DNA of 51,175 nucleotides from IMG/VR virus record IMGVR_UViG_3300036944_000268, positions 1 to 51,175 of that record; one strand, written 5' to 3'. This DNA is from a virus. The notes beneath the pieces were generated by a model. The model had not been told where the DNA came from. It did no database searches and saw only the letters and a list, made by a program, of their open reading frames with translations. The position numbers and the translations under genes were made by a program. Below, piece by piece: positions 1 to 51,175 of the stretch (positions are counted from its first letter, which is position 1; every line of letters starts with the position of its first letter).

Positions 1-139
1 GGATAGAGCTCTCTATATTAATACTCTAGAAGGTGAAATGGAGGCTACTATAGGTGACTGGATTATCCAAGGTGTTAAAGGTGAGTTCTACCCCTGTAAA
101 CCAGATATTTTTGAACTAACATATGAAAGAATATCTTAA
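1..139 (+). CDS. Conserved small phage protein, C-terminal fragment
   Basis: An open frame enters from the left edge (codons in frame from base 2) and stops with TAA at 137-139, giving 45 residues of the C-terminus. It contains [20 protein letters not shown] followed by a TYE-like end. This matches the tail of a small hypothetical protein common in phages, in which a G-D-[YW]-I-I/L[15 protein letters not shown] block closes the protein. Its function is not known. The stop lies directly before the ATG of the dUTPase gene (TAA|ATG), so the two genes are probably co-transcribed and translationally coupled. The N-terminus lies outside the window. Confidence 0.75.
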
Positions 140-583
140 ATGAAGTTAGTGATTAAAACAGATGACTATCGTGCAATACCTGTAAGGGCGCACCCTACAG
201 ATGCCGGAGCAGATTTATTCTCTAGTAACGAAGTAGCTATCTATCCTGGCGATACACAATTAATTGATACTGGCGTAGCAGTTAAGATTCCTGTTGGATA
301 CGTCGGGCTAGTATATAATCGCTCCTCACAGGGCAAAATTCATGTTTCAATCCCTCACGCAGTTGGGGTGATTGATTCAGACTATCGCGGCAATATTAAA
401 GTATTGCTACAAAATAATGGAGAAGACCCTTATTTTATCTATCGCTACTCTACACGGATTGCACAGCTGGTTGTTGCTCCTATTGTTCTAGTTGAGTTTA
501 AAGGTTGGGATGCTACATCTTCCGCATGGGATGACACCGAACGGGGTCAGGGCGGCTTTGGTAGTACAAATAAAGGAACATAA
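140..583 (+). CDS. dut: dUTPase (dUTP pyrophosphatase)
   Basis: 147 aa, the usual length for a trimeric dUTPase, which hydrolyses dUTP to dUMP and PPi, keeping uracil out of phage DNA and feeding dTMP synthesis. All five family motifs are visible in order: motif 1 PTDAGADLFSS (res. 19-29), motif 2 RSSQGK (about 62-67), motif 3 GVIDSDYRG (about 77-85, with the catalytic Asp and the Tyr of the uracil pocket), motif 4 RIAQLVVAP and the C-terminal glycine-rich P-loop-like motif 5 RGQGGFGSTN. The ATG follows the upstream stop immediately, and its own TAA shares one base with the nrdJ start (TAATG). With the reductase it forms a nucleotide-supply pair. Confidence 0.96.
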   Translation: MKLVIKTDDYRAIPVRAHPTDAGADLFSSNEVAIYPGDTQLIDTGVAVKIPVGYVGLVYNRSSQGKIHVSIPHAVGVIDSDYRGNIKVLLQNNGEDPYFIYRYSTRIAQLVVAPIVLVEFKGWDATSSAWDDTERGQGGFGSTNKGT

Positions 584-2547
584 TGACAGTTAGTACAAGA
601 GCACAAGTAATTACACGACGTACCTACAACAGACCCCTATCAGATGATGGTAAAGTCTTTGAAACGTGGGAACAAACAGTAGCCCGAGTTATTGATCACC
701 AACAATGGTTGTGGGAACGAGCAGCAGGACGTGATCTGATCGACACAGAGTTTGCAGAACTATATGATCTAGAACAGCTAATGTTAGATCGTAAAGTATC
801 AATGAGTGGTCGTTCACTATGGTTAGGCGGAACAACGGTTGCACAAACTCGTGAAGCATCACAATTCAATTGTAGCTTTACACAAGTTGAAACCATCTAT
901 GATACGGTTGACGTATTGTGGTTGTTGTTGCAAGGTTGTGGTGTTGGATTTAAGCCAGTAGTAGGTACACTAAATGGATTTTCTAAAGCAATCAAGAACA
1001 TTCGAGTTGTACGTTCAACCCGTACTGAAAAAGGTGGAAACGAGAACAATGTTGAGCATTTCGACCCCGTCACTAAGGTGTGGACTATCCAAGTTGGAGA
1101 CTCTGCTGAAGCATGGGCAAAATCAATCGGAAAACTCATGGCAGGTAAGTACCCTGCCAAAGAGCTGGTTCTTGACTTCAGTCAATTACGACCAGCAGGT
1201 GAAAGGCTAAAAGGATATGGTTGGATTTCTTCTGGTGATAGTGCTATTAGCACTGCTTATGTCGCTATTGCAAAAATCCTCAATGGACGCGCTGATAGCC
1301 TTCTTACAAGAATGGATATTCTGGACATTGTTAATTGGCTTGGGACTATTCTTAGTAGTCGCCGTTCCGCTGAAATTGCTCTTTTTGAGTATGGTCAGCC
1401 TGAGTGGGAAGAGTTTGCGGTGGCTAAAAAGGATTGGTGGCTCCATAACAATTCGCAAAGACAGCAATCAAACAATTCGCTAGTATTTAAAGAGAAACCC
1501 CTATATGCTGACTTACGCAAAATCTTTGATCTTATGGAAGACGCAGGAGGATCTGAACCTGGCTTCATCAATGCTGTGGAAGCAACGCGAAGAGCACCTT
1601 GGTTCTCTGGATGCAATCCATGCGTGGAAATCCTTTTGGGAAATAAGTCCTTCTGTAATCTCACTGAAACCGACATTGGCAAGTTCAAAGGCGATACTGC
1701 AGGATTACACGAAGCTATTAGGCTTGCCGCTCGTGCAAACTACCGACAAACCTGTGTTAACTTAAATGATGGAATACTTCAAGAATCTTGGCATCTTAAC
1801 AACTACTTTCTACGTTTATGTGGTGTGGGTCTTACTGGAATTGCTATGCGCCCCGATATGGGCGGCTATGACTACGAATATTTGAAGCGCACAGCTACTG
1901 CTGCTGCTATTGGTATGGCTCAGGATTTAGGTCTTCCATCTCCAAAGAATATTACTTGTGTTAAGCCCTCTGGTACACTATCCAAGATCATGGATACCAC
2001 AGAGGGCATTCACAAGCCTTTAGGAAAGTATATTTTCAACAATGTACAATTTAGTAAATACGACCCGGTTGTTGATAAGCTCCGGGCTGCTAACTATACT
2101 GTTATTAATCATCCAACCGATGATTCTGGTGTCCTGGTTACCTTTCCGGTTAAGTGGGATAATGTTCCTTTTGCTAAAGTTAATGGAAAGGAAGTTAATC
2201 TTGACTCGGCTCTCGATCAACTTGAAAAGTACAAGTTAATTCAAACTAGTTGGACACAACAAAACACATCTGTTACTATCAGTTACTCCTTAGATGAAGT
2301 AGAAGATATTATTCAGTGGCTATTACATAACTGGGATTGCTATGTCGGTGTAAGTTTCTTATACCGTACTGACCCTAGTATGACAGCAAAAGATCTTGGT
2401 TACCTATACCTTCCACAAGAAGTTGTAAGTGAACAAAGCTACAATGACTATGTCATTACCTTAAAGCCTGTTGATCTAGACGGAACTAATAGTTTCGACG
2501 AGATCATTGGCGATGAATGCGCAACCGGGGCCTGCCCCATAAAGTGA
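583..2547 (+). CDS. nrdJ: Class II (adenosylcobalamin-dependent) ribonucleotide reductase, monomeric NrdJ type
   Basis: 654 aa. It reduces ribonucleotides to deoxyribonucleotides with a B12-generated thiyl radical. Seen directly: the first redox cysteine in QFNCSFT (C97), the active-site block NPCVEI (N345, thiyl C347, E349), the partner cysteine in FCNLTE (C358), the phosphate-binding CVKPSGTLSKI segment, and a C-terminal C-x4-C shuttle pair (CATGAC) just before the end. The layout resembles the monomeric Lactobacillus leichmannii triphosphate reductase rather than the dimeric class II or class I enzymes, although it is shorter than the roughly 740-residue L. leichmannii protein. No intron or intein interrupts it. 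The C-x4-C tail shows the gene is complete. The phage would depend on host cobalamin. Confidence 0.93.
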   Translation: MTVSTRAQVITRRTYNRPLSDDGKVFETWEQTVARVIDHQQWLWERAAGRDLIDTEFAELYDLEQLMLDRKVSMSGRSLWLGGTTVAQTREASQFNCSFTQVETIYDTVDVLWLLLQGCGVGFKPVVGTLNGFSKAIKNIRVVRSTRTEKGGNENNVEHFDPVTKVWTIQVGDSAEAWAKSIGKLMAGKYPAKELVLDFSQLRPAGERLKGYGWISSGDSAISTAYVAIAKILNGRADSLLTRMDILDIVNWLGTILSSRRSAEIALFEYGQPEWEEFAVAKKDWWLHNNSQRQQSNNSLVFKEKPLYADLRKIFDLMEDAGGSEPGFINAVEATRRAPWFSGCNPCVEILLGNKSFCNLTETDIGKFKGDTAGLHEAIRLAARANYRQTCVNLNDGILQESWHLNNYFLRLCGVGLTGIAMRPDMGGYDYEYLKRTATAAAIGMAQDLGLPSPKNITCVKPSGTLSKIMDTTEGIHKPLGKYIFNNVQFSKYDPVVDKLRAANYTVINHPTDDSGVLVTFPVKWDNVPFAKVNGKEVNLDSALDQLEKYKLIQTSWTQQNTSVTISYSLDEVEDIIQWLLHNWDCYVGVSFLYRTDPSMTAKDLGYLYLPQEVVSEQSYNDYVITLKPVDLDGTNSFDEIIGDECATGACPIK

Positions 2548-2555
2548 TAATAAAA

Positions 2556-2741
2556 ATGAACGAAAATCCAGAACTGACATTTACCCTAAACTTGAACGAA
2601 GCTAATATGGTTTTAGCTGCTTTACAGGAACTCCCTGCTAAGGTTGCCAATCCACTTAGCCAGAAGATCACGGAACAAGCTAAGGCGCAGATTGCAACAA
2701 TGCAAGCACAAAATCCTGCCGAAGTTACTGACGTAGAATAA
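2556..2741 (+). CDS. Small conserved phage protein, unknown function
   Basis: 61 aa. I chose ATG 2556; a longer reading frame from 2517 would overlap the end of the reductase and would begin in its conserved Cys tail. The protein starts MNENPELTFTLNLNEANMVL and continues as predicted helices with a [ML]-V-L-x-A-L-x-x-L-P-A-x-V-A core. This resembles a family of about 60-90 aa phage hypotheticals with an N-terminal strand and a helical hairpin. No catalytic motif is seen. It is the last gene of the left plus-strand unit and runs into the bidirectional terminator 2 bp downstream. Confidence 0.7.
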   Translation: MNENPELTFTLNLNEANMVLAALQELPAKVANPLSQKITEQAKAQIATMQAQNPAEVTDVE

Positions 2742-2742
2742 G

Positions 2743-2778
2743 AAAAAGCCCCATAATCGCAAGATTATGGGGCTTTTT
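2743..2778. terminator. Bidirectional rho-independent terminator
   Basis: Perfect 16-bp inverted repeat (2743-2758 with 2763-2778) of the form AAAAAGCCCCATAATC, closed by a GCAA tetraloop (GNRA type). The arms end in A5/T5, so either strand gives a GC hairpin followed by a U-run. It separates the convergent plus-strand nucleotide module from the minus-strand late genes. Confidence 0.95.
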
Positions 2779-3056
2779 TATTTACTGTCTAAAAGATTTT
2801 TACTAGTAGAATTAACGTATTTTACGAATTCATCGGCAAGAGCATGTAAGCTGCCCTTGCCTGTATCGGTTTTAAAGAATGATGATAGTTTGTCTAAGTT
2901 GTTAGAAACACAGACCTGTTGTTGAACTGACATAGCCTGTCCAAAGGACGCGTATGATTCAAACTTTTGTAAGGCTGATTGTACTACTTTTGGGTTCCCT
3001 CTTATAGCTGCGGCTAAAGCTTCTGGGGTTATAATTCTTAATAGATCTGTTAACAT
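2778..3056 (-). CDS. Hypothetical protein, last gene of the late unit
   Basis: 92 aa with no recognised family. Predicted mostly helical; the N-terminal part reads like a helical head/tail accessory domain (LLRIITPEALAAAIRGNPK). Its TAA overlaps the U-run of the bidirectional terminator. It follows the 181-aa virion-type protein by 15 bp and belongs to the unit transcribed from the promoter at 5916-5944. Near its 3' end lies one copy of an 18-bp repeat shared with the intergenic region at 5970. Confidence 0.7.
   Translation of the reverse strand: MLTDLLRIITPEALAAAIRGNPKVVQSALQKFESYASFGQAMSVQQQVCVSNNLDKLSSFFKTDTGKGSLHALADEFVKYVNSTSKNLLDSK
2797..2814. repeat. 18-bp dispersed repeat, copy 1
   Basis: Identical to 5970-5987. 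It lies inside the 3' end of the 92-aa gene, 19 bp from the bidirectional terminator. Confidence 0.75.
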
Positions 3057-3071
3057 TTTATTCTTCTTTTA

Positions 3072-3617
3072 TTATACTACATTCCAATTAGTTCCACGGA
3101 AGATGAGGTTAGCACTTGCATTGGCTGCAAAAGCTAATACAAATCCGGCAGGGCTAACTAGACCCTCAACTGTTTCGCCTACAACATTACCAACAATGGT
3201 TACGTTGCCTAAGTTACCGAATTCAGATTTGATTACATACTCGTCACCATCAGTACCCGCTGGTAGGGTTAGTACTACTGGAACTACCGCTATCACACCA
3301 ACATAGTAGTCGGTAGTAAGTACGGGACCCGTTACTGCCACTAGTCTAGTAGCTACAGCAGGGGTTGGGGTTGCATTAATCGTTAGACTAGGTGCAGCTC
3401 CGGTGATTGTGATACCTGTACCGGCAGTCAGGGTAGTAATAACACGGTTGCCTGTGTCAGTTACTGCACCTGTACTGGTTAACGTTGCAAACGTCGGATT
3501 TGCTGTGATTGCTACGCTTTGTGGCAAGTCGATTACGCCCGCTACTACGTCAATGTTTGTGCCTACTTCGACAACACCATAGTTGGTCTTCGAAGCGGCT
3601 GGTGAATTATATGCCAT
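3072..3617 (-). CDS. Putative virion/fibre-tip protein with GTNWNVV-type C-terminal module
   Basis: 181 aa. The N-terminus (ASKTNYGVVEVGTNIDVVAG) resembles that of the next gene upstream (ASTADFGVMKVGTGLTGTNG), suggesting a shared attachment segment. The C-terminal half (about res. 90-181) is a beta-rich module with TDYYVGV, LTLPAGTDGDEYVIK and the end FRGTNWNVV. The same module ends the collagen-like protein at 4175-4663 (EYFLGV, ITLPAGTLGKVYVVK, YNGTEWNVV). Such modules occur in phage fibre or surface-decoration proteins. Function here is inferred from composition (Thr/Val/Gly/Ala) and context. Confidence 0.7.
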   Translation of the reverse strand: MAYNSPAASKTNYGVVEVGTNIDVVAGVIDLPQSVAITANPTFATLTSTGAVTDTGNRVITTLTAGTGITITGAAPSLTINATPTPAVATRLVAVTGPVLTTDYYVGVIAVVPVVLTLPAGTDGDEYVIKSEFGNLGNVTIVGNVVGETVEGLVSPAGFVLAFAANASANLIFRGTNWNVV

Positions 3618-3626
3618 ATTATTTTC

Positions 3627-4178
3627 CTATGAAATTCTTGTTAATGTGATCTTAGCACTACTTCCAGTAGGTCTAATTGGTGCAACTCCTGCCGGTAAAG
3701 CAGTTAGTGCTACTGTAGTGTCTGCGCTTGACCAGCACATTTGTATATTACTACCAGCAGCCATGTTTAGGGTAAAGTTACCTGATAAGAATATTAAGGT
3801 TAGTGTATTTGTTAGCTCTAAATCCTGTCTAGACCCAACTACATCAACTCCATTATATCTCAACCATAAACTAGCATCACTGGTTCCACCACTAGTTTTA
3901 GCTACTGTAAGCGTAAACATCTTAGTGTATGTTCCAGCATTAGCTACAGTGATAGCGTTGCCTCCTACTACACTTATACCATTTGTCGGACCCGCTGCAT
4001 TTAAGGTAACGAGATTAATCGCACTTGCTACAGGATTAGTCTGTGTACCATCGGTAAAGAAACCATAATTTAGTAAGCCTAAAGTGGCTGATATAGTTCC
4101 ATTAGTTCCAGTTAAACCGGTACCAACTTTCATTACACCAAAATCTGCTGTTGAGGCTAAGGGTGCTCCGTAACTCAT
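3627..4178 (-). CDS. Putative virion surface protein with C1q/TNF-like beta domain
   Basis: 183 aa from ATG 4178. This start overlaps the upstream stop as ATGA (4175-4178); the open frame continues 16 codons further upstream but reads through coding sequence of the neighbour. After the GVMKVGTGL N-terminal segment, the rest (about res. 45-183) has the pattern FTLTVAKTSGGTSDASLWLRYNG, TLIFLSGNF, IQMCWSSADTTVALTALPAG and TGSSAKITLTRI. This is typical of the jelly-roll-like domains found on phage fibre tips and head fibres. Probably exposed on the virion; no enzyme motif. Confidence 0.72.
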   Translation of the reverse strand: MSYGAPLASTADFGVMKVGTGLTGTNGTISATLGLLNYGFFTDGTQTNPVASAINLVTLNAAGPTNGISVVGGNAITVANAGTYTKMFTLTVAKTSGGTSDASLWLRYNGVDVVGSRQDLELTNTLTLIFLSGNFTLNMAAGSNIQMCWSSADTTVALTALPAGVAPIRPTGSSAKITLTRIS

Positions 4179-4663
4179 ACAACATTCCATTCTGTACCAT
4201 TGTAGGTAAGTGTGATACTTGACCAATCTATATTAAGGATATAGTTGGCAGCCCCATCAATAGTAGATGCAGTTGCTACAATCGTAATAGGATTCGTGTT
4301 ACTGTCGCCGATACCATCTTTGACAACATAAACCTTGCCAAGAGTACCAGCCGGTAGTGTGATTGTGACTGCTCCGGCATATATAACTCCTAAAAAGTAC
4401 TCGTCTAAAGTTGGGGCATACGTTGCTGCATCAACTAAAGTAACGGGCACATCTGCTAGAGTACCTGGAGGGCCTTGCGGGCCGGCTGGTCCTTGAGGAC
4501 CTGGTGGCCCCGGTGGGCCAGGAGGGCCTGGGATACTTGGTGCAATATACCTAATTGATAGATCTAAATCATCAACAAAAGCCGGTATAAAAGGAAGTCC
4601 TTGGGATTGGGATTGACCTGCTAGTAGGCCAAATGGGAAGCCCATATTTTGATTTTGTAACAT
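4175..4663 (-). CDS. Collagen-like virion protein with GTEWNVV-type head domain
   Basis: 162 aa. Residues about 45-68 form an uninterrupted collagen-like run of Gly-X-Y triplets (GPPGPPGPPGPQGPAGPQGP). It is followed by a beta-rich C-terminal module (VDAATYAPTLDEYFLGV, ITLPAGTLGKVYVVK, YNGTEWNVV) that is paralogous to the C-terminus of the 181-aa protein at 3072-3617. Collagen stretches in phage proteins make trimeric stalks, so a small trimeric fibre is likely. Start ATG 4663 has a strong Shine-Dalgarno (TAAGGAGA). The stop overlaps the next start by 4 bases. Confidence 0.82.
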   Translation of the reverse strand: MLQNQNMGFPFGLLAGQSQSQGLPFIPAFVDDLDLSIRYIAPSIPGPPGPPGPPGPQGPAGPQGPPGTLADVPVTLVDAATYAPTLDEYFLGVIYAGAVTITLPAGTLGKVYVVKDGIGDSNTNPITIVATASTIDGAANYILNIDWSSITLTYNGTEWNVV

Positions 4664-4715
4664 AGATTCTCCTTATAAATGCCCCCAGCTTGTGACTAGA
4701 GGCATACACTAAAAA

Positions 4716-5834
4716 TTATCTAATGTTAGTGTTTGTGTTAGTTGGGGTTGAGGTTTGTGTACCTGAACCAACGTTAATTGCTGCATTACCATTAGTAATG
4801 TTTTGACCTAGAGCATAAATCAAATTGGCAAGTTGGCCAAATTGAGCTTGCTGTTGCTGTTGTTGTTGCATCTGGTTAACAGTTGTAGTCGTATTAACTT
4901 CAACACCACGTGAACGCTCGCTGTAGCGATTATCGCTACGTAGTTCAATAATCGCAGCATTAGCATCAGATAATTGACGCTGTAAATTAATTTCGTACTG
5001 GCTAGTGATTAGCGCACGGGTCTTTTCACCATCGCTAGAAATATCTCTAGATAGTACATAACGGTTTTCCATGATATTTTGGTTAGTCAAAGCTTGACCT
5101 TGCATCAATGCTACTGAATTAGCATTAACGACGTCTTTTACGTTATCAATACGCATAGATAGCCCTTGAGCTAGGCCGTTAAGTCCTGCATTGATACCGA
5201 TAGTTTGGTTAGCTTGTGAAGCTTCCATTGCTGCTGTAGAAACAGCAACTGCTTTATCTACTGCACCGATAGCCTGCATTAGGCTCATATCTGCTAGACC
5301 TTGGGTAGTAACTCCGCCAGCTACCATACCTACCCCGTCTCCGCCATCTAGTCCGCCTAGACCACGGCGTCCAAATAGTGCAGTACCTAAAAGTCCGCCT
5401 ACTAGACCGGCCCCTAGTCCTGTACCCATAGCGGCACCTGAACCTCCGCCCATACCTGAACCGAATAAATTGATTGTATCTTGTGGTGTCATATCGTCAT
5501 CCTCTGTTGTTGTTTCGCTAATAATCGCGATTGGTTCGCCGTCTTCGGCTATTACTGTGCTCATTTGAGCTTCTGAAACTTTACCTGGTAGCATAATTAC
5601 GTCACTGACGTCTTCATACATTAGTCCAATAGGGGTTTCACCCTTTTTATAATTTGTTAATTTAAAATAAACCGTATCACCGGCTCTTACATTTACCTGC
5701 TGAGTAGGCTCCATTGCATCATTTACATAAGCATTTACTCTGGCAGTGTCAGGCTTTGATATAGTAATAATACCATCTCTGGGTATAGTTACTTTATTTG
5801 TACTATTATTAACAGCATCTTCAAGTGTCCACAT
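4716..5834 (-). CDS. Putative virion protein with Gly-rich hydrophobic segment, coiled coil and polyQ
   Basis: 372 aa from ATG 5834, which has AGAAAGGA 8 bp upstream; an upstream in-frame start at 5882 is less likely. Segments: a beta-rich N-terminal domain (KVTIPRDGIITISKPDTARV, then VRAGDTVYFKLTNY, about res. 10-80), an acidic linker, a glycine-rich hydrophobic stretch around res. 125-165 (GAGLVGGLLGTALFGRRG, possibly membrane-active), a long helical part (about 190-320), a run of seven Gln, and an Asn/Thr-rich tail. I do not recognise a named family. The pattern suggests a structural or internal virion protein. First gene of the unit read from the promoter at 5916-5944. Confidence 0.72.
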   Translation of the reverse strand: MWTLEDAVNNSTNKVTIPRDGIITISKPDTARVNAYVNDAMEPTQQVNVRAGDTVYFKLTNYKKGETPIGLMYEDVSDVIMLPGKVSEAQMSTVIAEDGEPIAIISETTTEDDDMTPQDTINLFGSGMGGGSGAAMGTGLGAGLVGGLLGTALFGRRGLGGLDGGDGVGMVAGGVTTQGLADMSLMQAIGAVDKAVAVSTAAMEASQANQTIGINAGLNGLAQGLSMRIDNVKDVVNANSVALMQGQALTNQNIMENRYVLSRDISSDGEKTRALITSQYEINLQRQLSDANAAIIELRSDNRYSERSRGVEVNTTTTVNQMQQQQQQQAQFGQLANLIYALGQNITNGNAAINVGSGTQTSTPTNTNTNIR

Positions 5835-5915
5835 TGCTGTCCTTTCTGTAGAAATATTATATACTAAACTAGTATATAGCATACACCAATCTGGTATCTT
5901 TTTAGCGTATACATA

Positions 5916-5944
5916 ATTATATCACATATGCATATAAATTACAA
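5916..5944 (-). promoter_or_regulatory. Sigma70-type promoter for the 5834-to-2778 unit
   Basis: Minus strand: -35 TTGTAA (complement of 5939-5944, 4/6), spacer 17 bp, -10 TATAAT (complement of 5916-5921) preceded by TGA, an extended -10. Predicted start near 5909, about 75 bp before the gene. It lies just downstream of the terminator at 6009-6045. Confidence 0.8.
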
Positions 5945-5969
5945 ATAGGAAAGTAGGTGTCGACCATAT

Positions 5970-5987
5970 TTTTTACTAGTAGAATTA
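5970..5987. repeat. 18-bp dispersed repeat, copy 2
   Basis: TTTTTACTAGTAGAATTA is identical to 2797-2814. Both copies are followed by ACGT, with a one-base gap. This copy sits between the terminator at 6009-6045 and the promoter at 5916-5944. Confidence 0.75.
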
Positions 5988-6008
5988 CGTGACGAAATTT
6001 TAAATACA

Positions 6009-6045
6009 AAAAAGCCCCCCAAACACTAAATTTGGGGGGCTTTTT
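6009..6045 (-). terminator. Rho-independent terminator
   Basis: Stem AAAAAGCCCCCCAAA (6009-6023) pairs with 6031-6045 around a 7-nt loop. The minus-strand transcript ends in a U-run. It closes the unit ending with the 69-aa gene, whose stop lies 1 bp away, and insulates it from the promoter at 5916-5944. The symmetric arms would also work on the plus strand. Confidence 0.92.
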
Positions 6046-6046
6046 A

Positions 6047-6256
6047 TTATGCCATTTCTGGTTCAAGTACTGGAGTTTCTATTACTTCAGGCTCTGTTAC
6101 TGGTTCAACAACATGTTCTCCTGTTTGTAGCTCTAGCATAGTTCCTACTAAAGCATCTAGACAAGGAATTCTTACTTTAGAGTATAGTCCTTCGATGGTT
6201 ATAATGTACTTTTCTACTGGTACTGTCATACTACCCATTGTTTTGTATATATACAT
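6047..6256 (-). CDS. Small acidic hypothetical protein
   Basis: 69 aa with no recognised family. The N-terminal 45 residues look like a short beta/alpha unit (VPVEKYIITIEGLYSKVRI). The C-terminal 25 are acidic and proline-rich (VVEPVTEPEVIETPVLEPEM), probably disordered. Start ATG 6256 has AAAGGAA 6 bp upstream, and a promoter is placed at 6280-6308. It sits alone between the PhoH gene and a strong terminator, so it may be expressed both by read-through and from its own promoter. Confidence 0.72.
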   Translation of the reverse strand: MYIYKTMGSMTVPVEKYIITIEGLYSKVRIPCLDALVGTMLELQTGEHVVEPVTEPEVIETPVLEPEMA

Positions 6257-6279
6257 ACTGTTTCCTTTAAATTTGATTA

Positions 6280-6308
6280 ATTATAACAAATTCACAGTAT
6301 TAAAACAA
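6280..6308 (-). promoter_or_regulatory. Probable sigma70-type promoter for the 69-aa gene
   Basis: Minus strand: -10 TATAAT (complement of 6280-6285) with a TGT extension; a weak -35 TTGTTT (complement of 6303-6308) is 17 bp away. It lies in the gap between phoH and the 69-aa gene. Confidence 0.55.
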
Positions 6309-6342
6309 GCTCAATTTAAGTAGACCAGCAAGAATTTAAAGC

Positions 6343-7062
6343 TTAATTTCTGTAGGCTCTAATAATCTCTTTACACATCTTAGAACGTACAATATCTTCG
6401 TCCAGGAATTCAATAATCTCAATACCTGAGATTCCTTCTAAACGATTAACTGCATCATCTAAACCAGAGTTAGGAATGTCTGACTGCTCAGTGTCTCCGC
6501 TAAAGATCATTTTACAATTCTTTCCAATTCTGGAAAGCATCATCTTCATTTCTTCTCTAGTACAGTTCTGAGCTTCATCAATGAGAACAATACAGTTCTC
6601 AAAAGTCGTACCGCGCAAAAATCCTAATGGAGTTGGTTCAATATCCTTATTTTTCAGGGCGTATTCGTAGAATCCTTTACCCAAAGCTTTAGTGAATATA
6701 GAATCAAACGGTAGAAGATATGGAGCATACTTCTCTTCTAGTGTTCCTGGTAGAAAGCCTAAACCTCTACCAGTTTCTACGTTAGGACGCGTAAGGATAA
6801 TTTTACCTATTCGCTTGTGGAATAATTCGGAGGCTGCGTATGATGCAGCAATAAAGGTTTTGCCGGTGCCAGCACTGCCAACACCAAAAACAATATCATT
6901 ATGCTTAATCGCATCTAAGTACTCCCCTTGAATGTAATTTAAAGGTTGTACCTCTTTGAATGCATAACTAGAGTTAAAGTTGCTTCGTGCTTGAAGTTTT
7001 TCTTCTTGCACTTCTCTAGTATTACTACGCGCTTTTTTACCGCTTCCTGAGCTTCTTGCCAT
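6343..7062 (-). CDS. phoH: PhoH-like P-loop ATPase
   Basis: 239 aa. Walker A GSAGTGKT at res. 62-69 and Walker B CIVLIDEA around res. 156-164, followed by the PhoH-typical NCTREEMKMMLSRIG and FSGDTEQSD (sensor-like) segments. The RPNVETGRGLGFLPGTLEEK block is also characteristic. PhoH-like proteins are predicted RNA/ATP-dependent enzymes and are widespread in aquatic phages; their exact role in infection is unresolved. A basic N-terminus of about 25 residues (GSGKKARSNTR) may bind nucleic acid. Start ATG 7062 with AAGGAT upstream. It is downstream of the lysis genes, so it is expressed as a late gene here. Confidence 0.92.
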   Translation of the reverse strand: MARSSGSGKKARSNTREVQEEKLQARSNFNSSYAFKEVQPLNYIQGEYLDAIKHNDIVFGVGSAGTGKTFIAASYAASELFHKRIGKIILTRPNVETGRGLGFLPGTLEEKYAPYLLPFDSIFTKALGKGFYEYALKNKDIEPTPLGFLRGTTFENCIVLIDEAQNCTREEMKMMLSRIGKNCKMIFSGDTEQSDIPNSGLDDAVNRLEGISGIEIIEFLDEDIVRSKMCKEIIRAYRN

Positions 7063-7096
7063 ATATTAATATCCTTGGTTACTATAAGAAATGGGA

Positions 7097-7264
7097 TTAT
7101 TTCTTTTTTACTTTTTCGGGGACTTTATGCCCTACTAACTTTTTGTGTATTTTCTTGCATTTCTGCTTTACACACACTGTTTTTGTTTTAGGGACCTCTA
7201 CTGCCTGCACTGGACTACACATTAATGGCAATATAATGCATAGACTTAATAATAAATTCTTCAT
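7097..7264 (-). CDS. Small secreted cationic protein in the lysis cassette
   Basis: 55 aa. It begins MKNLLLSLCIILPLMCSPVQA, a textbook Sec signal peptide (Lys n-region, Leu/Ile core, V-Q-A cleavage site). A mature peptide of about 34 residues, rich in Lys and with two Cys, follows (KTKTVCVKQKCKKIHKKL). No lipobox: the residues before the Cys are P-L-M. The start overlaps the stop of the holin-like gene as ATGA (7261-7264), so translation is coupled. It has no homologue I can name. Candidate roles are an accessory lysis factor or periplasmic effector; a second outer-membrane spanin is unlikely without a lipobox. Confidence 0.78.
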   Translation of the reverse strand: MKNLLLSLCIILPLMCSPVQAVEVPKTKTVCVKQKCKKIHKKLVGHKVPEKVKKK

Positions 7265-7581
7265 AGTTCAATGTCTTTTTGAACAGGTACTGCTTTAGTT
7301 GCAACCTTAGGCGCATGAATTGCGACTTGTTGTGCACCTAAGCGTTCTTGGGTACGGCCAAATGCGGCGATACCTAATACAGCACCCATAGCTAAGTGAA
7401 ATAAACCTGCTCCTTGTAGTGTTAATGGCTGCCATTGAGATAGTGGCGTTTTTGTAGCTGCCTGTAAGATACTCCATAATACAGGGAACAGAATAAAATC
7501 TGTAACACACGTTAGCATGTACATCCAGCCCATAGCCGGACGCCACTTGCTATTCATCCAATCTTCTTTATTTTCTGACAT
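7261..7581 (-). CDS. Holin, 3-TM / gene-transfer-release type
   Basis: 106 aa. An N-terminal soluble stretch ends in KWRPAMGWMYML, then come hydrophobic segments around res. 17-42 (MYMLTCVTDFILFPVLWSIL) and res. 55-75 (GAGLFHLAMGAVLGIAAFG), then a soluble tail with GRTQERLG. The W-R-P-x-x-G-W signature and the size match the holin family annotated as holin of 3TMs for gene-transfer release. Holins permeabilise the inner membrane at the time of lysis. Context (endolysin and spanins in the same unit) supports this. The topology is my estimate. Confidence 0.8.
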   Translation of the reverse strand: MSENKEDWMNSKWRPAMGWMYMLTCVTDFILFPVLWSILQAATKTPLSQWQPLTLQGAGLFHLAMGAVLGIAAFGRTQERLGAQQVAIHAPKVATKAVPVQKDIEL

Positions 7582-7582
7582 A

Positions 7583-8068
7583 TTAGTTCCTTGTACTAAA
7601 TTGCATGGTTAACCCAATAATAGGAACTAAGAGTGCTATAACTGCTATGAATATGAAGAAATTCATAAGAGTGTTATACATAGCTTCTTTGTCTTTTTGT
7701 TTCTTATCTGCCTCAGATTTCTCTAAAGCATTACGCTCCTTAGTCATACGGGTACGCTCTAACATCATTTCTTCCCACACTGGAGCGTTGCCACTCCAGA
7801 ATAGAATATCTTTCAGCTCTTTTTCGTGATCTCTAAGAGCCTTAGAAGCCATGGCAATCTTCAAAGCATCTGCTCCAATTTGAGCATCTGACTTACCAAT
7901 ACTAGCAATCTTCATCTTAGTGCTAGCGACATGCACGGCATCTGCATGCTGATAAAAGCTGCTAAACTCGTTAATAAGACCTTTTACGTCCTTACCCAAA
8001 GCTATAGCAGCTTTGATACCTTTCACAGCTCCTTGGGCCATGGCGAATGCTGTGAATGGATCAATCAT
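7583..8068 (-). CDS. Membrane-anchored conserved phage protein, unknown function
   Basis: 161 aa. The N-terminal half is helical with an amphipathic/Gly-Ala start (MIDPFTAFAMAQGAVKGIKA). A central block, DHEKELKDILFWSGNAPVWE, is recognisable from many phage hypotheticals. A Lys/Glu-rich helix follows (about 105-130), then a C-terminal transmembrane helix at about 137-156 (FFIFIAVIALLVPIIGLTM). The Shine-Dalgarno (GAGGAGTAAAT) overlaps the last codons of the spanin gene. Tail-anchored in the inner membrane; either a lysis accessory or a virion protein. Confidence 0.75.
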   Translation of the reverse strand: MIDPFTAFAMAQGAVKGIKAAIALGKDVKGLINEFSSFYQHADAVHVASTKMKIASIGKSDAQIGADALKIAMASKALRDHEKELKDILFWSGNAPVWEEMMLERTRMTKERNALEKSEADKKQKDKEAMYNTLMNFFIFIAVIALLVPIIGLTMQFSTRN

Positions 8069-8070
8069 AT

Positions 8071-8625
8071 TTACTCCTCAAAGATTTTCTTTTGGGCGTA
8101 GTACCATGCCTGCCAGCCTTTTACTTGCTCTACTACTTCGTAATAGGTTCCGTAATTTTCGGTGACAGTGGCAAGGAACTCACTTGCTTTAACTTCGGAG
8201 GTTCCTTGAGTAACACTGCTGGTGCTTCCGGGAACTTCATTTTGACTGGCGCTGTTGTTGAGCATGATGGCAGCACTAGTAAGAGTGCAGCTGTTATCAA
8301 GATCTTGGGCGACATATTTAATAATGTATTCAACATTTGCTTGGGTTTTTTCTTTGATTACTTTGGTTCTAGTTACTATTTTGGTAACTACTTCTTTATT
8401 AGCATCGGCAGCCTTTGCTTCCGCAATGGCTACTTTAGCTTGCATCTCGTCTACACGAGCTTGCCAGATTGCTTCATTACTAATGCCACCTAAATGCCAG
8501 CAACTTGCAGCAATTAGTAAAACACCAATAATTCGCGTGATAGGAGAATTTGTTAAGCTTGCGCCTACGCCGAATATTAGGCTAATATAATAAGCCCAGA
8601 CTGGGATATACCCTAGGAGCCACAT
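8071..8625 (-). CDS. Inner-membrane spanin (Rz-like)
   Basis: 184 aa. The N-terminal about 45 residues are hydrophobic, with one or two membrane segments (YIPVWAYYISLIFGVGASL and ITRIIGVLLIAASCW). A charged helix/coiled coil follows from about 55 to 110 (ARVDEMQAKVAIAEAKAADA), then a periplasmic C-terminal region. With the lipoprotein encoded inside it in another frame, this is the classic embedded Rz/Rz1 layout: the two proteins span the periplasm and fuse inner and outer membranes at lysis. It overlaps the endolysin gene by 13 bp. Confidence 0.85.
   Translation of the reverse strand: MWLLGYIPVWAYYISLIFGVGASLTNSPITRIIGVLLIAASCWHLGGISNEAIWQARVDEMQAKVAIAEAKAADANKEVVTKIVTRTKVIKEKTQANVEYIIKYVAQDLDNSCTLTSAAIMLNNSASQNEVPGSTSSVTQGTSEVKASEFLATVTENYGTYYEVVEQVKGWQAWYYAQKKIFEE
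8133..8336 (-). CDS. Outer-membrane spanin lipoprotein (Rz1-like), nested in the inner spanin gene
   Basis: 67 aa, read in a different frame wholly inside the inner spanin gene. A signal peptide ends in the lipobox LPSC (ALLLVLPSC). The mature part is short and proline-rich (FPEAPAVLLKEPPKLK), as expected for Rz1-type outer-membrane spanins. The start is uncertain: ATG 8336 or ATG 8315 (MSPKILIT), neither with a clear Shine-Dalgarno. Confidence 0.87.
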   Translation of the reverse strand: MLNTLLNMSPKILITAALLLVLPSCSTTAPVKMKFPEAPAVLLKEPPKLKQVSSLPLSPKITEPITK

Positions 8626-9227
8626 ATTACTTCCAATGCGTGGTTATAGTGTTTAATCCGATCTTCTAGACCGATATAGCCACCGTTAATGCGCTTAGTC
8701 ATTGCTTTAATGTCTCCCTTATCTGCTAGATCGTTGAGATTATTAGTCTCCCAGAACCAGCAGGCACTTTGTACAGCACCTTCAAATGTCGCAAGATACT
8801 CCGGTACATCTTCAATATTACCCTCTAGTGATTCTGCAAAAGCTAGGTAATTATCGTGGCCAGTAAGTTGAATTAACCCACGCCCACAGTATTTATACCC
8901 ATCACCTGAATCTTCATCACCATTGCCCATACGATTAGCGTACACGCGGTTGGCGATCTTTGATGGATTATTAGCATATTCCTGAGCAAGCTCATCAGTA
9001 GGAAAGTACTTAGGAAATACTTTGCGTAAACTTGTAGCTTTGTAGTTTAGGTTTTCTTTGATAGCATTAAAGCCGCCTGATTCGTGAACGCACTGTGCTA
9101 AGAATGCCGCTTGTCGTTCAGGAGTGTCAATACCATAATCTGGTAGTACCTGAGCTAAAGCTTCATGCCATTGTTCAACATTGTGATTGTTGGGTATGAT
9201 TTCTTTTAGTTGTTCTAAGGTGATCAT
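8613..9227 (-). CDS. Endolysin, glycoside hydrolase family 19 (chitinase-like lysozyme)
   Basis: 204 aa, a single catalytic domain. AQCVHESGGF places the first catalytic Glu at E49, with KENLNYKA (E58) shortly after. YKYCGRGLIQLTGHDNY and TKRINGGYIGLEDR are further GH19 phage-endolysin signatures. It cleaves the glycan strand of peptidoglycan. No signal peptide, so it depends on the holin for release. The start overlaps the stop of the upstream gene as ATGA, and the 3' end overlaps the spanin by 13 bp. Confidence 0.94.
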   Translation of the reverse strand: MITLEQLKEIIPNNHNVEQWHEALAQVLPDYGIDTPERQAAFLAQCVHESGGFNAIKENLNYKATSLRKVFPKYFPTDELAQEYANNPSKIANRVYANRMGNGDEDSGDGYKYCGRGLIQLTGHDNYLAFAESLEGNIEDVPEYLATFEGAVQSACWFWETNNLNDLADKGDIKAMTKRINGGYIGLEDRIKHYNHALEVICGS

Positions 9228-9625
9228 TCGCGGTCTTTCATTATTTGATCACGTTTTTGCTGTGACCAGGATGCACCGCCGTCTCCGCCCCATAAGTCCC
9301 AAGCAACACGACCCTTGCTTGGAAAACCTTTTTCACCACTATTAAATCCAGTAGCTTGTTTATCAACAGCATGACGACTAAAAAATGAGTGCATTCTTAG
9401 TACAGTGCTTTCTGTTAAGTTTTCACGATTTTTTAGTTGGTTAGCACGGGTTAATCCAACAATAGTACCCCCCGGTTTACCTTCTTCGTGCCACTTTAGT
9501 GCACGCTTAGCTGCTGAGGCCATACCTTCAGTTGGCTTATACGTCTTAGCTTCCTTTACGGTAGCATCTAACATAAGGGCCACAATATCTTGCAGATCTA
9601 GTAGCTCATTTAAAATATTATTCAT
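9224..9625 (-). CDS. Conserved phage protein with AGR-W-LWGGD motif
   Basis: 133 aa from ATG 9625; a TTG 10 codons upstream would begin inside the terminator hairpin and is rejected. The protein carries TEGMASAAKRALKWHEEGK, GGTIVGLTRANQL, LTESTVLRMHSFFSRHAVDK and GRVAWDLWGGDGGASW. This is a domain I recognise from many phage and prophage proteins, sometimes attached to head-maturation proteins, with no assigned activity. First gene of the lysis group, coupled to the endolysin (ATGA). Confidence 0.78.
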   Translation of the reverse strand: MNNILNELLDLQDIVALMLDATVKEAKTYKPTEGMASAAKRALKWHEEGKPGGTIVGLTRANQLKNRENLTESTVLRMHSFFSRHAVDKQATGFNSGEKGFPSKGRVAWDLWGGDGGASWSQQKRDQIMKDRE

Positions 9626-9639
9626 TTGAGATTCTTTAT

Positions 9640-9678
9640 AAAAAGTGACGGACAATCATCATTGATAACTGTCCGTCA
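9640..9678 (-). terminator. Hairpin terminator between fibre and lysis genes
   Basis: TGACGGACA (9646-9654) pairs with TGTCCGTCA (9670-9678) around a 15-nt loop. On the minus strand the stem is followed by C and five U (9645-9640). It should limit read-through from the adhesin gene into the lysis genes. No strong promoter follows it, so lysis expression probably depends on partial read-through. Confidence 0.78.
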
Positions 9679-9736
9679 AATCGAGAGTTTATAGGAAATT
9701 TATTATATTTTAAAAATCTCCTATACGTTGGTAGCC

Positions 9737-12700
9737 TTAAGAAACTGAGATAGCCGTTGGTGGAGTAAAGTTAGCCGTGTAACGGGCAACGCCTTTGGTG
9801 ATTCGAAAATCGTCAATATAACCGCCCATAGCTTGACCAGAACTATAGTATGTACCTATTGCTAAAGCTGTTTGAGTATAGTTGGTACTATCTGAAACAG
9901 TTCCAAGTAATACTCCATTTAGAAATAGTCGCATAGATGTTCCAGACCTACACATTGCAAAATGGTACCAAGTATTAAGTAAGGGCACTGAACCAAAACT
10001 AGTTTGGGTGCCATTATACAACCAAGTCCAAGTATTGCTAGTTCCAAAAAATGCTAACCCTAGCCCACTTATAGTAGAAGGTAGTAAGGTAGCAGCTAGA
10101 TGAAAAACGCCCTTATTACTAACATCTGTAGTATTATATACCCATCCTTCAATAGTAAAATCTCCGGTACCTGGAGCAAATTGTGGATTAGTACAAGTAA
10201 TATAATCCCCAGTACCATCAAAATACATACTACCAGTACCATACTTATTAACTTTAGTGGATACTTTAGCATCTCCTATTGTTAATATATTATTTCTACC
10301 TGAAGCATCTGTAATAGCTGCTGAGGCGGAGTCTAATAAAAATGTCGTACTTAAAGCTCTTGTTACTGGAGCAGTGGGAGGATTAAAAGTACCTTTGTAT
10401 TTTCCAATACCTTTAGTTACTACTAAATTAGAGATATATGCACCTGCTGAGCCGCCGTTAACTCCGACGTATCTTGCAGTAGTATTGTTGGAATAGTTGT
10501 AAGTATTTGCCGCGCTGTAAAACTGCACGCCGTTAATAAATATTTTCAGCACACTAGCTGTACGGGAGACTGCATAATGAGTCCACGCATTAAGTGTAAC
10601 AGTGCCTACATTTCCAAGGTTAGTACCGTTTTCTTGCCAATAAAATGCACTAAGATAAGTTAGCATTGCCCAAGATGAAGTAGACGTTGCATACATACAC
10701 AGATTATGAGATACTGCGGTATTATATACCCACATTTCAACAGTAAAGTCTCCTGTACCAAAAGCCTGTCCGTCACCCATAGTTGTACTTAAATAGTCCG
10801 AAGTAGTAGGGCTATACACACTACCACTATGTAGAACAGGATCATATACACTACTTGGTTTAAAAGGGCTGATTGCTTGTATTTTTGGTGTACCAACTAT
10901 TGTAGTATTTAACACATTTACACTGTTATCTTTAAATCTATTATCTTGGCAAGCTAGTAAAACTGTACCTGTAACTGCTGTTAAAGCGGTTATTGAAGGT
11001 GTGAAGTTTGAAGTGTAAAGCGCCGTACCTCTTACAACACGAACATTACTAATATTTCCATTAAAGTAAACTACGTTAGAGGTTCTACCAATTTGGGAAA
11101 CAGAAGTACCGCCTAAATTAACAGAACCTGTAAATGTTGTACTTTCCTGTACTCCATTTAAGAAGAGTTTCCAACTACCTACTGAACCAGATATAGCAAC
11201 GTGGTACCAAGTATTAGCTAAAAGGGTAGTTGTACCTGTTATGTTAGTAGTGTTACCATTTAAGATAGCATATACTTTAGAACCGGATACACCTAAACGC
11301 AAGCCAATATTACCATCGGTATATTTACCAAAAATAGTTTGATCTGTTGCAGGAGTAGAGGTATTAAACCAAGCTTCTACTGTACAAGTAACTGCAGAAG
11401 CGCCGGAACTTAGATTATAGGTACTAGGATACTCAAGAGCATCAGTACTACCGTTAAAATTAGTACTCCACCCAGCTGGGCTGAATGGTGAAAATGTACC
11501 TTGTGAAGGTGCACCTACTCTGGTAACTGCATTATTGTAACTGCTTATATCTAGGTAAGTGTTGTTATTGTGTGATTGTTTTGTTTGTAGTGTTAATAGA
11601 TTTGTATTTGTAACTGCTGCTAATGGGGCTGTTGATGGAGTAAAAGCTGTAGTATATAGTGCTGTACCATTAATTATTCTAAAATTAGATATATAGCCTA
11701 CCCATGGACGGGAACTTTTTATGTCTGCTCCTATATTTTGAACTCTAGCAGTTTGTGCCATTGCAGGTTTAGCTGTAGTAGCATTTTGCACTCCGTCAAT
11801 ATATAACTTATAATTTGTACCATCATATACAAATGCTACGTGATGCCAAGCACCATCAGTTACAGTAGTAGTTCCATTTAGCGAAATACCCCCGGAAGCC
11901 TGAGCATCATATATCCAAATAGAATTTCCAGAAGCATCTAATCCAATTATATAGATATCAGATACGTTCCACTCTGCTGCAGCACCGTTTTTACATAGTC
12001 CAGCATAAGCTGTTTTATTAGTAGTATTTATCCAACATTCAACTGTAAATGCAGTTGAGCTCATAGTAATAGCTTGTGTTGTTACATAGTCCGTGGCAGT
12101 AGCAAAATATCCGCTACCATAAGTATTAACTGGTAAAGTATATGGAATAACTTGAGTAATCTTAGGAGTACTAGTAACCGTAATAGTACGTGCATTAGTA
12201 CTCTTATCCACAAACCTACTACTTTGGCAAGTTAGTAGTACTGTTTGAGCAGCAGTTACTGCGGGTGAGCTAGTACTACGGAATTTAATAGTTCCACTTT
12301 GAGTAAATCTATAGATTCTATATCCGCCGCTAACAACAATGTCTGGGTTACCTGTGGTTACTGCTGGAGAAGCTGTGTCTGCATACCGAATGATTACTAT
12401 ACCTGAACCCCCATCGCCGCCTTTTCCACTAACCGACCCACTAACATTACCTCCACCACCTCCGCCTCCGCCTGTACTTGTAATACCTGCATTTGCATGT
12501 ACAGTTGCGGCAACCATACCGCCGCCTTTTCCACCTCCGCCTATGCCACCATTACCAGGAAAGTTATTTGCATTAGTAGTTTCAGAACCTCCACCGCCAC
12601 CGCCTGCATAGTAAGTAGTAGTACCGCTTATAGAAGAAGATATTCCCGCACCGCCGTTACCTGCAGTAAGTACTGTAGTACCAGCAGTTTCACCAACTGC

Positions 12701-14989
12701 TCCTGCTCCACCACCACCACCGGCTAATCTTGCTCCTGCACCTGCTCCGCCTGCATTACCTTGTCCTAGAGTACTCTGACCGCCAGCACCGCCGCCACTT
12801 TCAGCACCGGAACCGCCACCACCAGAACCACCAGATAAACCTACTCCGGCTGACCAGGCACCTCCGCCACCGCCACCAAAGGCAACTATACCTATTGGTG
12901 GTACTACTGTTGAGGATACTGTTACTGAATTAGGAGTAATAGTATAATTATTGGTTGAATTATCTATAATCGTAGCATTTTTAAATACTAAATAACTTGT
13001 ATTAGCTACTGCAGATAATGGGCTTATCGGCGGTGCAAAGTTTGCAGTATAAACTAATCTATTAGTTACTCTAAAATTACTCAAGTAACCATTGAAAGAG
13101 GCTGCGCCATTAGTACCGCCAATATCAAAATTTCCACCGACACTATAGTTTCCAGCAGCCCCAGTTGCTGCTAAAGCACCATTAATATAGGCTTTAACAA
13201 CACTACCACTACTACTATATGTAATAGCAAGATGGAACCAAGTACTAACAGGAAACTTACCTGTAATATTCGCCCCGCCTGCATCATTACCTTGCCAACC
13301 AAATGTATTTGCAGTTAAATTACGTATAATATTTGCTTCACCTGGGCCTCCATCATATAGGCCTGTTATTGATGAAGTATTGGCATATATCCAGGTTTCG
13401 ATAGTAAGATCGCCACCAGCCGTAGCTAGTACGCCTGCTCCTGATTTTCTTATATAACTAGATCCAGTAAAAACTCCAGAATATGTTGTATCAGCACTAT
13501 TTGAGAATGCAGAATAGCCACCACTTCCACCAGAAACTTGAGTAGTAGCGCCAGTGCCCCCATTACCTACAGTAATTGCAAGAGACGTATTAGGTGTAAC
13601 TGGCAAGCTTGTACCAGTTAACATACCACCACCACCACCACCACCGCCTACTAGGTAACTGCCCCCACCACCACCACCAACTACTAAATAATCTACAGTT
13701 GAGGGTGCCGTATATGTTACAGCAGGCTCAACAGTTGTTAGAGGAGCTGTAGGTGGAGTGAATGCTTCAGTGTATAGGGCGACACCATTTATTAATCTAA
13801 CATTATTTAAATAACCAGACCATAGGTACCCACCACTAGGATTGGCCCCAATCCAAACGCCATTAGCATTGCCCACTGTTCCGGAAATTGTTTGAGTTCC
13901 TACTGAAACGCCATTAACATAGCCTGTTACTGTGGTGCCTGATCTAACCCAAGCAACGTGAGTCCATGTATTTAGTGGCACACTAGTAGCAGTACCCCAG
14001 GTAAAGTTTCCGCCACCATATACATTAGACCAAAGTTGTCCACCAGTACCAGTTAAAGCAAAGTAATATCTACCAGCAGATTCATTTCCAATAGTGAAAA
14101 AACATGAGGTTCCACTATACGCAGTTAAATATGCCCAACACTCGAAAGTAAAGTCTCCGGTAAATGTTGCATCTGCCGTAGTATTTAAATAACCACTAGT
14201 ATTAAATTGTGTAGAGTAATACCCATCCTGAAACGGATTAGCTTCATTTACCTTAACATTACCACTTGGTGTTAATACCAAATTATTATTACTAGCATCT
14301 GAGATAAATGGTGTAGTATTAGCCTGAATAGCTAGTGTAGTACTCTTGAAATAATCATCACCAAAAGTTAGTGATAGTGTGATTGCTTGCTGTACCGTCT
14401 GCAGTTGAGCATCATTTACTAGAATAGTAAAAGACACTACAGTAGCTGAAGTAAGTGCACTGGCAGTACCTGAAAGTAGTCCATTGCTACTTAGTGTTAC
14501 GCCATCAGGTAGAGTGCTACCACCCTGTAAAGTGTACACTAAAGTACTGTCACCACTTGCAAGAAGTTGGATACTTAATACATTACCAGCATTAGAATAC
14601 GAAGAAGTAGTAACAGTTGGGAAGCCTGAGAAGGTTAATCCCGTTGCCCAGATTGCCCCACTTCCAGCACTATTAAACATCATTAATGAGTACGTACCGC
14701 TTACAGCAGCAGGTACTACTGCACGAATTTCTGTAGAGCTAACGAAAGTAGTTGTTGCAGCTACTCCGTTAATGTACGCAATACATCCAGTTACGAAACC
14801 TGTACCGATTAGTTTAATGTAACCACCGCTTGTTGAAACGGCGGTATCATCTAGGTTAACGTAGCTACTGTCTGTAACATATACACCAGTAATAGTAGGC
14901 CCAGTACCTGCGGTAGCAGTACCGATAGTAGTGCTGAACTTAGCACTACTAGTAGATAGCTTTTGCTTGCTACTTGTTTTAAAAGCCAT
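9737..14989 (-). CDS. Giant tail adhesin with TIG/Ig-like domains and six LamG-type domains
   Basis: 1750 aa. Domains in order: an IPT/TIG-like domain (about res. 30-123, GGYIKLIGTGFVTGCIAYING), a putative-Ig (cadherin-like) domain (about 124-215, LPDGVTLSSNGLLSGTA), then six concanavalin/LamG-type repeats ending near res. 411, 653, 1120, 1330, 1535 and 1750. Each repeat has F-T-[VI]-E-x-W, W-x-H-x-A and a closing L-Y-T-x-x-F-T-P-P-T-A-P signature. Two glycine-rich segments (about 425-500 and about 700-880), the second very long, interrupt the series. LamG domains typically bind glycans, so this is probably a side or terminal receptor-binding fibre. One-base overlap (TAATG) with the 109-aa gene upstream. 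Confidence 0.85.
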   Translation of the reverse strand: MAFKTSSKQKLSTSSAKFSTTIGTATAGTGPTITGVYVTDSSYVNLDDTAVSTSGGYIKLIGTGFVTGCIAYINGVAATTTFVSSTEIRAVVPAAVSGTYSLMMFNSAGSGAIWATGLTFSGFPTVTTSSYSNAGNVLSIQLLASGDSTLVYTLQGGSTLPDGVTLSSNGLLSGTASALTSATVVSFTILVNDAQLQTVQQAITLSLTFGDDYFKSTTLAIQANTTPFISDASNNNLVLTPSGNVKVNEANPFQDGYYSTQFNTSGYLNTTADATFTGDFTFECWAYLTAYSGTSCFFTIGNESAGRYYFALTGTGGQLWSNVYGGGNFTWGTATSVPLNTWTHVAWVRSGTTVTGYVNGVSVGTQTISGTVGNANGVWIGANPSGGYLWSGYLNNVRLINGVALYTEAFTPPTAPLTTVEPAVTYTAPSTVDYLVVGGGGGGSYLVGGGGGGGGMLTGTSLPVTPNTSLAITVGNGGTGATTQVSGGSGGYSAFSNSADTTYSGVFTGSSYIRKSGAGVLATAGGDLTIETWIYANTSSITGLYDGGPGEANIIRNLTANTFGWQGNDAGGANITGKFPVSTWFHLAITYSSSGSVVKAYINGALAATGAAGNYSVGGNFDIGGTNGAASFNGYLSNFRVTNRLVYTANFAPPISPLSAVANTSYLVFKNATIIDNSTNNYTITPNSVTVSSTVVPPIGIVAFGGGGGGAWSAGVGLSGGSGGGGSGAESGGGAGGQSTLGQGNAGGAGAGARLAGGGGGAGAVGETAGTTVLTAGNGGAGISSSISGTTTYYAGGGGGGSETTNANNFPGNGGIGGGGKGGGMVAATVHANAGITSTGGGGGGGGNVSGSVSGKGGDGGSGIVIIRYADTASPAVTTGNPDIVVSGGYRIYRFTQSGTIKFRSTSSPAVTAAQTVLLTCQSSRFVDKSTNARTITVTSTPKITQVIPYTLPVNTYGSGYFATATDYVTTQAITMSSTAFTVECWINTTNKTAYAGLCKNGAAAEWNVSDIYIIGLDASGNSIWIYDAQASGGISLNGTTTVTDGAWHHVAFVYDGTNYKLYIDGVQNATTAKPAMAQTARVQNIGADIKSSRPWVGYISNFRIINGTALYTTAFTPSTAPLAAVTNTNLLTLQTKQSHNNNTYLDISSYNNAVTRVGAPSQGTFSPFSPAGWSTNFNGSTDALEYPSTYNLSSGASAVTCTVEAWFNTSTPATDQTIFGKYTDGNIGLRLGVSGSKVYAILNGNTTNITGTTTLLANTWYHVAISGSVGSWKLFLNGVQESTTFTGSVNLGGTSVSQIGRTSNVVYFNGNISNVRVVRGTALYTSNFTPSITALTAVTGTVLLACQDNRFKDNSVNVLNTTIVGTPKIQAISPFKPSSVYDPVLHSGSVYSPTTSDYLSTTMGDGQAFGTGDFTVEMWVYNTAVSHNLCMYATSTSSWAMLTYLSAFYWQENGTNLGNVGTVTLNAWTHYAVSRTASVLKIFINGVQFYSAANTYNYSNNTTARYVGVNGGSAGAYISNLVVTKGIGKYKGTFNPPTAPVTRALSTTFLLDSASAAITDASGRNNILTIGDAKVSTKVNKYGTGSMYFDGTGDYITCTNPQFAPGTGDFTIEGWVYNTTDVSNKGVFHLAATLLPSTISGLGLAFFGTSNTWTWLYNGTQTSFGSVPLLNTWYHFAMCRSGTSMRLFLNGVLLGTVSDSTNYTQTALAIGTYYSSGQAMGGYIDDFRITKGVARYTANFTPPTAISVS

Positions 14990-15318
14990 TATGCAATCTC
15001 ACTTCCAAAGGCGCTGAAACTTACCGTAGCAGATCCAGCGTATACTGTAATTATGTCTGTTGTAGCTAATGTAATACCAAGCGTAGCTGTGATAGTATCA
15101 TTAGCGGGTAGTGCAGTATCATAATTAATATAGTGTAGGGCTGCTAGAGTAGCTCCAGCAGGACGAATAGCAATTCTAAAAGTAGTTGCCGAAGCCCCTT
15201 GGTTACAAATAGAGAGAGTACTAATAACGGTACTAGTAGCAGAAGGTACCGTGTATAGTGTGGATGCAGTTGTTGCTGCTGGGTTAAGTTGACCCAAAAC
15301 TTTATAAGTTGTTGCCAT
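14989..15318 (-). CDS. Small conserved virion/tail-fibre-associated protein
   Basis: 109 aa, almost entirely beta. The sequence (TYKVLGQLNPAATT, LYTVPSATSTVISTLSICNQ, FRIAIRPAGA, LPANDTITATLGITLATTDI) matches a small protein common next to fibre genes in aquatic myoviruses and siphoviruses. In annotated relatives it is usually called a virion structural protein. It may cap or attach a fibre. Start ATG 15318, 3 bp after the upstream stop; its stop shares one base with the adhesin start. Confidence 0.78.
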   Translation of the reverse strand: MATTYKVLGQLNPAATTASTLYTVPSATSTVISTLSICNQGASATTFRIAIRPAGATLAALHYINYDTALPANDTITATLGITLATTDIITVYAGSATVSFSAFGSEIA

Positions 15319-15321
15319 TTA

Positions 15322-18300
15322 TTAGGCTCCCATTAATAAGAAAGGACTAAGAGCAGTAGCAGTACTAGTACCACTTGCCGCCGTAGTTTGTGTTGTACCA
15401 TCAGGGAATTTAAAGCCGCCTGAGGTTGAGTAGACTGTTCCGGCTACTTCGAGTTTTTGCGTTGGCGTAGAAGTACCCATGCCTACGTTGCCATCAGAAG
15501 TAATGCGCACTTTCTCAGTCGCAGTGCCTCCAGAACCTGTGCCAAAAACTAGGCTTACGTTGTTTGTAACTGTTCCGGTTGTTTCAATACCAGAAATATA
15601 TGCGCCTTCTGCTGCACCCGTAAAATCTGAGTTGGGCCAGAAACCAATACTTGCGCCTTGATTTGCGGCCCGTGCGGCTGTGTTTGCTAACCGCATGAAA
15701 ACAGGCACAGCACCTGAAGAACTAGTGGCTACGTGCAGCTTTACAGCAGGTGAAGTAGTACCAATGCCAAAGTTGCCACTGGAATCCATTACTATGCTAT
15801 TAGCACCCGCATTCCATGTATGCGTATTTAACGCACCAGTTACTGAACTACCGTAGTTAATATTAGTTACGGAAGTTGAAACGCCTGTGGTACCTATATT
15901 AATAGTCTTAGTAGTAGCTGCAGCAGTTGCTCCAGTTCCCAAGTTTAGGGTCTGTGCTGCTGTAGACTGACCAAGTGTGACTGCACCAGTTCCTGCTACA
16001 CCACCAATACTGATAGTACCAGTTGTTTGCGCTATAGATAGAGCAGTAGTACCTGTTGTTACAGCCCCACCAAGTGTAATTGATGATGAACTAGTAATAA
16101 TCTGGTTCGCGGTAATATTACCGGCTAGGACCATTGACCCATCTGAGTAGATATTACCATTGACTAGTAAACTAGCATTTTTAATTCTAGTCTCGCCAAC
16201 TAAGTCTATTCTGCCAGTAGCAAGAGTTGGGGCTATTAGAATACCTGGGGAGTTAGTCTTAAATCTAGTAACTAAGTCGGAAGCTGTTCCAACCATGTAG
16301 ACATTACCGGATGTTTCATCCAAATATAAACCTTGGCTAGTTGAATCAGAACTAGTTATATATAAATCATCGTAATAAACAGCAGTGGCTACATCCCATG
16401 CAGTACTAAGTCTAAACTCAACTATGTTATCACTAGTACTACCTATGATATACATTCTCGTTCCGGCGATATTAAATCTAATACCACTTGCACCGGCTTC
16501 TACTGAGGCGATTGATAGTTGTTTTGAGTATGTTGCCGTAGAAACATCATATGCAGTAGTTAAAGTATACTGATAAATTGCATCAACCGTGGTTCCAATC
16601 ATATACATGATTGTTCCAGTATCGTTGAAAGTTATGCCGTGAGGAGCTGTTTCAGCTGCTGGTAATCCGGCAATACCTGCACCAAACTTTAAAGAAGATA
16701 CTAATGTTGCAGTAGTAATATCCCATGCAGTGCTTAGTGTAAGATAATACGCACGATCTTCCGATGCCACAATACCTAAACCAGCATTAACTACAGCTGT
16801 TTGACCACATGTTACTAATTTAGTACCATCTGGGCTAATAAACATTCCGTTAGTAACTGTATCCCAAGTATTGGTGAATGATGTTACAGATCCAGCAGTA
16901 GTAATATCCCATGCTGTGGATAGCGTATACTGATTAAGTGTAGTACCTGTTATTAGGAACATCTTAGTTCCGTCAGGCTTAAAGAATACGTCTGTTGGGT
17001 TTATTACGCCAGCAAAAGTATCTTTAACAGCCCAGCTAGCTACGCTATCAGTTAAATTAGTTACAATATTACTACTCGATGCAGTAGTCTGTGTTGTACC
17101 GTCCGGGAACTTAAATCCACCAGAGGTTGAGTAGATTGTGCCAGCTACTTCTAGTTTCTGTGTTGGTGTAGAGGTACCAATACCTAAACCTACATAGGTT
17201 AGGCGTGCCTTTTCAGTATCTACAGTACTATTTGTAGTAGCATTATCAGGACCATCATTAGTAGAGAATACTATTTGCCCTCTGCCAAAGTTATCACTAT
17301 CGGGACCAGTTAAAAATGATATACTAGAATAGCTTGCAGTGGCGCTAGTAGTATTCCAATTAATAGCTTTAATTTTACCTAATACACCGTTACTAGTACT
17401 TACAATATTAAACGATGCAAATGCAATAGAAGGAGTAGTATTAGAGCTACTAGTACCCACAGTTAGCGCATTAAGAGGCATTAATGTTGCTAACGTGGAG
17501 TTGTCTATTACATTACCTACAGCTACAGAGCCTAGTAGTCTTACAGGTGTAGTGGTAGAACTTCCGCGGCTAGTAACAGTTGCTAAAGTATCGGCTTCTG
17601 CTGTAAGGAAAGTACTAGTGTCTAAGGTCCACGTATCTGCTGCAGTTTTCTTTAAATATCCGCTAGTTCCGGTCAAACCACCGATAGCCAATAAGTCAGC
17701 ATCTGCTGCTTGGTAACTATGTGTATGACTTGCAGCAGCAGCTCCTACTGTGGAATAGTCTACAGTTAATACTGCAGCACCGGTATACGTTGAACCAGCT
17801 GCAGCACCACCAGTTGAAGCAAATGTAACTGCATTTGCATTTGGTAATGTAGTAGGTATTGTTTGATCGCCAGTATTAGACCCGGATAATGTAGTAATAC
17901 CTAGTTTGGTCTTAATAGTTGCTGCAGTTTCGTCGCCAGTATTAGACCCTGATAATGTAGTAATACTTAGCTTGGTCTTAATAGTTGTTGCAGTTTCGTC
18001 GCCAGTATTAGTGCCAGAGGCTGAACCAGTACCAGTAGCATATGTACCTGCAGCTTGTTTACTATTAAATGTAGTCCAATCAGCTGCGCTTAAAACACCG
18101 CGATTTGTCGCTGAAGCAGTAGGGATATTCAGAGTAATAACAGGAGTTGTAGTTCCTGTAGCAACTGTAGAACTAACATCTGTTCCACTAGTGCCTAGAG
18201 TTAGTGCGGCAACTGAAGTTACTGTACCACCACCGCCACCACTTGCCGTAGAATTGATTGTCTGATTAGGCCAAGTACCTGAAATTGTTACATTAGTGCC

Positions 18301-19197
18301 TGCTACAAGGGTAGGAGTTGCGGTACCGGTACCGCCGCTTGCTACTGCTAAAATTGCTGATAGTCCGCTAGCATTACCAGTTAAGTTACCTGTAATGCCG
18401 CCACTAAAAGTTACTGCGGTAGCTGTTGTTGCTCCACGTCCGGTAACTGTTGCTAAAGTATCAGCTTCTGCCGTGAGAAATGTACCAGTATCTAGGGTCC
18501 AGGTATCTGCGGCTGTTTTCTTTAGATAACCACTTGTTCCAGTCAAACCTCCAATAGCTAATAAGTCACCATCTGCTGCTTGATAACTATGTGTATGACT
18601 AGCCGCTGCTGCTCCTACTGTAGAATAATCCACGGTTAGTACTGCAGCACCAGTATATGTTGAACCTGCTGCAGTACCACCAGTAGTATTAAACGTAATA
18701 GCGTTAGCATTTGGTAACGTAGTAGGTATTGTTTGATCACCAGTATTAGAGCCTGATAATGTAGTAATACCTAACTTGGTCTTGATAGTTGCTGTAGTTT
18801 CATCCCCAGTGTTTGTACCAGAAGCTGAACCTGTACCAGTAGCATAGGTACCTGCAGCCTGTTTACTATTGAAAGTACTCCAGTCAGCAGCACTCAAAAC
18901 ACCACGATTACTAGCTGAAGCAGTAGGGATATTTAAAGTAATAATGGGAGTAGTACTACCATTAACTACTGAGGAAGATACGTCTGTTCCTGTAGTACCT
19001 AGAGTTAGTGCAGCAACTGAGGTTACTGTACCCGTAGAGCTACTAGTACCACTAAAGGAGCTAATAGACCCATCTGACTTCTTGAAATAAAGGAGCCCAT
19101 CAGCATAGTTTAACGCTAATTCTCCAAAAGCCAAATCCCCCGCTACCGGCACACGCGCAGCAACAGAGGACTTCTTTAGAATAACTTGACTTGCCAT
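15322..19197 (-). CDS. Long tail fibre with Mtd_N-like N-terminus, internal duplications and beta-propeller-like repeats
   Basis: 1291 aa. The N-terminal about 45 residues (VILKKSSVAARVPVAGDLAF, GELALNYADGLLYFKKSDG) look like the major-tropism-determinant N-terminal (Mtd_N) fold used to attach fibres. Two related blocks of about 290 residues follow (GVLSAADWSTFNSKQ, SGTNTGDET, SGYLKKTAADTWTLD in each). At about res. 700-980 come four or five PDGTKMF / TLSTAWD repeats resembling a beta-propeller. The C-terminus has a second FKFPDGTTQTTA unit also seen mid-protein. No S74 chaperone peptidase is evident at the end. Confidence 0.82.
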   Translation of the reverse strand: MASQVILKKSSVAARVPVAGDLAFGELALNYADGLLYFKKSDGSISSFSGTSSSTGTVTSVAALTLGTTGTDVSSSVVNGSTTPIITLNIPTASASNRGVLSAADWSTFNSKQAAGTYATGTGSASGTNTGDETTATIKTKLGITTLSGSNTGDQTIPTTLPNANAITFNTTGGTAAGSTYTGAAVLTVDYSTVGAAAASHTHSYQAADGDLLAIGGLTGTSGYLKKTAADTWTLDTGTFLTAEADTLATVTGRGATTATAVTFSGGITGNLTGNASGLSAILAVASGGTGTATPTLVAGTNVTISGTWPNQTINSTASGGGGGTVTSVAALTLGTSGTDVSSTVATGTTTPVITLNIPTASATNRGVLSAADWTTFNSKQAAGTYATGTGSASGTNTGDETATTIKTKLSITTLSGSNTGDETAATIKTKLGITTLSGSNTGDQTIPTTLPNANAVTFASTGGAAAGSTYTGAAVLTVDYSTVGAAAASHTHSYQAADADLLAIGGLTGTSGYLKKTAADTWTLDTSTFLTAEADTLATVTSRGSSTTTPVRLLGSVAVGNVIDNSTLATLMPLNALTVGTSSSNTTPSIAFASFNIVSTSNGVLGKIKAINWNTTSATASYSSISFLTGPDSDNFGRGQIVFSTNDGPDNATTNSTVDTEKARLTYVGLGIGTSTPTQKLEVAGTIYSTSGGFKFPDGTTQTTASSSNIVTNLTDSVASWAVKDTFAGVINPTDVFFKPDGTKMFLITGTTLNQYTLSTAWDITTAGSVTSFTNTWDTVTNGMFISPDGTKLVTCGQTAVVNAGLGIVASEDRAYYLTLSTAWDITTATLVSSLKFGAGIAGLPAAETAPHGITFNDTGTIMYMIGTTVDAIYQYTLTTAYDVSTATYSKQLSIASVEAGASGIRFNIAGTRMYIIGSTSDNIVEFRLSTAWDVATAVYYDDLYITSSDSTSQGLYLDETSGNVYMVGTASDLVTRFKTNSPGILIAPTLATGRIDLVGETRIKNASLLVNGNIYSDGSMVLAGNITANQIITSSSSITLGGAVTTGTTALSIAQTTGTISIGGVAGTGAVTLGQSTAAQTLNLGTGATAAATTKTINIGTTGVSTSVTNINYGSSVTGALNTHTWNAGANSIVMDSSGNFGIGTTSPAVKLHVATSSSGAVPVFMRLANTAARAANQGASIGFWPNSDFTGAAEGAYISGIETTGTVTNNVSLVFGTGSGGTATEKVRITSDGNVGMGTSTPTQKLEVAGTVYSTSGGFKFPDGTTQTTAASGTSTATALSPFLLMGA

Positions 19198-19239
19198 TGT
19201 AGGCTCCTAAAAAGGTTTATTTAACTATAGAGTTAAAAT

Positions 19240-20730
19240 TTAATAAATTCCGCCATCAATAGCATTAGACCAATACGGATTACCTGTAGCATCTTCGCGT
19301 AGGAAACTTCCGTCTGTATCTGAGGCTGCGGTAATTCCAAAAGCAGAAGTACCGTTACCATATAAAGCTCCACGACTAGTTGCAGTAGCTAGTCCCGTTC
19401 CACCATAGGTTACTGAAATTACAGTAGCATTCCACACACCTGTAGCAATAGTACCAAGAGTAGTTAAACTAGAGTTTACAACACCTGTACCTAATGTAGT
19501 GGCATTTAGTACGCTATTACCATTAATACGTAAGGCCTTACCAGATGCAACTTCAAGATTTTCAGATGAAGTCCAAGAGCTTGTAGCATTTACCCAATTA
19601 AAGGTTTTATCCGTAGTACCTTTAACTGTAAGACCTGCGCCATCGGCAGTAATATCACTAGGGCTAGCAACACTAGCTAACTCAATATTTTTATCATCAA
19701 TGGTGATAGTTGTAGAGTTAATAGTAGTAACAGTACCGTTAACTGTTAAGTTACCTCCAACTACTAAGTTACCAGAAGAACTTAAGCTAGTAAAGGTACC
19801 TGTTGAAGGAGTAACATTACCTACAGGGGTATCATTCAAGGCAGCTAGTTGTATACCGTCAACCCCACCTTTTAGTAAGGTTCCACCAAGATCAATAGTT
19901 GATCCACTTAAATATAATGATCTAAAACGTTTTGTAGAAGATCCTAGATCATAAGCCACATCAGTAGTAGGTAGAATATGTCCGCTAGTTGTAAAAGACT
20001 TAGCTGCTAAGTCGTTGTTAACAGTAGTTGTACCAGTTGCTGCACCTAAGTTTAATGAGGTAGCTGCTCCACCGATATTTAGAGTAGTTGCAGTAGTATT
20101 AAAAGCACTAAAGGTGGCACTATCTGTAATAATACTAGTAGATATTGTAGGGCTAGTACCGAATACTAAGTTATCTGTACCAGTAGTACCAGTAACTGCG
20201 GTACGTAGGTTAGCAGTAGTAGGAGTATTTAGGAAAGTTATAACAGCTGAGGCATATGCAGCACCTGCAGAGGCTTCCCAAGACGTATTACCTAATCCGT
20301 CCGTTGTTAGTACATATGTGGCTGTACCTACATTAGTTGGCAGATTATAGGCATTATACATGCTAATCTTACCAGTACCATTAGGTGCAAGAACTATGTT
20401 GCCATTAACATTTGTACTACTAATTGTGTTAGTAACAATATCAATGTTACCAACTTTAATATTATTAATCTTATTACTGGAATCAGTAATAAGTGCTGAA
20501 CTAGCTGTTAGTGTACCTGGGGTATGGTCCAGCATATCGGTAAAATATTTACCACCAACTACTACGTGATTAACCGCATTGCCACTAGTTTCAGTTCCTG
20601 AACCTAGGTATAGTCTATCTCCACCGTTTGTTCCACTATTAGGTAGTGCTGAGTAGGCAAACTCGCCTGCACCTAGAACTGCAGGATTACCGGAAGTTTC
20701 CGATCTTTTTATCTTTATATTAGACGCCAT
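19240..20730 (-). CDS. Tail fibre protein with Mtd_N-like N-terminus
   Basis: 496 aa. The N-terminus (NIKIKRSETSGNPAVLGAGE, FAYSALPNSGTNGGDRLYLG) is a variant of the Mtd_N-type attachment segment. The body is Ser/Thr/Asn-rich beta repeats typical of phage fibres (NGNIVLAPNGTGKISM, YDLGSSTKRFRSLYLSG, NLTVNGTVTTINSTTITIDD), followed by GTIATGVWNATVISVTYGG. This last pattern recurs in cyanophage and marine phage structural proteins. Probably a trimeric fibre section. An AT-rich inverted repeat (19221-19236) separates it from the next fibre gene. Confidence 0.82.
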   Translation of the reverse strand: MASNIKIKRSETSGNPAVLGAGEFAYSALPNSGTNGGDRLYLGSGTETSGNAVNHVVVGGKYFTDMLDHTPGTLTASSALITDSSNKINNIKVGNIDIVTNTISSTNVNGNIVLAPNGTGKISMYNAYNLPTNVGTATYVLTTDGLGNTSWEASAGAAYASAVITFLNTPTTANLRTAVTGTTGTDNLVFGTSPTISTSIITDSATFSAFNTTATTLNIGGAATSLNLGAATGTTTVNNDLAAKSFTTSGHILPTTDVAYDLGSSTKRFRSLYLSGSTIDLGGTLLKGGVDGIQLAALNDTPVGNVTPSTGTFTSLSSSGNLVVGGNLTVNGTVTTINSTTITIDDKNIELASVASPSDITADGAGLTVKGTTDKTFNWVNATSSWTSSENLEVASGKALRINGNSVLNATTLGTGVVNSSLTTLGTIATGVWNATVISVTYGGTGLATATSRGALYGNGTSAFGITAASDTDGSFLREDATGNPYWSNAIDGGIY

Positions 20731-20740
20731 TTTCTATCCT

Positions 20741-21040
20741 TTAATACTGGCCACACTCAAGTGTTTGTTTAGTTAAGGCTTTAGTAGGTGCCCAAGATCC
20801 CTGTACTCCATCATATACTAGTATAGCTCCATCTACTAGATTGGCCATATTAACATCTACTAATAATGACATAGCTGTTACACCTAGTGAACCCTGGATA
20901 CCTTGTGGGCCTATGGGACCATTTGCACCTGGCGGACCTGCGGGGCCCTGTGCACCTGCGGGGCCTTGTGCACCTGAAACAATAGGCTCATGTACTATGT
21001 TTTCAGATACAACAGTGTTTGTTACTACTACATAGGTCAT
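20741..21040 (-). CDS. Short collagen-like fibre protein
   Basis: 99 aa. A short N-terminal strand region leads into collagen-like Gly-X-Y triplets (res. about 23-51, [20 protein letters not shown]). The C-terminal region, [19 protein letters not shown], is a small domain often following collagen runs in phage fibres. Probably a trimeric connector between the 197-aa baseplate-side protein and the large fibres. Start overlaps the upstream stop as ATGA (21037-21040). Confidence 0.8.
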
Positions 21041-21630
21041 CGTGTTACCTCCTTAATAAGAGATATATTACCATTTATTAATTGGTATACTTCTCCACCT
21101 GCTGAAATTAATTCCAAGCTATATACTGCTGAACTAAAGTCAAATGCTGCAGTTACTTCTGGTAATATGGTTAGATTTATAGTTTTATTTGTATTATCTA
21201 TGTATATACTAGGAGTATCTGTTGTGAGTTCTAAAATGTAGGCTGTATCAGTGATTTTCTTTCTGATCTGCATTTTAGCAGTGTATCCTGTCATATCTAT
21301 AGGAGTATTATACTCGACGATACCCCCGCTGGTATAAGTTTTAAATCCTATACTATTTATAGAGTTAATTACAATAGCATTAGTTGTTGTACTAGTAACC
21401 TGATGGTAAGTATCCTGACTGTTCAGATCTGTCATGCCAACTATATTAGTAAACTTTACTCGCCAATCTGCTGGAATACTGTGCCCAGGTACAGTTACTA
21501 CTAATGGTGCCGAGTTGCTAATACCTGTAATAGGTACGTATGTCTTTATAGACGATTCCCAGCGTATTACCTCATTAAAAGTACTACCCTGATAAATTTT
21601 AAAATTAATTTTTCCTGGAGCACTGCTCAT
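21037..21630 (-). CDS. Tail/baseplate-side fibre-attachment protein
   Basis: 197 aa. The pattern is YQGSTFNEVIRWE at the start, a central insert, then PIDMTGYTAKMQIRKK, YILELTTDTPSIYIDN, INLTILPEVTAAFDF, AVYSLELISAGGEVYQLING and a KEVTR end. This is the Ig-like/BppU-type N-terminal module that many phages use near the tail tip to hold receptor-binding proteins. Its place between a coiled-coil protein and the fibres supports that. Four-base overlaps on both sides imply tight coupling. Confidence 0.75.
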   Translation of the reverse strand: MSSAPGKINFKIYQGSTFNEVIRWESSIKTYVPITGISNSAPLVVTVPGHSIPADWRVKFTNIVGMTDLNSQDTYHQVTSTTTNAIVINSINSIGFKTYTSGGIVEYNTPIDMTGYTAKMQIRKKITDTAYILELTTDTPSIYIDNTNKTINLTILPEVTAAFDFSSAVYSLELISAGGEVYQLINGNISLIKEVTR

Positions 21631-21968
21631 AATGTCTCCTTCTGCGTTATGAAGCCGTGAAGTCTAATAATCTCTTTATTGAGATTATTAATTTCAGTTT
21701 GTAGTTTCTGGTTCTCTAGAGTTAGCTCGGTAAGTTGTTGGCTTAATTTAACTAACTCAATTTGTAATTTACCTACTTCTAATGATAATAGAGAGTTCTG
21801 AGAGCTCATGCGCTCCAGCTCATCATGCATCATAGATAATAAGGCAGATTCTTTATTGTTACTATTCCAAGTTTTAAACAATAGTTGAAGCCCTACGGCT
21901 ATTCCTACTAAGGCTAAAAACCCTGTAGATATCCACTCGGATATGGTACTAGGTATCGTTGACTCCAT
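21627..21968 (-). CDS. Membrane-segment plus leucine-zipper coiled-coil protein
   Basis: 113 aa. A predicted transmembrane or hydrophobic helix (about res. 12-32, WISTGFLALVGIAVGLQLLF) is followed by a long heptad coiled coil (about 45-107, LLSLEVGKLQIELVKLSQQL and LTLENQKLQTEINNLN). No family recognised. It heads the fibre unit, with Shine-Dalgarno GAGGAG before ATG 21968 and a consensus promoter upstream. It could be a fibre-assembly chaperone, a membrane-anchored accessory or an i-spanin-like protein; the data do not decide. Confidence 0.72.
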   Translation of the reverse strand: MESTIPSTISEWISTGFLALVGIAVGLQLLFKTWNSNNKESALLSMMHDELERMSSQNSLLSLEVGKLQIELVKLSQQLTELTLENQKLQTEINNLNKEIIRLHGFITQKETL

Positions 21969-22032
21969 GGGGCGTCTCCTCTATAAAGTAAAATTTAGGC
22001 ATAAATTTTAGACGCCTATATGGTTTTGTTCT

Positions 22033-22061
22033 ATTATATCACGTTGGGGTCCTAGTGTCAA
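22033..22061 (-). promoter_or_regulatory. Consensus sigma70 promoter for the fibre/lysis unit
   Basis: Minus strand: -35 TTGACA (complement of 22056-22061, 6/6), 17-bp spacer, -10 TATAAT (complement of 22033-22038, 6/6) with a TGA extension. Predicted start near 22026, followed by an imperfect inverted repeat (TAGGC/GCCTA) in the leader. It starts 4 bp downstream of the terminator at 22065-22101. Confidence 0.92.
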
Positions 22062-22064
22062 GAC

Positions 22065-22101
22065 AAAAAAATATCCCGCCCCTATTTCTAGAGACGGGAT
22101 A
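22065..22101 (-). terminator. Rho-independent terminator closing the hub/tip unit
   Basis: TATCCCG (22072-22078) pairs with CGGGATA (22095-22101). Seven A on the plus strand (22065-22071) give a U7 tail on the minus-strand RNA. It lies just after the 299-aa glycine-rich gene. Confidence 0.9.
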
Positions 22102-22109
22102 AATTTATT

Positions 22110-23009
22110 TTAGTAAGGCAGTACTACTGTTTGATCTGTTGTAAGAGTAGTAGGAAAAGACCTACCAGGACCCCAAATTATACGTACGGCACCAGGTGCT
22201 CCGGCACTAGATACTCCAGTGGCGTATCCACCAGATCCGCCGTATAGTTTAGTACGGGTTGCTACACCATTTAGCTGTCCACCATAGTTTGAATAAGAAC
22301 CGCCAAAGGCACTACCACTAGTATAGATAGGAGTGGGGTCTCCCTGACCATATACGTTAGTACCGCCACCTGAAAGTCTAGTACTTGCAGTTGATGTATA
22401 TACTCCCTGTCCTCCACCACTAGCACTTGCTGTAACAGGGTCATTAGCGGCAGCGGTACCGGTACCACCATTACCATTGTACCCACCTGCACCATTACCG
22501 CCGTAGGCACCACTGCTAGCTATATTAACACCACCACCTGAGCCGCCTCCACAACTAGTCCAAGTTTTATTTGCAGTATTATTATAATCCTGATAAATTC
22601 CACCAGTACTAGTGTAGCCAGGATTAGTGGTGGTTTGACCACCCTGTGCGAGACAAAAACTACCTCCTGCACCACCTACCCTGTTTATAAACGAGCTTCC
22701 GCCATTATATGTAGAGTAAACTCCTCCAACTTCTGTTCCGCCCTGCCCAACATATATTCTAAATACTTCCCCAGGCGTAACAATTAAGTCGTTCATCCAT
22801 TGCAGCGCACCTCCGCCTCCGTATCTAGCACCACCACCAATGCATACTAAACTTATGCTGTATACTTCAGCAGGTACGCTCCATAGTACTGTGGATGTTA
22901 CCCCTTGTTTTGTAACTGCAGTATGTAGTACTTGCCCTACAGGTATTTCAAACTCACTGGATGAGTATCCTTTGTTTGAGGCTGACGCCAGAGTTCCTAA
23001 TATTGGCAT
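22110..23009 (-). CDS. Polyglycine-rich receptor-binding tip protein
   Basis: 299 aa. A short N-terminal domain (about res. 1-60, with VTSTVLWSVPAEVYSISLVC) leads into a glycine-rich domain (about 58-285) built of short GG-rich turns (GGGARYGGGGALQW, GGTEVGGVYS, GGGSGGGVNIASSG) and a closing GAPGAVRIIWGPG. This layout resembles polyglycine receptor-recognition domains such as those of T-even adhesins. The C-terminal domains of the 746-aa tip protein and part of the 1750-aa adhesin are similar. Likely a tail-tip receptor-binding protein. Last gene before the terminator. Confidence 0.8.
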   Translation of the reverse strand: MPILGTLASASNKGYSSSEFEIPVGQVLHTAVTKQGVTSTVLWSVPAEVYSISLVCIGGGARYGGGGALQWMNDLIVTPGEVFRIYVGQGGTEVGGVYSTYNGGSSFINRVGGAGGSFCLAQGGQTTTNPGYTSTGGIYQDYNNTANKTWTSCGGGSGGGVNIASSGAYGGNGAGGYNGNGGTGTAAANDPVTASASGGGQGVYTSTASTRLSGGGTNVYGQGDPTPIYTSGSAFGGSYSNYGGQLNGVATRTKLYGGSGGYATGVSSAGAPGAVRIIWGPGRSFPTTLTTDQTVVLPY

Positions 23010-23021
23010 TATATTACTTTC

Positions 23022-25721
23022 TTACTTAAATTTAGAGCGAGATGCCATTACAGTATATGTAGCTGCCGCTGTTTTTATAATAGTATACGTATGGCAATCT
23101 ATAGCATTTGGGGTACCAGTTTGTACTGCGGTACCGTTACTCCATTTTGGATTAACTGTAGCCCCATCAATATTTATAACATTTGGGTAGTAAGCAGTTG
23201 CTCCGTTAGTTATTACCAGGGCTATAGTTATTGATTGGCCTATTGATAAGGTGTTATTAAGACTAGTAGTATTACTGGCCCTAATGTATAAAGTAAAGTT
23301 AGTAGCAGCAGCTACTGTATGATATAATACGCTTTGAGTATTAACATCAAAATAAAGAGTAGTGCCTGGAGCACTTGCAGCTATAGTTACTGACTCTACT
23401 AACGCTTTAATTTTACTAATACTATTTAGATTTATAGACCCTTCAAACCATGAGCCTCCTGAAACGGTTAATGCACCTGTTGTAGAAGAGGTTGAAGCTG
23501 CTGTACTAAATATATTTATAGGATTGTATGTCTGACCGGTGAACATATCAGTAATACCATAACCAGCTATTGTGGTAGGTTTATTTGATAAGCTGTTCCA
23601 GTCTACAATACCAATTGTAGTACTAATCTTATTGTCTACTTCGGTTTTTGTATAGGTAGTTAATTGAGGTGCTAGTAAAGCTTCTGCAGCTAAAGCCCTA
23701 TTTTTCTCAGTTAGTATAGCTGTTGCTGTTAAATTACTAACAGGTTTTAGTAAATCTGATACATTATCTACATTAGCTAACCCAACCATTGCCTTAGTAA
23801 TACCAGTTACAGTACCTGTAAACGCAGGGGAAGCTAGTGGAGCTTTAAGTAAGATATCACTATTTAAGCTAGACGTGGTACCTATATTAGCTTTTAAATC
23901 TAAAGCCGACTGTTGTGCTGTACTAACGGGCTTATTAGCATCCGAAGTATTATCTACATTAGATAAACCCACCATTACTTTATCAATACCACTTACAGTA
24001 CCTGTAAAAGTAGGTGAAGCAATAGTAGCTTTTAAGTCTAAAGCTGCTTGTTGCGCTGATGAAACGGGTTTTGATGCATCATTAGTATTAGTTGCATTAC
24101 CTAATCCCACCATTGATTTAGTAATACCACTTACAGTACCTGTAAAAGTAGGAGAAGCTATAGGGGCTAATAAAGCTTCCTCGGCTAAAGCCCTAGTTTT
24201 TTCTACTAGTATAGCAGCAACTGTTGCATTACTGACAGGTTTTAAGGCATCAGTAGTATTATCTACATTAGATAAACCCACCATTACTTTATCAATACCA
24301 CTTACAGTACCTGTAAAAGTAGGTGAAGCAATAGTAGCTTTTAAGTCTAAAGCTGCTTGTTGCGCTGATGAAACGGGTTTTGATGCATCATTAGTATTAG
24401 TTACATTACCTAATCCCACCATTGATTTAGTGATACCACTTACAGTACCTGTAAAAGTAGGGGAAGCTATAGGGGCTTTAAGTGATACAGTTGTTGTTAA
24501 AGCAGCTACGGCATTTTGATCTACAGATAATTGATTACCAATTTCTATTAAGGTATCTAAAGCAGCAGGTGCTGCACCTACTACAGCAGATATTCTAGCG
24601 TCTGTTTCAGTTTTGTTATAAGTTGTTGCTTGTGGTGCTAATAGCAGCTCTGCTGCCATTGCCCTGGTTTTCTCTTCTAGAATGGATGCTGCTGTTAATG
24701 TGCTAATAGCTTTATCTGCATCTGTAGTATTTTCCACATTGCCCAAGCCTACCATTGCCTTGGTAACTCCAGTTACAGTACCTGTAAAAGCAGGAGAGGC
24801 AACTGGTGCTTTAAGAAGTAATGCTGCGGCAGTAGCTGTACTAACAGGTTTTAGTGCGTCAGTAGTATCATCTACATTAGTAAGACCTACCATTGCTTTA
24901 GTAATACCACCAACAGTACCAGTAAAAGTAGGTGAAGCTAGATTAGCTTTTAAATTTAGAGCAGTCGTAGTAGCAGTACTAACAGGTTTTAAAGCATCAG
25001 TAGTATTATCCACATTAGCTAAACCAACCATTGCTTTAGTAATACCACCAACAGTACCAGTAAAAGTAGGAGAAGCTAAATCAGCTTTTAATCCTAATGC
25101 AGTAGTAGTAGCAGTACTAACAGGCTTTAAAGCATCCGTAGTATTATCTACGTTAGTAAGGCCTACCATTGCTTTAGTAATACCGCCAACAGTACCAGTA
25201 AAAGTAGGAGAAGCTAAATTAGCTTTTAAACCTAGTGCAGTAGCTGTTGCTGTACTAACAGGTTTTGATAAGTCACTTGTATCGTCTACACTAGTTAATC
25301 CAACCATTGCTTTAGTAATACCGCCTACAGTACCTGTAAAAGTGGGGGAAACTAAATTAGCTTTTAACCCTAATGCAGTGGTAGTTGCAGTACTAACAGG
25401 TTTTAATGCGTCAGTAGTATTATCCACATTAGCTAAACCAACCATTGATTTAGTAATACCGCCAACAGTACCAGTAAAAGTAGGAGAAGCTAGAGGTGCT
25501 TTGAGAGCTAAACTAGCATTAATTTGACTTGTAGTATATGTGTCAGGTGGGGTAAATGTGAACACCCCTGTGAGCGCATAAGATAGGGAACCTGTACCAG
25601 AAGCTGTAACGGTATTTACACTTAAACTACCAAAAGATATTCCATTAGTTCTTATACTATCAGCTAATATATTAAACTGATCTATATAGTCCGTTTGCCC
25701 TACGTAAAAAACATTACTCAT
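23022..25721 (-). CDS. Repetitive tail fibre with eleven SPTFTGTV repeats
   Basis: 899 aa. Between about res. 75 and 700 there are eleven copies of SP[TA]FTGTV-[GST]G[IV]-x-K-x-MVGL, followed by [NS]VD[ND]T-type turns and a K-P-V-S tail. The first five are nearly regular at about 46 residues; others carry inserts (TYNKTETDARISA, LLAPIA). This is a well-known phage fibre shaft repeat. The C-terminal about 200 residues (from PTTIAGYGITDMF) are a separate beta-rich head ending in VMASRSKFK. DNA copies are recent enough that a 309-bp tandem duplication is almost identical. Confidence 0.85.
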   Translation of the reverse strand: MSNVFYVGQTDYIDQFNILADSIRTNGISFGSLSVNTVTASGTGSLSYALTGVFTFTPPDTYTTSQINASLALKAPLASPTFTGTVGGITKSMVGLANVDNTTDALKPVSTATTTALGLKANLVSPTFTGTVGGITKAMVGLTSVDDTSDLSKPVSTATATALGLKANLASPTFTGTVGGITKAMVGLTNVDNTTDALKPVSTATTTALGLKADLASPTFTGTVGGITKAMVGLANVDNTTDALKPVSTATTTALNLKANLASPTFTGTVGGITKAMVGLTNVDDTTDALKPVSTATAAALLLKAPVASPAFTGTVTGVTKAMVGLGNVENTTDADKAISTLTAASILEEKTRAMAAELLLAPQATTYNKTETDARISAVVGAAPAALDTLIEIGNQLSVDQNAVAALTTTVSLKAPIASPTFTGTVSGITKSMVGLGNVTNTNDASKPVSSAQQAALDLKATIASPTFTGTVSGIDKVMVGLSNVDNTTDALKPVSNATVAAILVEKTRALAEEALLAPIASPTFTGTVSGITKSMVGLGNATNTNDASKPVSSAQQAALDLKATIASPTFTGTVSGIDKVMVGLSNVDNTSDANKPVSTAQQSALDLKANIGTTSSLNSDILLKAPLASPAFTGTVTGITKAMVGLANVDNVSDLLKPVSNLTATAILTEKNRALAAEALLAPQLTTYTKTEVDNKISTTIGIVDWNSLSNKPTTIAGYGITDMFTGQTYNPINIFSTAASTSSTTGALTVSGGSWFEGSINLNSISKIKALVESVTIAASAPGTTLYFDVNTQSVLYHTVAAATNFTLYIRASNTTSLNNTLSIGQSITIALVITNGATAYYPNVINIDGATVNPKWSNGTAVQTGTPNAIDCHTYTIIKTAAATYTVMASRSKFK
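23946..24477. repeat. 309-bp tandem duplication in the fibre gene
   Basis: Bases 23946-24168 recur at 24255-24477 with an offset of 309 bp (103 codons). I find three differences in about 223 aligned bases (G/A, A/G, A/G). It duplicates two shaft repeats and keeps frame. Confidence 0.9.
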
Positions 25722-26656
25722 TATATTTCCTCTATATCTATACTTGTACTATACATATCAACTATAGGATTTACAACATCAGAAATACTTGATAGTTTTC
25801 CGTAAATTTGGTGAGCCTGCTCTTTATCATAATCAGTAGAATTATCTGGGAATAAACTAATCAATAAAGGTTTAGGTAAGCCGTTACCTCTTAGTATCCT
25901 ACTAAACTCTTGTCTATCAGAGGGAGTTAGCCAGTTTAAATCAAAGTTCATACTACGGTATCTAATACCTCTAGTAGTAATTAAGTCGCCTGACTCACTG
26001 CGTTCATGCGTGCTTAAATCTTTTGTATTTGAAGATAATCCATAAGAAGTATTATACTTAGGTGACCAGTACGATCCTACTACTAGTCTTGATAATTCAA
26101 TATAAGGGCTTTGATTGCCTACATCAACTATTTCAATTAATAAACTTGTGCAAGCTGCTTGACTAGCTAAGGGTACCCATACTCTACCATATGTACCGCC
26201 CCCGTAAGAGTAACTATTTACTCCCAGAGGTAAAGTACCCCAATTCCATAAACCTAATAGCTGATAAGGGCATGCGGTTACCACACCTGTATCAAATTTT
26301 AAAGTGCCAGTAGCTGTAGTAGTAGGAGCATTAACGGTCCCGCCTAACGTAGGTGCTGTACCTGTATATCCCCGCACTCTAATAGTAGCTTGACTTGATA
26401 AATTACAGAATGGTAGCACTACCCCGCCTATATTAGTACTAGCAAAAGTTAATACTATATTACCTTTTGCAGTATATAACCCGCTAGTAGCATCTGCTGC
26501 TGTAGTTACTGACGAAGATCTCCATACCTGCGATTTAGGGTCTAGTCGCATATTACTAGCCGGCGTACTAGCAGATGCAGTACTTGAGACTGCAATAGTA
26601 GTAGTGCTTAATTCTATAATATTTTGGTAAATTATCCTAAGATTATTTAATGCCAT
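25721..26656 (-). CDS. Tail-tip associated structural protein
   Basis: 311 aa. Beta-rich: LRIIYQNIIELSTTTIAVSS, then WRSSSVTTAADATSGLY, IVLTFASTNIGGVVLPFCNL, GRVWVPLASQAAC, LLIEIVDVGNQSPYIELSRL and a C-terminal SDRQEFSRILRGNGLPKPLL block. The middle looks like a discoidin/carbohydrate-binding-like jelly roll. The C-terminal part resembles conserved phage tail proteins placed near the hub. One-base overlap with the fibre gene downstream (TAATG) and 1 bp from the upstream gene. Confidence 0.72.
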   Translation of the reverse strand: MALNNLRIIYQNIIELSTTTIAVSSTASASTPASNMRLDPKSQVWRSSSVTTAADATSGLYTAKGNIVLTFASTNIGGVVLPFCNLSSQATIRVRGYTGTAPTLGGTVNAPTTTATGTLKFDTGVVTACPYQLLGLWNWGTLPLGVNSYSYGGGTYGRVWVPLASQAACTSLLIEIVDVGNQSPYIELSRLVVGSYWSPKYNTSYGLSSNTKDLSTHERSESGDLITTRGIRYRSMNFDLNWLTPSDRQEFSRILRGNGLPKPLLISLFPDNSTDYDKEQAHQIYGKLSSISDVVNPIVDMYSTSIDIEEI

Positions 26657-26657
26657 T

Positions 26658-27134
26658 CTATCCTCCTGGTGCAGTTGGCCACGCTATATTAAACGGGTCA
26701 GACTGATTTGTTATATCTCTTAGTGCTTGGCGATAAACTGCCCAGGCTTCTTTATTTGTTAATGTAACATCCGGCATTTGAGTCCAGTCGGACGCTTTAA
26801 GAAGTACGTCTCTCTTAAGGCGTACTTCTTTCCACATTTCTTCTTGAGTACGCGTATCACGCCAAGTATTAGTACTATAGTCAAATTGATACGTAACACC
26901 AGGACTAGAGGGGGTTTCGGTTAAAACTCCGTTTTCCAAGTGATAACTTTTACCAGGTTCAGTATTAGACCAGTCTAATGCAAATACTAAATTTAATACA
27001 TCTGTTTGGTTATCAGGATTGATACTGTCTAATACTAGGCCCAACATTCTAGGATTGTCAATATCATTTACTGATACTTTTAATAAGGCAGTATTATTTG
27101 ATATATTTATTTCAAAGTGAGTTATATTTATCAT
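26658..27134 (-). CDS. Phage tail assembly chaperone-like protein (Phage_tail_APC type)
   Basis: 158 aa. The C-terminal half has KRDVLLKASDWTQMPDVTLT, NKEAWAVYRQALRDI and PFNIAWPTAPGG, the signature of the small chaperone-like domain usually found beside fibre or tail-tip genes (the family often labelled Phage_tail_APC). The N-terminal half is a beta domain that may interact with the fibre. It probably helps fold or attach fibre proteins. Its start overlaps the 746-aa gene stop as ATGA. Confidence 0.82.
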   Translation of the reverse strand: MINITHFEINISNNTALLKVSVNDIDNPRMLGLVLDSINPDNQTDVLNLVFALDWSNTEPGKSYHLENGVLTETPSSPGVTYQFDYSTNTWRDTRTQEEMWKEVRLKRDVLLKASDWTQMPDVTLTNKEAWAVYRQALRDITNQSDPFNIAWPTAPGG

Positions 27135-29371
27135 GTAACAGCAATCCCTTGTCTAGTTAGAGCAGATTTAAGCGTATCAAAAGCAGTTTGTAGTACTACG
27201 GTATTTGGGTCAAAAAATTCAATTATGGCATACCCATTAGTGCCCTTGGCACCAATTGTACCATTATTACTCATTTGAGAGCCTTGATAAGTGGTAAAAT
27301 AAAAATTACCTCCACCACCACCGCCAGCCCCATATCCGCTACCAACCAAAGCCCTATAACCTGTTGCAGCAGAGCCCCCTAAGCCTCCAGTACCAAATCT
27401 AGAATTTCCCCCCTTTCCACCAGGGGCACCATAGCCACCACCACCGCTATCATCAGGCTCCCAGTAGTATAGTCCACCTGCTGTTGCATAGGAGTTACCA
27501 GCAGCTCCTTCATGTAGTCCGCCTGCTTGATTTGCTGGACCAGAACTGGACCCATAACCACCTCCTGGTGCAGATAGCACAACTGCAGTGCCTTGACGTA
27601 GTTGAGTAGGCTCTCCGTCTGTCCCTGACCCGCCATATGCATATACACCATCTGCAGGTGTACCTGCATTACCGCCTATACCTATTACTACGTTAAATGT
27701 TGTTCCAACAGTTAAACCTGAGTATAGTTGTATTACCATACCACCGCCGCCGCCGCCGCCGCCAGTAGTAGGCCAAGTATACCTATTATCGCCGCCCCCT
27801 CCGCCGCCACCAGCTCCTATTAAGGTAACACGCATACTAGTCTTTCCACTAGGTACAGTAAATGAAGCGTTTGAAGTGTAAGTATAAGATATTCCTGCAA
27901 AAGTACTTAAGTCAAGCACTCCAGCACGTAGCGTACCTGCAAATTCACCTGTTGCACCACTTAAAGCGCCTGTAAAAGTACCTGTAGCCGCATTTAATTC
28001 TCCCGCAAATACGGTTCCAGCAGTTAAAGTACCTGAAGTAAGTACTCCAGCGTTTAAGCTAATAGCAGATAAGCTACCTACCTTTAAGTTACTTAGGTAA
28101 GGGTTACCCCAGGCTATATTACCTCCGGTAGCTAATATACCATCAGACTGGTACATATACTGGCCAGAGCTTAGAGTACTAGTAGAACTAAAACTCCAAC
28201 CTGTAGGGGCTGCATCGCCGGATACTGCGGTAGGTGTAGCAGGAGGGGTTGAACTAGTTGTAACTATGTAAGCTACACGAGCTGAGTTACCTTGTGGACC
28301 TATAGAACCGTCTAATCTGTATCCAATTGTATTGGTTACTGCGGCGCTCCAGTTTAAAGTATTGGTTAGAGCAGTTCCTGTTAAATCGGTAACTAGTAAA
28401 TTAAGTTGATATAGTACTCGTCCAATGCTTGTTGCAGTAGGTGCTGTTGCCGTATCAGACCAGCCGGCAGGGCGTGCAGAGACACTTTTATCAGCCCAAG
28501 TATATGTTACATCAGCTGCAAAACTTCCTATAGCAGTACCTGCTTCTATCCATTTATAAGCACTTATAGTAACAGATCTCTGTCCTGGATTACCTTGAAT
28601 GCCTGGATCGCCTTTAACACCATTTGTAACTTTTGTATAGGTTATCTTTTTAGCAATAGTTGGAGAAGTTATAACACCTGATGCATCATACACAGTTACT
28701 ACAAACACTACTGTAGCAATATCAAGAGCAATATTTGTAATACCACTGATACTATAAGTATTTCCGCTTCCAGTTACTGTACCCACAGTTCTTGATGTAT
28801 TATCTGCTTGAATAGCTACTTTAAAGGTATTCGCAACACCCCCATTAGCATTATACGCAAGAGCTACTCCTCCACGAGACACGCTAATAGCAGTATCCGT
28901 ATCAGAATAACCTGTTGGAGTTCCGTCAGAAGTACAAGGTATTACTGCGTTAGTTCTACTAATATCAACTACGATAGGTTCAGAAGCTTCTTTACTGTAT
29001 AGTACTGTAAAGAAACCATAGGACGTATCTAGTAAATTCTCAGTAACTGTGCATCTATACTGTATTTGTGTAGAGCTACCAATAATAGCTAATAACCCTG
29101 TTTTAGTAATAGTTTGAGTTTTTCCAGTACCTAATAGTACCCAGGTTGTTGAAGTAGCACTTAAAGCATAGTGCCACGTATACACAGCAGACTCGGTATA
29201 TACATTATTAGGTGTTGCCGTTAAAAGGATATTTTCAGGCAAAGTTGCTCCACCATTTTTTGCAGTTAAGAATGCGCCCGCATCTGCTGTAACTGTAACT
29301 AAGGTATTTTTTGATCTATAGGTAGAAGCTTGTAATACAAGGTCTCTATCATTTAAAATTGGTGCTGCCAT
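27131..29371 (-). CDS. Tail-tip attachment/receptor-binding protein with C-terminal polyglycine domain
   Basis: 746 aa. N-terminal Ig/FN3-like tandem domains (about res. 1-240), a short collagen-like stretch (GVKGDPGIQGNPGQ, about 250-263), and further beta domains. Around res. 430-490 there are GELNAATGTFTGALSGATGE repeats typical of gpJ-like central-fibre C-termini. The end is a large glycine-rich domain (about 510-720) with GAGGGGGGGD and GGGYGAPGGKGGNSRFG. I infer a central tip fibre reading the receptor. One-base overlaps link it to the hub gene. Confidence 0.8.
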   Translation of the reverse strand: MAAPILNDRDLVLQASTYRSKNTLVTVTADAGAFLTAKNGGATLPENILLTATPNNVYTESAVYTWHYALSATSTTWVLLGTGKTQTITKTGLLAIIGSSTQIQYRCTVTENLLDTSYGFFTVLYSKEASEPIVVDISRTNAVIPCTSDGTPTGYSDTDTAISVSRGGVALAYNANGGVANTFKVAIQADNTSRTVGTVTGSGNTYSISGITNIALDIATVVFVVTVYDASGVITSPTIAKKITYTKVTNGVKGDPGIQGNPGQRSVTISAYKWIEAGTAIGSFAADVTYTWADKSVSARPAGWSDTATAPTATSIGRVLYQLNLLVTDLTGTALTNTLNWSAAVTNTIGYRLDGSIGPQGNSARVAYIVTTSSTPPATPTAVSGDAAPTGWSFSSTSTLSSGQYMYQSDGILATGGNIAWGNPYLSNLKVGSLSAISLNAGVLTSGTLTAGTVFAGELNAATGTFTGALSGATGEFAGTLRAGVLDLSTFAGISYTYTSNASFTVPSGKTSMRVTLIGAGGGGGGGDNRYTWPTTGGGGGGGGMVIQLYSGLTVGTTFNVVIGIGGNAGTPADGVYAYGGSGTDGEPTQLRQGTAVVLSAPGGGYGSSSGPANQAGGLHEGAAGNSYATAGGLYYWEPDDSGGGGYGAPGGKGGNSRFGTGGLGGSAATGYRALVGSGYGAGGGGGGNFYFTTYQGSQMSNNGTIGAKGTNGYAIIEFFDPNTVVLQTAFDTLKSALTRQGIAVT

Positions 29372-31302
29372 TAAATTATTACCTCTACATTAATAGTACC
29401 TGCCATCCAATTAGGGCTCAAAGATACTACTTGTCCTAGCTTACCAGAAGATAACCCAAACCTATTATGAGTTAAATTAACTTGTTGACCTAACTTTAAG
29501 GACAGAAGCTTAGAGGTACCTGTAAAGCTATATACTATCCTTGGTACTTTGAAATAGTTATTTAAAGTGGTGGCAAAAGCTATTGCTTCTGTACCTTTAA
29601 TTAAACAAGTATCTATCTGCACTGGTGTCGTGTCTAATTTATATGCGGTTTGTATAGCAGTATCTACAATTGTAGTAGAATACCAATCCTCATTAAACAT
29701 AGTATTATGCGCTGCAGGTAAACTATTAGCTAAAGATGTTTGTGTAGTGTAGTTTTTACAGTACCCTACTTTTGTTGCTGCAACTACCTCAGTTTTATTA
29801 GATATATGTAGACTATGATGTAAAATATCCACATCAGTTATATATACAGTCGCATCTCCAGTTACGGAACCTAACTTAAGTAGTTGAAGTTGCCCCAACC
29901 TATTCATAAATATTTGAGCGCCAACACTAGAAGCCAGCTGTTGACATGCTATAAGTACGTTGGTTCTATCTAATATAGGCAATCCAACGGCTTGTGTATT
30001 ATTTGTGGCGAAGTTACTTAAGTTAGTTAAATCTAACTCAGCTGCAGTTAAACTAGTTGTACTAGTACCATACTGAGTAACTATTAGACATATTAGATTT
30101 GCTATGTTATTAACATAAGTACCTGGCACAAGTGCACCAGTATTCATATTAATAGATTTAGCTATCCCCTGTATGGAAGCTGTTATTGTTCCCACAGGTG
30201 GCTTAGTTAAAGCAAAAGTACCTTTGGTTAAATTAATAGTAGCTCCGCTAGGCGCTGCTATATTATTATTACCATATATAGTACTATTTGTATAAATAGG
30301 TACACCATTATCTCTAATCTCTATAACTAATTCGGTAGTACCACTACTATCTACAGTTTCTGCTGTCACATAATTAGTAGTACCGCTGGTAACTACTAAT
30401 GTTGCATTACTTAATGTAAGTGTTGGGCCATCAATAATAGAGGACACAGTAAATGTAGTAGAAGAATTAATTGATTTAATATAGTAAGTAGCTACATTTA
30501 ATAAACCGCCAAAGTCGCTTCCAAAATAAGTACTATATGCAGTGTCTGAAAAAGCAAAAGTTATAGGATTATTAACTTTAAAACCGGCAGTACTTGTACA
30601 AGTAATTATATTACCTACAGCTGAGGTAGACTGTATATTTGTAACTGTAGTAATTGTACCCTGATTAAACATGTACTCTAATTTAGAGGGGTCTACTAGT
30701 AGAGGAGTAATATTACTAACTTCTCCAAATATAAGCGGTCTAATCGAATCTTGATTAGTCTGTCCACCGCCCCAAGTACCGTACGTACCTAGCTTATTGT
30801 CTGTTAACGGTACATTAAGCCTTTCTAGCTTATCACGTACCTTAATATTTAGTGTCTCTCGCGAGCTAGAGTCTATATCAGCTATAACTCCATCAAATAT
30901 TTTTTGAAATCCTGAAGTTGCTGTATCATGTACAGCGGCTAGATTAGCCAAACCCCATCTAGGATCACCTAAATATATCTGTATAGGTCTATTAACCCAT
31001 ATAAACTTGGTACTATCTAACCAACTATCTAATTCTCCGTTCGGATTCATTAATCCAATATCACCAAAAGACATGGATAGCTTACCATCTATAGATAAAG
31101 TTTCCGTGGTCTGTAACGCCCCACTTAAGCAAGGTATATAACTAGTTTGTGAATCTGTAGTTATATATCCAATATTAGATAAATAAAATACTACTTCACC
31201 CCCTACAGTGCCATAAGTTCCTAATACGTCTTTTGCGGTTACTTCTACTAATATGCCACGTATACTGGTAGGATCTTCAAGCCAAGCCTGAGTGTAGTTC
31301 AT
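29371..31302 (-). CDS. Tail hub / tip base protein
   Basis: 643 aa. WLEDPTSIRGILVEVTAKDV, GKLSMSFGDIGLMNPNGELD, RPIQIYLGDPRWG, FDGVIADIDSSSRETLNIKV and DKLERLNVPL resemble tail-hub proteins that close the distal end of the tube and carry the central fibre. A C-terminal part, KVPRIVYSFTGTSKLLSLKL and GQQVNLTHNRFGLS, is typical of gp27/gpJ-like beta domains. First gene of the unit driven from 31328-31356. Assignment rests on order (next after the tape measure) and these motifs. Confidence 0.75.
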   Translation of the reverse strand: MNYTQAWLEDPTSIRGILVEVTAKDVLGTYGTVGGEVVFYLSNIGYITTDSQTSYIPCLSGALQTTETLSIDGKLSMSFGDIGLMNPNGELDSWLDSTKFIWVNRPIQIYLGDPRWGLANLAAVHDTATSGFQKIFDGVIADIDSSSRETLNIKVRDKLERLNVPLTDNKLGTYGTWGGGQTNQDSIRPLIFGEVSNITPLLVDPSKLEYMFNQGTITTVTNIQSTSAVGNIITCTSTAGFKVNNPITFAFSDTAYSTYFGSDFGGLLNVATYYIKSINSSTTFTVSSIIDGPTLTLSNATLVVTSGTTNYVTAETVDSSGTTELVIEIRDNGVPIYTNSTIYGNNNIAAPSGATINLTKGTFALTKPPVGTITASIQGIAKSINMNTGALVPGTYVNNIANLICLIVTQYGTSTTSLTAAELDLTNLSNFATNNTQAVGLPILDRTNVLIACQQLASSVGAQIFMNRLGQLQLLKLGSVTGDATVYITDVDILHHSLHISNKTEVVAATKVGYCKNYTTQTSLANSLPAAHNTMFNEDWYSTTIVDTAIQTAYKLDTTPVQIDTCLIKGTEAIAFATTLNNYFKVPRIVYSFTGTSKLLSLKLGQQVNLTHNRFGLSSGKLGQVVSLSPNWMAGTINVEVII

Positions 31303-31327
31303 AGGTTCTCCTAATTCATTTTACCCT

Positions 31328-31356
31328 ATTATACTCGTTTAGGTAAATTTAGTCAA
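31328..31356 (-). promoter_or_regulatory. Sigma70-type promoter with AAATTTA box for the hub/tip unit
   Basis: Minus strand: -35 TTGACT (complement of 31351-31356, 5/6), 17-bp spacer, -10 TATAAT (complement of 31328-31333). AAATTTA-TGC lies directly upstream of the -35. No TG extension here. Confidence 0.9.
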
Positions 31357-31376
31357 GCATAAATTTTATTTGGCAT

Positions 31377-31404
31377 AAAAAAGCCCCAGACTGGCTGGGG
31401 CTTT
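31377..31404 (-). terminator. Rho-independent terminator after the tape measure gene
   Basis: AAAGCCCCAG (31380-31389) pairs with CTGGGGCTTT (31395-31404). The A-run at 31377-31382 gives the U-tail on the minus-strand RNA. The tape measure stop is 3 bp away, and the hub promoter follows 20 bp later. Confidence 0.93.
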
Positions 31405-31406
31405 GT

Positions 31407-34400
31407 TTACGCTATTTTAACTTGTGAACGGGTATTCCATTCTTGTTGTTTGAAAGCATCTTCCGTTGCTGTACTAACAGCATTGGCATTCTTTATATTT
31501 GCATCGTAGTTTGTTGCTATTAAGTGTCCTGTTTGTTCTTTCTGATCTGAACGTAACTGAGATACTTCTTGTCTTAAAGCTTTAATCTCGGCTACTAATT
31601 CCTTAGTATTGAATAAGTCGTTACTTGCTGCATTAGAGTATACACGCCCAGGGTTTGTAAAGTCCACAAGTTCTGGCCCTTTTTCACCTACTAGCGATAT
31701 ACCTTTAGCTAAACCTCCTCTAGCATGTCCGGGTATTGTTATACCTGCGGCTATTGAACCAGAAGTAACTGCATCGCTTTGAGCACCTGTAGTAGTTTCT
31801 TGAGCTTTTAAGTATTTAGCTAGTAGCTCTGCAGTAGTTTGCGTTGCCTCTGAGGTTATTTTTAAGTAGTCTAATTGTTGTTGAGTTTCTATTTGTTGTG
31901 TGGATAGTAGTCCTGTAGTACTATCTAATAAGTCTGTAATTGTACTAAAGTCCGCAGCATACTGAGAACCACTAGCGTACATTTCTCTAGAACTAGCTAG
32001 GAAAATATCGGATACTGAACTTATTTTATCTACTGCAGCATTTCTGGTAGCTATTTCTGCTGCAGAGCTTGAGGCAGTAATTGCCACTTGAGCCTGTGCT
32101 GAAGTTTCTAGTAAATTGGACTTAGCTTGAGCGTACTTTTCAGCAGGAGTTAATGTTGAAACAGCTCCAGCAGTTAATGCAGCTTTATAGTTTTGTAGTG
32201 TTTTAATAGAACTAGTTAAAGTACTATTAGTACTAGTATAAGCTGCTTGAAGTTTATCGCGTAAAGCTATCTCATCAGTTAAAGCATTGATATATTTTTG
32301 ACGAGGTCTTAATAACTCATCCATTGCTTCTAGCTCTCTACTTCTAGACATTGCTAAAGCTTCGGAACTTTTACCAAGTAACTCATATATTTTCTGTTCT
32401 AGGTCTAATGACTTACCGCTAGATGCTGTAACTTCTTCCATTGCACTACTTAAAGCTATTAGTTTAGCATATGTAATGGCACTTTCTGCATTAGTTACTT
32501 TAAATCCTAGCACTAGGTCTTTAAATGTTTCCTTGGTTTTTACTCCATAAAACCCTAAAGATTCAAGTTCCTTGGTTAGAGCAGCTTGTTTAGGGGCCAG
32601 TCTTTCAGCTTCAGTTAAGAAGTTATCTGCAAAAGTCTTTGTATTATCAATAAAGCTGCTTAAACCACCAGCAGCAGTTATCATAGCATCCGAGAATGCA
32701 ATACCTGATAAACCGGTACCAATAGAGGCACGCCCTACACTGGTCATAGCTAGATTAACTTTATCCATGCCATCAACAACACGCATTGTTGTTTCTAACA
32801 TACCTTCACCGAACTTATTGTAGCTTTCTAAAGAAACAAACAGTGTAGAAGATGCAGTATCTAACATTGAACTAAGTATGCTATTTAAAGCTTCATCAAG
32901 TTCCTTACCTTTTAGACCTCTTAAAGAAGCTAGAGTAGTTACGTCTACTTGCGCTAATTTATCCATTACCTCACGACTAGTCATACCAAGTTTTTCGCCT
33001 GCGGTAATCATTAAATTACCTGCATTGTTAAATACAGCTTGAAGAGATTTCTGAATTTTAGGATCGAGATCGCCTAGTTGTTGACTTAGGGCTTGGCTAG
33101 TACTGCTCATCCATAGGAAGCTGCTAGTGCTAGTTGTTAGAACATCTTCATAAGTTTTTAGTGAACCTACTACGCCATTCATCATATCAGCAAAAGTGCC
33201 TGTTATTTTTAACCCGGCATCTGTGATCTGTTTAGTACTGCTACTACCAAATAATCCGCCTAAAATATTAAAACCAGACTCGCCTTCCTTGGTACCAAAC
33301 TGACTCCCACTACGTAAACCTACAACACCATAAACACCTTTAGCTACACCACTAATACCGTCTCTAACTTGTGATAGTAGTTCTACCATTTTATTAGAGT
33401 AAGATAAACCTTCAACTGTAGTAGCATTAAGTATATCTAATGAGTTAACGATTGATTGCGATTTAGCTTCTGTATCTCCAGATACTGTACCGGTACCTTG
33501 AGCAGTTTGGCGTTCTGCTGAAGTTTTTCCTGTCATGTCTACGGAGCCGCCGCCGCTAAAACCGCCTCCAACAAATGCAGCTATTGCAGCTGCTGCAATT
33601 GGTGGTCCAAATGGCCCCAGTGCAGCCATAAAGCTAGCATATATAGCAGGTATATTAATACCTATGCTTTCTAACGCCGAAGAAGCTTGCATAGCCAAGT
33701 CTTTTGCGTAACCTTCTGCTTTAGCTGCTTGTTCTTCTGTTAATAATCCCATTTTAATAGAAGACTGTTTTAATTCTCCTGCTAAACTTTGCGCCGAAGC
33801 TACCTTTTGCATGCCTGTTATGATTTTAAAAGCTGCAGTTTGTTCACCAAATATCTTCTTAGTAGAACTAAGTATATTTGCATCATTTTTTAATTTATCT
33901 TTTGCGTGCTTTTCATCTAGCTTCATTAGAGCTGTAGTTGCTTCTTTTCTTTTTTCGCTATCTTCAGGGGTTTTATCTCGCGCATCTTCTAATGCCTTTT
34001 TGTCCTGCAAATACTTAGTATCTTGCTGTGCCATAGATAATATTGCTTCGCCAGCTTTACCAATATTTGTCCCTAATTCTCCAAAAGCAGAAGTAAGACT
34101 ATCAGTAATATTTACCATTTTGTCCATGGATACAGCTTGTTCAGCTAGTAGTATTTTTTGTGCTTGAGTTAAAGTTATTGCTAGTTTTCTAGAAGTATTG
34201 CCTGCATCCATTACTGTTAAATGAGAACGCTCTTCGTCAGTGCCTCGTTTCTGGGCAGCATTTATATCTGCTAAAGAGGCTAGAGCTACTTGGTTAGAAG
34301 CTTTAGCAGCAGCTATTTGCTGTTCAGAACCTGTACCTGAGTTTATAAGAGCATTATTAGAAGCTATTTTATCATTGAAAGCTTTTTGTTGATCATTAAG

Positions 34401-37400
34401 TACGCCCATACTTATTGCTTGATCTTTTAAATAGTTAGATCTTTCTTCTGTATATTTACGATCTTCTGCAGCAAGTTTTAACCTATCAGATTGTTTTATG
34501 TAATCAGCTTCACTAATCGCACCTATTTCTTTTAGATTTGATAATCTAGCTTCGTCATCAGTATCACTAATAGATTTTAACTCTAGAGTATTTGCTCTTA
34601 ATATACGTTGGTGATCTTCTTCTATCTTAGCAATTGCAGCTTCACCAGTTTTACGCGCTTGATAATATTTATTAATTATCTGCGCTCTTTCCGACTCAAT
34701 TTTGTTTAAATTGGTAGCCCTATCAGCGGCAACTGTAGTTAGAGCTATATTTGCAGCGTTCGCGCGCAACTGCTCCTCATTAGACCTTCCAATATTATCA
34801 GATGTTCTTGAAGTAACAGAAGCTAAAGCCTCTTTTGCCCCAATTTCTTTAATATCCAAAGATATGCTTTCTTGTTTGGCTTTATTATCTAGTATATGTA
34901 AGTCATTTATTTGACTAGCTGTTTCTAAGGTACTATTATAAGTACCTAATAATGTTTTACTATTTGCTAAATCCGTGGAAGTTATTTGTAACCCTACGCC
35001 TTCACGCTGTACACCTTGTAATTCTCGTGTTTTTGCCTCAGTTTTTAAACCTACAGTTTTAGTAATATCAATACTTTTAAGCTGTTGAACAAGTCCTGCT
35101 AACTGCGAATCCTTACCAAAAGATAGATTAATAGACTCCTTTAAAAGTTTAATACCTGCTACAGCTTCTGGAGGTAGATAGTTAGGTATACCTACTGTAC
35201 CTCTACCACCACCTGTAACCATAGTTGCCTGGCTTGCTGCCTGTCCCGCTAAACCTCTTAGTTCTCTTGAGGAACCTGGTTCTGAGGAGTCTATCTTTCT
35301 TCTAGCAAATTGTACAGCAGCTAGTTCGCCCAATACTTTTGCATATACTAATGGGTCTCTAGTTTTTGTATCTGTTTCAAGTAACTTCTTTTCTTCTATT
35401 AAAGACAGCTCCCTAACTTTTAAGCCTAGGTCAATTATTGCATTTGTGTTAGCGTACCTAGCTTCAATATCAGCAATCTGTATTTTTACTTGTCTTGTAG
35501 CTACATCTGCTTCTAGTGCTGCAGTAGGTCCACCTGAAGATTTAATTAAATCAATATAACTTCTTGCTGAAGCTATAGCTGCTTCAGACAAGGCTTTAGC
35601 TAGACCTTTTCCTAGCATATCAAAACTTACTTTTGCCATTTCTGCAGCTATATTACCATACTTAGTAACTTCAATATCTGAAGCTTGTCTAGCTAATGAT
35701 AATCTTTTTCTTACTTCTGCAGTTCTTTGCTGTGCCTTTTCTAATGCTAAAGTTTCTGCTGCACTGAATTCAGCTACCTGTTCCGTTTGTACCGCATAAC
35801 CATCAGCGATACTTGCACTATTACTTTCGTATACTAAAGCTACATTGGCAAGTGCTTTAGATTCTTCAGCTAAGGCTAATGTTAGATCTTTAGCGGCCAC
35901 GGCTTGGGCTTTTGCCAAACTATCTAAATTATTTTTAGCTGAAATTAGTTGGTCTTGTACATTGGCGGGCAGTAGGGATAAAGTTTTTGTATCCTTAGCT
36001 AAATCCCTAAGTGCAGTTAATGCAGTGATAGGGTCCTGTAAAGACTCGGTTAATTTAGTAGCACCTTTTTGTAACTCTATACCCAGTTTACTAAAATCAT
36101 CAGTAGGTGTTAAAGCATTGCTTAAACTAGTGCTTTGTTTATCTATATCTGCTAAAGCATTTTTAAATCCTGTTAGGGACTCTGCAGCATTATTAGAGTT
36201 TCTACTAATATCGGTTAATAGTTTGCTTATATCTTTGGCTTTACTAGCTACAATGGTCTTATCGAGATTAGCTATAGACTGTTCAAACCCTTTAACACTG
36301 TTTACATCTATAGGCTGCCCAAAAATCTTATTTAAAGCATCTCTTGCTTTATTCTTAGCAGGACCTTCATCTAACATTTTGAAACTATCAATTACAGATC
36401 CAGATACGCTATCTATCAACTTATCTTTAGAACTTTTACCAACAACTCCCCAGATACCATCCCAAAACTTATCCCAGGGTCCTTGAGCTTCTTGAACTTT
36501 GTTGAACTTAAGAATAACGTTATCTAATGAGCCGGTAAGTTCGCCCAATGCCGTAGCTTTAGCCTGAATAGACTCTACACTAAAGTAGCTCAGAGGGTCT
36601 TTAGTATTAATCGCGTCTAGAGTTCTTCTTGTGTTATCAAAGGAATCATTTAAATTAGATAATGCATTTTTGTACTCTTCAGTTTGTTTTGCACTTTTAC
36701 TAAATATTGAATCTAATATTTCGAATGCAGCTATTGCCACACCTATCCACATAGCAAAACCTTGCAGAGCCGACATTAGATTAGTAGCCATAGCACTAGC
36801 TATAGCAAAAGTACCTGCTACTCTAGTTAAACCATTAGCTAATAATCCTGTGGCTTTTACAGGAGTACCGTCTGAGAGTACTTGTAGTCCTGCCTTACTT
36901 TGAGCTATCTCATTATTTAGCATTTTCCAAGCCGCTTTTGTGCCTGATATTGCTGCAGTTTCTGAGGTTATAGATAAGATTTGTCTTTTTGAAGCATTGC
37001 TGGTGGCCTTATCTAAGTTTTGTGCCATTATAGTACTATGGGCAAATCTTCTCTTATCGGCGTCTTCTCTGGCTTCTGAAGCTGCTGTACCTTTAGCTTC
37101 GCTTTCTGCTCTTAGTCTATCCCCTTCAGCAAGACTCTTCTCTAATATTTTTCCTTGAGTTTTATAAGTAGCTTTATCAGATTCTAACAAGCTTAATGAG
37201 CGTGCCTTAATTGCGGCAATATCTGCAGGAGTTTGTTCAAATATGCTCTTACGAGTTAAATCTTGCACATCTCTACCTACGATTTGTACGTTAGTACGCG
37301 TCTTTTTTAACTTATCTACTCTTTCTACTGTTTTTACTTCTCTCTGAAAGCTCTTTTCTGCTATATCAGCTGCTTCTGCATCACCTGCAGCTAGCCTATC

Positions 37401-38489
37401 GGTATTATCTCTAGATAGTTTCTGTAATCTAGAGAAAGACTCCTCTTGGGCCTGTTTAGCGGCGTTACGGTACATACCTAATGCAGGGATTGCTTGCTTT
37501 AAAAGTATTGAACCTACTGCTGCCAATGCTACAGTTAAACCTGTAGGGCTGGCGGATAGTGCCGACATTATAGGACCTAGTACTTTATTAAGTAGATCTA
37601 AGCCGCCTTGCATTAAATTATTAATCGAGGCAAGTACCTTGGAGTACGGATTAGTATCTAAACTAATACTACCAAATTTGCGTTCACCTTCATCCAATAC
37701 TGCATTTGCAAATGCCTGGCGTTTTTCAAAGTCACTTAAAGCACTAGCAGTTTTGCCAATACCACGAGCGTACGCCTCTTGTGCCGGAATAACGCGAGTC
37801 ATAATACCTAATTCATCCAATAGTTCTGGCTGAATTTTAATAATACCCTTAGTAATCCTATCCATAGAATCAGGAAGATCTCTACCTAATGCTAGAGACG
37901 CCTTTTTCGCTACTTCTGTCATTCTAATTATTGCGGTATTGGTCATACCGCCTGAACTTGCCATAGCGGTAGATGTCATAGCATCCCGCATAGAAATAGC
38001 ACCTTCAGTAACAGCCACCATTTGTTTAGCTAAACTACCTAGGTTTCTTCCCGATACTGCACCTAATTGATCTAAGCCTTTGATAAGGTTAGACGTATCC
38101 ATAGCTTTAGATAGGGCCGTAAATGCAGCACTAGCTGCATATAAGTTAGCTGCAAAAGTTGCATAGACGTGAACAAGCCCGCCCAAGCCTTGAGCTTGTG
38201 CAGCAAAATCTCGCCCACTAGCGCCAGTTTGACCTGCTAGTCCTCGACTTAGATTCGTATCACTTGCTCCACCACCAGGTTGAGCTGCCGCAGCTCTGTA
38301 AGCAGCAGACATTGGTTGGCTAGCTGCTACTCCTTGACGAGCCGCACTTGTTGCTACAGGTACACGGATACCTTGAGCTGCAGTACTGGCAGCCTGTAAA
38401 GTTTGTTTTAGTGCATGCGCGTCTTTATTCTTGTTAGCAATAGAGCCACCATCATCTAGTGTCATTCCTATTCTAATATCATTTGCCAT
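31407..38489 (-). CDS. Tail tape measure protein
   Basis: 2360 aa from ATG 38489, which has GAGGGAG upstream; an upstream in-frame start at 38525 is unlikely. It sets tail length and probably enters the host envelope with the DNA. Long Ala/Lys/Glu-rich helices are broken by hydrophobic segments near res. 326 (LTVALAAVGSILLKQAIPAL), 573 (FAMWIGVAIAAFEILDSIF) and 1630 (GPPIAAAAIAAFVGGGFSGG). A C-terminal GLAKGISLVGEKGPELVDF motif is common near the end of tape measures. No lysozyme or peptidase domain is evident. It forms its own transcription unit between a promoter and a terminator. Confidence 0.95.
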   Translation of the reverse strand: MANDIRIGMTLDDGGSIANKNKDAHALKQTLQAASTAAQGIRVPVATSAARQGVAASQPMSAAYRAAAAQPGGGASDTNLSRGLAGQTGASGRDFAAQAQGLGGLVHVYATFAANLYAASAAFTALSKAMDTSNLIKGLDQLGAVSGRNLGSLAKQMVAVTEGAISMRDAMTSTAMASSGGMTNTAIIRMTEVAKKASLALGRDLPDSMDRITKGIIKIQPELLDELGIMTRVIPAQEAYARGIGKTASALSDFEKRQAFANAVLDEGERKFGSISLDTNPYSKVLASINNLMQGGLDLLNKVLGPIMSALSASPTGLTVALAAVGSILLKQAIPALGMYRNAAKQAQEESFSRLQKLSRDNTDRLAAGDAEAADIAEKSFQREVKTVERVDKLKKTRTNVQIVGRDVQDLTRKSIFEQTPADIAAIKARSLSLLESDKATYKTQGKILEKSLAEGDRLRAESEAKGTAASEAREDADKRRFAHSTIMAQNLDKATSNASKRQILSITSETAAISGTKAAWKMLNNEIAQSKAGLQVLSDGTPVKATGLLANGLTRVAGTFAIASAMATNLMSALQGFAMWIGVAIAAFEILDSIFSKSAKQTEEYKNALSNLNDSFDNTRRTLDAINTKDPLSYFSVESIQAKATALGELTGSLDNVILKFNKVQEAQGPWDKFWDGIWGVVGKSSKDKLIDSVSGSVIDSFKMLDEGPAKNKARDALNKIFGQPIDVNSVKGFEQSIANLDKTIVASKAKDISKLLTDISRNSNNAAESLTGFKNALADIDKQSTSLSNALTPTDDFSKLGIELQKGATKLTESLQDPITALTALRDLAKDTKTLSLLPANVQDQLISAKNNLDSLAKAQAVAAKDLTLALAEESKALANVALVYESNSASIADGYAVQTEQVAEFSAAETLALEKAQQRTAEVRKRLSLARQASDIEVTKYGNIAAEMAKVSFDMLGKGLAKALSEAAIASARSYIDLIKSSGGPTAALEADVATRQVKIQIADIEARYANTNAIIDLGLKVRELSLIEEKKLLETDTKTRDPLVYAKVLGELAAVQFARRKIDSSEPGSSRELRGLAGQAASQATMVTGGGRGTVGIPNYLPPEAVAGIKLLKESINLSFGKDSQLAGLVQQLKSIDITKTVGLKTEAKTRELQGVQREGVGLQITSTDLANSKTLLGTYNSTLETASQINDLHILDNKAKQESISLDIKEIGAKEALASVTSRTSDNIGRSNEEQLRANAANIALTTVAADRATNLNKIESERAQIINKYYQARKTGEAAIAKIEEDHQRILRANTLELKSISDTDDEARLSNLKEIGAISEADYIKQSDRLKLAAEDRKYTEERSNYLKDQAISMGVLNDQQKAFNDKIASNNALINSGTGSEQQIAAAKASNQVALASLADINAAQKRGTDEERSHLTVMDAGNTSRKLAITLTQAQKILLAEQAVSMDKMVNITDSLTSAFGELGTNIGKAGEAILSMAQQDTKYLQDKKALEDARDKTPEDSEKRKEATTALMKLDEKHAKDKLKNDANILSSTKKIFGEQTAAFKIITGMQKVASAQSLAGELKQSSIKMGLLTEEQAAKAEGYAKDLAMQASSALESIGINIPAIYASFMAALGPFGPPIAAAAIAAFVGGGFSGGGSVDMTGKTSAERQTAQGTGTVSGDTEAKSQSIVNSLDILNATTVEGLSYSNKMVELLSQVRDGISGVAKGVYGVVGLRSGSQFGTKEGESGFNILGGLFGSSSTKQITDAGLKITGTFADMMNGVVGSLKTYEDVLTTSTSSFLWMSSTSQALSQQLGDLDPKIQKSLQAVFNNAGNLMITAGEKLGMTSREVMDKLAQVDVTTLASLRGLKGKELDEALNSILSSMLDTASSTLFVSLESYNKFGEGMLETTMRVVDGMDKVNLAMTSVGRASIGTGLSGIAFSDAMITAAGGLSSFIDNTKTFADNFLTEAERLAPKQAALTKELESLGFYGVKTKETFKDLVLGFKVTNAESAITYAKLIALSSAMEEVTASSGKSLDLEQKIYELLGKSSEALAMSRSRELEAMDELLRPRQKYINALTDEIALRDKLQAAYTSTNSTLTSSIKTLQNYKAALTAGAVSTLTPAEKYAQAKSNLLETSAQAQVAITASSSAAEIATRNAAVDKISSVSDIFLASSREMYASGSQYAADFSTITDLLDSTTGLLSTQQIETQQQLDYLKITSEATQTTAELLAKYLKAQETTTGAQSDAVTSGSIAAGITIPGHARGGLAKGISLVGEKGPELVDFTNPGRVYSNAASNDLFNTKELVAEIKALRQEVSQLRSDQKEQTGHLIATNYDANIKNANAVSTATEDAFKQQEWNTRSQVKIA

Positions 38490-38542
38490 AATTTCTCCCT
38501 CATCAATACGCAAAAAATTACGCATTATTATTAGTAGCTACC

Positions 38543-38571
38543 ATTATAGCACTTATGGATTGTAGTGTCAA
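38543..38571 (-). promoter_or_regulatory. Consensus sigma70 promoter for the tape measure gene
   Basis: Minus strand: -35 TTGACA (complement of 38566-38571, 6/6), 17-bp spacer, -10 TATAAT (complement of 38543-38548, 6/6) with a TGC extension. An AATTTTA variant of the upstream box precedes the -35. It lies 22 bp downstream of the terminator tail. Confidence 0.93.
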
Positions 38572-38593
38572 TGGTTAAAATTTTCCTCCCAAT

Positions 38594-38627
38594 AAAAAAA
38601 CCCCTGTACCATTAAGTACAGGGGTTT
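38594..38627 (-). terminator. Rho-independent terminator after the tail chaperone genes
   Basis: AAACCCCTGTAC (38598-38609) pairs with GTACAGGGGTTT (38616-38627). The A-run at 38594-38600 gives a U7 tail on the minus-strand RNA. Confidence 0.95.
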
Positions 38628-38628
38628 C

Positions 38629-39410
38629 TTATTTTGTCTTAGGTTTTGCATCCGCAATGGCTTTTGACCTATGCGTATCAATAATCCCTATTAACTCATA
38701 CTGAGTGCGTCTATCTTCGACCGGTACCTCAAGCAGGTCTAGAATATCTAGTAGTCCTGCATAGGTTTTACCCATATATACACCATTCATCGTATCCCAC
38801 TCATCTCGAAGCTTTTGATATATACCAAGAGCTTCTTGAACATCTAAAAAGAAATCCTCATATTCTATAGGGATCTCTTCTTCGACTGGCTCAGTGCCTA
38901 AAGCTTCGCACATTTCAAAGTACGTATCTTTAGTCATTGATATAGTGCTATTAGCAAAGTAGGAAGCTAGCTGGCGATTTAACTCGCGGTACTGGTCTTC
39001 GTGAAATTTGACAGCTCAGTTACTGTTTCAGAAATGAAAGCATCAAAATTAGCTGAAGCTTGCATCAAGAACAAAGCATTGTCCTGATCGTAAGGTAGAT
39101 CGCTATCCATATCTTGTCCGGTTAGATCAACTGGAGCCAGCTGTTCTAGGTAAGATAGTTTGAAGCCTGACCAACCTTTAATACATGCATTAACGTATAA
39201 TTGCAAGAATAACTTGTCATCAAGTTCTTCGAGCGGTTGACGGTTTTTAAATACCGTTTTAGTTGCTTTCTTACGGATACCTACTAAGGTTTCGCGTGAT
39301 AGAAATACTACGTTAATTTTAAAGCCATTGAACCCTGGGTAGTCTACTTCGACCGATTTTGACGGTACCAATAGAGACTTAAGGCTTAGAGCTGCGTTTG
39401 TTGTTGCCAT
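38629..39410 (-). CDS. Tail assembly chaperone GT fusion made by -1 frameshift
   Basis: Predicted 260-aa product: 136 residues of the G frame from 39410, a -1 slip at AAATTTC (minus strand, 39009-39003; zero frame A|AAT|TTC), then 124 residues ending at 38629. After the slip the new frame reads HEDQYRELNRQLASYFANST before the ATG at 38937, so the second frame is open and protein-like well upstream of that ATG. This matches the G/GT arrangement of lambda-like phages, where both products chaperone the tape measure. A stop-to-start distance of 41 bp and the weak context of ATG 38937 favour frameshift expression. Confidence 0.85.
38979..39410 (-). CDS. Tail assembly chaperone G (zero-frame product)
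   Basis: 143 aa. NAALSLKSLLVPSKSVEVDY, FLSRETLVGIRKKATKTVFK and KLFLQLYVNACIKGWSGFKL resemble small tail chaperones encoded between tail tube and tape measure. The frame stops at 38979, 21 bases past the slippery heptamer. In related systems the short form is made in excess over the fusion. The start ATG 39410 follows TAAAAGGACC. Confidence 0.85.
   Translation of the reverse strand: MATTNAALSLKSLLVPSKSVEVDYPGFNGFKINVVFLSRETLVGIRKKATKTVFKNRQPLEELDDKLFLQLYVNACIKGWSGFKLSYLEQLAPVDLTGQDMDSDLPYDQDNALFLMQASANFDAFISETVTELSNFTKTSTAS
39003..39009 (-). promoter_or_regulatory. Slippery heptamer for -1 ribosomal frameshifting
   Basis: Minus-strand AAATTTC in the zero frame A|AAT|TTC fits the X|XXY|YYZ rule (X=A, Y=T, Z=C). 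Slippage moves translation into the open downstream frame described for the GT product. Confidence 0.8.
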
Positions 39411-39441
39411 GAAAATGGTCCTTTTATTATGAAACAGAGAG

Positions 39442-39472
39442 AAAAAGAGGTGGGGGAGATCAAACCCCCACC
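39442..39472 (-). terminator. Partial terminator after the tail tube gene
   Basis: GGTGGGGG (39449-39456) pairs with CCCCCACC (39465-39472) around an 8-nt loop. The minus-strand RNA continues with UCUUUUUCU. No promoter follows, yet the chaperone genes lie downstream, so it probably attenuates rather than stops. Confidence 0.8.
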
Positions 39473-39480
39473 AGGGAAAA

Positions 39481-40692
39481 TTAAACTACAGCTTCTGGTG
39501 ACGTAGTATCTAAAGCGTAGTACTTAAGCGTAATATCATTAGTAGATGTTAAGTCATATACAGTATTAGCGCCGGTACCTGTAGAACCTTGAGCAGTAAA
39601 GTTAATAGCTGTAGAAACAACCTGCTGCACGTCAACTGTTGGAACTGTTAATACTGCTGAAGGGATATTTGCTACAATCTTTAGTGTGTTAGCTGAACCG
39701 CCAATAGCGATTGATAGTGCAAACATTGGTTCAATCGTAACTGAGGCGGCGTCTAGCATGTTTGCTAATAGCTTACCAGTACTTGTTGAATCATCACCTG
39801 TTGAGCCTGTTTTTAGGTAAGCATTAATTGTACCAGAAACAGCACGTGTACCCGTGTAGTATACAGCAGGTAAGTTAACTGTACCTAAGTTAGCAGGAGT
39901 AACATAGGTAATGTTATTGTTAATAGTAAGTGACCCACCGGTTAACGCAACGTTATACGCAGTATTTGCAGCAGCAACAGTAGTACCTGCTGTATTTTTG
40001 AGTTCTTTAACCAAAGTTAATGTTAGAGTAGAAAGCTTATTAGTAATAAACTTAGCTTCAGTATTTTTTACTTTGTATGAACCTGTTAGACCTGCACCAA
40101 AAGTACCGGAAACAGATGTAACTCCATCACCTAGTTTACGCAACGTAGTGCCTTGACCTGTCCAAGCACCTGTAGCAATAGCATCTAAACCGAAATCAAT
40201 AGTAACTTGATTTAGTGAGCAATTATCAACAGCGTAAGCAACTTGGTCAACAATAAAGATCATACCAAATTTTTGTAATTGGTGAGCATTACTGTTAGCA
40301 AAAGATACGGTACTTGCGTTACCTGCTGTCCAGCCTGCGCCAGTCGCACCAATGGCTGCAACACCACTAATTGCGTTCCATAGAACGCTTTCTTCGCAAA
40401 CTACCTTTTGTTCACCTACTGCATCGTCAAACGATGGGCGTAGATAAGTTGAGAAGCTAAAATCCACAGGGGCTAGTGAAGTATTGAATGAGCGCTGACC
40501 ACGAACAGGTGCGATACCGGCTTCACTGGTTGTAACTGTATCACTGTTAGTATTCTGTGAGAACGTAAATCCGTCTAGAACCTGGATTTCGTATGTGTTA
40601 GTAGATAAGAAGCCTGTTAATGCTACCTTATCACTACTGTCTAAGTTTGTAGTAAAGTAAACTCTACTATTACGTACTAGATTTAATGCCAT
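39481..40692 (-). CDS. Major tail (tube) protein
   Basis: 403 aa. NLVRNSRVYFTTNLDSSDKV, IQVLDGFTFSQNTNSDTVT, APVRGQRSFNTSLAPVDFSF and STYLRPSFDD form a beta-rich tail-tube pattern; a repeated Thr/Val/Ala beta region follows (TAYNVALTGGSLTINNNITY). It lies between the tail terminator and the G/GT chaperone genes, the canonical tube position, has a strong Shine-Dalgarno (AAAAAGGAAAT), and is bracketed by a 5' hairpin and a 3' hairpin, as expected for an abundant product. No sheath gene accompanies it. Confidence 0.87.
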   Translation of the reverse strand: MALNLVRNSRVYFTTNLDSSDKVALTGFLSTNTYEIQVLDGFTFSQNTNSDTVTTSEAGIAPVRGQRSFNTSLAPVDFSFSTYLRPSFDDAVGEQKVVCEESVLWNAISGVAAIGATGAGWTAGNASTVSFANSNAHQLQKFGMIFIVDQVAYAVDNCSLNQVTIDFGLDAIATGAWTGQGTTLRKLGDGVTSVSGTFGAGLTGSYKVKNTEAKFITNKLSTLTLTLVKELKNTAGTTVAAANTAYNVALTGGSLTINNNITYVTPANLGTVNLPAVYYTGTRAVSGTINAYLKTGSTGDDSTSTGKLLANMLDAASVTIEPMFALSIAIGGSANTLKIVANIPSAVLTVPTVDVQQVVSTAINFTAQGSTGTGANTVYDLTSTNDITLKYYALDTTSPEAVV

Positions 40693-40710
40693 TTTATTTC
40701 CTTTTTATTT

Positions 40711-40761
40711 AGTATCTCGGTACTAGACTAGATATTTATCTGTATTCGTACCTCTGATACT
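40711..40761 (-). promoter_or_regulatory. Long imperfect hairpin in the leader of the tail tube gene
   Basis: Three nested inverted-repeat pairs: AGTATC/GATACT (40711-40716 with 40756-40761), GGTAC/GTACC (40719-40723 with 40748-40752) and AGATA/TATCT (40730-40734 with 40737-40741), separated by internal loops of 6/6 and 2/3 nt. In RNA this is a long stem just upstream of the Shine-Dalgarno. No U-run and no promoter hexamers are seen. It could stabilise the message or be an RNase III site. Confidence 0.7.
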
Positions 40762-40763
40762 GG

Positions 40764-41201
40764 TTACATCATCTGATATCTAACCTGTAGGTTCATTTCA
40801 CCTATGGCATAAGGGGCTAATAGCCCTTCATCAGTTGTTATTGAAGCTACCAAAATTTCAGTAGTTTCGTAATTTTTATCAACATCGTATACTAAAACAC
40901 GATTATTATTGATAACTGTTTCGATATCCTCTAGAAGCTGTTCGAGCTCAATTTGAGCATTCTCGCCTTTACAGTACATCTTAAGTGTGATACCTAAGTA
41001 TACCCAGGTGAATGCACCTGGAAGATACTCTCTAGTTTCGGAACCTGACGAGCCGTATACACATGGAAAATCATTTACTTCGTCCCAAAATTTTAGGATA
41101 GGATAAGCATTTGAATATATGTTAGTATTATAGGGCGCTTCGCCATCTATTAATTTAAGCTTTTCTACGATAGCTTTTAAAATCGATGTTCTACGACTCA
41201 T
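40764..41201 (-). CDS. Tail terminator / tail completion protein
   Basis: 145 aa. ILKAIVEKLKLIDGEAPYNT, AYPILKFWDEVNDFPCVYG, ETREYLPGAFTWVYLGITLK and LLAPYAIGEMNLQVRYQ are strongly conserved in a phage family that caps the head-proximal end of the tail. The position directly before the tube gene is as expected. It is translationally coupled to the 465-aa gene (ATGA at 41198-41201). Confidence 0.82.
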   Translation of the reverse strand: MSRRTSILKAIVEKLKLIDGEAPYNTNIYSNAYPILKFWDEVNDFPCVYGSSGSETREYLPGAFTWVYLGITLKMYCKGENAQIELEQLLEDIETVINNNRVLVYDVDKNYETTEILVASITTDEGLLAPYAIGEMNLQVRYQMM

Positions 41202-42595
41202 AGTAAGACTGCCCTCATTCTATTTCCTACTTTACTTGCTGCAATTTCTCTGATAGAGCCAGCAATCAGCAGTTTAGGGTCTCTTGTTTTTGGGGAACCT
41301 TGGCGATAGCCGGGCTCGAATGTTTGGTAAGGATTCTTCATATAGCTATAAAAAGCTGTAATCATACCTTCTCTGCTTTGACTCATACGTTCTACCTTGG
41401 CTGACGCTGCGAAGCGTCCGGTTTGGTAGTTTAGGATCCTAGGGTCATTGCCTGTACCCATATTTGCAGATATTACGTCTTGCAAGTGAGTGTTTATTAG
41501 AAGTTGTAAGCTGACTAAAGAAAGAGTTTCTGAATAATCTTTTTGAAACCTAGGCACAGCCTTAACTGACTGCTTTAATTTACGAACCTGGTCAAGGTCT
41601 TTCTTAATTTTAGCTTTCGCATCCTTCGTATCTACTTTGGACGCTTTTGACTGTATTACTTTTACATTAGGTGAATAGTACTCTTTTTTAGATACGGTTT
41701 TACCATTTAAAGAATCTACAATAGACGCTTTTATAAGATCTAACATAGAGGGAGAGCCTTTTGTGCCTATTAATTTTTCAACATTATCTAGCATTAACTG
41801 CTTGATGCGCTGTTCTGCACTTCCCTCCGTGAACTTAATACCTGTAGAAGTAAAACTTATAGCTCCTGGATTTAAGTATTTACGTACTGCTTTAGCTAAA
41901 GGCGCTTGGGCTCTTCCTGCTTCTTCATTTGTTTCTACTAACTGCATTTCTACTAAATAACTGTTAGTACGTTTTTTATATTTTGCGTATAATCCGTAAC
42001 TAGAAGTTTTTAAGTTAGAGGTAGCTAAATCTTCTTCTTCTAGTTGTTTTTCTAGATCTGATAAAAACCCTACTAATAAAGATCTGGCTTGATCAGTAAG
42101 AGTAGTATTAGTGGCTAGTGATTTTCGTGTTTGAGCTAGTTTTTTAGGGAATATGCCAAAAACGTGGCCCTTTTGAAAAAAACTACTAATAGATATATCG
42201 GGGTTCCTTACCTTTGCCTCAGTTAGTACATCTTCAAACCCTGTATCTAGTATAGAACTTATATTATCCATACTTATGCGTGGATAATATAATGCCTTAC
42301 CATCAATATAAGGTTCTGTAATAGTTTTACCTACACTACCCTTACCGTACTTAGCTTTTGCTAAATTAGCAAAAACTTTGGTTACTTGTTCCGGGGAAGC
42401 TTGTACTCCGGATAACTTTTCTATTATATCTGATATTGTTTTATTAGTAATATAAAAAGAGTTAAACTCCTTACCCGATTCTTTTTTACGAATATCTTTA
42501 GAGGACATTTTTAAAATATTATCAGTACTAAGTCTTTGAAACCAAGATTTTAAAGCTGCAGATTTTAAAGCATTGCTAAACTCTTGTACGCTCAT
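41198..42595 (-). CDS. Head-tail completion / neck protein with long N-terminal extension
   Basis: 465 aa, large for a completion protein. The last about 100 residues (DPRILNYQTGRFAASAKVER, MITAFYSYMKNPYQTFEPGY, DPKLLIAGSIREIAASKV) match the conserved C-terminal block of neck/tail-completion proteins in large siphoviruses and myoviruses. The N-terminal about 350 residues are mixed and Lys-rich with no motif I recognise (KDIRKKESGKEF, YIDGKALYYPRI). It sits between the gp6-like connector and the tail terminator, which supports a neck role. No enzymatic residues seen. Confidence 0.72.
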   Translation of the reverse strand: MSVQEFSNALKSAALKSWFQRLSTDNILKMSSKDIRKKESGKEFNSFYITNKTISDIIEKLSGVQASPEQVTKVFANLAKAKYGKGSVGKTITEPYIDGKALYYPRISMDNISSILDTGFEDVLTEAKVRNPDISISSFFQKGHVFGIFPKKLAQTRKSLATNTTLTDQARSLLVGFLSDLEKQLEEEDLATSNLKTSSYGLYAKYKKRTNSYLVEMQLVETNEEAGRAQAPLAKAVRKYLNPGAISFTSTGIKFTEGSAEQRIKQLMLDNVEKLIGTKGSPSMLDLIKASIVDSLNGKTVSKKEYYSPNVKVIQSKASKVDTKDAKAKIKKDLDQVRKLKQSVKAVPRFQKDYSETLSLVSLQLLINTHLQDVISANMGTGNDPRILNYQTGRFAASAKVERMSQSREGMITAFYSYMKNPYQTFEPGYRQGSPKTRDPKLLIAGSIREIAASKVGNRMRAVLL

Positions 42596-42597
42596 AA

Positions 42598-43224
42598 TTA
42601 ATTATAGCTCGCAGTATATAGATCTAGGATACGCTTAATGTGTGCAGGGAAGTGGGTATTACTCAAATACTCAATCTGCATCGAATTAGGGTTAACGTTC
42701 TTATGTGTGTGCACAGAAGAATCATTTTTAAGGTAGTAAGCTATAATATCTAAGATACATAGTTTTAAGTCTTGTGGAATCTCTAGATACCCAGCAGTAT
42801 ATGTAATTATATAACCGTTGATAGCTTCTGGAAAGATTTTAACTTTGCTGGAACCGTATGGTGCATAACCATATGACTCTAGTGGTACTGCATCCATTAT
42901 TAGTGCTCGAATACTGTTAGTAGCCTTAGATAGTACATAATTAGTATACTCTGTTAGAGTAGTATACGTGGCGCCAAAGTCTGTAGAATACTCTAAGCTA
43001 GCAACGGACAGTACTGGGTACTCAGATAATTCAATAGCATCTGTTCCGCCTTCGCTGTATTCAACCTTAGCATCGTCTACGTAATCAATAAAAGTTCTGC
43101 GGCAGATACTTTTAACTAACTCGCTAACTTTTGGTATAATTGCATCTATAGCAGAATCACTAGTAGTACTAGAGATGCCCATGTAGGCCTTATATTCTGC
43201 TCTTGTAACTAGTGGTAGTCCCAT
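42598..43224 (-). CDS. Head-tail connector (HK97 gp6-like)
   Basis: 208 aa from ATG 43224, with AAAGGAAT upstream; the open frame extends to 43290 but that would start inside a terminator hairpin. LVTRAEYKAYMGISSTTSDS, IIPKVSELVKSICRRTFIDY and YEL-type beta strands (IELSEYPVLSVASLEYS) match the gp6-like DNA-packaging connector family: an N-terminal helical domain followed by a beta insert and C-terminal helices. These form the ring below the portal. Place in the operon after the capsid gene is standard. Confidence 0.87.
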   Translation of the reverse strand: MGLPLVTRAEYKAYMGISSTTSDSAIDAIIPKVSELVKSICRRTFIDYVDDAKVEYSEGGTDAIELSEYPVLSVASLEYSTDFGATYTTLTEYTNYVLSKATNSIRALIMDAVPLESYGYAPYGSSKVKIFPEAINGYIITYTAGYLEIPQDLKLCILDIIAYYLKNDSSVHTHKNVNPNSMQIEYLSNTHFPAHIKRILDLYTASYN

Positions 43225-43267
43225 ATTTATTCCTTTATCTTTTACATAGGCTGCACGCAACCAATGT

Positions 43268-43293
43268 AAAAGACGGGACCGAAGTCCCATCTT
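43268..43293 (-). terminator. UUCG-loop partial terminator after the capsid gene
   Basis: GGGAC-CGAA-GTCCC on the plus strand (43275-43288) is GGGAC-UUCG-GUCCC in the minus-strand RNA, an extra-stable tetraloop. An outer AAGA/TCTT pair (43270-43273 with 43290-43293) extends it, and UUUU follows. No promoter follows; connector genes must be read through it. Confidence 0.82.
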
Positions 43294-43306
43294 TATTTAC
43301 TTAGAC

Positions 43307-44623
43307 TTAAGCAACGTAACGTAGAGCGGCAACACCAGCTCCGAGGTTAGTAGCGATTTGAGTCATACCAGTACGTAGGCTGGCTACTAGAACACGACGT
43401 TGAGTTTCAACGAGTTCTTGTGTATCCATACGTAGACCGCGTTGATTTCCAACGATGAAGTTAGGTGTGTAAACTGCGATTGCACCAACGTTAGTCAATG
43501 TAGCGGCAAGGTTAGTACCATTAGCAGCAGCAGGAAGTTCAGCAGAAACTAGAACTGGGCTGTTACCGATTTGACCGATTTGACCTGTTAGCAAGGTAGC
43601 CTGTGGGCCAACTTGGTTCATTGTTTGGAAAGCTGTATCTTCTAGCAAGTTGTAGTATGTATCGGTATTAACGATAAATGTTACTTCAGCTGGATCTAGA
43701 CCTAAAGCACCTAGGGCTTTACGTAGAGCGCGCATGTTAGCCATAGTTACTGCAGTAGCTGCTGGGGTAGTAACTGAAGATACACCTGCGTAAGCTGAAA
43801 GACCTTTAACTGGGTCAGAACCTGAACCAGCACCTAACAAGAATGCTTTGTCGATAGCACGAGCTGTACGACGAACCATTGCATCACGAACGATAGGCAT
43901 CAAAGCGATCAAGCTATCTTCTTCTTCTTCGTAAGCCATATATTCGTTGGTAGCAACTTTATATGCATTCAAAGTGATTTCTTTCAACTGATGCGTAGCG
44001 TTACCACCGGCACTGCTGGTAGAACCAAACTGTGCGTTAGTAACCCAAGTTGCGTAACCTGCTTCTGGGTTTACTGGAATCGTCATAACGTTTGTTTGCA
44101 TAGCAACGTTACGTAGGATTGGAGCAACCACTAGCTTACGACGAACTTCAGCTTCCATAGTCATAGAAACTTCAAGTTCCCATGTAGCTGATGGCAAGTG
44201 AGCACCAGTTTTTTCCATCAATTGACGACCAAATTTGGTGTCTTGGATTGACTTACCAGTAATGCGAGAAAGGATAACTGCCTTCTCTTTGTCAGCGTAT
44301 GAAACATCAGCAGACTTGCCTTCGGCGAAAGTCATTTTTGACTTTTGCATTGCTTCGATTTCAGCAGCTTTTTCAGTTAGAGCAGTCTGTAGACCTTCTA
44401 GAACTGACTTTGTGCTAGCAGCTTGATCAGCGAAACGCTTCTCAACTTCAGCCATTAGTTTCTCAGCACCGGTTTCGGTAGGAGTAGCAAGAGCTACAGC
44501 TGCCTTGATGCGAGCTTGCACTTCAGCTTCTTGAGCATCAGCAAGGGATTTAGCAGTAGCTTGATCGGCCAATGCTTTAGCAGTAGCATCAGCTACCATT
44601 TGTTTAATTTCGTCTTGGGTCAT
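43307..44623 (-). CDS. Probable internal product: scaffold-major capsid protein
   Basis: 438 aa starting at the in-frame ATG 44623 (M196 of the fusion). GAAGGAAG lies 5-12 bases upstream, a far better Shine-Dalgarno than most in the window. The product starts MTQDEIKQMVADATAKALAD, exactly where the delta-like scaffold begins, after an acidic Ser/Lys linker. Capsids need hundreds of capsid subunits per a few dozen proteases, so internal initiation would supply the stoichiometry. Inference; not shown by sequence alone. Confidence 0.68.
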   Translation of the reverse strand: MTQDEIKQMVADATAKALADQATAKSLADAQEAEVQARIKAAVALATPTETGAEKLMAEVEKRFADQAASTKSVLEGLQTALTEKAAEIEAMQKSKMTFAEGKSADVSYADKEKAVILSRITGKSIQDTKFGRQLMEKTGAHLPSATWELEVSMTMEAEVRRKLVVAPILRNVAMQTNVMTIPVNPEAGYATWVTNAQFGSTSSAGGNATHQLKEITLNAYKVATNEYMAYEEEEDSLIALMPIVRDAMVRRTARAIDKAFLLGAGSGSDPVKGLSAYAGVSSVTTPAATAVTMANMRALRKALGALGLDPAEVTFIVNTDTYYNLLEDTAFQTMNQVGPQATLLTGQIGQIGNSPVLVSAELPAAANGTNLAATLTNVGAIAVYTPNFIVGNQRGLRMDTQELVETQRRVLVASLRTGMTQIATNLGAGVAALRYVA

Positions 44624-45208
44624 TTCGACTTCCTTCTGTGATTTGCTGTCTGCTTCCTTAGAGGATTCTAGCCCTTTAGCTGATTCGCTTTTGGGTGCAA
44701 ACTGCGATTTAAATTTTTTGTACTCATCAGCATCTGAAAATGCTTTAGACAAACTAAAAAGAGTGTTTTGGTTACAAGGAACTGATACAACTGATATTTC
44801 TACCAGCTCCAACTCTTTGATAACAAATAACTCTGCTACAGCATTATATTCCGCATCCATGATGCGGAATCCAACGCTAAATGCGGTTAATACTTCATCT
44901 TTTACTAAACTAAAAATCTCAGCAGCTGCTGAAATTCTTGCTTTAATCCATAGACCTTTAGAATCAATCCTGTAATCTACCATACGACCGATGGGGTCAT
45001 CGTGGTCATGTTGAGATAATAGGATGGGGTTCTTTAGGTAATTCTGAATACCGGCTTCCCAAACACTGCTAGGAATTACATCTCCCGATCTATCCGTATC
45101 ATTGGTACTTGCGTAGCCTTCAATATAGATAGAGTCAATGGTGTCGCCTGCTGAAGGTGTTTGTTTAGTAAAAGTACTATTTACGAATAATACTTTTTCT
45201 TTACTCAT
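43307..45208 (-). CDS. Fused HK97-type prohead protease, scaffold and major capsid protein
   Basis: 633 aa in one frame. Res. 1-155 are an S78/HK97-type prohead protease: IEGYASTNDTDRSGDVI, His in LLSQHDHDDPIG (H67 or H69), Ser in TAFSVGF (S111), Glu in LELVEISVVSVP (E137). Res. 196-300 are an Ala/Lys/Glu coiled coil like the HK97 delta (scaffold) domain (IKQMVADATAKALADQAT). Res. about 305-633 are an HK97 major capsid fold (VRRKLVVAPILRNVAMQTNV, AFLLGAGSGSDPVKGL, FIVGNQRGLRMDTQ). In HK97 the protease and capsid are separate genes. A strong internal start at M196 would yield scaffold-capsid alone. Confidence 0.92.
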   Translation of the reverse strand: MSKEKVLFVNSTFTKQTPSAGDTIDSIYIEGYASTNDTDRSGDVIPSSVWEAGIQNYLKNPILLSQHDHDDPIGRMVDYRIDSKGLWIKARISAAAEIFSLVKDEVLTAFSVGFRIMDAEYNAVAELFVIKELELVEISVVSVPCNQNTLFSLSKAFSDADEYKKFKSQFAPKSESAKGLESSKEADSKSQKEVEMTQDEIKQMVADATAKALADQATAKSLADAQEAEVQARIKAAVALATPTETGAEKLMAEVEKRFADQAASTKSVLEGLQTALTEKAAEIEAMQKSKMTFAEGKSADVSYADKEKAVILSRITGKSIQDTKFGRQLMEKTGAHLPSATWELEVSMTMEAEVRRKLVVAPILRNVAMQTNVMTIPVNPEAGYATWVTNAQFGSTSSAGGNATHQLKEITLNAYKVATNEYMAYEEEEDSLIALMPIVRDAMVRRTARAIDKAFLLGAGSGSDPVKGLSAYAGVSSVTTPAATAVTMANMRALRKALGALGLDPAEVTFIVNTDTYYNLLEDTAFQTMNQVGPQATLLTGQIGQIGNSPVLVSAELPAAANGTNLAATLTNVGAIAVYTPNFIVGNQRGLRMDTQELVETQRRVLVASLRTGMTQIATNLGAGVAALRYVA

Positions 45209-45228
45209 CTTACTCCTTAATATATGCT

Positions 45229-46422
45229 CTAAGTAGCTGGCGTATCTGGCTTTTTAGGTGCACCACCCAAACTAGGGTTTACTGCTGAACCTGCAATATT
45301 TGCCGGTATACGTAAGTCATCATGCCCGGCTATTGGAGTATATCTTAGTTCAACCCTAGCTTCGTTAGCAGAAATAATTCCACCATTAACTAATGTTGTA
45401 TTATACGCAGCTATATCTTTTAACTCTGGCTGTAAGGCTGAAACGTTAGTAGTAATAGCATCAATATCGTATCCGAAGTATCTCTCCATTGCTGAAGAAT
45501 ATTTCCGAATAATTGGCATAATTGTTTCTAAATAAAATAAGCGCATATTAGGGGAAATATTTGCATTGTTTCCGCCGTCTAGTAATATGCTAGGCACTCC
45601 GAGCGCTTTTAATATTTTAATGTCATGGGACTTGATAGAGTTATCAAAATCCATATCTTGAAAACTGGCGTTTAATAGATTACTTGGCTTTAGTCCAGAA
45701 TCTAGAATCATTGGCTTTCTAGCACCGTTTTTAGGGCTATAACCTGAAATCCAGTTTTGAATTGTTTTTTGCTTAGCAACTTGGCTTAGCGTATTATCTG
45801 TTGTTAGTACCATTCCAGGTACTGCACCGTTCTCAAAGAAAGTCTCTTGGAACGCCTGCATTTTATATAAAATCTCTATAGACCTATTAGCAGATACTAA
45901 TCTTGAAGTACCGCGATAGATAGAAGTGCTACAAGTATCTCTAATATGAATGATTTCGTCAGGCTTAAAATTCTGCATATTATTGTAGGTGTATCCTGCA
46001 ATAAAAGTCTTAGCGTCTGGCAGAACCTGCATACTTGCAGCTGGTAGATGATATAAGAAAGCGCCATCGAAGTAAATGAAGATGTTACCTTCTAGGATAA
46101 AATCTGTAAAGATACTTGATCTAAAATCTTGTGCTGACTGATATGGGTTGGGTCTGAAGTTCAGTAGCGTAGCTAATGTCTTTTGACGCATACCTGGACG
46201 AATATCTGAGGAGATCTTGTCTTTAATATCGAAGTCTAAACTAGCGCAACCTGCTACAATCATACTTGTACCACGATTAACTGTTTCTAGTTTCTTGAAA
46301 GAAGCCCTATAACTAGCAGGAGCGTCAGACCCTACGATTATACCTTCTTGTCTAATAATTATCTCTTGCGCGGGGTTAAGTTTCTCTCGAAAGTAACTCC
46401 CTACGTTATTGTACCATGCCAT
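45229..46422 (-). CDS. HK97-family portal protein
   Basis: 397 aa. YRASFKKLETVNRGTSMIVA, NPYQSAQDFRSSIFTDFILE, NIFIYFDGAFLYHLPAASM, IIHIRDTCSTSIYRGTSRL, FFENGAVPGMVL, KILKALGVPSILLDGGNNA and LEYL-type ends (MRLFYLETIMPIIRKY) are characteristic of the dodecameric HK97-type portal, the channel for DNA packaging and tail docking. A C-terminal Pro/Ala tail is low-complexity. It is 8 bp downstream of the HNH gene and 20 bp upstream of the protease-capsid gene. Confidence 0.95.
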   Translation of the reverse strand: MAWYNNVGSYFREKLNPAQEIIIRQEGIIVGSDAPASYRASFKKLETVNRGTSMIVAGCASLDFDIKDKISSDIRPGMRQKTLATLLNFRPNPYQSAQDFRSSIFTDFILEGNIFIYFDGAFLYHLPAASMQVLPDAKTFIAGYTYNNMQNFKPDEIIHIRDTCSTSIYRGTSRLVSANRSIEILYKMQAFQETFFENGAVPGMVLTTDNTLSQVAKQKTIQNWISGYSPKNGARKPMILDSGLKPSNLLNASFQDMDFDNSIKSHDIKILKALGVPSILLDGGNNANISPNMRLFYLETIMPIIRKYSSAMERYFGYDIDAITTNVSALQPELKDIAAYNTTLVNGGIISANEARVELRYTPIAGHDDLRIPANIAGSAVNPSLGGAPKKPDTPAT

Positions 46423-46430
46423 AAGTGCCC

Positions 46431-46865
46431 TTAGGTAAATTGGCTAAAAAACGAGCCTACAACAGCAGAACTCTTACTTACCTCTTTACCAGATGCTTTA
46501 TCCCGTTGAATGTCAACCCAGCGTGCTTGACGCTCAGCTGAACCGGCTGGAGGAGCTTTTCCGAATATCCGATGTAATGCGACATGATGTTTATTGCATA
46601 AAGTACGAACTAAGTCATATAACTCAGTCTGATGTTCGGCAATAAATTCATCCCTAACTTCGAGTATCCCAGCATCTGTGGAAATATCGTAATGTTTTCT
46701 CGTAGCCCAGCTTTCCAGCAGGATTGTAATAGAATGAAAGTGATGTAGCTCTAGGTCGCCCTGAGTACCACAAATATAGCAACTGTCCTTCTTATCGTAG
46801 GCTGCCTTAGCTTTATCTCTTACGTGTTTGACGGCGATACGCTTATTCTCTGTATTTTTAGCCAT
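46431..46865 (-). CDS. HNH endonuclease (terminase-associated type)
   Basis: 144 aa. CYICG (a C-x2-C half of a zinc site), GDLELHHFHS (the HH of HNH), LCNKHHVALHRIFG (N and second H) form an HNH domain over res. about 27-105. HNH proteins encoded beside terminase and portal genes in HK97-lineage phages assist terminase cleavage, so this one may act in packaging rather than homing. First gene after the divergent promoter at 46896-46924. Confidence 0.85.
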   Translation of the reverse strand: MAKNTENKRIAVKHVRDKAKAAYDKKDSCYICGTQGDLELHHFHSITILLESWATRKHYDISTDAGILEVRDEFIAEHQTELYDLVRTLCNKHHVALHRIFGKAPPAGSAERQARWVDIQRDKASGKEVSKSSAVVGSFFSQFT

Positions 46866-46895
46866 ATTTTGTACGCACGTTTTAGTAATGCTCCA

Positions 46896-46924
46896 ATTAT
46901 ACCACCCATGCAGCGGTATGTCAA
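46896..46924 (-). promoter_or_regulatory. Consensus sigma70 promoter with AAATTTA box for the head unit
   Basis: Minus strand: -35 TTGACA (complement of 46919-46924, 6/6), 17-bp spacer, -10 TATAAT (complement of 46896-46901, 6/6) with a TGG extension. AAATTTA lies 4 bp upstream of the -35. It is divergent from the plus-strand promoter at 46964-46992. Confidence 0.93.
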
Positions 46925-46963
46925 TATATAAATTTTTTATGCTCTCATACCCTAAATTTATGC

Positions 46964-46992
46964 TTGCCGCGAGGCCTTGCTTATGCTATAAT
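46964..46992 (+). promoter_or_regulatory. Sigma70-type promoter with AAATTTA box for the GIY-YIG cassette
   Basis: -35 TTGCCG (46964-46969, 4/6), 17-bp spacer, -10 TATAAT (46987-46992) with a TGC extension; AAATTTATGC lies directly upstream of the -35, identical to the element at 31357-31366. It drives a plus-strand gene pair set inside the minus-strand late region. Confidence 0.85.
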
Positions 46993-47011
46993 ACATCAAA
47001 GGAACACGATT

Positions 47012-47593
47012 ATGACATCAGGAATATATCAGCTAAATTTCGATAACCAGGCTTTCTATATCGGACAATCTGTAGATATGGAGACTAGGTGGAAGCAGCA
47101 CTCCGATAAACTTAAGAAAGGTACCGCTGCTGCTAAAATGCAGGATGCGTATCACCAGTTAGGTATGCCGTTTGCTGAGATTCTTGTAAGGTGCCATAAA
47201 GACCATCTAGACACTATGGAGAACTATTTTATACATATGCGTAAGGCTATGCCTAACTGCTTAAATACTAGTGCTCCTAAGCTGGATCCTAATATAAATT
47301 ATAGCTGGATGCTAGACAATCCACAACTATTGCAATACTCTGCATTTGATATTATGGCGCAGTATATAGAGCAGTATCACGAGCATAATAGTTTACAAGA
47401 AAAACACGATGATTTAAAGCATAACTTCAATAAAGAGTATATGCTTCACCAAGCAGCAACCGAACTTAAAGAGGGTAAAGATGAAAATGCAGAACTGGTT
47501 AGAGCATATCACGCTAGGCTTCATGCCGCGCAAGACCGACTTAATAAACTTAACAGTAGAGGCTTCTTTGGAAGGCTATTCAACTATGACTAA
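47012..47593 (+). CDS. GIY-YIG nuclease (putative homing-type endonuclease)
   Basis: 193 aa from ATG 47012 (AAAGGAA 7 bp upstream); the longer frame from 46964 begins inside the promoter. GIYQL (res. 4-8) and FYIGQS (res. 15-20) with an Arg in DMETRWKQH, a Glu in LDTMENYFI and Asn in PNCLNTS give the GIY-YIG core. The rest is a helical, charged region (YIEQYHEHNSLQEKHDD) likely for DNA binding, then a cationic end. Encoded opposite to the late genes, with its own promoter, and co-transcribed with the 55-aa protein (8-bp overlap). Probably a moron-like or intergenic homing element. Confidence 0.85.
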   Translation: MTSGIYQLNFDNQAFYIGQSVDMETRWKQHSDKLKKGTAAAKMQDAYHQLGMPFAEILVRCHKDHLDTMENYFIHMRKAMPNCLNTSAPKLDPNINYSWMLDNPQLLQYSAFDIMAQYIEQYHEHNSLQEKHDDLKHNFNKEYMLHQAATELKEGKDENAELVRAYHARLHAAQDRLNKLNSRGFFGRLFNYD

Positions 47594-47753
47594 TAAACAG
47601 CAGATTAAAGCACTAGATTATGTAATGGGCTTAATTAAGCATTACCCGTCTAGTGCTTACGCATATAACGTATATCGTCTACTAAAAACCACACGAGAAG
47701 AAAAATACAAAAGATTACCATGGTATAAGCGGTTGTTTATCCACCGATGGTAA
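47586..47753 (+). CDS. Small cationic protein coupled to the GIY-YIG gene
   Basis: 55 aa from ATG 47586, which overlaps the nuclease stop by 8 bp. Rich in Lys, Arg, Tyr and helical (MTNKQQIKALDYVMGLIKHY, then LLKTTREEKYKRLPWYKRL). No family recognised. It is convergent with and overlaps the 3' end of TerL by 17 bp, so the cassette ends within terL coding sequence. Confidence 0.72.
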   Translation: MTNKQQIKALDYVMGLIKHYPSSAYAYNVYRLLKTTREEKYKRLPWYKRLFIHRW

Positions 47754-49065
47754 ACGTGTAAATAGCGTATCGCACAGCGTCAGCCATGTGAGATGCCATT
47801 CCATGCTCTGGACGCTCAGTTGTTACTGAATCGCGACCATCCCAGCGGTATTGGTCAAACATGAACAATGTATGTTCGCAATGGGGAGATACTTTAATCC
47901 TACCCTGTTCCACTAAAGTCTGTACTAGCGCGATGCCGTCTAGTACGGACTTTTTTGCTTTTATGGTAGCAATATCGTATGTGTAGGCTAAGTCAGCAGC
48001 AGTTTGAGCAGCTGCGGAGTCAATGAAGATGTTCTCAATTGACCACTTAGTAATTAGCTCATTTAGCCGTACGACGTGCCCCGCAGTCGTAGCCTGTGCT
48101 TCTTGGTACTCGTCTACAATGTGATAACAATCGTCAGCCGGTGAATACACAACCACGCAGAATGCAGTAGGGTCTTTGTAACCAGGGTCAAGCCCTGCAA
48201 TCACTTCATCACCATCTCGCTGTACATAATCTAGTACATGAGTATCTTTATCAAGCCCATAGATCTGACCCTCGTACACGCTAAAGGAAGCCATGTATTC
48301 TTGTTCAAACTCGGCTTTAGACATTACAGACTTAGCCTCTTGAACGTCACGCTCGCTCATACGTGGGTTTTCACTATAGTCCGCAGTGATACTAGCCCAC
48401 TCGGGGAAGTTCTCTGAAAAACCACGATCAAAGAATCGACTAAACCAGTTACCGCGTCCGCGGGGTGTACTAATAAAGATTGCCTTCGAACCCGGCTTAT
48501 CCAGTGTAGGACGCAGCGCAATATTAAAAGCCTCTTCACCACCTGAACCCAATGCAGCCTCATCAAAGATAATCAGGTCATACGAACGGCCAACACTACT
48601 ATCCACAGTAGACAATGAACCAAGTCTAATAGTAGACCCATTCTTTAATTCTAACACACGATCTTTTACGTTATCACGAGCCATTTCCAGGTCAAAGCTG
48701 CGAATCAAATGCCTTTGCAATTCAAATGAGATACTGCTCAAGTTATAATTCGGCGATATAATCAATATATTACACCCAGGCACAAGCATCACTAGCTGTC
48801 CAATAACATTAGCGATGTAGGTCTTTCCAAGACGCCTAGCTAGCGCAGCACAAATAAACCTATAACGTGGATTATTAACTGCATTAATTAACGCAATCTG
48901 GGCGCGGTTAATTTGTTCCCAAGCCGTCGAAGGCTTCCTAGTCAATGGATCCTCGGCCGGTAATAGCTTCAAATAATTTACAATAGGTAGTTTAATGAAC
49001 CTAGTAGCAACTGGAAACTCTGTAATCGTTTCACGATCAATATCGGGCCTAGAAATTGTTAGCAT
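47737..49065 (-). CDS. Terminase large subunit (TerL)
   Basis: 442 aa. Walker A-like RRLGKT (res. 77-82), Walker B LIIFDEA (about 164-170), the C-motif region IFISTPRGRGNWFSRFF, and an RNase-H-like nuclease part: AGLDPGYKDPTAFCVVVY (first catalytic Asp), FIDSAAAQTAAD (second Asp) and ASHMADAVRYAIYTF. It powers packaging and cuts concatemers. A single frame, with no intron. Its 3' end overlaps the convergent plus-strand gene by 17 bp, and no terminator was seen after it. Confidence 0.96.
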   Translation of the reverse strand: MLTISRPDIDRETITEFPVATRFIKLPIVNYLKLLPAEDPLTRKPSTAWEQINRAQIALINAVNNPRYRFICAALARRLGKTYIANVIGQLVMLVPGCNILIISPNYNLSSISFELQRHLIRSFDLEMARDNVKDRVLELKNGSTIRLGSLSTVDSSVGRSYDLIIFDEAALGSGGEEAFNIALRPTLDKPGSKAIFISTPRGRGNWFSRFFDRGFSENFPEWASITADYSENPRMSERDVQEAKSVMSKAEFEQEYMASFSVYEGQIYGLDKDTHVLDYVQRDGDEVIAGLDPGYKDPTAFCVVVYSPADDCYHIVDEYQEAQATTAGHVVRLNELITKWSIENIFIDSAAAQTAADLAYTYDIATIKAKKSVLDGIALVQTLVEQGRIKVSPHCEHTLFMFDQYRWDGRDSVTTERPEHGMASHMADAVRYAIYTFTIGG

Positions 49066-49108
49066 ACATATAACATAAAAAATACAATGATTATTAATAA
49101 AGCTAGCA

Positions 49109-49597
49109 TTATTTTGGTACCGCGTCTAAGTTTACCAGTTGATTAATTAGCTGACCATACTTAGAGCCATCCGACCCGTTGATCTGCACATTTACTTGAT
49201 TCTTAACATTAGTAGCTTGTTGTACCTTTTCAAGCTCAATCTGGCGAGCTAAAAGTTCCATCGACATTTTATGCGATAGTGCTAAAATCTCGATAATATC
49301 CTTGCTGCTTCCAACATCTGCCTCCTCCATATCCTGGAACTTCTTTTTGATGATAGCATCCATCGCAGCGCGCATCTTAAAGCGATTATTGAATCCAACA
49401 TCAAAGAACACTTGGTCAATATACGCTCGTACGTCTTTACGCTGAAGAGTTTGGGTGACTAGGGATTGTGGGATATTTAGGACACTTGCGACGTCTGCGG
49501 CATCTTGGTTCTGTAGATAACAGTTCGCGATCTCAAGCGATTCGGGCGATATGTCAAGCGTTTCAGCGGGGGTCGTGGCAGGAAGGTTCTGGGACAA
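49109..49597 (-). CDS. Terminase small subunit (TerS)
   Basis: 162 aa. An N-terminal helix-turn-helix-like part (EIANCYLQNQDAADVASVLN then IPQSLVTQTLQRKDVRAYID, about res. 23-62), a helical central domain (NNRFKMRAAMDAIIKKKF, IIEILALSHKMSMELLARQI) and a flexible tail. It recognises phage DNA for packaging. The likely start is TTG 49597: GAGG stands 9-12 bases upstream, and the next in-frame ATG (res. 76) would remove the HTH. It lies 43 bp before TerL. Confidence 0.85.
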   Translation of the reverse strand: MSQNLPATTPAETLDISPESLEIANCYLQNQDAADVASVLNIPQSLVTQTLQRKDVRAYIDQVFFDVGFNNRFKMRAAMDAIIKKKFQDMEEADVGSSKDIIEILALSHKMSMELLARQIELEKVQQATNVKNQVNVQINGSDGSKYGQLINQLVNLDAVPK

Positions 49598-49623
49598 TTG
49601 GGGTACCTCGGGTAATTTGATAC

Positions 49624-49653
49624 ATTATATCATTTTTAGCAATTTAGGGTCAA
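49624..49653 (-). promoter_or_regulatory. Sigma70-type promoter with AAATTTA box for terS-terL
   Basis: Minus strand: -35 TTGACC (complement of 49648-49653, 5/6), 18-bp spacer, -10 TATAAT (complement of 49624-49629) with a TGA extension. AAATTTA lies 4 bp upstream of the -35. Confidence 0.9.
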
Positions 49654-49665
49654 GGGGTAAATTTA

Positions 49666-50109
49666 TTAAGCCTTGGCAAATTCGCCATTTAGTTCATTAT
49701 TTCTAGTATCATATGCTAATTTAGCTTCTTCTACTGTAGTATAGGTACCTAAGGAGTACGTTATGCCTTTATGATATAGTTTTGCTCTAAATCTTCCCTG
49801 TACTTGAGTTACACCTTTAGGTAGACCTATCTTTGATTTACCTACTGAATTAGCATTATTTTGCTGTCTAGTAGCTAGACGTAAGTTTTCTATTCTATTA
49901 TTTAAACTATCTCCGTCTATATGATCTATTAATGTACCTTCAGGTATAGGCCCTTTATACATTTCCCAGATTAGTCTATGGGCTCGATATTCTTTTCCGT
50001 CTTTACGGACACGCACATATCCATCTCTATCTAGGTTACAGTAAATATGTCCGGTTTTCTTATTTAATAGCAGGCCGTCGTCATATTCATAAAGTTCATT
50101 TAAGTTCAT
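49666..50109 (-). CDS. HNH homing endonuclease with AP2-like DNA-binding domain
   Basis: 147 aa from ATG 50109 (26 codons after an open-frame extension that begins in promoter DNA). N-terminal NUMOD-like start (YEYDDGLLLNKKTGHIYCNL), an HNH_3 domain (YRAHRLIWEMYKGPIPEG then IDHIDGDSLNNRIENLRLAT), and a C-terminal AP2-type part (KGVTQVQGRFRAKLYHKG, YTTVEEAKLAYDTRNNELNG). Free-standing homing endonucleases of this class are common in phages. It is bracketed by two similar promoters at 50132 and 49624. Confidence 0.9.
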   Translation of the reverse strand: MNLNELYEYDDGLLLNKKTGHIYCNLDRDGYVRVRKDGKEYRAHRLIWEMYKGPIPEGTLIDHIDGDSLNNRIENLRLATRQQNNANSVGKSKIGLPKGVTQVQGRFRAKLYHKGITYSLGTYTTVEEAKLAYDTRNNELNGEFAKA

Positions 50110-50131
50110 AAAATTCCATAAGTTAAATTTA

Positions 50132-50160
50132 ATTATACCACTTAAGGAAACTTTAGTCAA
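50132..50160 (-). promoter_or_regulatory. Sigma70-type promoter with AAATTTA box for the HNH-AP2 gene
   Basis: Minus strand: -35 TTGACT (complement of 50155-50160, 5/6), 17-bp spacer, -10 TATAAT (complement of 50132-50137) with a TGG extension. AAATTTA lies 4 bp upstream of the -35. Confidence 0.92.
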
Positions 50161-50187
50161 CATGTAAATTTGTTCCTGGGGGCTCAT

Positions 50188-50353
50188 TTAGTCCATAGTT
50201 TAGCACCGAAAGTTTTTGTCAAATTTCTCATCTGTTAGTCTGTTGGTGGGCCCCGGTGGTATGGTGATAGTCTATGTCTATTAACCGGCCCCGTCTGATA
50301 GGTAGGGGCTATCAGCACCCCATTGTAAAGTTATGTAAAGGTGGGGACAATTG
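50188..50353. promoter_or_regulatory. Divergent control region with overlapping hairpins and direct repeats
   Basis: No gene is visible here. Structures: CTGATAG (50295-50301) pairs with CTATCAG (50309-50315). A competing pair, GCCCC (50288-50292) with GGGGC (50305-50309), excludes it. CCGGT/ACCGG arms lie upstream. TGTAAAG is repeated at 50324-50330 and 50334-50340, one helical turn apart, 14 bp before the -35 of the plus-strand promoter. This is the switch between minus-strand late and plus-strand units. An operator and/or leader structure is plausible; an origin or packaging site cannot be excluded. Confidence 0.55.
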
Positions 50354-50381
50354 TTGACAACTCGGGAAAACCTGATATAAT
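50354..50381 (+). promoter_or_regulatory. Strong sigma70 promoter for the right plus-strand unit
   Basis: -35 TTGACA (50354-50359, 6/6), 16-bp spacer, -10 TATAAT (50376-50381, 6/6) with a TGA extension. Predicted +1 falls at 50388, the A of the first ATG. Confidence 0.92.
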
Positions 50382-50387
50382 AAACAC

Positions 50388-50555
50388 ATGAAACAAGACT
50401 ACATCTTAGCATGCAAGATAATCGAAGCCAACAATCCTACGGCATGGAGCATTGTCCAACACGACGACAATAATTTTTCTGCTAAGATTGGCTATTGCAT
50501 GGCGTACTATGTTATAATCAACAATCAGATTATTGGAGACGTTTGGTATGAATAA
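50388..50555 (+). CDS. 55-aa small protein, predicted leaderless
   Basis: Starts MKQDYILACKIIEANNPTAW and reads as a compact alpha/beta protein, ending IINNQIIGDVWYE. No family recognised. The ATG lies at the predicted transcription start and there is no Shine-Dalgarno, so the message would be leaderless. An 8-bp overlap with the next ORF supports it being a real coding frame. First gene of the probable early unit; such genes often act on the host. Confidence 0.68.
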   Translation: MKQDYILACKIIEANNPTAWSIVQHDDNNFSAKIGYCMAYYVIINNQIIGDVWYE

Positions 50556-50643
50556 ATTTTTAGTTGAGTTGGCTCAGGCCGCACTAATCGCGGCCACTAT
50601 CGGCTTTCCCTTCATCATCTACTTTTGGAATATGACACCATGA
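50548..50643 (+). CDS. 31-aa membrane mini-protein
   Basis: MNKFLVELAQAALIAATIGF followed by PFIIYFWNMTP: a single predicted transmembrane helix over most of the protein. GGAG lies 9 bp before the ATG. It overlaps the 55-aa gene by 8 bp and the next gene by 4 bp (ATGA), a coupled chain. Possible early host-membrane effector; unknown. Confidence 0.62.
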   Translation: MNKFLVELAQAALIAATIGFPFIIYFWNMTP

Positions 50644-50864
50644 TCTTAACCTTCAAAGAATTGGTAATCAATGTTGCCGACTACAATGGTATGCAATATG
50701 GCAAGGCTTTGCCTTGGATTATCAATAAGGCTTGCGACTATGTTATGCACACCTTTTATGCTAACCAAAATGAGCATGATGTTATCCCTGATGCTAACGT
50801 GGTCACTGTTGACATTGTTATGCAAACGGTAACCTTTCCGGGATTGGTAACTACACTACATTAA
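50640..50864 (+). CDS. 74-aa hypothetical protein
   Basis: Start ATG 50640 overlaps the previous stop as ATGA. MILTFKELVINVADYNGMQY, YGKALPWIINKACDYVMHTF and a C-terminal VVTVDIVMQTVTFPGLV suggest a small alpha/beta fold. No known family. Last gene before a strong terminator. Confidence 0.72.
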   Translation: MILTFKELVINVADYNGMQYGKALPWIINKACDYVMHTFYANQNEHDVIPDANVVTVDIVMQTVTFPGLVTTLH

Positions 50865-50866
50865 TC

Positions 50867-50886
50867 AAGGCCCTTCGGGGCCTTTT
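50867..50886 (+). terminator. UUCG-loop rho-independent terminator
   Basis: AAGGCCC (50867-50873), TTCG loop, GGGCCTT (50878-50884), then TTTT and CC. It closes the three-gene mini-operon, 3 bp after the stop. Confidence 0.93.
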
Positions 50887-51014
50887 CCTTTAGCTAATCA
50901 TTGCCAATTTGATAAGCTTGGCGGCGCCGATTTTACCACATAAAATCGGGGCGTGTCAAGGAATTTATTAATAACCTATTTTTTGTAGGGGCAACCGTTT
51001 GGCTGATTTGCCGC
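50887..51014 (+). other. Intergenic stretch before the second leaderless gene
   Basis: 128 bp without a gene. It contains CGATTTTA (50929-50936) opposed to TAAAATCG (50941-50948), an 8-bp inverted repeat with a 4-nt loop, but no U-run follows. Nothing else recognised. Confidence 0.45.
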
Positions 51015-51020
51015 TATAAT
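51015..51020 (+). promoter_or_regulatory. -10 element for the second small plus-strand gene
   Basis: TATAAT followed by AAACCC and ATG. The spacing equals that at 50376 (TATAAT-AAACAC-ATG). No good -35 is present at 16-18 bp, so an activator may be needed. Confidence 0.6.
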
Positions 51021-51026
51021 AAACCC

Positions 51027-51149
51027 ATGAACACACAATACCGCGCAAGAGAAATAAAAGAATTTGCTGATTTTTGTGCGCGGCATGAAATTCGGTTTAA
51101 TAACATGATAGAATACTATGCGGCAATCGCACAATATTTCAAGGATTGA
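51027..51149 (+). CDS. 40-aa small protein, predicted leaderless
   Basis: MNTQYRAREIKEFADFCARH followed by EIRFNNMIEYYAAIAQYFKD: an amphipathic helical hairpin. The ATG is at the predicted +1 and has no Shine-Dalgarno. Unknown function. The next gene starts 2 bp after its stop. Confidence 0.6.
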   Translation: MNTQYRAREIKEFADFCARHEIRFNNMIEYYAAIAQYFKD

Positions 51150-51151
51150 TA

Positions 51152-51175
51152 ATGAAATATGTTCTAGCTTTTTTG
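51152..51175 (+). CDS. N-terminal fragment of a further small gene
   Basis: ATG 51152 with AAGGA 6 bp upstream; only MKYVLAFL is visible before the window ends. A possible signal-peptide or membrane start. The rest lies outside. Confidence 0.5.

Follow-up and report, generated by a model that had tools for sequence, protein, structure and literature searches.

A/T box and composite late signature in the promoters of an uncultured T5-like phage

The window analysed here is a whole virus record (G000) of 51,175 bases, in which promoters on both strands share the heptamer AAATTTA just upstream of the -35 hexamer. The first-pass annotation took this box to be either an UP element or the site of a phage or host activator, giving one coordinated late regulon without a phage polymerase. 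The question is therefore what reads the box, and whether it marks late promoters as such. Apparent from the DNA itself are the box, its fixed place, a composite late signature of which it is one component, and a T5-like gene order. The late timing of these promoters would follow from gene content and from T5 P-G25.

The phage and its promoters

No nucleotide relatives of the window were found among isolated phages. Its terminase is 48% identical to those of Vibrio T5-like phages and 43% identical to that of T5. A blastp search with T5 proteins recovers the T5 late order, comprising T5.156, TerL, T5.153, portal, a protease/major head fusion, T5.146, MTP, T5.143 and the tape measure, while homologues of dUTPase and phoH are located at the opposite end. 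By this late gene order the window is part of a T5-like phage. The head maturation protease and major head protein occupy a single fused gene (43307-45208, minus strand), compared with two genes in T5. Relatives were collected from IMG/VR via the portal, terminase and T5.143 homologue, and ten records were read whole; the order from T5.156 to the tape measure is seen in the window and in the relatives. The sole genome contig found with this terminase is L496 (CAIQND010000432.1), which is 3.4 kb long and belongs to a Methylococcaceae MAG; its terminase is 99% identical to that of the window, and its T5.156 promoter is very similar. Its presence in this MAG gives a weak hint of a methanotroph host. 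Host promoters were considered as a comparison and set aside, since the MAG contains just three TTGAC-N18-TATAAT sites, of which one belongs to the phage.

Promoters are termed late or early here according to gene content. The T5.153-like gene and the portal operon lie 3' of a late promoter at 46896-46942 (minus strand), consisting of GC (46941-46942), AAATTTA (46929-46935), TATA, TTGACA (46919-46924), a spacer GC (46910-46911), TG and TATAAT (46896-46901); its orthologous region was sampled in 40 nonredundant relatives. The late promoter 5' of the tape-measure gene (38543-38589, minus strand) consists of GG, the box AAATTTTA (38576-38583), TTGACA, a spacer CC, TG and TATAAT. A terminator hairpin (38598-38627) lies directly 5' of it, and orthologues occur in ∼33 nonredundant relatives. 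This promoter had been listed as a variant with AATTTTA, but it reads AAAATTTTAACCA before TTGACA, and thus AAATTT is present there too. A third late promoter, 3' of the tape-measure gene and in the place of T5 P-G25 (31328-31374, minus strand), consists of GC, AAATTTA-TGC-TTGACT (box 31360-31366), a spacer CC and TATAAT. It has both G/C pairs and lacks TGn, and a terminator stem (31382-31402) lies directly 5'.

The T5.156-like gene, which adjoins TerL, is preceded by a late promoter at 49624-49671 (minus strand), comprising GC, AAATTTA-CCCC-TTGACC (box 49658-49664), an 18-bp spacer containing GC, TG and TATAAT; a very similar promoter is found in the MAG contig L496. Upstream of this gene is an HNH endonuclease gene (49666-50109, minus strand; phrog_99, E 1.9e-50) with a promoter of its own (50132-50178, minus strand), which contains AAATTTA-CATG-TTGACT (box 50165-50171), a spacer CC, TG and TATAAT, and in which the upstream G/C pair is only half kept (CA). 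The listed reading frame of the HNH gene starts at 50187, upstream of this promoter; translation more probably begins at an in-frame ATG at 50109, which fits the promoter better. On the plus strand, a promoter-like site (46946-46992; AAATTTA-TGC-TTGCCG with the box at 46954-46960, then TG and TATAAT) precedes a GIY-YIG-type homing endonuclease gene (47012-47593, plus strand; phrog_7168, E 1.1e-7). This site, listed at 46964, has a poorer -35 (TTGCCG) and is missing both fixed G/C pairs, placing it outside the late class. Promoter-like sites with strong hexamers and no AAATTTA box, absent from the first-pass annotation, are present at 22061 (minus), 50354 (plus) and 50959 (minus). The first of these is a tail-gene promoter (22033-22079, minus strand), which carries the late signature with the T-tract ATATTTTTTTGTC replacing AAATTTA, and has similar sites in six relatives.

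Other promoter types were also noted. An early-region class (G001 36000-86200, and the early regions of G002, G004 and G005) has the -35 TTGAA[TC] with a C immediately 5' (78%), G/C shifted to -17/-16 before the -35, and an A/T-rich discriminator like the ATATT of T5 early promoters. GGCGC-type elements, in which TTGACA-N17/18-TATAAT is followed by TTGGCGCC, occur in the window (∼50913-50977, minus strand) and in G001, G002, G007, G008, G009, L038 and L040, several per genome and on the pre-early gene side, and have no A/T box. Many of them contain an inverted repeat with arms that co-vary between copies (CCGATTTTA / TAAAATCGG in the window, CCAATATTATA / TATAATATTGG in others). An origin from T5 nick sites (RGCGC) was considered and rejected, as TTGACA and TATAAT are absent around the nick sites. 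Near GGCGC elements, G001 (32880-33128, E 2.5e-4) and G002 (455-745, E 2.7e-5) encode small proteins with weak similarity to a portion of T5 D5.

The A/T box and the UP element

As had been claimed, AAATTTA is found 3 or 4 bp 5' of a TTGNC -35 at all five named places, and each has TATAAT as the -10 after a spacer of 17 or 18 bp. The pattern AAATTTAN{2,6}TTGNC has 5 matches in the window compared with 0.31 expected, a number reached in 0 of 100 shuffles, and the reversed arrangement of box and -35 has none. As a word, AAATTTA is not over-represented (30 in the window versus 21.7 expected), so that it is the position next to the -35 that is enriched, contradicting a random placement of the box. 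The gap between AAATTT and the -35 is 5 in 22 of 26 sites and 6 in the remaining 4, and with a 17-bp spacer the box occupies -47 to -40. At orthologous promoters the box is conserved while the adjoining positions vary. The 60% A/T content of the window and the lack of enrichment of the word would suit a box that is a chance by-product of A/T-rich intergenic DNA, but the fixed distance, the shuffles and the conservation at orthologous promoters make such an origin extremely improbable. The ten bases AAATTTATGC, reported as identical at 31357-31366 (minus) and 46954-46963 (plus), are indeed so, and are best explained as the box extended by a few bases that match by chance or through copying.

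For comparison across the group, a late set of 83 nonredundant promoters was picked by -35 and -10 alone, from three orthologous positions and hence not independent, together with 37 early-region promoters of four relatives and, as a control, 56 promoter-like sites inside genes. AAATTT is present in 60/83 late, 12/37 early-region and 2/56 intragenic sites, and an uninterrupted A/T run from -12 to -6 ahead of the -35 in 64/83, 25/37 and 6/56, respectively. AAATTT is thus commoner at late promoters, yet an A/T box is common to both classes. Variants accepted as the box include AAAAATTA, AAAAAAT, AATTTTA, AAAAATT, AATTTT and a T-tract. The 22061 family, made up of the window promoter and its probable counterparts in six relatives, has a T-tract or a related A/T tract as the box. 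Promoters with a T-tract in place of AAATTTA and with both G/C pairs kept are found in the window (22033-22079, minus strand) and at G001 118683, G005 23331 and G006 40238. This replacement, with both G/C pairs staying, points to A-tract shape rather than an exact word.

Most annotated T5 promoters also have an A/T tract directly 5' of the -35, such as AAAAAATTTAT-TTGCTT in P-N25. Among 39 T5 sites, A occupies -10 to -7 before the -35 in 79-95% and T occupies -5 in 90%, which puts the T5 box ∼3 bp nearer the -35 than that of the window. The T5 box promoters are mostly at early genes. These observations bear on whether AAATTTA could by itself be a dedicated operator or activator site that works without the alpha subunit. 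Strong positional conservation and a near-palindromic core (TAAATTTA, 8 versus 3.3 expected) would agree with such a site, but the many variants including a T-tract, and the occurrence of the same box in T5 and at early promoters, argue against it, and we consider it improbable.

The reading that we favour, with reasonable confidence, is that AAATTTA is the proximal UP-element subsite of host sigma70-type promoters for the virion genes of a T5-like phage. The proximal UP subsite extends from -46 to -38, with an A-tract at -44 to -41 (PMC5664571). The box lies at -47 to -40 in this phage group, with seven positions all A/T in 64 of the 83 late promoters, and differing A/T tracts are tolerated there (AAATTT, AAAAATT, AATTTT and the T-tract of the 22061 family). 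The second A/T tract of a full UP element (-57 to -47) is not seen, as 83-84% of late promoters have G/C at -53 and -52. Compared with the E. coli UP element (Estrem consensus), the A/T tract at -47 to -40 and its fixed distance from the -35 are alike, whereas the core here is AAATTT instead of an A run, the distal subsite is interrupted at -53/-52, and the role of alpha is a probable one. The T5 sigma70 promoters P-N25, P-H207, P-G25 and P-D/E33 are similar in having an A/T region near -43, a 17-bp spacer and TATAAT, and in their use of host sigma70. T5 P-G25 and the window promoter at 31328 share the same genomic place, 3' of the tape-measure gene. T5 differs in that most of its early promoters have TTGCTT or TTGCTA, and in having no match to the late core signature.

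According to this proximal UP-element reading, the virion genes would be transcribed by host RNA polymerase from strong sigma70-type promoters. The C-terminal domain of the alpha subunit may bind the narrow minor groove of the box, beside sigma region 4 on the -35, which would strengthen initial binding of the polymerase. The box would then serve as a general strength element, found in the early as well as the late promoters of this phage group, and in T5. In the late promoters it is combined with TTGAC, TGn, TATAAT and a spacer of 17 bp, and two fixed G/C pairs make these promoters a recognisable class. The UP element proposed in the first-pass annotation is thus the best reading, favoured by the distance, the A-tract character, the T-tract substitution and the same box in T5 sigma70 promoters, and binding by alpha is its likely basis. 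Sequence alone does not distinguish alpha from a different protein recognising A/T shape.

The composite late signature

The late signature consists of G/C pairs at -53/-52 and -22/-21, the A/T box, TTGAC, a 17-bp spacer, TGn and TATAAT. In the late set (n=83), G/C is found at -53 in 83% and at -52 in 84%, TTGAC in 99%, and the T and G of TGn before the -10 in 96% and 95%. Among the late promoters with a 17-bp spacer, G/C occupies spacer positions 7 and 8 (-22 and -21) in 91% each. The upstream pair is present in 57/83 late, 10/37 early and 5/56 intragenic sites, and the spacer pair in 68/83, 4/37 and 8/56, with 0/18 in the GGCGC-type elements. At the individual late positions the spacer pair is found in 35/40, 25/33 and 8/10. 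Its recurrence at six places within the window (50160, 49653, 46924, 38571, 31356 and 22061) gives this result partial independence. A distance of 31 bp, or ∼three helical turns, separates the two pairs. GC, GG and CC all occur as the pair, and GC with GC is the commonest combination, with no clear covariation between the pairs.

A core search using only the -35, spacer pair, TG and -10, and thus blind to the upstream part, was applied to the window and ten relatives. It returned 28 sites, all intergenic, and none in the reversed control or in T5. Eighteen are before homologues of T5.156, T5.153 or the tape measure, and seven are of the 22061 type, for which tail genes 3' were established gene by gene in the window only. 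The other three are at G001 56786, at G005 54661 before ligA, and at G005 27315 before phoH. The signature is thus strongly associated with late genes, though not exclusive to them. If an 18-bp spacer is allowed too, the window contains five core sites, compared with none in Markov sequences. Extending the search to other fetched T5-like loci gave 83 nonredundant sites; AAATTT was present in 62 of these, and the upstream pair in 58. Two Vibrio T5-like stretches gave no core match. Among the IMG/VR matches listed, box promoters from other viral contigs are mostly missing the pairs (spacer pair 0.19).

The idea of one late regulon holds for this late promoter set. It does not hold for AAATTTA as its sole mark, as early-region promoters have an A/T box in 25/37 and AAATTT in 12/37, and T5 has the box at early genes. 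The plus-strand site falls outside the class, which is set by TTGAC, TGn and the two G/C pairs, features absent from the first-pass annotation. The A/T box itself is ordinary.

Control of late transcription

The UP-element reading accounts for the strength of these promoters, not for their timing. Near-consensus promoters with an UP element should act from the start of infection, so lateness needs other control. The same reading leaves both G/C pairs unexplained, since G/C at -53/-52 would break a normal distal UP subsite. In T5, where others have shown P-G25 to be a late promoter, PG25 and PJ5 transcripts appear 30 min into infection; all promoter classes use the sigma70 polymerase, and what underlies the switch is described as unknown (PMC7472727). 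The G/C pairs may well be functional, and are candidate elements for the control of timing.

Consistent with the proposed absence of a phage polymerase, the single-subunit RNA polymerase family PF00940 was found in 0 of 9 records, which may be incomplete, with the T7 positive control detected. Sigma region 4 likewise had no match in the phage records, again possibly incomplete, with working controls. A protein like the polymerase-binding T5.026 had no match in the relatives, an absence that carries no weight, since the Vibrio T5-like phages gave none either.

A late-promoter-specific phage or host protein might read the composite site of G/C pairs and box, activating the late genes or holding them back. 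The fixation of the pairs in late promoters (upstream 57/83, spacer 68/83) and their rarity in early and intragenic sites would fit such a protein, as would the lack of the signature in T5 and the two Vibrio T5-like stretches and its rarity in other viral box promoters; the timing problem, moreover, demands some regulator. On the other hand, the -35 and -10 are near consensus, unlike those of typical activator-dependent promoters, the tolerance of GC, GG and CC is unusual for base-specific reading, and the two pairs show no clear linked change. No reader protein was identified for the G/C pairs. Homologues of T5 D5, which is annotated as a requirement for late transcription, occur in three relatives. 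D5 is also found in T5 and in Vibrio T5-like phages, all of which lack the signature, and this speaks against D5 as the specific reader. Phage Mu offers a parallel, in that Pm has a short element 5' of the -35 that is common to co-ordinated phage promoters. Pm depends on the binding of Mor to inverted repeats centred at -43.5 (PMC4390567), whereas the window promoters have a near-consensus -35 and no such repeat was seen. A late-promoter-specific protein is on balance the less likely reading. We suggest, tentatively, that a dedicated factor, specific to this clade among T5-like phages, could read the A/T box along with both G/C pairs, which lie around the -35 with a spacing of 31 bp, controlling late transcription by the host polymerase without a phage polymerase or sigma factor.

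By sequence, the composite late signature tells most late promoters from early ones across a large group of uncultured T5-like phages, and it opens the early-to-late switch of T5-like phages to experiment.
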